From the NCBI GenBank assembly GCA_031213475.1, contig JARUPZ010000026.1, forward strand, positions 6,245,785-6,309,784: a stretch of DNA of 64,000 nt, written 5' to 3'. Numbering within the stretch: the first letter of the stretch is position 1; every line of letters begins with the position of its first letter. The notes below the pieces were generated by a model. It had not been told where the DNA came from. It worked only from the letters and a program-made list of their open reading frames with translations, and did not search any database. This document shows positions 1 to 64,000 of this stretch, one piece after another. This DNA is from Nereocystis luetkeana (lineage: Eukaryota; Sar; Phaeophyceae; Laminariales; Laminariaceae). The position numbers and the translations under genes are program-made.

Positions 1-105
1 CCTCCCGCTGCTGCTGCGCCCGCCCATCCGTGCCGTATGTACGACTCCTCCTTTGGCGATGTACACCATTGCAGTAGTTCGGACGACAACGTAAACCAGT
101 GCCTG
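1..105 (+). CDS. Exon 1 of window (partial), N-terminal region
   Basis: Frame 1 is open from the window edge to a GTATGT donor at 106 and ends in phase 0. The peptide is Ala/Pro-rich, then has three cysteines (PCRMYDSS, HHCSSSDD, NQCL), as expected of an extracytoplasmic segment ahead of a DOMON domain. No domain is recognised; placement rests on the donor and frame only. Confidence 0.4.
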
Positions 106-3100
106 GTATGTGTCACCCCCCCCCCCCCTGTAATCAATGCAGTCGGTGGCTGATGCTGTACAGTGGGGCGGTTTCAGGGAGGGGGGAAACAAATATTCGA
201 ACGTAAAATACATGACGATTCCAGCAGCCTTGCATAGTAGCTGCTGGGGTACACATAGGCGATGAGCCCGAAACGTAACGCCGGCCGCCAGCAGCAGGAG
301 GCGCACATTGACATGCACGATGGAACTCGTGTCATGAGTTTAAGTTACAGCAGATATAGGGTATGGCAACTCTTTGGGATCCCCGAGATAGATACCGACC
401 CGAACAATGGTTGGTAACTTTGATATCGTCAACCATCTACGAGAAGAGCAGTCTGAGCGCCCAGCAGCGGTGCGGGTAGGATCATGTTGCGCCCGCTCTG
501 TACGAACCCCTTGCGTTCAACCATGGTAACTCAATCTAACAGTGGCCGTGGGGCTGTCTGTAGTCGCCATTCTTCATATACCGCCAACTTTATTTTTTTT
601 GTTTTTCTCATCCCATTCATTATCTTCACACATCTTCTTCTCTCTCTCCTTCCAACTCGTAACTCAGATCCGGAGTCACATAGCAGGCTCTTCTACCCCC
701 TTCCCGCTACGGTACGTGCCTTCATTTTTATCGCGAGAAGATTTCAGCCTTTTCTTCCCTCGTCGACTCGCATCGAATTGTGCCAACTATCCCCCTCTGA
801 CGTCCCCAAGAGAGGGTCGAGCGGGCGAGAAGCAGGCACAAAAAGGGGAGTAAAAATATTCCGTGCATAGGCACAACAGTAGGCTTCTTCTTTTGTTTCG
901 GTTTATTCACTCGGTTTTCAAACCTCGGACAGGACAGACGACGATCTATCTATCTGATCTGTCTACAGTGGGTCACCTAGTTCCTCACCCTACCTGCAGT
1001 TGTGAGAGGTTGTGCAGGATCTGCCTTCTACGGCAAATCCATCGCAGAAAAACCTGAGCTGCTTCTACTGCTGTAGATCATGCGAATTATATGTGCTCAA
1101 CCCGGCGGCATGCGGTCATAGATCGTACGAGGTTGGGAATGAATGACCTATCTGCCTTGAATGATCTAGATCATCAAGTGGGAATCCATTATCTGCAGAT
1201 GAGATGTCCGAGATATGATTGTTTTTTTTTCTTCTTTCGGGTCAAGTTTATGAGTGCTCAACGTCGAAGCTCGTGCGTGCTGCCTAATCGAAGTGGCCAC
1301 AAAGAGCTTGCAGATAGTTGTTCCGCCTCCTATACATATTTGATCTCCCTCAGAGCTGCTAGTGTGTGCGTGTTTTTCGTGTTCAACATTGTTCGGTGGC
1401 GATCGCGAAAAAATAAACTCGTGCGCGATAATACAACATTTTCGTAGGTTTCATTTTTGTTTTATTCCCCTTGGTTTTCTTCTGTTTTTTCGGTGAATGT
1501 TTATGAGATATCAACGTTGGGAGGTCATTCACGCTGCACATTAAAGGTCGGATGGCAAGAAGCGAAGTTATTTTGCTGGTGTCATACTGCTCGCTGTGCT
1601 GCACGCTCCTCCCATCTGGTTGACCAAAAACCACCCACCTTCTCATGTTTTTGGTAGCCTTACTTCTGTCATGGATGGGGTATCAAGAGGGGTATAACCG
1701 GCCAGGTGGCAGCTTGCCGTGTGCTGGTACGTACGTACCACGGAGCGTGGTTCTGTCTGTTCGCTGCAGTGCCCATCACCTCAACGCAACCTTCCGCAAA
1801 ACGTTCGATGACATTACCAGTCCATCGGGTTCGGGGGAACTGAGATGACAACCGCGGAAGACTACATCATCTGCGAGATTTTGAATTCAACCTGGGCCGA
1901 ATGCACCGACCGTGCCCCCGTATCCAGGTGAACGCCCCCCCCCTCCTCCCTCCCATTCCCTCCCGTGTTAACCTCCCCCCCCCCCCCCCCCGCTTCCGAC
2001 TGGTGGCGGATGGTGGTGCCGTCGCGATGTTGGTCGAACTGTTGTCGAGCGATCGCACTTTTTCGGAACGTTCGCCGATGTCAGCCTTTCGAAAGGGCAA
2101 GTTAGTGAGAGTGTGGAAGGTAAGGGAAGCTACTTGGGTTGACATGTACTGGAGGCCTGATAGCCGACCGAGTAGCCTTGGGTTGCAAGCGGAGAGACAT
2201 CGCCACAGCAGTGTAGGTGACCGGGGGGAGGGGGGGGGGGGGGGAGGGGGGGCGGGAGAGATTACGGAACGAGTGATGCGGAGAGGAGGCGGATGGGAGT
2301 CGTCAGTGATCGACACCTACAAGGTGTACACCCGCAGTAGAACAGACGACTCGGCAGTGAGTGACATGACGCAAGCTCACTGGAGCCGGGGGTCGCCCGC
2401 ACGCGCAGCATGACCAGGGTGCCAGGTGGGGGACGCACATCATATGCAGCCTATGGACGCCCCCCCCCCCGCGCTATAGATACAATTTTAGGCTGGGTTG
2501 GCGTCGGTTGGTAACGACACTGTAAAACACGCCTCTCATAGCGTGAGCTAGACAACCAGGGCCCCATTATGTCGACTGTTGCCTGTGGCGATCATCACGG
2601 ATCGCGGTCGGGCTGTTCAGATCATTTGCGAAGAAGGAGAACCTCAAACCCGCACAAGGGGAATGATCGTATCACACATTAACCCCTTTAAAACCGCAGT
2701 CTCGTTTTGGGGACAAAATACTTGAAACTTGACTGGTTTGTCCCCAGACCGGGACTGCGGTTCTAAAAGGGTTAACTCCGCACAAGGGGCATGGGCGTAT
2801 CACGTTGCACCCACGAGGGGTAGTTACATAGTATGCCCATTGCTACCTCCGAACGTGACCACACCAGAAAACAAATCAATTCGTTCGAAGCAGTCATCCA
2901 TACGCAGAACGTCCACCTCACAAGATGTCATTACTAGGACGCAGCTCACCCTTCACGCGACTCGCCCAACACCTCACGTTTCGCTTCGCGCTTGGTGCAA
3001 GCAATGTCTGCCTTGTCGGCGACAATCCGACGTGCTCCGTCGCGGCATTGTAGGGATGCGATGGTCATACGACTACGGCCATGCATGACATCAGTACACC

Positions 3101-6100
3101 CGCCCCCCTGCTGCTCGCTTCTGTTTTAACCCCATTCCCTCCATTGACATTAAAAAGGAAAAAACCGCCTACTGTGATATGAAATGGTGTGTCGCCAGAT
3201 GGCGGCCGCAACTGCGAATAAGGTTAAGGGACGAGATCCCCCCCCCACTCCCTACGACTACCCCTATGCATGCTATCCGGTGGTCTCCGAAAGTGGCCAC
3301 ACCAGAAAAATAACCAATTCATTGACGCTGTCACCCATCTGCATGCAAAGCCGTCTCAAAAGTGATTCTTAAAAGGATGCAGCTCAACCTTCATGCAAAT
3401 CGCTTAACATCTCACGTTTCTCTCCGCGCTTGGCGCAAACAATGTCTGCCTGGTCGGTGAAAACCCGAAGAGCTCCGCCCCGGCATTGTAGGGATGCGAG
3501 GGTCTATGGTCATACGTCTACGGTCATGCATGAAAATGAGTACACCCCCCCCACCCCCCCACCTCCCCCCCACCCACCCCCATACGACTACGGCCATGCA
3601 TGAGATCGAGTACATCTCTCCTATCGAGTACACCACCCCCCCCCCACCCCCCCCCCCCCCGTTCCGACATTGTAGATACGTGAGAGGCTATGGATTTACG
3701 GTTACGGCCATGCATGGCATGAGCACACCCCTCTTCTTCCTCCCCTCTCCCCCTCTCTCTTCCCGGCTTGGTTGGCAACTGCCGCGATTTGGATGCAACC
3801 TGCAACCCCACCCCGCCCTTGAAAGGCTGAAAAGTTTTACGCGAACGGCCATGCGCGACATCTAGTGCACCCCCCCGCGCGCGGAAATGTCCCGTTCCGT
3901 CCCCCTTTTACCCTCTGAGGTCCCCACTCCACCCCATCCCTGTTCCTCCGTTCTCCTTCCGCCAAGTCTCTTGAAGCACTCCCGTCGTTTAGGTCCTCAC
4001 CGCAACAAACCCAACCAAACGAAACGAAACCAAGTCAGATGAAACCTATCCAACCCGAAGCAGACCAGACCAAACCAAACTAGACCGAACCGAACCAAAC
4101 AGAACCGAACAAAACCAAACCAAACCAAATCAAGCCACACCAAACCAAACCGAAACCAACCCAACCAAAATGAACCAAACCAAAGCAAAACCTATCGAAC
4201 CAGATCAACCGAAACCGAACCAAACCACACCGAACGAAACGAAACGAAACGAAACGAAACGAAACGAAACGAAACGAAACGAAATCAAAACCAAGCCAAA
4301 CCAAACCGAACCGAACCAAACCAAACCAAACCAAACCAAACACCAACCTAAACTAAAACAAACCCGAACCAAACTAGCCCAAACTAAACCAAATCAGACC
4401 AAAACCAAACCAAACCCAAACCAGTACTCGTTTTTCTTTCGCTGAACAGCCGAACGGGACCTGCCCTGGACTCTAGCTCCTCGAGCTTGGAAGTTCACTC
4501 TGTATGCATCGATGGAGACTGGACCACTGTTGTATTCTCGAGGGACAACACCAATCTGAGCAGCACTGAGGTACGGAACTATCACTGCAAGTAACGCACG
4601 TTTGGGTGGGACCACCGGTCGGAGCAGGAGGCCTGATCCAAGCCAATACGTACAGACATTATCAGTAGTAGTAGCAAATAATGCGACATACACCCCTACC
4701 CGCCCCAATCCCACCGCCGCCACCACCACCGCCGCCGCCGCCACCACCACCACTATCACCACCATCACCACAACGACCAACATTACTACCACCACCACTG
4801 CCATCATCACCATGATGACTACCACCACCACTGCCACCATCACCATTACTACCTCGATCATCACCACCATCACCACACCACGCCAATCACTACCCATAGT
4901 TTCCTTCGTTCATGTCACGAAAATAATCTGTATTATTTTCCTTTCTCCAGGACTACGACGTTGCGGCCGACGTAGAGAACGGCATCTCAACGTCGGTGGT
5001 TTACGCCTATCGGGCGGGAGACGGGATCGGACAGCACACCAACAGCAACCGCGGCGCGGCGTCCGTTAACTTCGGAGACGGATCGTCGACGTCGGTGAGT
5101 AAACAGAGTATCATCGGATGTATATTTGTACATGGGGGAAAAAACGTGAAAGTCGTATACAGGGTAGAGATCCCTCGCACCTTGTCGCAAGAATGCTATC
5201 GGGTTTCCACACGAAAGCATTGTCACCAATCAACGCCAGGCCTCCAAACGGCTTATTTCCCCCCCCTCCTCGGCATTGTAGGGATGCGAGGGTCTATGGT
5301 CATATTATTACGGCCATGCATGATAATGAGTACACCCCCCCTCACAGGCGGTTCTTGGTAGAGGATGCAGATCACCCTTCATGAGACTCGCCGGACACCT
5401 CACGACGCTTCGCGCGTGGTGCAAGCAATGCCTGCCTGGTCGTTGAAAACCCGACGTGCTCCGTCCCGGCATTGTAGGGATGTGAGGGTCTATGGCCATA
5501 CGACTAGAGCCTTGCATGAGATCAAGTACATATCTCCTATCGAGTACCTCCCCCCCCCACTGCTCACTTCCCCTCGGATGAGTATCAGATTCTAACTCAT
5601 TTTGTTTAGGGGATGGTGAAGCTTAGCCCCCCCCCCCCGAACAGCAACGAACGGTGGTACATACCTCGTCTGTATTATTGGGGGGGCGATTGATGAAATT
5701 CGTTGGGTGTAAAACATATCGAATGGAGCAACAGTAGACTATTTATAGGCTCCCGTGCGCTCAATAGGTTTTTCTTTCCTTGGTCTCCTTAGGTGTTCTT
5801 GATAGGTCTGGCGGCTTTGTGTTTGAGTGACCGACCCTAGAGCCCAACACGAATCGGGCAGATCACCGATGCCCCCTTCAATATCTAGATCATTCAGGGC
5901 AGATATAGCCCTGATCTGTATGACCTGCATGATCTGCAGAAGGGCATGTCTCCTGGGTTGGATATGTACTATAGAGATCCTCCTACACAGCCTCTCGCAA
6001 CGGCAGTTCAGGATCTAGATGATCTAGATCATGATGAATCTAGATTAGACATCTGTATATGATCTAGATGATATATCTGTATATGATGTAGATGATATAT

Positions 6101-9100
6101 CTGCACGCAATCTATACGATCTATCTGTGGATGATCTGGATGATATACCTGTATATGATCGATGATCTATCTGTAGATGATATATATATGATATGTCTGA
6201 CGTGTGTTGCCTATTGTTGGATGACAAAGCATGGCAATAGTACGAATGTGTCAAGGGATGCTTACGATTCCCCCCCCCTCCCCCCCCCCCCCCCCCCCGC
6301 CCTCTACGCGTCCGGCGAGTGCCGGATCAAAACATGACTATTTCAGGGGGACGGTCAAACCTACCCCACCCCCTCGCCTGAAAAATACAGCCTAGTTTAT
6401 TGTATTGCTTGCGGTGCGTGTGTCGCTTGCCGTGCTTGATGTGCTTGCTGTGCTTGGTTCACTTGGTGTGCCTGCTTTGTTTGCTGCGCTTGCTCTGCAT
6501 TTTCCTCGCTTGCCCATTATCAACCGCGCTTCCGTGGTTTGGAAAGTGGTTGGGCTTCAGCGTTGTTTCCCGCGTGTTTTTTCACGTTCGGACAAGCTTG
6601 TGAGGAGGACCACGATGTTTTCTTCGAGTTTTTTTAATCCGCATTTTTCGTCTTCGTTCTTTATTATGTCATTTCATTTCCCCCCTCTGGTATCTGGTTT
6701 GCGTGGAAATATTACAGGGCGTCCTTTCACAGCTGCACGGATCGCGCCCGAACAATAACGATAGCAATACGAGCCGGCTAAGAACCTTGCCAGGGGCTTT
6801 GGCGACAACTGCGCGCACGTACGAGTCCGCCATGCTCACGTTGCAACGTGTTTTGCGCACGAGAACGTTTATGTGGCAACGTGTTTGGAGTCACCCCACG
6901 GTAGGGGTTGCACTTTGTGGGGCAACGGTTTCTGACCAATTGAGTTCCTTAAGGGAGGAACTACCAGTGAGGATGAAAAGTTAACTAGTATATTCGTTTC
7001 AGGACTAGCGCGTACAAGTGCCGGTCGGGTGGCACGAACGATATTTTTCCTAGTACTTTATCGGGTGAGATATTGAGCTACTAATGTTAGGGGTTCAGGA
7101 ACGTCTGGTGCATCCCTACTGTGGGATGGCTCTTTGTGTGCGGTAGGTACTCTTGGTGGGTTCATGCTAAGAATAATACTCTTTGTATTCAATACGATAA
7201 CTATTTACCAGGTACTACTTGAGTTTCCACCTAAGGGTGACACGAATAATAGGGTGTCTCTAACGTTAGGGTATGTATGTGCATGTACATTGTGTGGGCG
7301 AAACTACTTTTAAAATCGGTCGACATCCTACAGTATCTATATTTTCAGATAAGCATGATGGCAGGCTGAAACCGATTAGTTTGACGACTTGGGATTCGCG
7401 GTGAGTTTGGTAGTTTCGAGCATCCATATCATGTATTACGGGGGACCATAGTTCATAGGACCAAATATTGTTAGTAAAAATGGTTAAATATATAGTTTTT
7501 TTTTTATGTATACCATAGGTCCTATTAACTATGGTCCCCCGTAATAATATGTTTCGGTGTTTTTTCTCGTGATGCGTGTATCATACGCAGGTTTGCGAAG
7601 ATGACCAAGATTTCTTCTTGTTCCATGGCGCGCTCATCCTCATCGCCTGGATGTTTTTCGCGCCGCTGGGCATCTACTACGCCAGGTGGGTTGTTTATTT
7701 TGTGTGCTTCTGGTCAGCCTAAGGCGGAGAAGAATAACGCTTTGGTTTCGTTTCGAAACGAGGTGCGATCGTTTTCTCGACTAGGGAAACGGTGCTGAAG
7801 ATGGGCGATATTTATATACACATATATGTGCATATGTTCTTCTTTTTGTTTCGATTGCTCTTCTTGGTTTTCTTGTTTTATCGGGAAAGGTGTATGGACG
7901 ATCAACGTTGAAGCTACTGTGGTCCAACAGGCTATTGCAGTCCAGTAGTCTACTGTATGTAGGCCAACGTTTTTCCTTTTTATTTTGATTCCCCCTTGTT
8001 TTCTGTCTTCTTTCTTCTTTCGTGCATCGTCTATGGGTTATCAACGTTGAAGCTTTGTTGCCCAATGGGCTATATTAATCCAATGGCCTACTGAAGGCCA
8101 AAATACTTTCTTTTTTTCCCTCGGCTTCCCAGTTTGGTTTTCTTCTTTCTTCCATAATAAGTTGTTATGAGTGATCAGCGTTGAAGCTCATAATGCTGCT
8201 GCACATTAAGGCCGGGCGGCAACCGCAAGAATAACGACACTAAAAAAAAACATAAGTTAGTTTTCAAAGGGACCCCCAACGATGGGTTGAAATAATGACC
8301 AAGATGACAAAGTTTACCGTGTCTTCGCCGGTCGCACCGATGACTTATTACTATTTTGGGGGACCATATGAAATAGGACCTAACGGCACACACAGTATAT
8401 ATATATATATATATATATATATCGACATTTTTCATAACAATATCTGGTCGTATTTACTGCGGTCCCCCGTAATAGTGGTTGCCCTCGAATGCTGCTACTA
8501 ATGGAGTTGATTTCACCACTGTTCAAATCCCATCGGGGTAATGTTGTAGATATATTTATTTGCAAAAGTGAAAACGGAATCTCGAGAGTGCTGAGTGAGC
8601 GTAGCGTGGGTAGGCGCAGTTCGACGTCAGTCGACGGGGGACGACGGGGCCGAAGTGTTATCGCTGTAAAACCTCAAGGCGCGCACCGTGGGAGGCAGAG
8701 GGGGGGGGGGGGGGGGGGGGCTGCCATGTGACCCCGGGTCTGAGTTGCGGGTCGGACGGGGGGAGAAAAGACGCGCGAAGGTCATGAATGGGAAGGAAAA
8801 AATGACCAAATAAAGAAACGAACAAACACACAAACAAACAAACAAACAATAAAAAAAATGAACGCACGAACGAACGAACGGACGAACGAACGAACATGCA
8901 TCAAACGAACAAAAAAAAAACAGAACGAACGAATAAACGAACAAACAAACAGACAGACAAACACACACAAACACACAAACAAATACACAAAAACACAAAC
9001 AAACAAACAAACAAACAAACAAACAAGCAAACAAACAAACAAACAAACAAACAAACAAACAAGCAAACAGACTTACGATCGGACAAACGAGCACACAAGC

Positions 9101-12100
9101 AAACGAGCAAATGTGTATATAAATGATGAGCAAATAAATGAGTTACTTGCTTGAATGAAACGGCAACCTGGTATATCGGAACTGGCCAACACAGGTATCG
9201 GAAGGGAGACTCCGTCGCAATGGGGGCCATGTGGTGGCAGCGACACATGGAGCTAATGGTTGTGACATCCGAGATGGTCCTGCCTCTGACCTTCAGCGCC
9301 ATTTTCTCCACCTCCGGCTCGCACGACTCCTCCCATGCTAAGTGAGACCCTGATGGCGGTGGCGCTCACAACTAAAACGGAGGCATGCAGGGAGAGAGGG
9401 AGGGAGGGAGGGAGGGAGGGAGGGTGTGCTCATGTCATTCATGGAGGAGTTTGCTCACGACATGCACGCCTGTAATCGCATATGTCCATAGACCATCACA
9501 TCCCTACACAGACATTACTTACCCCAAGCACGTACAGTGAAGGGGGGGGGGGGTGGATTCGAACGGTCGGGGGGAGGGGAGGGATTGGCGGGGCGGGGAA
9601 GGGGGGGGCAGGGTATGCTCGTGTCATGCATGGTTGTAGTTGCATAACCATAGACTCTTCGCATCCCTACAACGCCGGGATGGAAGACGTCGAGTTTTCA
9701 TCGACCAGGCAGGCATTGCTTGCACCAAGCTTTGCGACTAAGCGTGACGATAAAGCGAGGGGGGTGTTTAGTCGACAAGGACGGGGGGGGGAGGGGGTAG
9801 CGAGGGTGCAACTGCCAGACTGAAGGACGAGGAGTGTCCTCATTATTGTGTCGAGGGGGGTGGTCGAGTCGATTGCGTTGAAACCGCCAGAAGAGGAGGG
9901 GGGGGGGGGGGGGGGAGGGGTTGTCGACGAGAGATGGGGGGGGTGACGTGGCGGGGTGTGGGGGAGGTAATGTTCCACGATGAGGACGACGATGACGGGG
10001 GGCGTTCGCTGAATGAGAGTGGAGGGGGACGGGATTATCGTTTAGACGAGGTGGGAAGGCGCGGGGGGGCTAACTATTTGGAAAACGGGGCCAAACGGCG
10101 AGCGGGGGGGGGTATTTTGTGAGAAAGACGGGAAAGTAAACGGCTGTGCACAGTGTATTTTTTTTCAATTCAAAGTTCGCACTCCAACAGAACCAACATA
10201 AACATCGCGTCGCCCACGGCCTTTGGAATCGTTGAACAAGAAGGTTGGCGGGGGAAGTGAACAATCTCGTCCACAGCAAACGATGTCTCTCTGTCTCCCT
10301 CCCTCCCTCCCTCCATCCATCCCTCCCTCCCTCCCTCCCTCCCTCGCTCCCTCCCTCCCTCCCTCGCTCCCTCCCTCCCTCCCTCCCTCCCTCCCTCCCT
10401 CCCTCTCTCCCCCTCTCCCCCCCTCCCTCCCTCCCTCCCTCGCTGCCTGCCCCACTCCCTCTTTGCGCTGTCTGAAATTGCTTCCATGTTTATATATGCC
10501 CTGGGCAACCTCTGCAAGATGGGGGTTCTACATGATGGCAGGCATTTTCTTGCAGATTGTGACGGGGTGGCTGCGTACCAAGGCCCTGGAGGGCAAGCAC
10601 CCCAATTTCTCCACATTTCATCGGGTGATACAGAGAGTGACCATTCAATATAACCTTTGTGTTTTTTTCACAGAGGGTGACCATTCAATATAACCTTTGT
10701 GTTCTCACCTACCTGGTAGAACCCACGAGTTGTTTGGCGTTTAGCGCTATTCGTTTCCTGGCTTTTGCGTTGTTTTCTGCTATTGAAGTGTTGTTGACGT
10801 TTTGCTTGTTGCTCTTTTCCGTTTTGGCATACAGAGGAGGGGAAGGGACGGAACAGATGGGCAGGGGGGGATAAGAGCACGATCCGATTTTTTGCAAAAG
10901 TGTCGTATGTTGTATTGTGATCGTTGCTATTTTTCAAAACTAAAACGGAATCGCACGTGCACATAGGTAGCCCGTTGGTTTGTTCTTTGTACACCAGGAA
11001 TGTTTTAGGTGCCAGATGAACAAGAGCGTCCTCCTTTTTACAAAAAAACTCTGAACCGTATGCGCGGATCGGCATTTTCTTTCCCGGTGACAGATAAACA
11101 AGAGCGTTCACATATGGTGCGGGCAGTTCGCCTACCTAGCGGGGGTCGTGCAGTGCTACCGAGGAGTGGAGCTGGTGTCCTCGAGCGACAGTCTCGTCTT
11201 CTCCACCTTCGACATCGATTATGAGGTCAGAAAGTACAAGACGGACTGTCTCCCAATTTGATTTATTGGTCTGGAGCATATACGTAGTCGTAACCTTAGC
11301 CTTAGCTTTGGTCTTGGTCTTAGCCTTAGCCTTAGCCTTAGCCTTAGCCTTAGCCTTAGCCTTAGCCTTAGCCTTAGCCTTAAGCTTGCCTTTTAGCCTT
11401 AGCTATAGCCTTGACCTTGGTTTTAGCTTTGGTCTTAGCGTTAGCCTTCGCCTTCGCCTTCGCCTAAGCCTAAGCCTTAGCGTTGGTCTTAGCCTTAGCC
11501 TTAGCCTTAGTCTTAGCCTTAGCCTTAGCCTTAGCGTTATCCTTAGCCTTAGCCTTAGCCTTAGCCTTAGTCATAGTGTTAGCCTTAGCCTTCGCCTGAA
11601 TCTTCGCCTAAACCTTATTATTGGTCTTGACGCTAGCCTTAGCCTTAGCCTTATCCTTATCCTTAGCGTTAGCCTCAGCCTTAGCCTCAGCCTTAGCCTT
11701 TGCCTTCGCCTTAGCTTTAGCCTTCGCCTTAGTCTTAGCCTTCGCCTTAGCCTTAGCCTAATCAGTATACCTTAGCCGTAGCCTCAGCCCTAACCTTAGC
11801 CTTCGCCATAGGATTAGCCTTAGCGTTAGCCTTAACCTTAGCCTGCCTTATAGCCTTAGCCGTAGCCTTGGCTTCAGCCTCAGCCTTACCCGTTAGCCTA
11901 AGCAGTATTCCTTAGCCTACGTATTGACACCGCCTGGTCTTCTCGGCCTTCGATGTCGACATCGAGGTTGGAAAACCCAAGGTGATCTCGTACGAATCTC
12001 GCTGCTAAATAACCGCTGTTAGTATTTATATTGCCTTAACATGCCAGCTTTGGTGCAGGGGCGGGCAGTCAAAGGGTCGAAGCGCGATCTCTTATGTTCC

Positions 12101-15100
12101 ATTTTGTCTGGGAGAGAGTACAAACTCGTGTTGACGAAGAAGTTGGTTGACCTCAATTTGGTTGGGATTCTTGTGGTCTGTTTCTTATATGTTGATGTTT
12201 CTCCAACCCAATATTACGGGGGACCATAGTTAATAGGACCAAATATTGACGGTAAAAATGGTTAAATACGTACCTGGTAGGTTTTTATGTATACCATAGG
12301 TCCCATTGACTATGGTCCCCTGTAATAGTAGTTAAATCGGTTACATATGCCATATTTGGCCATGCCTTTTTTGCCACAACCTTACTACTTGGTGTACTGT
12401 AGGAAAATCAAGGCGTTTATGGATCGGGGTAGTTTTCACTTACCTTAGAAAACAGACCACAAGAAACCCAAACAAAATTGATTGCAAGCGAATGCTTCGC
12501 CAACACCCTGAATCATCGTTTCGTGTCTCACGAAATCTGGATAACAAACGGGTGATACACTCGCCGCCAGAGTGATATTAGGGCACTAATTATCGGGGAG
12601 CTTTTCCCCCATAATACTCATGTTTTTTCGCGCGATTTTTCGATCTTCTTCCAGATTTTCCTGGGTTTTTTTCCCCCAAATAAATACGTGAAATATAACA
12701 AACTTGATTTTTAGCTTCTGGAGGGTTTCACTAATAATAGTCAGAACGCCTCCGTTATCTTGATATTTATCTCCAATTATATACAAACTCTGGAAATTAT
12801 GGGAAAAAAACTCGCCGATAACAACGAACCTTAAAATAATGTAGGATGTTTGACTAGTTATTCTAGCTTTTTACTGGATGCTGTTTTGGAAAGAGAAATG
12901 TTTGTGCTGGTTTCGTCAGTCGAACAACTTACTACTACTCGAACGCCGTATGCTCTTGTACAAGTAGTTGTTTTCTGTATAGCATGAAAAGTATCATTGT
13001 CGTATCCCCGTAATGTGTTTGGTGTTACTGGTACTGTCCTGGCTTTTGCTCTTTCCCCTTGGGGGCGCTTGTTCCTAAAATTGTTGTTGTCGCTGATATT
13101 GCTGCTGTTGTTGCTACTGCTACTATTACGGGGGACCATAGTTAATAGGACCAAATTTTGTTAGTAAAAATGGTTAAATATATAGGTTTTTGTGTATACC
13201 ATAGGTCCTATTAACTATGGCCCCCCGTAATATTACTGCTATACTTCTGCTGTAAATACGTCTGCTACTACTACCGCTGCTGCTGGTGCTGGTATTGCTG
13301 CTACTGTTGTTGTTGTTGCTGCTATACTGCCACTCACTTGCTGCTGCTACCTCTGCTATTGGTGCTCCTGCTGCTGCTCCTGGTCCTGCTTGTGTTTGCC
13401 GCTGATGCTTCAACATTGCTGCTGCTCCTGGTGCTGGGCTGAAAGCTGGGATCGTTCGGTATTGTGTGCACGTACGTTTTCCCGGCGTGGGCGACTGCCC
13501 TGTTCCTTCTGGTAGTCTTCCTAGAGACCAGGAAGCAAGTCCGGAGGGTGAGTCATCTTGGCCGATTCAAAAATACCAACTGCATCCCATTCTGGCCAGA
13601 AATATATACCTGGTATCCGTTCTGACCGTTTTGACTCTAAAGTATGTACCGAGTATAGGTACACCATTATTGTACCAGGTAGGTACTGTTATTATAGCGA
13701 TTACAAGGTTTTCCTTGGAGACTGTGGTTAGACTTTAAATCCAGGAGGTGTGGCAAGCTGGGAAGGGAGAACAGAGCAGCAGCAGGCGTTCGTTCCTCCT
13801 ACCAGCTGCTCGAACCTAGCTACCTCGGGTAAAACAACGAAAACGTAAAAAAAAAAACCTTCTTGAAAGCTAAAGCACAAAGCAGAAAGTAAAGCCACCG
13901 GGTGCCCGGGCAAGTATCACCAACCAGCCCAAAACGATTTGACAACTTCTGCGCAGTTCTATAAGAAGAAAACTATGTAAAGAACGAAGCTGTGAGATCG
14001 AGAATCACTCCATGTGTCGGGGGGGGGGGGGGTGATATTGTGGGGGGTATAGGAAGTATTCATACTCTCGTACTATATTTTAATATATCAACTAATTTTA
14101 ATAGTTTCCACCTGCGAGGCACACGATGGTTGGCATTCCACCATGGCTGTATACTTAGGAACGTTTTGGTATTGATATGTATGTACAATCGGGCTTTATA
14201 TTTCCGTTCAAAGTGGTATTAATAGTGTCTACTACGGGGGGCCATAGTAAATAGAACCTACGGTAAACACAAAAACCCACATACCTGGTATTCACCTATT
14301 TTTACTGACCATATTAGGTCCTATTCACTATGGCCCCCCGTAGTAGTAGTGTTGTTCCAACAAAAGTGGGTACCAGGTAGTTGCTTGCCGGCTGGCGACT
14401 AACTGACGCGGTTGACTGGTCGGCTGGCCATGATGTGGCTTCGTCATCATAGCATGTACAACAATTGGGTAAAGGGTGGTACTGTCTGTGCGTATTGCAT
14501 ATACAAATTATGAGCATCCCCAGGGAAGGAGAATTGATTGGATGATATTGAATGGTGGTTTTCGACGAATAATAATGGTGCGTCACCTTTTTCATTCTGA
14601 ATGAATAATTAAGGCCCAACACTACGCGTCCGGGACATGTGTCCTTCGACGAGCGGAGCCACAAACTAGCCACCTTAGCGGTGGAAAGCTTTGGGCGCCT
14701 CGGGGTAGAGGGCAGCAACTTCATCGACCAGCTGGCAGCTAGCGTCGTGGGGGGTAGGGATGGTGGGTCGAATGCAAGGAAGGGGGTAGTGAAGGAACAC
14801 CTGCTCCAAATCGTCTCGGTGACCACTCAGGTCGCCATTTCGAGGAGGGTGTCGAGGGTCAAGCTTCAGCTTAGGGACCGCCAAGAAGGAAGAAGGAACA
14901 GGGGAGGGAGGGACGACAGACCCACACCGATGGCGTGGGGATGGAGCTTGGATGCAGTTTAGGATTTAAGGATAGAACGTAATGAGAAGGAAGGAGCAAA
15001 TACAGCAAATAATAGAGTAGACAAGCTGAAAGTTGGCACGGAAGGGAGGTAGACCAAGTTGGTGCATGGGTTTCTTTTTGTTTCCGAGGTTTTCTTCTTT

Positions 15101-15253
15101 CGGGAAAGTTATGAGTGATCCATGTTGAAGATCATGCTGCACATTGTCAGATGGCAAGAGGAATAATAATAATAAAACAGGCCCTTTGCGCATTGTCGGA
15201 AGGCAAATAAATTCAAGATATACAATATATATATAATATTATATATACCTGGT

Positions 15254-15311
<58 letters not shown>

Positions 15312-18300
15312 TACGTACAACACTGTTAGATATGAAACACCCACAGCGGCCTTTGGCCTTGCCACACCGGGGCGGCACCGCCGATGGCGGTGGGTTTTGA
15401 TGCGCCGTGATGAGTTTTGGTGTAGATACAGTGGATATCTCAGCTTCCCCCCCCCGCCGCGCCCCTCTCTGAGTGAACAGTGGTGTCTCATGGGGAAGAA
15501 GCCTTCCGTGAGCAAGGAAACCCAAAAAGCCGAATTGTTGGTGGCACTGCTTCAACTAACTGTATGCACCTACTGCTGTAGCCAACGGATACCTAGCTGG
15601 CGTGTATTTAGTCATCCAGTTCACTGTGGTTCTACCGTTTTACTCTGGGGGTCCTATGTATATAATCCCCGTTTTGATTCTGTTGTCAGCATAAAACGGT
15701 GCTTATAACTCCGCCCAGAGTGCGGTGTAGGAGAACTGCTGCCAGTGACGTGAGGGTGGCATGTTGACGAGGAGTGCAGGGGACACGAAGGTTTACCAAG
15801 GTACCAAGGGAGGGAGGCGTTGTCGGTTTGGACGTAGCCGTTGGTCCATAGTCGTACCCAATGTCTGATTTAAGTCTGGTTGTGCTGATCGGTGTGATTT
15901 GTGCAGCTGCAATTGACGTACGAGTGCGATGGAGATTGCGGGGAGGGTTGTGTATTGTCCGGAATGTGAGCCTTTACGGAGTCTCCGTTTGTTTAGATTT
16001 GCCGAGAGAAGGCTTCGCTGGGGGAATGCGCCCTCGCTCACTCCGACTTTGACTGCGATGCAACCATAAATGGATATATTATATCCTCCTTCCCCCCCCC
16101 GCGCCTAACGGCGAGCTCGGTCTCCCCAACCGCACCCGGGCGCTTGAGTTGGCCCTTCTGGTGTAAGCGGAAGCCTGCATAAAAGTAACAGAGGGAAACG
16201 GTTGGATCATACCATAGGGGCGACACAGATCCAGCATCGACGACGTCGAGACCACCAGCACTTCTGACAGGGCGTCCGCACGAAAACCCGGAAGTTTTGT
16301 GCTACGACTACAGTACGTACCCCCTCTTGCTTTGCTGTGCGTGCGAGCAGGGAAATTCCAAAAAGGAAACACGTACGTGCAGAGGCGCCTTGCCTTGGGG
16401 GAAAGTTGATGTACACGTGCAGACGAAAAAAACTGAACCGCGTCGTACTATAGTGTACACCAGGTATACAAAAACGGGCACATCGCTGCCGTTTTTGCAG
16501 GTCGGGGTAGGCTGCGATTGAGGTTGCCTCCCAGGCTCCCCCGGCGCAGCCTGGGGTTGGGGTTAGGGCCTGAGCCCGCGCCTTCATGCCACCAGCGGAA
16601 GAAGCGTTTTCCCTTTTGAAATAGCGCGAGAATCGTGAACAAAAGTAACAGCAACGTCAGCAGTACAGCTAGCTAGACAAATAGACCCCCTGGACGATCT
16701 ATCCTACCACTGTATAAATCGTTGTCAAAGAGGTCCAAGTCTACGTTGACGCCCCCCCCCCCCTCTCCCTTTAGTGCAGACGGCAGTGGTTCGCTCTCGT
16801 CGCGAAAAACAATCTACCGCAGATCAGGATGCGAAGGCGGCGACGTAGCTCGCGTTTTATGTGTCTGGGGGTCTATTCATTCGGCCCGTTTTTCGGTTGC
16901 GAATCAGGGTCTCAGGAGTTGTTGCCGTCGTTGTTGTTGTTGCTCTTCTTGCTGTTGTTTTTGTTCGGCTTTTTTTTGTATACTGTTTGTTACGGTTTTT
17001 GGGGAGATCGGGTTGGGTATCTACGCCAGTAGCTTGATCCCACTAAACTAGGACCTGCTTAAAATAGACTCTCAGCCCGAACCCCCAGAAAGATCCTTCC
17101 AGACACGACGGGTGTGCGCTCATTATGGGGCAACAAAAAACAGGGGGGAAATCTTATGATCTGCCCACCCGCTTGTTGTTTCAGCCAGCCAGCTAAGCCA
17201 CGGAAAAGTGAGGGTCTGGTCCGATAGGAGGTCAAGGTCCGCAATCATGTGTCTGAACATGAACCACTAGTCTACTTGTCTTCTGCCTGTGCCCCCTCCC
17301 CTGCCCGCCCACCCTCCCCTTATTTTATATAGGTTGGGTTGGCGTCGGTTGGCAACGACACTGTGAAACATGCCGCTCACTACGTCAGCTAGACAACCAG
17401 GGTACCGTGTTTTGTTTTTGTTTAGGCGGTCGGTCACAGCTGGGTGTCGAGTTAGATCATTTTGTGCTAGGGAAATAACCTTTACTCCGCACAAGGGAAT
17501 TGATCGTATCACGTAGTGTTCAAGGTAAGGCACCCAAGAGGCAGTTACATAGTGCTCCCATTCCTGTCTCTGGAAGTGCCTACACCGGAAATTAAATTTA
17601 CCCATCGAAGCTGTCATTCATATCCAAGTCCGCCTCAAAAGCGGTTCTTAGTAGGATGCAGCTCACCCTTCATGACACTCGCCGGACGCCTCACGGCGCT
17701 TCGCGCTTGGTGCAAGCAATGCCTGCCTGGTCGGTCAAAACCCGACATGCTCCGTCCCGGCATTGTAGGGATGCGAGGGTCTATGGTCACACGACTACGG
17801 CCATGCATGAGATCGAGTACATCTCTCCTGTCGAGTACACCCCATGCCTGCCCGCCCACCCACCCACCCACCCTCGCTCTCCTCGTGACGCGAACCAGTA
17901 CCAAAGGAAGGGGGAGGCGAGGTTCATGGGGCTGATCACCATCACCAACGCCAACTACGACTACGCGGCGGAGAAAAAGAGGAAGGAGAGGGTGGCCGCC
18001 AGCGGGGATGGGAGAATGATGGCCAGGAGGCAAGAGCTACCCATATTCACGATCGAGGAGTTCAACTACAAGGTGGGATGCTTGGCTTGTTTCCGGGGGG
18101 TGGGGGGTGAGGTCGGGAGGGGGTTAAGAGGAAGGCGAGGGGGGGGGAGGGTACTCATTTGTTGTTTTCCTTGGTCATTTGACCATTGATTATGCACCCC
18201 TTTCGACATGGAGCACCGTTTCTACTCCTAATAGAGACAACTCGAACAGTTGGGCGTTCTTCGCGTTATTTCTATGTATTAAGATAGAAACGTTTTGCTT

Positions 18301-21300
18301 TTATTTTTCCCTTCCTGTTTCGTAACCTGTTACCACCAAATATATCTCCTAGGATGATTGCGATCGTTTTCTCGCTGCTGTCCAGTGCACCAAGCTCCTC
18401 CATGCCACGTTCGTCTGTTCCCTGATCTCCTCTTCTAACACAGCCCGTTTTTCCTTGTGCATTTCACATTCTCCTACTATGTGAGTTCTACTCTCTATTG
18501 CTTTGCCACGCGGGCATAACTGTGCATCTACCTCGTCCTCCTCCTCCCGGCCACTGGTATATCTCTTTCTTCTTGACGGGGCGGGGGAGGGGAGGGGTGC
18601 TCGATATCATGCATGGCCATCCCCAACCCCAACCCCACGCTCAGCCTTCCCTCCTATCCCTCACGCCCGCCCTCACCCCCTTCCCAGCCCCCAACAAACC
18701 GCCACCGCCAATCCCACCCCGATCGTATCACGTGGTGTGTTTATGTATGGTAAGGCACTCACGACGCAGATACACGGTTAACCCATTGCTGTCTCTGGAA
18801 GTGGCCACACCAGCAAACCAAAATTTATTTCATTGACGTTTTCATCCAAATGCAAAACACCCCGCCTCAAAAGCGGTTCTTTGTAGGATGCAGCTCGCCC
18901 TTCATGCGGCTCACCCCCAACGCTATACGTCGCTTCGCGTTTGGTGCCAGCAATGGTTGCCTAGCAATGTCCGCCTGGTCGGTGAAAAGCCGACCTGCTC
19001 CGTCCCGGCATTGCAGGGGTGCAAGGGTCTCCGTTCATACGACTACGGCCAACACCTCACGGTGCTTCGCAAAGCTTGATGCAAGCAATGTCCGCCCTCT
19101 GGTCCGTGACAATCCGACGTGCTCCGTCCCGGCATCGTAGGGATGCGAGGGTCTACGTTCAAACGTCTGCGGCCATGCGTGAAAATGAGTACACCCCACC
19201 CCCGCCCACCCCCACACCCACCCTTCGTTCCCGCCGCCACCACCATAACTCCGTTCCCTACTCAGGTGTTGAACGGGGAGAGCTGGGTTATTGTTGACGG
19301 AGCGGTGTTAGACGTGTTCGAGTTTTCTTTGCGGCACCCAGGTGGGGCGAGGGTGGTGATGAATGCTATCGGCACGGACGTCACGGGGGAGCTGTTAGGG
19401 GAGGACCGGCTAGGGGGCACGTTTTCCCCACACATCCACACAGAGGTGGGCCGAGTGTTTTGTAGAAACCTTGTTTTGGCGTCCCCTGTCCCCTGTTGCG
19501 GCGTCATGATTTGTAGCAAGTGTCCCCCTATCATACCCGACCGGCGTTGTCGCCTGCCGGGCAGCCTGGCAGATGAATTCCCTCGTCCCCTCCGTCCAAG
19601 AAGCCGTCCGGCGAGTAGGCAAGCACCTTGTGTGAGTGACCAGAGCAGAGCCAGAAGCATTACCTGCGTTGGAGTAGTCGGTCCCTAGGTCCACAATGCC
19701 TCTACACCTAACACTGGCGTCGTCGGCAGGACGCTTTCGGTTCCCTTCTCGAGGTCATTTTTAGTTTTTTGTCCCTCCTAGTTGCGAGTGGTGTCGTCTC
19801 AACGGGGACCAAGGGCGCCTCGTGTTCCTCGTGCTCGCGGCGGAGAGGCTACGGCTGCAGCCACGCGGCCGTCTCCGCGGGGACCGGGAACGATATTATA
19901 GCATACCTGGTGCCGGCGGTGAAGAGCCTACGGCTGCAGAAGAGCGGTCGTCCTCGCGAGGAGCAGGGGCGGTACGCATACCCGGCGCGGGCGGCGAAGA
20001 AGGCGTAAAACCGATAGCCTCAACCAGGGGACATTCTTTGCGGGAATCACGGACGGTACGGATATCTGGTGCCGGCAGTAAATAACGTGTAGAACCTACG
20101 GTCTCAAGCAGGGGACCGTCTTCGCGAGGCCGGGAGACGGTCATAAGGCTTAGATCGGTCAGGCGATCGGATGACCTTTTTTACCTTGAGCCCGCCGAAG
20201 GACCAAAACCTTGACACATGGCGCCTATCGGCATGAATGACATGGATCGTCGGTCGTGAGTACGGCTCTCACGTCCGACACGAAAACCCTCTTGAAATAT
20301 TCTTGATTCTCCTCGTGTCAAGAATCTGGCACAACCTTGTTTCTGGGTTCCCAGAGATCGTTAGAAACATCGGACTAGGCACGTAAGACATCCCCTTCCG
20401 GAGACCTAGGGCCTAGCTTGTGCGAAGGGGAGGAGGGGGGGGGGGGTGTTACGAGGATTGTGGTAAATGGGGTCGGTGATTTGGTTAACCTTTTTACCTG
20501 TAGCCCAACGGACTAAGACCTTAACACGAATCGATCGGCGCAGCCGAAACAGGATCGACGGAGAGCCGGGGAGAAACCTCAGAAGGTCGATCAACTGCTG
20601 AAGGAGAAGCAAGCCGCCAAGCAGTGTTACAAGGCTTACAGTAGATTGGGCAGGCGATTGGTTAACCTTCTCCCTGTAGCCTAACGCAGGAGGACATCAA
20701 CCTTAACAAATGGCGTCGACAGCAGGACATGGGTCGTTGGTCGTGAGTTCGGATCTCACGTCCACCATGAAAAAAACACTTTTTGAAGAAAAAATTATTT
20801 TCTAATGTCAAGCATTCGATCAAGCAATCTTCCTGGGTCCCCAAAGGTATTGTTAAGAGCTGCGGACAAGGTGCGTACGACCCCATACCAATACCAAGGA
20901 CCCCGCTGTTCCGAAGGGGGGGGGGGGTCGTAAGGCTTCTATTGGGATTGGGCAGGTGATTGGCTAACCGTTTTACATTCAGCCCAACGGGTCAAGATGT
21001 TAACCACTCCCTTTTACAATGTGTGGATGGTAGAGAGTCCAGTGTGGTATACGGTACTGCAGTAGTGTCCCCATCAAAAGTTTCGGCTGCCCATGATAGT
21101 GCCAGTGGAAACGCCTGGCACGGGTGGGATTCCACCCGTTTGGTAGTGCGCGGGAGTAAGTAGTGCCGGTTGCCGCTATTTCAGTCCCTGTGCTTCTTGG
21201 CTGGCGCATGCCGGCACTATGTGAAGAGAGACCACTACAGCTGTATCATCTTTTCAACCTGCCATGCGTTGTCGTTATAATCGTGGAGCAGTTGTTGTCG

Positions 21301-24300
21301 CTACACGTGTTTGGAACACCCTCCACCCCCCCCCCCCTACCCTCTTCCCACCCCGTCTGACCCCTCCCCTTCTCCATGCAAACCCCCGGCCGAACACAAA
21401 TAAAAAACACCCACACACCCAATCAAAAACGAACAAAAAAAAAACACTAAACGTTGTACCGGTATGTAGGACGCTTGGGAAATCGCTCGGAAAATGGTCG
21501 TCGCGTACATTAACGAGGACTCTCAAGATGGAAAGGATTATCAGGATGATGACCAGGATGACCGAACCAAACACCACGACAGCGACGAAAGCGACGAAAT
21601 TATTGACATGGTCGATGACGGCGATGATGACGATGAGGATAACGGAGATGGCGGTAGTGGTGGTGGTGGAGGTGGGCATGACAGCAGTGGCAAACCCGGA
21701 CTCGACGCAGAACCTTACAGGATTGCGCCCGGGCGCGGCACCAAGCGTAGCCGAATAAGAACTGCTGCCGGTGCTGCCGCCGCCACCACCGCTTCTGCCG
21801 CCGGTGCTTCCTCGAGCTGGTGGGGGTCAAGCTGGTGGGGGAGAAGGGCTTCGCTAGTCCCGGAGGCGAGGGCGGGGGAGAGAGTTAAGTCTAGGGGACA
21901 CAATAACGACATTAAGGACAACGCTGCTACCACAACGTATGTCAAGACAAACATAAGAGACAGCAGGACCTTCCCCGGGAGGCGAGCCATTCGCTCAACG
22001 GACTCCGTGAGCACGGTTGACCTCTCCTGCTCCGCATCTGCGTCGACACTATCTACGTCCGCTGGGGGGGGGGGGAAGGGGCACCCGGAACACCACGGAA
22101 GGGGGCCCCAAACTCTGAGAGGGTCCCAAGGGTCCCAAATGTCCGAAGGTGCGGCTACTGCCGCGACGACAAGGGATCCCCCGGGGGCCCCAACAAGCAG
22201 CCGGCCAAGAAAAGCGCTGACTCGAACACAGTCGATAGCGCAAGCATATGTGAGTGACCTAGAGGGAGGTGGGGATTGGGGGGGGGGGGGGGGGGAGCGG
22301 CACACATCTGGTGCTTGTCTTGGTTGGTCGTTTGACCATTTTGATCACGCATCGCTTTCAAGACGGATCGTGGGGGGGGGTGTATTCATGCCACGTATGG
22401 CCGAAGTCGTATAACCTGGGGGGCGGGGGGGGGAGATGTTCTCGGTGTCTTGTATGGCCGGTGTTTGTAGGGGTTTACATGTTTAGAAGAAAATACGCGT
22501 TTGCGGGGGAATTATAAACTCTTTCACTCGACGGGAGACACATGCTACCATTGAGGATAGAGGGCGTACTTGCATATTGCTGGGGCGCCCTCGCCTACGG
22601 AGAGCTATACTCCACCCAAAAGCTGTCATTTGTGAAAAAACAAAATGGAAAGTGCCAGCCGGTGTTTGTTCTAGATATACACCAAAAACATGCGAAAACA
22701 CACAAACGGTGCTCTAACACAGCATAGGATAGTTATTAATAGTTGTACTCAGGATAGACGCCTCGGCAGTCAGAAATACTTCGGGCAAGTTCTGTCCTCC
22801 CAAAGGTGGCAGGCATTTATCAGTGCGTGCGTGAAAAAAATAAAGAACATGTTTTATTTTCTTATTTTTAGGCAAGTGAAAGAGCCACCAGATACACTGT
22901 AGGTACACAAATCATATCATGTTGCCGACCAGAACTGGCATCCCGACGATTTTTTCTTGTGCTAAGGCTACCCCCGACATTTAGAAATAAAATTAGCCCA
23001 AAACAAATGCTAGCATATGCCTCGGGGGGGGAGAGGAGTATGTGCGGGGTGGGGGTACAGAGGGGGGTTCTCACTATTACGGGGGGCCATACTTAACAGG
23101 ACCAAATATTGTTGGTAAAAATGGCTAAATATATAGGTTTTTATGTGCACCATAGGTCCTGTTAACTAGGGTCCCCCGCAATAGAAGGGGGAGAGGTGGG
23201 GTTGGGGAGAAGATGGGGGTGGGGGGGCAGATGGGGTTGGGGACCACCCGAGAGTGCTTTTCCGATCAATGTCGATGGCGCAAGCATGGGTGAGTGGCGT
23301 CGAGGGAGGGTCGGGGATATAAAGGGGTTTGCACTTGAAAGGGGAAGGGAATGGGCTTAGGGGTGTAGATCTGAAGGAGAAAGGACAAGTTTGGGGCAGG
23401 TAGATGGGTTTTGGTAGTTATTTTCCCTGGGGGTTGTACTTGAAGGGTGGGTAAAAGTTTTGGTGGGAGGAGGGGGAGTAGTGCATTCATGTCATGATGG
23501 CCGCCTGGAGGGGGGGGGGGGGGGGGGGGGGTACCAGGCAAGGGGAGGGGGTGTACTCATCCATGGCCGTGGTAGGCGTGTGACCATAATATACCCTCGC
23601 ATCCCTACAATGCTGGCACGGAGCACGTCGGGTTTTCCCCGACCAGGCAGACATCGCTAGCACCAAGCGCGAACCGAAACGTTAGGTATTCGGCGAATCG
23701 CATGAAGGGCGAGTGATATCCTACTACGTGTGATAACCGCTTCTGAGGCGGAGGGGGCTTGGCAACCGACCCAGAGCGTAGCACTAGGACCGGGTTGTTC
23801 GTGTGAGCATGGCTACGTGAGTGATGTTGCCGGAGGCGAGTATGGGTTTGCCCTTGCCGAGGGTGCTGTGGAACCGAGTCGATCACGTGAGCATGGGAAA
23901 GTGAGGGAAGACAAAGGCGCTCAAAATCATGTCATGTTTCCTTCTTTGGTGTGTCTACATTTTTATTTGTTTGTCTATATGCAAGGACCTAAATCCGGTA
24001 CTCCGCACATACAGCCACGGTACGTTGGGTGGGAGGAGGTAAGGCTTTTGCCACTTATTTTCATTTTCCAAACTTCTGTAAGACTCTGTCGCCGCTTATT
24101 TTTGTCCGTCACGTTTGTTTTTTATTCACGGTAAAACTACAGTATGCCCACTTTTGTTCTGTTTCGGCTATTTTTTTGTCTACCAGGTATGTATTGTTTT
24201 TGTTCAGCTTTATTTTTTTATGTTATGCTACAAATACGACTCTGCTACTCTATGCCTGGTTTGGGTGCTTGCCGGTGTTTTGTCCAGTTGAAGCTGAGAC

Positions 24301-27300
24301 GCTTGACGCTCTCTTGAGTAGTTTTGTGTCTTTTTTTTTTGTTTTCCAAACGGTAAGACGCCGCCTCTCGTCTCCTTCGATTTAAGTTGCACTGGGTTGC
24401 ATCGACGTAATAAGGGTTTTCTCCCGTGTGCAAGACAAGCAAGGAGGAAAGAGGAGGTCGCTCTCGAATGCCCCTTGCTTGATGTGCACAGCTGAGCGTG
24501 TAGAAGACGGCGACACGACATTGCCCGCTGCCGATTGGTCCACCGAAATTGGGTCTACTGCCACGGTGTTTTGTTTTCGTGTTGGCTCATTCCCCCCGGC
24601 TAAAGAAGCTAAATATATATCTGGTATGTGTGTATATTCTATATAGTTCAATTGAGTTATGATATAATAATATTATGGTATACCTGGTATATATTTAATG
24701 TTATATATATATGTCGTTATCTTGTAAAGTACCGGTCCATTTTTCGTTCTTCGAAGACGAGCGGAACACTCTGCCACTCCCGCTACGTAAGTGATATTTT
24801 TGTTCTTCTTGCTGTTTGTTTCACGTTTTTCGGAGCTAGTACTCTCCCTTTTCCCATTCTTTGTTCTTGTCGTGTTTTTTTGCTCTTGTTTTCCTTTCTT
24901 TCTCGTAGGTTGAGAAGCAGCGGAGGAGGCGAGCTGCTGGCGAACCAGGCGCCGCAGCCCCAGCTGCAGACCTCGCCCCTACCAGATCTTCGGTAGTGCC
25001 CGGCTACAAGGTGAGGCGTTTTCGCGCGGGAAAGAGGGGAGGGGAGGAGCGCTGCTACTACAGTAGGAGTAACACCGTCATGTTTTTGTGAGCTCCTCAT
25101 TATTTGTGCGCAGCTAAAATGTGCAATCCGATGAGCTATTACGGGGGACCATAGTAAGTAGGATCAACTATTGTTAATAAGAATAGGGAAATGTATAGGT
25201 TTTTGTGTGTACCGTAGGTCCTATTTATTATGGCCCTCCAACGTAATAGCTCAAAGCTTCTATATATGGACAGGTATCTTACGGTTCGTTTCGGTACATC
25301 ATGAAATATGTTTTAACGATAGTGTCTTAAGGAGCGCTGCCAGCCCGAAATATTTTTGAAGAAAAGTGCTGTTGCTATCAACCCTGTCGTAGGAGGCGGT
25401 GGAGAGGTGCACTTAGTTGTCATGTCATGCATGCCCGTAGTCGTATGCCCATAGACTTTCTCGCTTCCCTACACTGCCGGGATGGTGCTCGTCGAGGTTG
25501 TACCGATCAGGCAGTCTTTGATTGCTTGCACCGAGCGCGAAGCACCGTGAGATATCGGACGAATCGCGAGTGTTGAATGAATGGGCGGCGGAGGGGGGGC
25601 GGGTGGCTGTGATGCGAGGATGATTAAGCTGTTTCCTTTCCTTTAATAAAATAGGTAAGGGGTTTTATTCGGGAAGCTGAGGGGGGTGGGAGGTGGGGAG
25701 GGGGGTAGCGGAGAGGGGGAAGGGGGGGGGGGGGGGGTGAACGAGGGGGGCTGTGTTACGTTTGGTGGCTCCTCCTCTGAGATAGCAATATTATGGGGTT
25801 TCGTAAGCGAATGAGGCGTTATGGACACCGCATGCAGGGGATATATACAGCGTGGTAGACATACGGAGTTGTGCATACAATCCATGCATTGTTTTCGTTG
25901 TGATTGGGGTTGGTGCGACCATTTGTACCACTTGCTGCTTCCGAGTGCTATATATCCACGATCGAGGAGAGCAAGACCTTAACCCATATCGTCAACACAA
26001 CCAATAACGACAACGACAACAACAACAACAACATCACCCCCAACACCCCCCACAACCCCATCGACTGAATCTCTACCCCCCTCCCCCTACCTGCCTGGTC
26101 GGTGAAAACCCGACATGCTCCGTCCCGGCATTGTAGGGATGCGACGGTCTATGGTCATACGACTACGGCCATGCACGAGATCGAGCACATATCTCCTATC
26201 GAGTACCCCCCCCCGACTCCCAACTCCGGTGATCTGTCTCGAAAGGGATGCGTGGTCAATGTAAAATGACAGAGGCAAGCAACAAATGAGTATCCCCCCC
26301 TCCCTCCCCCACCCACCCCGATCCCCCAACCCGAAAACAAACTCCAGAACAAGATCGAGAGGGGAAAGTTTGCCCTGGAGAGATTCCACGTGTGCCCCTT
26401 GGTGCTAAGAGAGCGGATGGATGCACCCGGAGGCGATGGCAGCCGTCCGGTGTTCCGGTACATCTTCTCCTGTCCTGGAGAAGCTGAGAGTATGGTGAGA
26501 AGTGCCTTGTGCGTTGTTGTTGCTGTTTTGTTGGTGGTGGTGGGAGCAAGGGTGGGGGGGGGGGGGGTGGGACGGGATGGGGGTGGGGGTGGGGATGGGG
26601 GTAGGGATGGGGGTGGAGTGGGGTTGGTGAGGGTGGGCGTTCAGGTGGGAGTGAAGGTAGGAGTGGAGATAGTGTGAGGGGTGCCGGGGGCGTGGTGAGT
26701 GTGGGGTGATCCTGGGAGTGGGGCGATCGTTGGGGTGGGGTGATCGTAGGGGTGGGGCGCGGCGGGGGGGGGCAGCGAGGACATTAAATATGGTTAGAAG
26801 AGGGGGTAGGGATGGTGGTGGTGGTGGTGGTGGTGGTGGCGGCGGCGTTGGGATTGGTAGTGGTGGCGGTGGCTGGGTTGATGGAGGTCTATCGGTCATG
26901 GGCCTTCTCCGTTCCAGAGGAGGCATAGGCTCTTGTGCGCGTACAGCAGCACCCTCTACGTTTTCGGACGGGTTCGTCTGAGCCTGATTGTGGTGGCGAA
27001 CGTGGGGGGCGGGGGGTGAGGTGGGAGGGGCATGGTGATGATGGTGATGTTGGCGGTGGTGGTGGTGGTGGTGGGGAGGGTAATGGTTGGGGTACGGATG
27101 GTGGTCGTGATAGGGGGGGGGGGGGGCGGATTTGAGATCGGGAAATAGATGGCGACTTTGCTGGTGTTGGTGATGCTGCTGCGGCGGGTGCATACATGCT
27201 TTCTGCTTGTTGTTTACATGTTGGAACCAATGGATTACGAACTCGCAATGACGACGATCCGATATACCCGCACACCTCACTCACTGTTTTGAGTGTTTCC

Positions 27301-30295
27301 TTCAACAAGGGACGCATGGCGCGGTGGGGGCACATAGCGCCTATTGTTCCCGAGACTTCCCACTTGATTATAGTATAGAAGCACTACACTCGACGCTGAC
27401 ATTGAGTTAGAGAAAAGCTAAATGTGCAGCCCGACGGACTCACCACAGCCTGCATCAGGTACATGACAACCAAGAATATAAAAATAAATGGTATTCCAAC
27501 AATAGAGGCGTTCTGCGATAGACATTCATCCTACTACGGGGGACCATAGTAAATAGGACCTACGGTAGACACAAAAATCTATATATTTAGATATTTTTAG
27601 TAGCAACATTTGGCCTTGTTTACTATGGCCCCCCGTAATAATTTTTCTGATGCTCTGTTATGATACTGCCTTGAGTGAGGCTGAAAGCCCGGCAACTGCC
27701 TGGGTTCAAGTATTGGGATCGTACGTGTAGTACTTGGGAGGCGTATCTTGGATGGAAAAAACAGGGATTTTCCCTGCGGGCACGAGCTTGGCTCTCAGTC
27801 TCCGCGAGCTCGCAATGAACAAAGCTGCTCTTCTTCTATCTCTAGGCAAACGACACGTGAGTACCAACGAGTACCGACTTAATAGGCAAAACCTGTCCAG
27901 GGATACAAGGCGTCCCGACCTTGATCATAACAGCCGCTCACTTAAGGAGCTCTATACTGCACCCGAAAACTGACTTCAGCAAACAGTAAATTGCAGCCAG
28001 ATTGAATAATCGCATGGCCCAAGTATCCAAAAACGTCATTTTTCGAAACGAAAGATTGGCATTCCGGTTTTGGGTTAAGGAACGCCGTCACTCAGAAAAC
28101 ATTTGAGCGGAAATCTGATATTAATAATTGCCTCTATCATCGTAGAACACGTCAATATTGGGTTATGGAGTCCGAAACAAAATTGGCCGAAATCTTCTAC
28201 TCCTGTTGCTGCACGAGTCCAGCACATGTGACACAAACCGGAGTCGAAGCCGCCGATCTATGGGGGGGGGGGTAGATTTCGTGTCCCGCGCGGCGTTAGA
28301 ACTCGTCTGTCTGCCCACCCGCCTCGAAACGAAAACTGCGAGAAAAAAACGCGATTGGTAATATTACGGGGGACCATAGTTAATAGGACCTATGGTATAC
28401 ATACAAACCAATATATTTGACCATTTTTACTAACAGTATTTGGTCCTATTAACTGTGGTCCACCGTAATAGTATGCCATTTAGTCATTGTCATCGCAGGG
28501 TTTATTTACCTTATGTTTGTGCACCTTCCTCTGTTTTCATATTTTTCGGGGGGGTTTTAATTCATGTCTTGTCGCAATCAGGTGCGAGCGATCTCGGGGG
28601 TCTGCCACTTCAAAATGCGAATCATGCGAAGGGACCGAGAGGTAAGACACCTGCCGCAGGAAAATATTTTCACGTTTTCTTCCCGTGCCGATCTAAAATA
28701 CGGTGTTCAAAAAAAGGTTTTCATCGAAGCGAAGGAGGGGACGCGGGAAGGGGGGGGGGGGGGGTGCTGGTTTGTGTTTTCAAAAAAATCTTTGATAATT
28801 ATTACGGGGGACCATAGTTAATAGGACCTATGGTATACATAAATACCTACATAATACCCATTTTTTTTTCTAACAGTATTTGGTCCTGTTAATAGGACCT
28901 ATGGTATCCATAACAACCTATATAATTAACCATTTTTACTAACAATGCTTGGTCCTATTAACTATGGTCCCCCGTAATAGTTTAGCGTGATATCGTGTTT
29001 TCGGCTGCGAAATACATTCACACCTTCAAATCGTGACTATTACGGGGGGCCATAGTTAATAGGACCTATGGTATTCATAAAAACCTATATATTTAACCAT
29101 TTTTACTGACAATATTTGGTCCTATTAACTATGGTCCCCCGTAATAGGTTTATCCTCCCCCCTGTCGGTCCCGGCATTGTAGGGATGGCGAGGGTCTATG
29201 GTCATATACAACTACGGTCATGCAGGGCATGAGAACCACCACCCCCTCCCCCGCGTTAACGTACGTATATTGCTTCCAAATACATATGTATAGGTTGGGT
29301 TGGCATCGGTTGACGACGACGCTATATAAGACGCCTCTCACTGCGTGAGCTAGACAACCAGGGTAACTTTGTTTTGTTCTGGCGGTCACCATGGCTGGAG
29401 GTCGAGTTAGATCATTGTTTCGCGGGGTGGAGGGCCGTTACTCTGCACAAAGGGGGTGATCGCATTACGTACTAGTATGCATTTGGTAAGACGCCCACGA
29501 GGCGGTTACATTGCTGTCTCTGGAATTGATCACACCAGGAAATATACCAAAGTATTTCAACGCTGTCTCATCCATATGCAAAAACGTCTGCCTCGCAAGC
29601 GGCTCATAGTAGGATGCATCTCACCCTTCATGCGACAACACATCACGGTTGGTGTAAGCAATGCGTGCCTGGTCGTTGAAAACCAAACGTGCTCCGTCGC
29701 GGCATTTGTAGGGATGCGAGAGTCTACGGCCACACGACTACATACGGCCATGCGCGACATGAGTACACCCTTCCATTCCCCTTCGGCCTCCCGACAGACC
29801 CTAGTCCAGCGGTCGTACAACGCGACCGTTGTGCCCTTCCCCAGGGGCCAGCAACAGCAGAGCGAAGACACCGTCCGAGCGCAGAGCGGCAGTCGCCTCT
29901 GGAGGATCTTTGGCTACGAAATGGACGAGGACGACGATGATGGTGACGATCGTGGCGATGGTGGTGGTGGTGGTGGTGGTGGTGGTGGTGGGGGTGGTGG
30001 GGGTGGTGGGGGTGGTGACAACTCTAAGCAAGAAGACGATGAGGGTGATAGTTCTGACGGGGGGTATCATGGCGGCGGGGCTGATGGCGAATCCGCGCCT
30101 GGTGCTAGGACTGCTACTGGTGCATCCTCTCCTTTCGTCCGAGATAACCCTGCCGGACGCGGAAGCGGAAGCGGTGAAGCTAACGATAACTATAGTCGCA
30201 ACGACAACGCTATCAGCAGCCGCGACGGCGGCGGCGGCGGCAGCAGCAGCAGCAGCAGCAACAACAACAACAACAACAGCAACAACAACAACAGC

Positions 30296-30335
<40 letters not shown>

Positions 30336-33204
30336 GGGGTGCATTGTCATCGTCACGCGCACCATCCTCAGCAAAAGCGATAGCAGCAAGTGCTTCAGCG
30401 GTTTTGGGCGCACGCGGAGCAACCAGAATTCACCCCCGCAGTAGCAGCAGCAGCAGCAGCAGCAGTAGTAGCAGCAGTAGCAGCAGTAGCAACAGCAGCA
30501 GCAGCATCAACCGCACTAGAAACGCCGGCGGCGTCGGCAGAAGAAGGGACAGCTATCGCACGACCGCCATAGCGGCGATGTCGAGGGTCAGAGGAAGGAT
30601 TGCCAGAAGCTTTCGGGTCGGGGGCGAGGGTGGGAGTGATGAAGAGGAGGAAGGAGGAGGGGAGGTACCTCTGTGCGTCGAGATGAGGATTCGGCACGTT
30701 CAAGGGGGGGCGATGAGCATGCTCTTAGAGCGGATGGCCATTGTGAGACCGGAGTTGGTATTGCGTTTTTCGTGCGACAGGCTTGAATAAGAGGGGGGTG
30801 GGGGGAGGAGTGGTTTGCGAGGGGGGGGGGGGGGGGTCGGCCTGGGGGGTTGGTTGGTTGTTTGACGTGGTTGATTAGATCATTGATTGGATGATAAAAT
30901 CGTTGATGGTAAATCGATTGGTTGGTTTATCGATTTATTGAGCGATTGTTTGATCGATCGATGAATTGACTGATTGATTGTTTGATACATTCCACTATTA
31001 AATGGACTCATTGTTGGCGAATCATCGATGCGTTGATACACTGATGCGCAGGTTCGCCGATGTACTGATCGGGGGAGGGATGCACCAATTCCTTGATCCC
31101 TAATTAATATACGTGTGGCTTGTCGCCATCCTGTCTTCGCTCCCTCCCTTCTCCGCTCCTACCCGCCACCGCTCCTATCCCCACCGTTCGCCCCAACCAC
31201 CCGACCCAACGAGCTATCGCGCTGTGTTTGATGTCGCGCATTTTCCCTACAATTATATTTCCAGGACCCGGATAATGCTCTACGGTTCAGCTGCAGAGAC
31301 CTTCCCGAAGCTCACCCCCCTCCCAAAACCTAACCTCAAGTAGTACCCCCCCCCGCCCCCCACCGAATGATCGAGCGGTGTTCGATGTCGCAAAACGTTT
31401 CTGTTTTTTTAGTTGTTATTCTTAGGGTCCCGATATCGCAGCCGTTGAGCTACAGCGGCATTTTCCCACGTCCACCCCCCCCCGCCCACCACCCCCACCC
31501 CCGCCCCCAGCCCCAGCCCCAACTCCAAAGCCGTAACCCACGAAGGTAAAGGGGGTGTTTATTTTTCCCGAAGCGTCCCAAAAAACTGTTTTTTTCACAA
31601 AAAAAAAAACTGCGTAAAAACTGCGTGTACGAACTAAGTGGTTGTTCGAAAACTGTGTTGAAACGAAAAACCTGAGATTGATTAAAACCTTCCATGTTCG
31701 CCAGAGGCAAAAAATGGCAAAACGAAACAAGAAGTGCTTCGAGTGCCTCTATTAACCGTATCACCGAATAATCGCGCTGTGTTCGATGTCGCACATGTAT
31801 TATTAATAGTAGTTATAATAGTAGTTATACTTCTAGGAACCATATATATATACCGATGACACTGTTGAGAAAGAGGGGACTTCGCCTTTCGCGACCCCCC
31901 ATGCCCAGCCCAACCCGGCCTCCCACCGGACGATCGCACGGTGACAACGTCGCGCCTTGAAACAAACAACAATGCCCCTTTTTGTTTTTTTGGACACCCG
32001 GAAAACGCCACCATTGAGATGCAGGGACCCCCCCCCCCCCCCACCCCCCTATTTTATACAGGTTGGGTTGGTGTCGATTGGCTACGACACTGTAAAACAT
32101 GCCGCTCACTAAGTGAGCTAGACAACCAGGGTACCGTTTTTTTTTTTTTTTTTAGCGGTCGCTCACAGCTGGTTGTCGAGTTAGATCATTTGTGCGAGGT
32201 AAAGAACCTTCACTCCGCACAAGGGAATTGATCGTATCACGTAGTGTTCAAGGTAAGGCACCCAAAGGGCAGCTACATAGTACTCTTATTGCTGTCTCTG
32301 GAAATGCCTACACCGGAAATTAAATCAACTCATTGAAGCTGTCGTCCATATGCAAGTCCGCCTCAAAAGCGGTTCTGAGTAGGATGCAGCTCACCCTTCA
32401 TGCGACTCGCCGGACACCTCACGGCGCTTCGCGCTTGGTGCAAGCAATGTCTGCCTGGTCGATGAAAACCCGACATGCTCCGTCCCGGCATTGTAGGGAT
32501 GCGAGGGTCTATGGTCATACGACTACGGCCATGCATGAGATCGAGTACATCTCTCCTATCGAGTACACCCCCCCCCCCCCCCTACACCCCCCCCACACAC
32601 CCCTGACCCCACTCCAACCCCAACCCTGCCCCCTACCGGACAATCGCACTGTGGCAACACCACGCCTTAAAGGTGCACATATACATGTATGTATGTATGT
32701 ATATATATATATATATATGTCTTGTTTTTTTTTCTAGAACCCGGATAACGCCATCGTTTTGATACAGGGACCCCCCCCCCCCCCCCCCCCCCCTACACCC
32801 CACTCCCAACCCCTGACCCCCATTCCAACCCCACCCCTGCCCCCTACCGGACAATCGCACTGTCTGTGACAACACCACGCCTTAAATGTGTTTATATATA
32901 TATATATATATATGTCTTGTTTTTATTTTCAGGACCCGGATAACGCCACCGTCCAGCTGCAGGGGCCCTTCTTGATGGACAGGCTTAAGGTCCCCCCGGC
33001 GCACCTCAACGTGGTCATGATCGCCGCAGGCACCGGCATCAACCCAAGTATGATATATCCATGAAAAACATGCACTATTAATATACAGAAGGGAGGTAGA
33101 CTTGGTGCATGGGTTTCCTTTTGTTTCGTTTTGTTTTCTTCTTTCGGGAAAGTTATGAGTGATCAACGTTGAAGATCATGCTGCACATTGTTGGATGGCT
33201 GGAG

Positions 33205-33269
<65 letters not shown>

Positions 33270-33465
33270 GTAGTAATAATCTATATACATAACTATGTAC
33301 GTACCTGGTATATTGATATTACACGCCCCGTCAATAAATGATGAACGACGACGATATTTTGTCTCTGTTTTATGCTTTGTTTTGCATCAGATTCAACTGT
33401 TTTGTTTTTTCGTTTCATTTTTTTCGCTTTTTGTAAATTTTCGAAGGTAATTTTTTACCTGGTAT

Positions 33466-33503
<38 letters not shown>

Positions 33504-35826
33504 TGTACAGTCCCGCCAATCAATCAATGATGAGAGACGATGAGATCTCGTCACTGGCGAACATGCCAAAGGTAGAGGTGTCCACCGATTACCGATTCTG
33601 AGCTTCCTCGCTGGAGGAGGTCTGTACTACTGCTGTAGCAATAAACCACCTACCTACAAAAAAACTTTTGAAAAGAAAACCCAAAAGCAGTGGGTGATGA
33701 ACAATGCCATTGCCAAGGTGAAAAAACACTATTACGGGGGACCATAGTTAATAGGACCAAATATTGTTAATAAAAAAGACTAAATATATACGATTTTATG
33801 TATACCACAGGTCCTATTCACTATGGCCCCCCGTAATAACAATATCGAAGGAAAACAAGAGAATTCCGACGATTCGGGGTTAGGAAGCACCGTCCTTCGG
33901 AAAATATTTTCGACCAAACTGTGCCTCCCCTGTTATCGCAACAACACGCGTTTTGTTTGTCAACTCCTTTTGTATACGTATATATATATTATTGTTTGCC
34001 GAAACGGTACATTTTCATTTTGTTTTCTGTCGTTTCGTTTTGTTTCGTTTGTTTTTGTTTTTGTTTTTGTTTTTTGTTTTCGCTTCTTAGTTTTTGCTTC
34101 TTAGTTTTGTTTTTTTTTTCAATCGAGAATGAGGTGGTCGTGGTCAATTACCCTCGAATTATGTTGGTGACGATGGAATCTTGAATTATCGAAGCTGTTT
34201 TTTGTTTTTTTTGTTGTTTTGTTTTGTGCAGTCAGATGACGTCGAAATGGACGACGGAATACTGAATCTTATTATCATTATTTTGTGTTCGATACGTACA
34301 CTCAACTGTTTTCCGTGTTTTGTTTCGATTCGCCGAGCAGTGTTTGTTTCCGATTGAAGCTTTTTTTCGTTGTGGACTATTACGGGGGACCATAGTTAAT
34401 AGGACCAAATATTGTTAGTATAAATGGTTAAATATATAGTTTTTTTAATGTATTCCACAGGTCCCCTATTAACTATGGCCCCCTGTAATAATGCTACGGT
34501 AGGGTGAGCGAGGCGGGGGGTGTACTCGATAGGAGAGATGTACTCGATATCATGCATGCCGAAGTCATATGACCATAGACACTCGCATCCCTAAAATGCC
34601 GGAGTGGAGCATGTCGGGTTTGCACCCGACCAGGCAGACATTGCTTGCACCAAGCGCGAAGCGCCGTGAGGTGTCTGGCGAGTCGCATGAAGGGTGAACT
34701 GCATCCTACTAAGAATCACTTGTGAGGCCGACTTGCATGTGGATGACAGCTTTAATTGGGTTCATTTAATTTCCGGTGTAGGCATTTCCAGGACGGTGAG
34801 ACGGGGGGGGGGGGGGGGGGGGGGGTATGATGGCATGATTTTTCACCACCGCGTTGACGTCGCTCGGACGAATGTCGCCCTCTACCTCTCTCAAAAAATG
34901 GGCGTACCATACCAGCAAACAAAGATTATAGTGGTTTGTTTGTCGTGGAGTGTAGCAAATGATCCCACGCACGGCGGGGCATATCGCGGAAAACTAGAAT
35001 GCTGTGAATTTCTATCTGTGAGTGGCGAGCAAGAACGTGATCAGTCGGCCGAGCGGCTCTCATCGGCTGAAAGTAGTATCATATAAATAGGCACCCAGAC
35101 CGTACCTAACGCCCCATGTTTTGGCGTTTGTTCCTTCATTTTTGTTCCAGGCGTTTGCAGTGTTTCGGCATCTATCTGCTTTGTGTGTTTCTCGAAGTTT
35201 TTCATTATTTGTTGTTGGTGGCGTTGTTCTTGTTTTTGTCTTCCGCTTTTTCATTTTTTTCTTTTTTGTTCCATTTGGGGGAGGGGCTATGCACCTGCTT
35301 CTTGTATAACAGTAGGCTGTTTCGATACGCTTTGCGTTTCACGTTTGCTTTCGCCGTTTTGTTTTTGCGAAATTCCTCTTCACTTTTTCTCTGCTTTCGC
35401 AGTCGGTTTGATGTTCTGGTTTTCCTGGCCCCATTTCGGAAGCTCTTATTCCCCCCCCCCCCACCCTCCCTCCATTTACCCCTCCCTCACCAAGCATACA
35501 CAAACACGACGGACGCTCTGTCATACTACCGACGGAATTCCCCCCTTCCCCCCTTCCGGACGCCCCTTGCCCCCTACCCTTCCCAGCCCCCCCCCCCCCC
35601 CCCCCCTCCCTCCCCCCAGAGTAAATCCGCATCCCACCCAGTTCACACCCCCCCCCCCAACTCCCCTCCGCTACCCAACGCTCGGTGGCGACTCTGAAAA
35701 AACGAAACCGACACCCACACCAACACCGACAACAGTGGTGCAGCTGATCCGAGACTACCAGAGTTTTCAAAGGTGAGGCTAGAGATGCTGACCGTGTTTT
35801 GCACAACCAAAGAAGGCGGGGGGGGG

Positions 35827-35860
<34 letters not shown>

Positions 35861-38800
35861 CTACTTGGTACCATGCATGGCCGTAGTCGCATGACAGTAG
35901 ACCACCGCAACCCTTTAATGCCGGGGCGGAGCACATCGGGGTTTTCGCCGGAGCGGGGGGCGGGGGGTACTCCTTTGTTGTTTGCTTCAGTTAATTTGAC
36001 CATTGACCGCGCATCCCTTTTGAGACGGGGGGTGGGGGGGGGGGGGGGGGGGGGGGGGGGTGATGCTCGTTGTATGATCGAAAATGTGGCCCACGACATC
36101 CATTTCTTGGGCTATAGCTTTGTGTTGTTTGTCCACAGGGACGGCGGCTGGGTCTCGTTCGCGTGCAAAACGTCGACCACCCCATGAACAGCTACTACAT
36201 AAAAAAAAGAAAGTATGCGTGTTTGAGAAGCCGACTATGTAGGGAAGCTCCATTTTTTTTTTGTTTCTTACGTTTATCCCCCTCCATCGATATGTGCAGC
36301 AGCACGAGATTCAACGTCGATCGCTCATGAACATTCATTCCACCCCCCCGAGAAACGTTTTCGTCGAGTATTCAGGTTCTGATTGGGGATAACATATATG
36401 TCTTGAACGTCTTCGGATCCTGGGTTCCCTTTCCACATGTTGTGTGGAGGGTCTGGTCGGAACGTGCACACTTTCAGACGGCCAAATAACGTAATACTAA
36501 CACACAACTCAAAATAAGCCCAACGAAAACGACACATATCTTATATATTCGCACGACGCTTGCCAGGGTGGAGGGCGCACCCAATTCCCGCCCCCACCCC
36601 CCTTACCCTCCGCCCCCCTTCCCCCCCCCGCCCCATCACGTAGTGTTTACGGCGAGGCACACACGAGGCAGTTACATAGCACCCCCATTGCTCTCTCTGA
36701 AACTATAGCCACACCGGAAAATAAACAAATTCATTGAATGAAGCGGTCATCCAATGCAATGAAGCTCGCGCCAGACGCGAGGTTCTTCGTTCTTGGAGGC
36801 GGGTGCAGCTCAAGCCTCCATGCGACTCGCCGAAAACCTCTCGGTGCGTCGCATTTTGGTGCAAGCGATGTTTATGCCTGGTCGGTTAAAGCCCTACGCG
36901 TTCAGTCCCGGCATCGTAGGGATGCGCGGGTCTATGGCCATACGGCTACGGTCGTGCATGGACAGGATGAATATGTGTTGCATTCACATTGCACCGTTAT
37001 TTTTACCCAGCTACATCAGTGCACCCGTTGCCCATCACGATTTTTTTATCTTAGTCGAGAGAGAACACACTCTGTGGTTAACATACTGCTGTGAGATAGA
37101 GAAAACAAACAAACAAACAAACAAACAAACAAACACAAACTAATAAAAAAAGGGTTAGAAAAATGTCAACGTACCGGGCGCGAGAACACAACTACACAAG
37201 CCATACAAGAAAATAAGAACGAAGAGAACATGTTCCACCAAAACTCCCCCTTATCCCCCATTTTTTTACTATCCACGTTTGGTTTTGACTACAATATATT
37301 AGTATGTTTCCTCGTAGTAATAATACTATTATTATTTCTCTTGCCATCCGACAATGTGTCAGCATGATCTTCAACATTGATCATTCATACCTTTCCCGAA
37401 AGAAGAAAACTATCGTAAACAAATAAATGCGAATATATATTATGTGTTTCATACTCACTGCGGTCCTGCATGCTGTTTCCGTTCTCTCGTTCTGCGTCTC
37501 GTTTTATTTTTCAGCGAAGACACCTTCCACTCCTCTGGAGGGGCAGCAGGAAGAGGGGGCTCTGGCCCACCCGTCGGGTCAAGGTTGCGTCTCCTCTGGC
37601 AGGCCGGGAGCGCCGCCGATCTGTACTGCATGGACGAGCTCAAGAGTCTCGAGGTGCACCGCGCTGACTGATATACAATCACTTCTGCTGCCGTTCCTTC
37701 TATTTTTCTGCGTGTAGCCACCCGACAACGTGCGTGCGGCATGAAATCCATTTTTTTTATCACCCAGAAACATGAAACACAAACCCCGAAAGAAGAAGAA
37801 GAAGAAGAAGAAGAAGAAGAAGAAGAAGAAGAAGAAGAAGAAGAAGAAGAAGAAGAAGAAGAAGAAGAAGAAGAAGAAGAAGAAGAAGAAGAAGAAGAAG
37901 AAGAAGAAGAAGAAGAAGAAGAAGAAGAAGAAGAAGAAGAAGAAAAAGAAAAACGAGACGCGCGCGTTCTACGATAGAGGTAGCACATTTCCGTTGAAAT
38001 GTTTTTTGGACAACGGGGTTCCTCCACGCAAAAATCGTCGGAATTGACGCGTTTTACGATAGAGGTAGCATATTTCCGACCAAAGTGTTTTCTGAATGAC
38101 GGGATTCATCATCCCTAAATCGTCACAATGTTAATCTTGTTTCGAAAAATGGCGTTTTTGTATACTTGGGCCATGGGGTTTTTCGTCGGGATGCAATTTG
38201 TTTTTCACTGAGGTCGGTTATCGGGTGAAGTATGGAGCCCTTCAAGTGAGGAGCCTCAGAAAAATCCAGGTAAACCTCTATCGTAGAACGCCGCAAAAAA
38301 GTCAATTATTTGACACGTCGCGTCGGACAGGTCATGATTTAGATCCTCTGCCAAAAGTTCCTCGCCTGTACCATTGTGAGAGGTTGTGCTGGATCTGCAC
38401 AGTCTCAGATAGATCCAACCCAGGAAACAACAGCATGTACTACAGTGGGTCATCGTGCATTTTACGCTTGCCACCCGGGAACACGACCTACAGTAAATCG
38501 CGCAACAGGCCGGGAAAATGTGTTCCTTTTACGATCTACGTAGATCATGAATTGAGAGCCGATGACCAGCCTGGGGTGTGATTCATTTGTTAGTTGTTTT
38601 CCCCGTTTTGCGTTGTGGTTTGAGCGTGTACGTATATATTCCGGAGATTTTAGTTTCAGTTTTTTAGTGTTTCTGTTTTTTTTATGCATTGTATGCGCGT
38701 GTGTTTCTTCGTATTTTCATGATTGTTTTGTTCGTCTTGGCTCTCTCCCCTTTCCATTTCCCTTCGCTGCAGGCAATGTCCTCCGGCAGGCTGAGGGTAG

Positions 38801-41800
38801 CCACGCTCGTCAGCTTTGACAGCTCGAAGGTCAACCACCCCGCGGCTCCTCTCCCCTCTTTCTTCCGCCATCGCCACCATCACCATCACAACCACCACCA
38901 CCACCATCACCAAGGCCTCCAGCACCAGTCTAAACCTCAGCTCCAACCTCGAACCCAAGCCCTAGCTCTAGCTCAAGAGCAGGAGCGAGTACACAATCAG
39001 GATCAAGAGCTGGAGGAAGAGCTGGAGCAAGAGCTGAAGCGAGAGCAGAAGCAAGAGCTGAAGCAAGGCCTGGAGCAAGACCTGGAGCGAGAGCTGGAGC
39101 GAGAGCTGGAGCGAGAGCTGGAGCAAGAGCTGGAGCTAGACCGAGCGTACCACGAGCAAGCGAGAGCTCAGGATATAGCGAAAGCCAGAGCCCACAATAG
39201 CAGCCGGCGCCGCTTCCCCCACCACCCCGACACTCCGCCCCGCAGCCTGGGCGACAACTCACCCCGCGAGCCTCTAGCCTCAGCCGCCACCGGTAACAGC
39301 AGTTCATCGGGTACCCCGGGTTACAGCTCTGATAGGCCTGGTACCAGTGGTGGTGGTAGTTGGGGCGGCAGTCGGGGGGGTTGGGGAGGGGGGCGGTGGG
39401 GTGGTAGTAGTGATGGTGGTGGGGGTTGGGGTGGGGGTCGGGGTGGTTGGGGAGGGGGGGGGGTGGGGTCGTGATGGTGGTGGTGGTGGTGGTGGTGGTG
39501 GTGGTGGTGGTGGTGGTGGTGGTGATCGTGGTCATGGTAAGGATGCAGCTGCCACGGGCGCTGCCGCTGCGGCTAGCCTAGACCCGGACCGGCGACGTGC
39601 GTCGCCCTCAGCCGCGGCGATGATGTCTGCCCCCGAGCGAGGGCTCGGAATGGCGTCAGCGGCCTCCAGGGCTAACGCGGCTTCGCGCGGGGTGTTCGCT
39701 TTCTCGTCAAGCATTCCTCGGCCACCACCGCTCACCGCGAGCGGTAGTCGCGGTAGTGGTGGCGGTGGCGGTAGTGGCAGGGGTGAAGACTGTACCGCGT
39801 TGGAGCCGGGAGAAGAAGGGGCCAAGCCCCCCCTCTTGCCGGGGAAACATCGGAAGCACTTCGTTGCCAACAGGTGAGGGGTGGTGCGGCGCCGTCGGCA
39901 TGACCGCCTTTCGTACCGCTCACATTTGTATTTTTCAACTGTTATAGCTATCCTCTCACCCCCACCCCCCAAACTCACTCCCACCCCTCCGTCCCGGCAT
40001 GGCAGGGATGCGAGGGTCTATGGGCGTACGACTACGCCCATGCGCGATAATGAGTACACCCCCCCTCCCCCCCCCCACACACATGCCCCCATCTCTACCC
40101 CCACCCCTTTTCTCTCCCTTCCCCCGATCCCCCCAACGCGTGTGTTAGCCTTTTGCAGAGGGGTTAGCCCCCCGCCCAAACGTGATAAATGATACCAGGT
40201 ACCTCCTTTTTTACATGAGGAGATATTTTTACTACAACTATTAATAGTGAGTCACCCAAACGCCTTTTTTTGTTCTTCCAAGAAACGTTGAAGAAAAACA
40301 AAATAACGTGCAACCCGACGAAGAAACCGAGCGTAGCTTAGGGCGTAATCACAAAACGAGTCGCCCGCCAACGGTGTTTTTGTCTTTCCAAGAAAATTTG
40401 AAGAAAACACAAAAACAAAACGTGCAACACGACGGAGAAACCAAGCGCCGCTTTACTGTATGGGCGTAATCACAACAAATAGTGTAAAAACAAACACGAA
40501 TTGGGAAAATCCGACGACGATGTTGGGGTAACCCTTTCGCGAGAGCAGTTGCGGTTTGGGGACAACCCGCTCAATTGCTTTGAGTAGTTTGTCCCCGAAA
40601 CGGGAACCCGGTCTAAACAAGTGTAGCTGTATATCTAGTAGCACCTGATTTTTTTCTTGAGCAACCTACCTCACATGAGAAGCTCCTTCCTGATGCTGAA
40701 TCAAGCCAACCGAAGCACATTTTTAGAAGAAAAAAAAAACATTTTGGGACAAAACCGCGATGAAAAAAGTGTCATCGCTTTGACGAAGTAGTTCCCACTG
40801 ACCAAACTAATCGTGCAATAGCAGGAGTGGGATGTATACCGGGTAGACGTTCCTCGGCTCGTTAGCTCCTCCGTCAGGCAGAAATATTTTCGGCCTACAA
40901 AGTGCTCGACCTCTATTCCGTAGCACGCGGCCCGGACCCGCCTTCGTTTACCTCCCACCCCTACCCCCCTCCCCCTCGCCTCAGCCTTATTTTCCATGAA
41001 ACCCCTCGTACGTGCTATGTGGTACGAGGCGTAGTTTTGTTTCTGCGTTATAAGGCAATATAGTCGGACTGACGGAGCTCGTCAGCTGGGGGACTAAATG
41101 CCCGGTATCCACATTTGTGTTGAACAACCGAGAGCTTTCTAAGCGATCAACGCGTGTTGTGAGGACAAGGGAGCCCACAACTCCTTCCCCCCGTGACCCT
41201 GGAGAAACATCCACATCACGTTTTAGGCAACCCATCTGGGGGAGCATAGAACCCCCGCGTATCCCCTTAGATCAGTTTTCTTTTACACGAAATCGCATCA
41301 ATCAGCTCAATCAGACGATGGCACGAGAAAACCCCGCACTTGCTATATTAGCACCTTTACTGGGGGGCATAGGATTGTTCGTCGGGTTCCTGAGCCTGCA
41401 TTTGTTTTTAAAACAAAATAACAAAGTCAGCTTTCGACTTATGTACAAGTTTAAGTTCAGGCCAGAACAGATTATCGGCCATCGGGTTTTTGTCAAGCCC
41501 CATTCAATCGGACCGCACTGGCTTCCGTTGTAGGGGGGGGGGGGCAAACCACTTGGAAATTATAGTAATAGTTTCAGTGGTACAACGATTCCTGGGTCTT
41601 GAAACCGTTTTCGGGTGGCCTTGCCTTGGTATGGAGCTCTCCTCAAATAAATGAGGAGGTTCATCAGGAAGATTTGCATGATTCACCCCTCTACCGCCCA
41701 TCCCTACCGTTAACCCGCCCTTCCCCACCCCTTGCGCGGTCCTTTTTCCCCACCCGTCCACCTCCCCCCCCCCCGCTCTGGAATTGCCTACACCGGAAAT

Positions 41801-44800
41801 GAAATTAAGTCATTGAACCTGTAATTCAGATGCAAGTCCGCCTCAAAAGCGGTTCTTGGTAGGATGCAGCTCATCCTTCATGCGACTCGTCAGACACCTC
41901 ACGGCAATTCGCGCTTGGTGCAAGCAATGCCTGCCTGGTCGCGGAAAACCCGACGTGCCCCGTCCCTGCATTGTAGGGATGTGGCGGTCTATAGTCGTAC
42001 GACTACGGCCATGTAGGGTATCGAGTAACCCCCCCCCCCCTCCCCCCCAGCTGGTCATATGACTGCAGGTATGTATGATGCTGACTGCAACCCCCCACCC
42101 TCCCAACCACGTATTATATATATATATATATAGGTTGTGTTGGCGTCGGTTGGCAACGACACTGTACAACACGCCGCTCACTACGTGAGCTAGACAACCA
42201 GGGTACCGCTTTTTTTCTTTTTCTTTTTTTGGCGGTGGGTCACAGCTGGTTGTCGAAGTTAGATCGTTTGTGCGAGGTGAAGAACCTTTACTCCGCACAA
42301 GTGGGAATGGTCGTATCACGTAGTGTTTATGGCAAGGCACCCCAAGAGACAGTTACTTAATACTCCCATTCATTGCTGTCTCTGGAAATGCCTACACCGA
42401 AAATTATATCACTTAGTGAAGCTGTCACCCATGTGCAAGTCCGCCTCAAACGCAGTTCTTAGTAGGATGCAGCTCACCCTTTGTGCGACTCGCCAGACAC
42501 CTCACGTCGCTAGGCGCTTCGTCCAAGCAATGCCTGCCTGGTGGGTGAACACCCGATATGCTTCGTCCCGGCATGGTAGGGATGTGAGGGTCTATGGCCA
42601 TACGACTACGGCCATGCATGAGATCGAGTACATCTCTCCTATCGAGTACACCTCCCCCCCCCTCCCCCTCTCCATCCCCACATTCATCCGACTCTCCCAT
42701 TCCGCTCCCTCCCCACCCTAACACCAACCCTTCACACCCGCCCTCCCCATCCAAGCCCTCTGTATCTGCTGTAAACCGGCATATAGCAGCGATGCTTCGT
42801 AGCCAGCTTGCTTTGCTGTCGAACATTTGATCACTCCCGTTTGGTGCTCGGCGCTGTTTTTGTGATTTATTGTGACCCGTTCTACGACAGGGGTAGCACA
42901 TTTCCGCTATTTTGTTTCTGAAGGACGGGGTTCCTAGACCCCAAATCGTCGGAACGTCAACCTTGAATTAAAAAAAAGAACAATTTGTAGACTTACGTGG
43001 CCCATGCGATTATTCGCCGCGATGCAGTTTAATTTTTGCTGGAGTCAGTTTTCGGATGAGATATGTATATGGAGCTCCTTAAGTGAGGAGCATCATAAAA
43101 GTTAGGGTGAACCTCTATCGTAGAACGCCTCTTGTTTGTTCCGGTGCGATTTATCCGCCAACACCACCAACACCACCAACACCACCAACACCATCGCCAC
43201 CACCACCCCCACTACCACCATCGCCATCACCACCATCACTACCACCATCACTACCACCATCACCACCACCACCAACACCAACACCACAAGCACCACCACC
43301 ACCACCACTACCACCGCCACCACTACCACCGCCACCACTACCACCGCCACCACCACTACCACTACCACCGCCACCACCACCATCACTACCATCACCACCA
43401 CCACCATCATCACCACCACCACCAACACCAACACCACCACCAACACCACCAACACCACCAACACCACCACCACCATCGCCACCACCGCCACCCCCACTAC
43501 CACCATCACCACCATTCCCACCTTTACCATCATCATCACCACCACCACCAACACCACCAACACCACCACCCCTCGCTTCCGTCACCACCGCCACCACCAC
43601 CACTACCACCACTATTACCGCCACCACCATCCCCACCACCAATACCGCTACCAGAGGGTCTCTCGCTAAGCTAACTGTATTGCCCCACGTTTTTATTTTT
43701 CTACATATAAAACTCTGAGCGGAAATATTAGGACCGCTTGCTGTTGGCATTGATGGCTAAACGCTCCTTAAATTTGCGGTCAGACTGATGCCACTCTGGA
43801 CCGAAATGCAAGGACCGTTCGAGTATGACTCTGAAGACCAGACGTTCCATACCTCGGACAGATCATACAGATCAGACGCAGATCATGATCTATCTATACA
43901 TCTATCTACATAGCTATCTACGGTAGATCGTCTACAGTAGTTCCTCACCTACCTGTGCCGTTGTGGGAGGCTGTGGAGGATCTGCTTGGGTACAGATCCA
44001 ACCCAGGAGACACGCCCTATAGATCATCGTGCAGATTATTGTGCGGCTCCCTCCCGGCAACGTGAGCTAGATCATACAGATCATACAGATCATACACATC
44101 AGGAATATATTGATATATCTGCCTTGAGAGGTCTAGAGCATCAAGTGGGAATGATCTGTACATGATCTGTCCGTCCGAGGTGCGAAACGTTCCTAATATT
44201 TCCGTCCATTCCAGAGCGGCACAAGCGTACATGATCTGTCCGTCCGAGGTGCGAAACGTTCCTAATATTTCCGTCCATTCCAGAGCGGCACAAGTACCGC
44301 CTGATTACTGCTGATACATTGCGCAACTCTTTTGATGTCGATTGTTTTCTACTTTTTCTTCGATCATCATGGCTTTGGTCTTATATCAACCCCTTCAGAA
44401 CTACAGTCTCATTTTGGGGGCACACGACTCAAGTTTCAAGTAATTCGTCCCCAAAACGAGACTGCGGTCCTTAAAAGGGTTAAAACCCGTTTGTTGTTTT
44501 CACCATCGTGTCGGGAGTATATATATATATTATAAATGGTATATATGTATATGGTTTGTTTGATTCTTAACCCTGTTTCGTTTCCTCTTCTTGTTTTTTT
44601 TGTCTCGTTTGAATAAACTCCGCCGTCGCCACCGCCAACAGAGGAGGGAGTTCAGCAAGCCCGAGGGATTACTTTCCGGAAATCCCCACCGGAGGGAGCG
44701 ACGTGAGCGAGGTAGTCGTGTCTCCCGAGGGAGGGGACGATTCTCGGGAGTCCCCGTTTCTGGAAGCGGCGTTACCTTCCTCCTACGCCAACGCCAAAGT

Positions 44801-45811
44801 CAAAGGCGCCGGCAGCGAGGAAGGAAGAGGAGGAGAAGACCGTGATCACGGGTATGGGGAGGGTGGGGGCGGCGGGGCTCGCGCTGCGATAGAGAGGGGG
44901 CAAACATCGTTCTTCAAGGAGGTGAGGCGAAAGAAAAATAAAATAAAATAACAATCGTGCGTACACACCTGGTACACATATATATGTTTCGTGTTTCATT
45001 TTGTCATCGGACAATGCGCATTGTGACTGAGTGTGTAAGAAGGTTGAGTCAGGAAAACAAACGAACGACGACAAAATCTCGAAGAAACAGGACGTAAGAA
45101 GACATAAAACCTTACCTGGTACAGTGTATACCTGATATGGTATCGTTTCCCTCTGTTGTTATGTGAAGGTGTTACCTACTTACTGAGCTATGGGGGTAAA
45201 AGACCGATCGATTAGACCCTGCCCAGGGTAGTCCTTACAACAGTTCCCCAAACTACTTAATCCACACTATTAAATAACTTAAGCCAGCAACTTATTAATG
45301 TCCTCCACCCCTACCCCGCGTACATGTTAATACTGTTTTTTCGTTTGCCGTCCGACTATGTGCGGCACGAGCGTCAACGTTGATAATTCGTGAAACTTTC
45401 CCCGCATGCCGTTTCAACACTATACACTTGGTAGCTAGGGTGTCGACCGACTCCTGTGACGGTTTTCGTTTGCCTGGGTTTTAGCATCGTTGTTTCATGT
45501 GGTTTATTGTTGCCTTCCGACAATATCGAGGAAGCACGAGCTTTACGTCGACAACTCGTTATTCAAGGTGGGGAGGGAAAAGAGATTAAAACGAATAAAC
45601 GAACAAACAAACGGGCAAGAAGGCAAACAAACAAACGAACCAGAAGGCAAAACACACAACAGACAAACAAACGAGCAAACGAACAAACACACAAACAAAA
45701 CGAACAAACAAAACAAACAAACACACAAACAAAACGAACAAACAAACAAACGAACAAACAAACAAACAAACAAACAAACAAACATCTATCCAGCAAACGA
45801 ACGCCACTCAC

Positions 45812-45842
<31 letters not shown>

Positions 45843-46170
45843 GTGTTCGTACACGAGCTGTTAGATTAGAATATATATACGAAGTATATATATTATATCG
45901 TATGGGCTCAGGCCGCAAAACCCTGAGCGACAGAGTATGATGGCTTCAGTTCGTGCTCCCCCCACGGCGTGCTACAGAGTAGTAGGTGGCTGGGACATCT
46001 CCCCGCTTTTCGCAGCGTGGGGGTGGAAACACCCTCCTTGAAGAGACAAATAATTGAGCGATGTAGCAAATCCCGCAACTTGTCGACAATCTCTCAAGTT
46101 GGTACGCCTATCAGGGTGTGCCAGACTGTCCAATGTCTCCACAAGGGTGTTTTCACGCCCAGCTTTTGCA

Positions 46171-46204
<34 letters not shown>

Positions 46205-49200
46205 GTACTCGATAGGAGAGATGTACTCGATATCATGCATGGCCGTAGTCGTATGACCATAGACGTTGCAGAGGGGGGGGGGGGGGGGGGGGGGGGTCCA
46301 GGCCACCTGTCTGTATAAATGTAAAAAACGGGTGGGGGAAACCGCGGAACCCAGTGCATTGGCCGATAACAAACACTAGGGGGCACAAGAGGAAGCGCGG
46401 GTGAGCCCACCGGCCTAATCGAATCAACTACCTGCTATAAACATTATCGGCACAGGCGCAGAAGAGTGCTCGTGTCAACACAAAGTTAAATCAGGATGCA
46501 CGAAATGCAGGCAACGACGGCACAGAGGTGGTTCCATGAGTTTGGAACTCTAAATGTTCATTGGGGGGTGACTCGCGATCCCCCAACCATTCTGCGTCTC
46601 CGACCAGTCCAAGGACGGAGAAAAAAAAAAGGATGTCGGACATCTCCTGACCATCCCACCCACCCACCCACCCACCCACCCACCCACCGACCTAGTTTAT
46701 ATACATGCAGTAGCTTCTGGCTCGACAACGCTTCGTAGCCGGGAGGATGCCGCGAGCAGCTTCCCGCACTCAGCCCTACCTCAGTGCGGGAACAAGCTAC
46801 AGCAGCGGGGATGCAACCAGATGGACCCTTAGCGGGAACAAACTTGATGGGCACACGACGCCTTTTGGCTCGAGGATCTAACACAACGCAGCGGGAGACA
46901 TACAGGAAAAGGCAGAAAATGGACGCAGACCAACCTCTGCACCGTGTATGTGTGCATGAGGCCTAGTCTATGCGTCAAGGTTTTACTTTCAGGATGGCCG
47001 CCGCGCGCGGAGATATATTCTCGGTGGGAGCATCCAATCCAACACTTTATAGCTACAGTACAATGCCTCTATCTCGAGGTGGAAACCCACCCAGTCTATA
47101 TATCCGTTGTTCCGCTTCCAGGAAGACGAGAGTGATTGAACCCCCCCCCCCCGGTATATGGTAAGGCACTCACGAGACATGTACTTAGTGTAACCAGTAT
47201 TGTCTGTGGAATTTGCCACACCGGAAAAGCTGATCTAAGTCATTCGATCCTGTCATCCGTTTGCAAGAATTTACGTGCAAGGTGCCAAAGTCCGCCTCAC
47301 AAGCGGCCCTCAGTAGGAAGCAGACTCGCCCCTTCCTGCGACTCGCCGAACACGTCACGGCGCTTTGTGCTTGATGCGATCAATGTCTGCCTGGTCGGTG
47401 ATACCTTGACGTGCACCATTTTCCCGGTATTTTTGGGATATCAGGGTATATGCTCATACGACGGTGGCCCTGTATGACAATGAATACACCTCCCGCCCCG
47501 TCTCACTACCCCTATCCCCCCCCTCCCCTCTCCTCTCCTCTCATCTCCTCTACTCCCCTCTCCTCTCATCTCCTCTCCTCCCCTCTCCTCCCTCCTCCCC
47601 CACCCCCCCTCCCCCTCCCCCTCTCCCCCTCTTCACCTCTTCTCTGCTCAAAACCTACAATAAAAATATTTCCCATCATAAAACGTTAAAAACACTAAAA
47701 TATAAAGCAAGCGAATTGGAACGGAGGCGGAGAAGGAGCATCGTCGATTCAGCATCCAGCAAACAAAAACTCTCGGCCGGCCTATAAGACCCCCGAGTCA
47801 ACCTCATCCATGGCCACATGCCTACCAGAGAGGAGGGGCGCTGAAGAGGAAAAACCAATGCAAGCCGCTAGCTCGGGGGGGAGGAGCGGGGTCAGCGGCA
47901 CCGGGGGCAGGAGGGGAGAGCGGGGGGGAGGGGTGGCGAGGGGGGAACTTGGGAGGTCGCAAGGTCTGCCGCGAGAGTTCCAGGATTTGGGAAATCCTGG
48001 GGAACGTCGAATCAAGAAGGGGTCGGTTTCCACGGGGAGGATTGTAACCCACCCCGGGTCAAAGGTGAGTAGGCGTGTGTACATGGGAGTGCGTATTCTT
48101 TGCCGTGCTGTGAAGGTTGTACGTACCTAGTATGCACGGCGTATCACATGTTTTTGAGTTTTCAACTTGTTCGTTTCTCTTTGTTTATTTATCTGTTGTT
48201 GTTGGTGTTGTTGTTCGCTACTACTCCGTCGGTTTTTTCACCTCCCAACTCTCCCTCTCACTCCCACACTCAGCACTTTCCCAAAACCCCCGCCTTTCTC
48301 CACACCGACCGACCCCCATTCCAGCACCCACACCCACCGCAACTCCCGCCCAAAGCTCCCGCTCAACTCCCGCCCCCAACACTGTCCACACCCCGACCCT
48401 CATACGCATTCCACCTCAATGCTAACCAGCCCCAACCCCCGTTACTAGCCTGTCGTTTACACCCCACTCCCACCCCAATCTCCATCTCAACCCTGACCCC
48501 GACCTTCACCTCCACGACAACCCGATGCCCAACTCCCCTCCTAACGGTACCTCTGCTCTCCACCCACATACACCACCCCAACCCCTACCCCCACCATCTG
48601 AACCCAGACCTCCTCAATCCCGTCTCCACCCCAATGTAAACATCTCCCCCAACCCACACCCCCATCCCAACCCTCAATCATGTTTTCCTTACGTGTTGAC
48701 CCCCACCACTATTACCCCCCACCGTCCCCCACCACCCCCATCACCCATACCGTGCGCTGCTCCATCACCTATTTCGACCCCCCCCCCCGCCCCAATCTCA
48801 ACTTCCACCCGAATCTTTACCCCGATACGAGCCACATCCCCCTCAAAAGAAGGTTGTATTACGGGGGACCATAGTTAACAGGGCCTGTGGTATACATAAA
48901 AACCTATATGTTTAAGCCTTTTTACTAACAATATTTGGTCCTGTTAACTATGCCCCCCCGTAATAGTAGGAAGCATGCTCACCTTACGTGCGACGAGGCG
49001 AATCACTCACGGCGCTTCGCGCGCGCGGCGCAAGCGATGTCTACCCCTGGCCGGTACAACCCGACGTGCGCCGTCCCGGGATGTTGTAGGGATGCGAGGA
49101 GGGTCTGCGACTATGTACGACTACGGCTACGGCCATGTATGATTTAAGTACACCATTTTCTGGCACTTTGAGGGATGCGACCGTCTCTATGGTCATGATG

Positions 49201-50601: not shown

Positions 50602-50688
50602 CTGACCCTCTAGCAGTAATCATACGTACCAGACGCGCGAGTCGGCAAGGGAAGAAGGTGCCGAACCCTTGCTCGCTATAAAACCGGC

Positions 50689-50802
50689 TATTGCGGGGGC
50701 CGATAGTAAATAGGACCTACGGTACATACTAGAAGCTATATATTTCCTATTTTCTCTATGAATAACAACATTTGGTCCTATTTACTATGGTCCCCCGTAA
50801 TA
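50689..50802. mobile_element. Family A MITE copy 15
   Basis: Arms TTGCGGGGGCCGATAGTAAA and TTTACTATGGTCCCCCGTAA, 90 bp beyond the stop codon; it could lie in the 3' UTR. Confidence 0.88.
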
Positions 50803-50841
50803 GACACGTAACGTAGTAGGGAGGGGGGGATAAGAGCCTAC

Positions 50842-50956
50842 TATTACGGGGGACTCAGTCAGGTAAAAAGTACCAAATATTGTTAGTGAAAATACATATA
50901 TATATATAGGTTTTTGTGAGTACCGTAGGCCCTATATACTATGGTCTCCCGAAATA
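50842..50956. mobile_element. Family A MITE copy 16, diverged
   Basis: TTACGGGGGACTCAGTCAGG left arm and TATACTATGGTCTCCCGAAA right arm; centre AAATATTGTTAGTGAAAAT. Confidence 0.8.
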
Positions 50957-51179
50957 TTGTGTTACCCCGACTCTGAAGCCACGACTGGGAGAGAGCAGGA
51001 GGCAAGAAACGTGAACATGATAAATGGGTGGGGGAAAAGAAAGAAATATAAAATGTACCTGGTAAGCAGCAAGACCGCTTTCGGAAGCAGTCTGGGTTTA
51101 CGCCTTGCCCCCAGCGCTAACAAGCCGCTTTCGACTTGGTGCATCCTCGTCGAACAGGCTGAAAGGCTGCACACGTCTC

Positions 51180-51460
51180 ACAGATAACCTCAGATCCTCA
51201 GTTCCTGGTCTCCATATTTCAAGGCAGACAAAAAATGTTGCCGGGTGGGAAGCCGCACAGGGTCTGTAAACATGTGCGCAGCTCTGGGCTGGACCGGTAC
51301 CATGCAGACCCTGCACAGAGCTCTATCAGCGGCATCAACCATAGAGAATCAGTTATCCGGGATTCGCACGGTTGAAGTACACTCACTTGGTTTTCGAACC
51401 CTAACCTCAACCCCGACCACCTCAGACATTTTCTCAGAAATTTACCGAAAGTGAATATCA
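51180..51460. other. Possible family E relative
   Basis: CCGGGTGGGAAGCCGCACAG, CTGGGCTGGACCGGTACC and AGAGCTCTATCAGCGG loosely resemble the family E body. Weak similarity only. Confidence 0.3.
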
Positions 51461-51519
51461 ACCATGCCTCGCGTTCTGGGAGGGTTGTGTTTTAAACTAA
51501 GGAAATGTTTCCTTTTGTG

Positions 51520-51840
51520 GTAGGCGGGGGGGGGGGGTGGTAAGAGGGGGAGGGTACTCGATATCCTGCATGGCCGTCGTTGACTAATCATGGGCCCTCG
51601 CATCCCTACAATGCTGGGACGAAGCACATCCGGTTTCTCCAACCAGGCAGGCATCGGTAATTACACCAAGGGCGGAGCGGCGTGAGGTGTCCGGCGAGTC
51701 GCAAGAAGGGTGAGCCGCATCGTACTAAGAACCGCTTGTAAGGTGGACTTGCACGTGGACGACGGCTTCGATGAGTCATTTCAATTTACGGTAGGTCCCC
51801 TTTCAGCGACAGCAGTGGGCTTACAATGTAACTGCCCCGC
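51520..51840 (-). mobile_element. Family B copy (minus strand)
   Basis: Poly-G, GGTACTCGATATCCTGCATGG, CATCCCTACAATGCTGGGAC, CAGGCAGGCATCGG, GAACCGCTTGTAAGG in reverse order. Confidence 0.8.
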
Positions 51841-51984
51841 GGATGCCTTACCATAAACACCGCGTGATGCGATCATTGGAGGGGGGGGGGGGGGTGTCCC
51901 TATTGATAACTAATGCGGATTTTTGTAAGCGGCGGCGGCTGGGGGAGTTGCTCTCCCTGATAAATAAAATATTTTGTCGGCGGG

Positions 51985-52040
51985 GGGGAGGAGGCGTACC
52001 CATTTTGTTGCTTGCCTTAGTGTCACTATACATTGGAGAA
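51985..52040 (-). mobile_element. Family C LINE 3' end (minus strand)
   Basis: GGGGGGAGGAGGCGTACCCATTTTGTTGC... then TTGCCTTAGTGTCACTATACATTG. Confidence 0.6.
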
Positions 52041-52174
52041 TCGTGTAGGGGGAGGAGGAGGGCGGGTGGGATACCGGAAGGTTTCCCTACCTTTCGCGTG
52101 AATTTTTATGTCGGCAGGAGGGGGATGACACTGAAGCCCCTTTCTAGCGCATAAATATGTTCATATAGAGGGGG

Positions 52175-53130
52175 GGAGGTGTACTTATTGCCATGCTTGG
52201 CCGTAGTCGTATGATCATAGACCCTCGTATTCGTACAATGCCGGGACAGACCACGTCGGGTTTCATTTACCTAGGGGGGGGGGGGGTGTACTCGAAATCA
52301 TGCCTGGCCGTAGTCGTATGACCATAGACCCTCGCATCCCTACAATGCCGGGACGGAGCATGTCCGGTTTTCACCGACCAGGCAGGCATTGCTTGCACCA
52401 AGCGCGGAGCGCCGTGGGGTGTCTGGCGAGTCGTATGAAGGGTAAGCTGCACCCTACTACGAACCGCTTGCGAGGCGGAGTTTCTTGCGGATGGATGACA
52501 GCGTCGATGAATTGATTTAATTTATTATGTGACCACTTCCAGAGACAGCCATGGGTTTACTATGTAACGTCCTCGTGAGTGACTCCCGATATACACACTA
52601 CTTGATACGATCATCCCTCTTGTGTCGACTTAGGGGGTGGGGGGGGGTATTCTCGAGACCATGGATGACCGAGGTTGTATGATAGAACCTTGTATCCCTA
52701 CAATGCCGAGACGGAGCACGTTGGGTCTTCACCGACCGGGCATGGCATTGCTTGCACCGAGGACAAAGCGAAACGTGAGGTATTCGGCGAGTCGCATGAT
52801 GAAGTGTGAGCTGATCCTAGTGAGAACCGCTTGTGAGGTGGGCTTGCGTATGGATGGCATCGTTACTGAGTTAATTTATTTTCCGGTGTGGTCAACCCCG
52901 GAGACGGCAGTGGGGGTACTATGTAACTGCCTCGTCGGTGCCTTGCCATAGATGCTACGTGATACGGCCATTTCCCTTACGTGGTGTAAAGGTTCACCGC
53001 TCCGCACGAATGATCTAGCTTGATCTCCAGCTGTGACCGACCGCCAAACAAAAAACCAAATAACGGTACTATTAATAGGTACCCTGGTTGTCTGTTTTAC
53101 AGTGTCGTTGTCAACTGACGCTAACCAAAG
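52175..53130 (-). mobile_element. Three nested or tandem family B copies (minus strand)
   Basis: 3' end at 52175-52262, a longer copy at 52285-52600 and a near full copy at 52640-53130 that reaches the 5' part (GCTTGATCTCCAGCTGTGACC; GGTACCCTGGTTGTCTG; ACAGTGTCGTTGTCAACTG). Each starts with poly-G and TGTACT- or TATTCTCG-type sequence. Confidence 0.8.
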
Positions 53131-53149
53131 CTTTACATACGACCTAGGG

Positions 53150-54160
53150 GAGGGTGGGGGGAGGGGGGTACTCATTTGCTGCTTGCCTCAGTCGTTTGAC
53201 CATTGACCACGCATCGGGGGGGGGGGGGGGGGGGGCGTTTGCATTATTTCCCGACTGAACAATGTATTGTTACAGTGGTAGGGAGATGACTCATGCTGTG
53301 CATGGCCGTTGTCGTGCGACCATCGTGGGGGGGGGGGGGAGTTAGCCCGTATATACGACTGAAAACATGCTCAAGAAAGAGAACCAGCGCACGACCAAGC
53401 GCAGGAGCGGTTCCTCTAAAAAGGGGGAAACAAAATCGCAGAGAAAAAAAATGAAAAAGTGCTGAAACTATCTGTGGCTGCCATCCTCACGTGATACTGG
53501 TACGTGTTGTGCCGGGGGGGGCAGCGAGAGGGAAGAGGAAGGGAGGCCCAGGAGAGGGGGGTGCACTCATTATCATGCATGGCCGTAGTCGTATGGCCGT
53601 AGGCTCTCGCATCCCTACAACGGTGGGACAGAACACGTCGGGTTTCCACCCATCAGGCGGGGGGAAGGAGGGGAGGAGAGGAGTGTCTTCCCTCTTTGGG
53701 CGGTCCGAGCATGTTCGGTCTATCTCCCAGACGGTGGTGGCACAGGGAGAGGGGGGGGCGTACTCATTTGCTGCTTTCTATAGTCATTTGACCACTATAC
53801 CTACGCATCTCTTTTGAGACGGAGCACGGGGGGGGAGGAGGGGGAAGGGGAAGAGGACGGCGTTTATTTTTTTGTTGGTGTTATTGGGTTGACAGGTTTT
53901 GGCTACCTCAAACCAATTTTGTGGATTTGGGCGAGGGGGGGCAAACCAATTTTGTGGTTCTGAGCGAGGGGTGGCGAAGGCAGGGGGGGGGGGGGGGGGT
54001 GTTTGTGGTGGTACGAGTATTCCAAAGATACATCGACTAGTCTTGAAACAGTTTTGAAGGGCGGGCGGGGGGAGGGATGAAAGGGGGGCTACTCTTTTGT
54101 TGCTTGCCTTGGTGATTTAACCATTGACCGGGCATTCCTTTCGAGACGGGGCATGGGGGG
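53150..54160 (-). mobile_element. Cluster of family C and B 3' ends with poly-G
   Basis: C at 53155-53215, B at 53280-53320, B at 53565-53650, C at 53755-53830, C at 54085-54155. Poly-G runs of 8-18 precede or separate them. All on the minus strand. Confidence 0.75.
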
Positions 54161-54445
54161 GGGGGGGGCGGGGAGTATCACTCTTTAACCACCGCAGAAG
54201 TAACCCTAGGTGTCTCACGTCATAAGCAGTATATATGCCCCCGACGGGTGTATGTAAAGGGTTAGAAGGGTCCATCAATCCCTTTTTTTGTGGATCCCAA
54301 GAATGTCGGCCGATTTTTTGTCGGGTTAGGTACAACAAAAAACTTCGTAGCAAGCATATTCATACGTGGCCTGGAAGCAAATCCCCGTGGTACGGTGGGA
54401 GTGTTTGCCACTTTTTGGCTCGGTACTTTCTTACTGGTTGGCTAG

Positions 54446-54553
54446 TAATACAGGGGACCACAGTAAATAGGACCAAATATTGCAGGTACAAATAGAGAAA
54501 TATATAGGCTTTTGTGTGTACCGTAGGTCCTATTTACTACGGTCCCCCGTAGC
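54446..54553. mobile_element. Family A MITE copy 17
   Basis: TACAGGGGACCACAGTAAAT left arm and TTTACTACGGTCCCCCGTAG right arm. Confidence 0.82.
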
Positions 54554-54559
54554 AGTATG

Positions 54560-55200
54560 CGTAGTTTAGGGCTAGCGCATAGAAACATTCGGCGGGTCGC
54601 GCGGAGAAAGCTTGTTCGAAGTCATGCTTTCGGGTGAGATGAACTCCTCATGTGGTGAGCTCGGAAAAATAGACGCCAGGCATTGCTCGCGTGTGTAGTA
54701 TAATGCTGCGCGCGCACGTACCGGGAGGTCTCCGGGCATCGTAGTCTGTGGGTTCGGAGATACCCTCTATCCTATTAGTAGCACCCCGAGCAGTTGCTTC
54801 GATGCTGGAATCGTCATCTGATTTCGACCGTTTTTCCCGTATCAGGTATGCCTTACAAGCCCCAAAGGAACTCATAGCGTGTTGGCCCTACGGAATTGTC
54901 TGCCAGTGCGTATTGTATTTATACGATACGAAGTATTGACCATGCTTTGTATCAGGGGTGTGTTTTATTGGTGATGACACATATATAATACAAGGGGGGC
55001 TTCGCCGCGGTGGGCTGACGCCCGCCCGCGGCTCTGCGCATGCCCGTAATGGCGGAAGGCGTAACGGTATGCAGGTCGAGGCTATTAGTGCGACAGTAGT
55101 AGGGGTGAACTTTGAGTGAAATGAAATAAAACGCTGGAAACACAGGAAAAACGACAATTGGCATCCGTCATCCGGCGCAATAACACATCATTCGTCCGTG
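54560..55200. other. No feature recognised
   Basis: Mixed composition. A short palindrome-like CGCCGCGGTGGGCTGACGCC stretch near 55000 and nothing else that I can assign. Confidence 0.4.
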
Positions 55201-57420
55201 CAGCAGCAATCAGCACTTTTTATTTTACAAGTGTCACGTACGAGACGCTCGATGTCCGTAATGTACTTCGTGTGTAGATAGCCACGAAACAGATAGTTGA
55301 GCGGCAGTCGATCGAGCTAATCGACAGTGCGAAGCGCCGGCGATTACGTTGGTGCAGCAAACTCAGCAGCAGCAAGCAGCAGCAGCAGCATAGGGTAAAG
55401 GTACGTATCGTACGAACACTACACTGGCACGAGACCTCCACCGAGACGTCAAAAATATGTCAATTACGAGACGGTACTTGTACAGCTTCCGAAACAGATG
55501 GATCCGTCTTTCAACTTCATGATGAGGAGACACATCCCCGAGAGAGGGTGACTTGCATACTAACCATTCTCGCGGGGGTTAGCAGCGAAACCATAATGCA
55601 GACATAGCAAGAGCAGTAGCAGAACAGCACAGTAGTAGCACGTGCATAGCAGCAGCACCAGAACAGCGGCAGAACAGCGGCAGGAGCAGCCGCAGCAGCA
55701 CGTCATGCACGCCCGAGGCCGCCCCTGGCACATACATCAGTCGAGGAAGAGGAGCCCGGTGGCGCACGAGGACGAAAAGCATACCCCTATATCTCAGCCC
55801 GACCTACTCCGTGGAGCGGACTGCGGAATCAGCAGCAGCAGCAGCAGCAACAGAGCAGCGGCAGTAACAGCAGCAGCAGTATAGCACGTCACGCACCCCC
55901 GAGGCCGCTCTCGGCACAGGAGTCGAGGCAGGGAAGCATCGTGGGGCACGACGAGGGAAGATAAAATGGCGCCCCCGATGAAGTTACTTTGTACTGGGTG
56001 AATCTCGTCCCTACTAAAGGCAAGTTGTGGGTTCGAGTCTCGCCGAGGGCGTACTCCTTTCGTGTCTACAGCAGGAAGCACGACGAGGAAAGGCACAACC
56101 AAACCCTCGAGAGTCAGCAACAAAACATGTTGCAGGGTGATCGTAACGCGCACATTCATGCATACACAATGTACTTGCTCATTTATTCTTCTGTTTTTCT
56201 TGGCAGTTCCCATCCGAATACAAAACGCCTCTTCTTCACAACACAACCAAAACTTCACGATGCATGTGACACTGCTGTCTGCCGGTGTAGTGTGTACAAA
56301 ACTGTTTTCGTCGACACCGTTTGTACCTCCACCACCGTACCGCTCCTGCCGCGGCGTAGGCTCATTCATCCGATTCGATCGACACCAAAATATCCCGCCC
56401 TCTCCGCCTTACGGAATCTGGTCACCCCGCGTGCACAGCAGCCGAAAAGGCTCGCGACGCTCGATTCGCGACCATATGCTATAGCCTACTAATATCAACA
56501 GTTAGTTGTGCACAAAACTCGTGCTTTCAAACGTAAAGTAGCCCGAATCGGAATTTCGACACTCGTTTCTGGAACGCCCAACCCTCAACGCACAACAACG
56601 GCGGAGCATGACACCCGCCACCCATATTCCCCACACTCTCCTTGCCGTCATAAGCTGTCACAAGCCGCGGAGGATGCGGCCCTCCCATTTCGGCCAAAGG
56701 AGAAGACGTCCAATCTGGGTACTGGCATCGAAAACAGAATATGTTTACCGTCACGAGCGAGCATAGATGTCGGTTGACGGCACATTCGCCCCTTGACGGG
56801 CAGCCGTCAAGGACATCCCAATGCAGCCGTGAAGGGTATCCCAATGCTCAATGCTATTACGTATATTCCAGAAGAAGGCTTAACGGACCATAGGTAGGCC
56901 TAAAGGGGCAAAGGTAGGCCGTCAAACAAAAGCTTTGGCCACGAGACTGTGATAAGTCAAGTATGGCCCACTCAACTATTAAGAGTCCAACTCACAGCTG
57001 ACGTTTTCATAAAAAGGGCCCTGAGAGAAACGAGCACAGCACATCCGGCCACAGCTGTCAAGGACATCCCAACAGTGAGAACTGTTATATTTTAGAAAAG
57101 GGTTTGACGGGCCAAACGTAGGCCTGACGAGGCGAACGCATGCCGTGAACGAAATTCTTCGGCCACGAGACTGTTATAAATCAAGTGTCGACCACTCAAC
57201 TGGTCCGACTCACAGCTGACATACTCACACCCAGCCAGCCGGCAGCCAGGACACGGGGCAAGCACGCCCGAGGCCGCCCTCGACACAGTCGGGGTCGGGG
57301 ATCACGATGAGGCAGTTTCATCCGGTGATGTGACGTCATCCCGCGCTAGGACGAACAACGCTAGAAAATACGTCTAAGAAACGCTGAGGAGCGCTGAGAG
57401 CACAGGGCCAACAATGTCGT
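55200..57420. repeat. Unclassified repeat region with CAG-rich parts and tandem duplication
   Basis: AGCAGCAGC-rich DNA (55360-55890) includes a block CACGCCCGAGGCCGC... seen near 55707, 55895 (variant) and 57262. A unit of about 200 bp recurs at about 56815-57035 and 57060-57230 (shared GGCCACGAGACTGT, CCACTCAACT, ACTCACAGCTGAC). Possibly remains of an LTR element; no coding frame recognised. Confidence 0.5.
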
Positions 57421-57764
57421 ACTCATGTCTATACTGCTGTATCTATATATATATATACCTGGTATGAGTAATCGCTTTAGTTTCTGTTTTTTTGCCATTT
57501 CGGGTTGGAACTCGCTTTAGGTTGACGCTTTTGGGAAAGCTTTTGGGATAGCTTGGCTTACATATATATACACTGCTCCTTTCTTTGATCCTGTACTCCT
57601 GGTTGAATACCATTCCCGTTGTTTGGCTATATATATACCTGGTATATATATATGTGCAGACTTCGTTTTACTTTGAGGCCTATTTTTGTTTCCCCCCCAT
57701 ACGAATCGAACATTTTTGTGAGATCCGGGGAAGGTACGGGAGGCGTATATATATACGTACATAC

Positions 57765-57880
57765 TCATCATGCCATGAATGGCCGTATTGGTATGTATGA
57801 CCATAAACCCTCGCACCCCTACAATGACGGGGTGGGGGTTTCGCCGACCAAGCAGGCATTGCTTGAGCCAAGCGACAAGC
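57765..57880 (-). mobile_element. Family B fragment (minus strand)
   Basis: TACTCATCATGCCATGAATGG, CGCACCCCTACAATGACGG, CAGGCATTGCTTGAGCC. Confidence 0.7.
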
Positions 57881-57984
57881 GCCGGGGAGGGGGGAAACGA
57901 GAGGGGCGTAGTTTACTTCCTCACCCCACCAGTTTACTGTTATTTAGCATGTTGTTCTTGTCCTCCTTCCCTGTTTTTGTAAAA

Positions 57985-58160
57985 TTTATCTTGCCATCCG
58001 ACAAAGTGCAACATGATCTTCAACATTGATCACTCATAACTCTCCCGAAGGAAGAAAACCTCGGAAACAAAAGGAAACCCACGCACCAAGTCTACCCCCC
58101 TTCTGTGCCAACTTTCGGCTTGTTGTCTACTGTTTTGCTTGCTATGGTCTTCTTGACCAA
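57985..58160 (-). mobile_element. Family D LINE 3' end (minus strand)
   Basis: CTTGCCATCCGACAAAGTGC, CATGATCTTCAACATTGATC, CACCAAGTCTACCCCCCTTC, GTGCCAACTTTCGGCTTG; extends further into the 3' UTR than the other short copies. Confidence 0.75.
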
Positions 58161-59104
58161 CTACTGCTTCCTCCATACTTTGACCAGGTGTCATCCTAGC
58201 CCCTGCGCTGTCCCTCTTCATATATATCGTTCCTTCACCTATAAGATTGTCAACATAATCGCTCTCCATTTTTGGTCGTCCCTTCTTGGAACGCTTTCTG
58301 TTTTTCTTTTGCTTCTAGCTTGTCTATTACCCATCTATCTGTTCAATTCCATGCTGCGCCTATTATTCTTGATAACTCTCGTCTGTTGACTGCCTATCCA
58401 TATTAGACAGTGATCGGTAGTTACTACGTCCGCTGCGCATACATGTACTTCCGTTTCCTTACTTCTTCCGTTTCCTACCACTGTAACGTCAAGCATGCAG
58501 CTCTCTCTCTCTTATATGCATGTACTGTCTAATTCATTTTGGCTCTGGCTATTCACTGTGTCGACAACGTCTGCGTATCATATCTCGTTGTTCTTAAGGA
58601 GCTTCAACATGCCATCCCCGTTTTTGTTATTTGTTACTCCCCCAAACCGCCCAATGTTCTCATTCGGGTTTCTTGCTTTCCCGATTATTTTTAATGAAAA
58701 TCTCACACTACTACTGCTGCTGCAGTACTACTGCAGCAGTACTACAGTACTTCTCCTTGTGCCTTCAACACTTTTGTATTTCTACTGCTACTTCTCCGAA
58801 TCTCCTCAGTATACGATTTCCCGTACGTTCCGACTCTGAGGGCAGGGGCACAATTAGTCGATTTGTTTCGTCTGATTTTTTTTCTGAAAGAAGTCACAAC
58901 AGATTCTTCAAATAATGGCCTTCTCTCCCTCCCCCTCCCTCCCCACATTGCAGGAGAGGGGTACAAAGGGAGGAACGGGGGGATTACTTCAGGAACCAAT
59001 ACGTTTTCAAGGCTAGTCGGTGTACTCCATGTCACTCACACCATCCCTTGGTTGTATTATTAGTAAGCACGCGCGGGATATATATACTGTTTTTAATGTG
59101 GGGG

Positions 59105-61340
59105 GCGTACTCATTTCGATTTTTTGTTGCCTGCCTTGCCTGCCTTGCCTGCCTTGCCTGCCTTAGCTTAGTCATATGAACATTGACTACGCATGCACCC
59201 CTTTCGAGCCGGAGCACCGCTCCTGTACTCCAAATAAAGACACCTCTAACATTTGGGCGCTCACTACGTTGTTTCTATACCACACTCTTCATCGAAACCT
59301 TCTGCTGCTATACTCTTATCCCCTTCCTGGTTCGCTGCCTGTGGCCACCATCTATTTCTCGGTGTAGCGATCATTTTCTCCCTGCTATCTAGTGTACCGA
59401 ATTCCTTCATGCCACATCCATTCGTCTATTTCCCTCATCTATCTCTTGTAACACATCCATGTTCCTCCTTATACATTTCACACTCTCCCACTAGGTGAAT
59501 TATCTCCTCGATTGCTTTGCCACACGGGCACATCTAACTGCGCATCTACTTCCTCCTCCCGGCTACTACAGTTACTGGTATATTTTTTTCTTTTTTCTGG
59601 CAGGTCCAGGTCACCTACACGAAATCGCAGTTTCAGCGTTTTCGCGAAATCCGTTGGGTCGTGCAAATACGTTTTCATTCTTATCCCCTTCGCTTAATCC
59701 CCCATAGACCTCCAAGTGTTTCTCCGATCTCACCTTGTTTCTTAGCGCTAGCCTTTCACTTGCATCTATTATTTCTTCCACTTCTGCCCTGTACCTCCCA
59801 GCCTTTTCTGCAGAACTACTATATTCTCGGTTTCCTCCTAATAGTATCTATATCCTTCCATATTTTCTCCACAAGTGACTGCTATATCCCACCTTATTCC
59901 CGCTCGCTTTTTTTTATATTTATCTCGTATATACCTCTATCAACTATTATGGCTGGCAACCTCTTTTGTGGCAGGTTCCTTACTTGATATTAAAATATTT
60001 GTCATTTCAACTTCCTCGTGCCTATAGTTGTCTTGAGTGGGTATACATTTCCATTTCAGCTCTTAATAATGCTGTATTGCCAGTCGTACTTGTGAGCATC
60101 TTAGAACTTTTTAGTTGCTATCATATGCATTGTTTTCAACCGTTTTACGAACTTCGCGTTCCCTTTCCATACTTCTCCTGCATATTCTAGTTTTGGCGCT
60201 ATCACATTCATCGGGGTACAGCTCTTGATCAAAGTATCAAGGTGCGAGTCTGTTAGGATTGTGTCCATCTTGCGTGCGTGTGCGTTGCCCTTTCCCATAT
60301 TGCTTTTACTACATGTACTATGTGTGTGTCCTAAGGGCAGTATTTTGATATCTCTACGCCAAAGGTACGTACACTGATATTCGATCGGCAATTCATCTTC
60401 TACCCATTTACAACTGGCATTTACCGGCTTCACCTTATCTTCGTTGCATACGACTACGGCGCACTTCCTGACGTTCACCATCGATCACCCTCACAGACAA
60501 ATCGGAAAAATGGGAACGAAACTAAAAATGAGAACGGACGGTTTTTTTTAGAAAGCAAACCAATTGAGTACAACTCCGAGAAAAAAAGTTGACAGTCCTG
60601 AGGGGCTGTACAGCAGCCTTCGAATGAGCTGTCGCTCAGGCTGGAAGTCCTCGGCATCGCCGCGGTAGCCAGCATCTTCTAGAGAAATCACAATAGAGCC
60701 AGCGTATATCGCTTTTTGCGCCCACCCGAAGGCACGAGATGGAGCATGACCGTTCTGACGAGCTCCTCTCACAGGGCTGGCCAAGGGTTTTCGCAGGATC
60801 ATTTTGGTTATCTGATGCACCACATGGTTCTGGAGATACGGCTTGGTTCTCATTTTAGGCCTCGTTCCCATTTTTCCGATTTGTCTGTTCCCTGAGTGTA
60901 ATCTAGCGGTTTCTCTATTTGTTTCTGTAGTCCTTCGGTGTTTCTGATATATATCCCCACGGACGAAGTCATCCGCAAACATCAATCCCGACACCGTATC
61001 TTCCTCCATCGCGACTCCCTGCTTTGCTGCTTCGACTGCTACTACTACCAGGTCGTTAATAGTTAATAGATACTTCGAAGTAGTATATATTTTGAATAGG
61101 GTAGGTGATAACGTACATCCCTGTGCAACTCTGTGTAAAATTTCACCATACTTTGGCATTTCCCCGTCCACCATCACAGCACTTCCCGCACATTCCGTCA
61201 TGTATTTCGTTATTCTCCACATCCTTCCTCTGATCCCTATTTCCCACCTATTTTTCCACCATCCATTTATCCATACTGTGTAAAAGCAGTGCGTCGTTAT
61301 CCCCGCGTATTTCCTGCCTTTTGACCTCTCAAGGAGTGCG
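59105..61340 (-). pseudogene. Degraded non-LTR retrotransposon (LINE), reverse transcriptase region
   Basis: Reading the minus strand: 61222 downward encodes ECAGSAVMVDGEMPKYGE, then LHRVAQGCTLSPTLFKIYT and GLMFADDF. The QGCxLSPxLF and FADD motifs are reverse-transcriptase signatures. After an inserted TIR element, the frame at 60481-60101 continues NVRKCAVVVCNEDKVKPV, MDTILTDSHLDTLIKSC and APKLEYAGEVWKGNAKFV. Further down, 59678-59478 reads KTLKLRFRVGDLDLPEKRK. Several frame breaks show it is dead. The 3' end (59105-59215) is family C and ends AAATGAGTACGCCCC. It recalls LINEs of brown algae, from memory only. Confidence 0.85.
60494..60887. mobile_element. 394-bp TIR element (family H) inserted in the LINE
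   Basis: Ends CAGACAAATCGGAAAAATGG and its reverse complement. The body matches 62106-62496 in the opposite orientation at high identity. It interrupts the reverse transcriptase frame between the FADD motif and NVRKCAVV, so it is younger than the LINE. Confidence 0.85.
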
Positions 61341-61382
61341 TGTGGCGTCTGGGTTCTGGGATCTGAATCCGCGTGCTCCTGT

Positions 61383-61658
61383 TGTTATGATACTGCTCTG
61401 TATGAGGTTGAAAACCCGGTAATTACCTGGGTCCTGACACTGGGATCGTATTTGTAGCACTTGGAAGGCGTATCTTAGGTGGAAAACCAGGGGTTTTCAA
61501 GAGAGGCACGAGCGTGGTCTCAGTCTCCGTCGTGCAAGAAAGGAATAAAGTGGCTCTTCAATCTCTAAGCGAACATCAACGTGAGTACCAACGAGTGCCG
61601 GCTTAATAAGCAGGCATGTCCAGGGATACAAAGTGACCCGATCTCCGTAATCTTAACA
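61383..61658 (+). mobile_element. LTR, 276 bp, followed by primer site
   Basis: Starts TGTTATGATACTGCTC and ends CGTAATCTTAACA. Same family as the solo LTR at 27656-27932. Two bases later comes TGGCGTCGTCGGCAGGAC, the tRNA-Ser primer site. Confidence 0.85.
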
Positions 61659-61660
61659 AG

Positions 61661-61744
61661 TGGCGTCGTCGGCAGGACACGAACCTGCGCGTGAAATCAC
61701 AATGGGTTTCGAATCCATTCCCTTAACCACTCAGGCACGTCGAC
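61661..61744 (-). tRNA. tRNA-Ser(CGA)-like sequence including CCA; probable reverse-transcribed primer
   Basis: The minus strand folds as a class II tRNA: acceptor GTCGACG / CGACGAC (one A-A mismatch), D arm CCTGAGTGGTTAAGG, anticodon loop TTCGAAA (CGA), variable arm GTGATTTCAC, T arm GCAGGTTCGTGTCCTGC, then G and CCA. One anticodon-stem pair is broken. CCA is rarely encoded in eukaryotic tRNA genes. Together with the LTR two bases away this suggests a cDNA copy of the whole primer rather than a gene. Confidence 0.75.
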
Positions 61745-61764
61745 CCGATAAAATCCGGTCCGTT

Positions 61765-61950
61765 CCAGGGGGGGAGAGTGTTTTGAGGCTTTGATTGGGT
61801 CGGCGATTGGTCAACCTTTTACCTTTTAGCCCAACGGACTAAGACCTTAACAAATGGGTCCTGCCGACGACGCCATTTGTTAAGGCCTTAGTCCGTTGGG
61901 CTGAAGGTAAAAGGTTAACCAATCGCCGATCCAATATAAGCCTCCTAACA
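61765..61950. mobile_element. Inverted pair of short LTRs around a tRNA-Ser 3' end
   Basis: Purine tract AGGGGGGGAGAG, then LTR 61779-61852 (TGTTTTGAGGC ... CCTTAACA), AATGG, GTCCTGCCGACGACGCCA (61858-61875), TT, and the same LTR inverted (61878-61950). The whole is a near-perfect palindrome arm pair with the primer site in the loop. Confidence 0.8.
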
Positions 61951-61984
61951 ATCTTAACACTTACTTCCCTGATATATCTGGCAA

Positions 61985-62615
61985 TTCCTCACTGATCAGG
62001 CAGACATTGCTTATTGCACCAAGCGCGAAGGGAAGAATTAGGTATTAGGTAAGTCGCATGAAGTGCTATTAATAGCTGCACCCTGTAGCACTAAGAACCG
62101 CCGAATCGACAAATCGGAAAAATGGGAACGAGGCCTAAAATGAGAACCAAGCCGTATCTCCAGAACCATGTGGTGTATCAGAGAACCAAAATGATCCTGC
62201 GAAACCCCTTGGCCAGCCCTGTGAGAGGAGCTCGTCAGAACGGTCATGCTCCATCTCGTGCCTTCGGGTGGGCGCAAAAAGCGATATACGCTGGCTCTAT
62301 TGTGATTTCTCTAGATGCTGGCTACCGCGGCGATGCCGAGGACTTCCAGCCTGAGCGACAGCTCATTCGAAGGCTGCTGTACAGCCCCACAGGACTGTCA
62401 ACGTTTTTTCTTGGAGTTGTACACAATTGGTTTGCTTTCTAAAAAAAACCGTCCGTTCCCATTTTTTGTTTCGTTCCCATTTTTCCGTTTTGTCTGTTCC
62501 GATGAGGCGGCGGACTTTCTTGCGTATGAATGACAGCGCCGAATTGATCTGTTCTGTGGTGTACCAGGTACTCAGTATCATGCGTGGCAGTAGTCGTATG
62601 GCCATAGAGGGGGTT
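61985..62615 (-). mobile_element. Family B copy (minus strand) split by the family H element
   Basis: The right part at 62497-62615 (GAGGCGGCGGACTTTC; ATGAATGACAGCGCCG) and the left part at 61985-62105 (CAGGCAGACATTGC; GTCGCATGAAGTGC; AAGAACCGCC) are one element interrupted at 62106. Confidence 0.7.
62106..62496. mobile_element. Family H TIR element, second copy
   Basis: 391 bp, ends CGACAAATCGGAAAAATGG and the reverse of CAGACAAAACGG. Inverse orientation to the copy at 60494-60887. The frame AKPYLQNHV-like through GWAQKAIYAGSIV is shared by both but has no known domain. Confidence 0.85.
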
Positions 62616-63031
62616 CATAATGTGACGTTCGCTTTTGCTTTTTTCGTGCTCCCCTGGGTATCTACATGAGTTTCGACGAAATCCTCGATCTCACAGCTAG
62701 CTGTCGTTTATAAATTTCGTAAGAATAGATGTCTTACATACCTGGTACCAAGTATATGGATATATGTGGGTATATGGGCATGCGTATACTGTATTATATT
62801 TGTGTTGCACACTGTGATTCGTTGTACGCGTAGGCCATGGGGTTGTTCACCTACCTGGTACAAATTTTCTCAGTAACTTTGGTTTTGGGGGGAGGCGTTC
62901 ATGGAGCTCTTCAGGCCAGGAGGTTCAGAAAAAATAGGTCCTATACTATACCCTGCACGACGAAAGTGCCTGGTACTGGTGCCAGATCCTCTGTCCCAGT
63001 ATACAAGAACTGGCGTCACACTGCTTGTTGG

Positions 63032-63131
63032 TCCTTTTTTTAGAAGTCCCGTTTTTTTGGGGACAAACCACTCAAATTCTAAGTAACTTGTCCTCAAAAG
63101 ACGGGACTGTGGTCCTAAAAAAAAAGGTTAA
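63032..63131. mobile_element. Family G MITE copy 4
   Basis: TCCCGTTTTTTTGGGGACAA / TTGTCCTCAAAAGACGGGAC with outer GGTCCTAAAA...GGTTAA. Confidence 0.7.
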
Positions 63132-63194
63132 ACCAAACGTTGCGCATTATATTTCGGGACAGAGTGATACAGGGCAAGACACGCGTCTATTACA

Positions 63195-63310
63195 AGCCTT
63201 GCCGTCCGACAAAATGAATGTGCTGGCAGCATGATGAGAGCTTCAAAACGATCGACCACTCGTGCATCATCATCCATCAGAAGAGAGAAAACAACGACCA
63301 AGGAATCCCG
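63195..63310 (-). repeat. Family D fragment (minus strand), diverged
   Basis: CTTGCCGTCCGACAAAATG, GCTTCAAAACGATCGACCAC, AGAAGAGAGAAAACAACG. Confidence 0.5.
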
Positions 63311-63359
63311 CAAAGGAAAATAATCCTGCTTTATGAACGCATACAGTACGTGCATACAG

Positions 63360-63468
63360 TATTACGGGGGACCATAGTTAATAGGACCTAATATTGTTAG
63401 TGAAAATGGTTAAATATATAGGTTTTTATGTATACCATAGGTCCTATTAACTATGGTCCACCGTAATA
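63360..63468. mobile_element. Family A MITE copy 18
   Basis: Arms TTACGGGGGACCATAGTTAA and TTAACTATGGTCCACCGTAA. Confidence 0.92.
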
Positions 63469-63469
63469 G

Positions 63470-64000
63470 TAGTCTAACTCTACTACAGCCTACCCAGTCT
63501 GGGCCTGCTTCCGGCTTAACATCGACGCACCCCACCTGCCGCCCTTGCTCCACCCTTTTCCTTGTTGTGACGTACATGCTCATCCACCTTCCAATATACT
63601 TGTAAGTAGCAGCCAAACCCCGTTGCCTTGTCGATCGTTTCCCCAAGTTTCTCGCTTTTGTTTTCCGTCAAGTGGCCCCTAACAATTCACTCGGAGCACG
63701 GCCATGATAGATATCGATAGCCACGCGCGTGCGAAAGATATGTAGCCGGCAGCACAGACAGCCAGCCTTCGCCAAACCCCGCACCTTCTGGGGTGCCGTG
63801 TGCGTTAAACATCACGGCGATTTTACCTGAAAGTTCGTCTTTCACGGCATTCCGGGCCCAGTTGTGTTTAATTTGTACCTGGCATAATAAGTCTTCTCCC
63901 AACCCAAACGAAGAGTTTTGGTTTCCCTTGGTTTCTTCTTCTTCTCTGGAAATATTCATAATGAGTGATCTACGTTGATACTCCTGCTGCAAATTGCCGG
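63470..64000. other. No gene recognised; family D fragment at the right edge
   Basis: 63900-64000 has the family D signature (TGGTTTCTTC, CATAATGAGTGATC, CTACGTTGATACTCC). 63470-63895 is unassigned. Confidence 0.4.

Follow-up and report, generated by a model that had tools for sequence, protein, structure and literature searches.

The locus examined here raises the question of whether a single brown-algal gene encodes a complete trans-membrane electron path, and to which acceptor such a path would pass its electrons. The original prediction, made for a 64-kb stretch of Nereocystis luetkeana DNA (hereafter the window, to which all coordinates refer), described a gene running from 4450 to a stop at 50601 whose exons encode, in order, a DOMON domain, cytochrome b561 helices, cytochrome b5 and an FAD/NAD reductase. 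We built the exon chain from reading frames, exon borders and tblastn searches with homologues, and the exons bear out this order on the + strand. The window contains most of one gene and begins inside it. The introns of this gene are long, measuring 380 to 4351 bases from the first to the seventeenth exon. Seventeen consecutive exons (E1 to E17, 1821 to 37653) are each preceded by AG and followed by GT, with matching phases, and together give 1174 codons without a stop when E7 is taken to start at 11103. Used as tblastn queries against the window, 18 homologues (15 named or labelled brown-algal proteins and 3 EukProt models without species) produced 188 matches of at least 35 bits; their reversed versions produced none at that level (best 30.4 bits), and the best real match outside the exons listed here was a low-complexity one of 29.6 bits. 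Homologue counts for single exons refer to these 18 queries at a threshold of 25 bits.

The DOMON and b561 modules occupy E1 to E8. Coding had been thought to start at 4450, but an exon at 1821..1927 (E1; SIGFGGTEMTTAEDY..., holding the conserved DOMON Met) joins that position in phase and matches 15 of the 18 homologues. The middle of the DOMON domain follows in E2 (4450..4570; 7/18), and its end, with the conserved DOMON His in GIGQH, in E3 (4951..5094; 16/18). The b561 part consists of E4 (7591..7685; helix 1, His1 in FHGAL; 16/18), E5 (9195..9341; helix 2, His2 in WWQRH and His3 in SSHAK), E6 (10519..10624; helix 3), E7 (11094..11225; helix 4, His4 in VHIWCGQ) and E8 (13446..13547; the last b561 helix and the beginning of the positive stretch behind it), the last four of these being matched by all 18 homologues. 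E5, which was located by tblastn with the homologues and by its borders and which carries two of the four b561 histidines, had been missing from the earlier exon set, as had E17 (37515..37653). For E7, a start at 11094 (INKSVHIW) agrees better with the homologues than 11103 and would add three codons to the joined model. The introns are repeat-filled, and a partial exon copy lies at 11934-11966.

Cytochrome b5 begins, after a linker, in E9 (17899..18072; 18/18), has its core with HPGG and the second haem His (PHIH) in E10 (19266..19445; 18/18; Pfam Cyt-b5 36.2 bits) and ends in E11 (21470..22249; DAWEIARKMVVAYI; 5/18), which continues into a long low-complexity linker. The reductase starts in E12 (26348..26494; LERFHVCPLVLRERM...; 17/18) and continues with a strand in E13 (28582..28641; VRAISGVCHFKMRIMRRDRE; found by tblastn, 10/18). 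E14 (29798..30742) holds the FAD motif RSYNA, a long G/N/S-rich insert and then VPLCVEMRIRHVQGGAMSMLLERM; it is matched by 18/18, some of these matches possibly touching the low-complexity insert. The NAD(P) motif lies in E15 (32933..33047; ...VQLQGPF...IAAGTGINP; 17/18). E16 (35736..35772; (NP)MVQLIRDYQSFQ) is too short for tblastn (18.5 bits, 0/18 at 25 bits) and is placed by phase and motif, and E17 carries the NAD domain (SRLRLLWQAGSAADLYCMDELKSLE; found by tblastn, 13/18). A frame change had been proposed inside the exon then numbered 23. E16 ends at a canonical donor after 35772, which joins the NAD-domain exon at 37515, and the frame change is therefore needless; we rejected it as a real feature and read the sequence after 35772 as intron.

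Phases had also been said to join all the way to the stop. This holds from E1 to E17, but between 38773 and 50506 tblastn recovered only short, weakly supported pieces and no joined exon chain from E18 to the last exon. The beginning of E18 (38773..38859; AMSSGRLRVATLVSFDSSKVNHPAA...) stands in phase 0 after E17 and runs into low-complexity coding sequence, its end being uncertain (1/18, at 25.4 bits). A tentative exon at 49597..49699 (GRVTKAHLREVMGHEILRELQAKQ) reaches 24.6 bits at best (0/18 at 25 bits), and the last exon at 50506..50601 (VVVSGPSGFCFGVEAMLDEIGVPSESIVILD and the stop) matches 12 of the 18 homologues, with a best score of 46.2 bits. At the other end, positions 1..105 may represent an upstream exon truncated at the window edge (...SSFGDVHHCSSSDDNVNQCL), with a donor and an open frame; by eye, and without significance, it loosely resembles the stretch of relative P0007 between peroxidase and DOMON, and none of the tblastn matches listed for the homologues lies there. 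An exon for the first DOMON strands was not found in 106-1820, where the best mean score was 21.5 compared with 20.4-23.3 in five control stretches.

The absence of a DOMON-start exon from 106-1820, together with the repeat-filled introns and the exon fragment at 11934-11966, could mean that the locus is a decaying copy, that is, a pseudogene, and the long branch of the window sequence in our tree (0.81) would fit such a history. Against this, the 1174 codons contain no stop and the ligand residues are kept; moreover, the Sphacelaria P0006 and Choristocarpus P0003 models also begin inside the region corresponding to E1, so the sequence before it may just be difficult to locate. We therefore consider decay unlikely.

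An HMM domain scan of the spliced protein, which the original prediction had proposed as a check, supports part of the domain assignment. On pieces of the joined model, the Pfam models Cyt-b5 (36.2 bits, cut-off 23.7) and NAD_binding_1 (31.4, cut-off 22) pass, but DOMON (19.5, cut-off 32.7, the domain being partial) and FAD_binding_6 (18.7, cut-off 21.1) fall below their cut-offs, and no b561 model is among the matches listed. A separate question is whether two adjacent genes, one for a DOMON-b561 protein and one for a b5-reductase, have been mistaken for one; introns of 4351 and 4098 bases lie at both places where a gene end might be suspected (13547-17899 and 22249-26348). The phases nevertheless join across both, and homologous predicted proteins, for example P0002, P0015 and P0018, hold the modules in a single chain spanning both intervals. 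All such single-chain homologues come from brown algae where the species is named, except one from a chytrid, and they are gene models rather than cDNAs. Because homologous predicted proteins hold all four modules in one chain, their presence in one protein is well supported, and we regard a two-gene origin as very improbable.

Relatives were collected in three protein searches, each of which scored the 8000 (or 7999) best candidates, so that the distribution given here applies to those candidates. The joined model, which as a query still included the stretch after 35772 now read as intron, retrieved 10 proteins, all of named brown algae. A profile search returned 29 proteins: 22 from named brown-algal genera, 3 labelled Undpi1 (presumably Undaria), 3 EukProt models and 1 from the chytrid Rhizophlyctis rosea. 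A search with the peroxidase portion of P0007 gave 102 proteins, among them many peroxidases of bacterial, metagenomic or animal origin. Genera named in the results of these searches are Ectocarpus, Scytosiphon, Choristocarpus, Sphacelaria, Pylaiella, Ascophyllum, Laminaria and Discosporangium, and some Ectocarpus relatives bear the database names 'peroxidase' and 'peroxinectin precursor'. In a tree of 21 rows the window sequence pairs with Sphacelaria (100/98), both branches being long and drawing a branch-length warning from the program.

The relatives do not support the view that the four modules make up the whole architecture. Longer relatives carry an N-terminal animal-type peroxidase domain upstream of the region equivalent to the part of the gene in the window; the window starts downstream of this position, and the domain is thus known from the relatives alone. 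A precomputed animal haem peroxidase label is attached to 19 of the 28 non-chytrid proteins of the profile search, while the other nine start too late or are marked partial and are probably truncated models. In six relatives scanned with Pfam, the peroxidase domain is nearly full length (207.6-253.5 bits, cut-off 25). P0015 (1690 aa) and P0014 (1633 aa) each combine animal haem peroxidase, DOMON, cytochrome b5 and NAD_binding_1 above the Pfam cut-offs in one chain, and by our own reading of the sequence the Discosporangium model P0013 joins the peroxidase to the beginning of DOMON. The predicted family plan is accordingly a peroxidase-homology domain followed by DOMON, b561, b5 and reductase. 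On the tree, the peroxidase label is not clustered (7 changes, a number as low in 275 of 500 shuffles); its distribution partly reflects truncated models, and the tree does not decide whether the domain is present in the window copy. The Pylaiella model P0112 was considered as a peroxidase-less four-module version and was not counted, its start lying by eye inside the end of the peroxidase domain.

Haem ligands of this domain were compared in an alignment of 22 algal rows with 10 control sequences, of which 3 are animal and 7 bacterial or unnamed. The distal haem His is absent from all 20 algal rows that cover the site and the proximal His from all 21; only 6 of 20 rows still have the catalytic Arg, whereas all 10 controls retain the three residues. 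This loss sets the algal relatives apart from animal haem peroxidases and peroxinectins. A similar condition is described for human DUOX1, whose peroxidase-homology domain lacks key haem-binding residues such as the ligand His (PMC7794343). Because the haem ligands are lost, we expect the domain of the relatives to act, by analogy with human DUOX1, as a non-peroxidase outer module. Among the candidates scored, the non-algal proteins that match it best are peroxidases from bacteria or unnamed metagenomic sources, with identities of about 30%. In a comparison with solved structures, DUOX1 receives 72.8 bits from the algal peroxidase profile, less than peroxinectin A (137.7) and less than myelo- and lactoperoxidase, and P0007 alone gives a tie between DUOX1 (82.2) and peroxinectin A (82.5).

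Turning to the redox centres of the window protein itself, the residues expected to bind one DOMON, two b561 and one b5 haem are all present. Their conservation was counted among 33 homologues, using those with a letter at the site: the DOMON Met is found in 27/28 and the DOMON His in 27/29, b561 His1 to His4 in 28/28, 26/27, 25/25 and 27/27, and the two b5 haem histidines in 23/24 each. The Pfam DOMON model passes in some relatives (for example P0015, 36.9 against a cut-off of 32.7), and the b561 model stays below its cut-off of 23 in every algal protein scanned (best 15.3). Searches of solved structures returned no hit for the b561 profile and one irrelevant hit for the DOMON profile. A crude hydropathy scan found four of the five helices that we read in the sequence. 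Net positive charge after the first helix (4 to 2) and the last helix (15 to 6), together with a higher density of N-x-S/T sites ahead of the first helix (0.92 per 100 residues) than behind the last one (0.37; 11 proteins), fits an N-outside, C-inside topology, which we infer.

The FAD/NAD module adjoins a cytochrome b5 with HPGG and resembles NADH-cytochrome b5 reductase. A profile built from 24 homologues, all algal except the chytrid protein, matches the solved enzyme 2eix (E 5.6e-9) and a solved cytochrome b5 (E 8.8e-6), and a profile without the chytrid (8 algal sequences) gives 2.5e-5 for b5 reductase and 3.4e-5 for cytochrome b5. The Gly-rich NAD(P) motif of b5 reductase-type flavoproteins, GTGxxP, appears as GTGINP in the window and as GTGxNP in 19/19 homologues. 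Two other motifs depart from the type: the FAD motif, RxYTP in b5 reductases, reads RxYNA here (RSYNA in the window, Asn in 22/22 homologues), and a C-terminal Ser-Gly replaces the expected Cys-Gly in 15/16 homologues. Because of these two changes, flavin or NAD handling could differ from that of b5 reductases. The window family further differs in its long low-complexity inserts and in having membrane and outer modules fused in front. NAD_binding_6, a model of the ferric-reductase type, is hit in several relatives without reaching its cut-off of 22.2 (best 21.6, P0004).

The membrane part recalls the plant CYBDOM proteins, in which an outer DOMON with a Met/His pair and a four-His b561 core serve trans-membrane electron flow (Arabidopsis HYP1 and CRR; PMC10784544, PMC10784552); for HYP1, two pairs of His are reported, and a DOMON haem held by Met and His is a candidate (PMC10784544). 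In the window, the corresponding DOMON Met/His pair and four b561 histidines in two pairs are all found, judging by aligned residues. The proteins differ in that HYP1 uses cytosolic ascorbate (PMC10784544), whereas in the window protein the membrane part is followed, in the same chain, by b5 and a b5-reductase-like module, and its relatives carry the peroxidase-homology domain in front. We class the family as a variant of the trans-membrane b561 electron carriers.

Taken together, these features make it probable that the window gene encodes a redox protein of plasma-membrane type that is laid out as (peroxidase homology)-DOMON-b561-b5-linker-b5-reductase-like module and would pass NAD(P)H electrons to an outer acceptor. 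From module order and topology we infer the path and its direction: cytosolic NAD(P)H would reduce FAD, FAD would pass electrons to the b5 haem, and from there they would move to the inner and then the outer b561 haem across the membrane, and on through the DOMON haem to O2 or ferric iron as the extracellular acceptor. On present sequence evidence, the most likely function is to reduce one of these acceptors at the expense of NAD(P)H, and we lean slightly towards O2 because of the peroxidase-homology domain.

If the acceptor were iron, the protein would serve iron uptake as a self-sufficient ferric (or cupric) reductase, with another outer role for its peroxidase-like domain. We know of no ferric reductase with a peroxidase-homology domain, and in DUOX that domain belongs to an H2O2 maker; both points count against this function. 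On the other side, plant CYBDOM HYP1 reduces ferric and cupric substrates (PMC10784544), and DOMON-ferric-reductase proteins are recorded from Phytophthora, Albugo and Naegleria (PMC3591440). The latter (eFRE with DOMON) likewise place an outer DOMON and an inner reductase in one chain, although their membrane part is a ferric reductase domain rather than b561 and b5 (PMC3591440). On balance, iron uptake is possible but somewhat doubtful.

If the acceptor were O2, the protein could be a DUOX-like generator of H2O2 or superoxide that supplies the oxidative burst of brown algae as well as extracellular vanadium haloperoxidases. The likeness to DUOX includes a PDB match (E 1.1e-19) and, in the algal relatives only, an N-terminal peroxidase-homology domain without haem ligands. 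DUOX differs in having a NOX-type membrane domain and EF hands: neither a NOX/ferric-reductase membrane domain nor EF hands are listed in the Pfam scans of 18 homologues (some truncated), and this speaks against a DUOX-like generator; the aligned residues show the b561 His pattern instead. To our knowledge, moreover, O2 reduction by b561 cores is not established. By its membrane domain the family is not a DUOX member, and we read the likeness, mainly from that membrane part, as convergence. In favour of reactive-oxygen production, the outer peroxidase-homology domain lacks its haem ligands in the relatives covering the sites, as in human DUOX1 (PMC7794343); kelps show an elicited reactive-oxygen burst and have many haloperoxidases (PMC8307928), and haloperoxidases use H2O2 (PMC13198595). 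PMC8307928 also places NADPH oxidases in all multicellular lineages, and the burst therefore has another candidate source. We give a DUOX-like generator not much less than an even chance.

A broader form of this idea, namely that brown algae evolved their own dual oxidase, in which a haem-dead peroxidase-homology domain and a DOMON-b561-b5-reductase wire make extracellular superoxide or H2O2 as a source of the oxidative burst that feeds vanadium haloperoxidases, is put forward tentatively, as somewhat short of an even bet. Were it true, the two lineages, animals and brown algae, would have started from different membrane parts and arrived at one and the same plan, with the same loss of haem ligands. 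If the proposed electron path is right, whichever the acceptor, one chain would carry NAD(P)H electrons through four haems and a flavin to the outside without ascorbate or partner proteins, and the family would be a specific candidate to underlie either the oxidative burst of brown algae or iron reduction at their surface. The relatives repeat the DUOX plan on a different membrane scaffold, with the peroxidase haem ligands lost as well, and so provide a natural experiment on the puzzling role of the dead peroxidase domain in DUOX.

The original prediction knew of no characterised enzyme with the four-module order. Among the literature matches listed, with subscription journals mostly outside the coverage, no paper on a peroxidase-DOMON-b561-b5-reductase protein was found. 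The sponge protein DspNOX similarly fuses b561-like (or DUF2427) helices to a flavoprotein oxidoreductase in one chain, but the flavoprotein there is a NOX that is regulated by calcium and brings a haem core of its own; PAS and EF-hand parts are present, and no DOMON, b5 or peroxidase is mentioned for it in the available portion of the report (PMC9524095). The four-module order may nonetheless be rare rather than unique, because the Rhizophlyctis rosea protein P0116 probably shares it, without a peroxidase. In P0116, the b561, b5 and FAD modules pass the Pfam cut-offs in one chain, and we read the front as DOMON-like, in line with a profile match that is weak (hhalign probability 25, E 7.5e-4). 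The algal b561 profile aligns with it at a probability of 92.8 (E 4e-7; three of the four His aligned), P0116 itself matches NADH-cytochrome b5 reductase (E 6.9e-11), and its identity is 22% over 45% of the query. It differs from the algal proteins in that no peroxidase domain is listed, in its canonical RYYTP motif, and in an SH3-like stretch inside the reductase that scores below the Pfam cut-off.

The window also contains repeated copies of a short element whose ends are inverted (TATTACGGGGGACCATAGTTAATAGGACC). When its 23-base core was searched with up to three mismatches allowed, 30 matches were recovered between positions 7440 and 63462, compared with none in 100 shuffles, and 24 of the 30 were located inside the gene (1821-50601). 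Our pairing resolved the matches into 13 facing pairs and 4 single ends, with a span of approximately 110 bp in 12 of the pairs and 180 bp in the remaining one.

The intron following E7, the exon that encodes helix 4 of the b561 module, contains a (CCTTAG)n array of approximately 100 units (11294-11903), and 3′ of this array the 3′ end of E7 (LVFSAFDVDIE) recurs as an incomplete and diverged copy (11934-11966). Long arrays of two other repeats, (AAG)n and (CCACCACCA)n, were found at 37790-37950 and 43158-43641. Toward the downstream end of the window, two ORFs (60548-61384, minus strand; 62095-62442, plus strand) resemble, by eye, the reverse transcriptase of a non-LTR element, and a tRNA-Ser(cga) gene is located at 61661-61744 on the minus strand.

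Among the homologues, a hypothetical protein of the chytrid Rhizophlyctis rosea (P0116) probably has the module order DOMON-b561-b5-reductase, and an SH3-like stretch was matched within its reductase by Pfam, below the cut-off. Three further family members (P0024, P0025 and P0113) carry the species label Undpi1, which we take to denote Undaria. Because their labels place these gene models on a single scaffold, HiC_scaffold_21, with near-adjacent model numbers (7054, 7055 and 7058), the gene may have been tandemly duplicated there.
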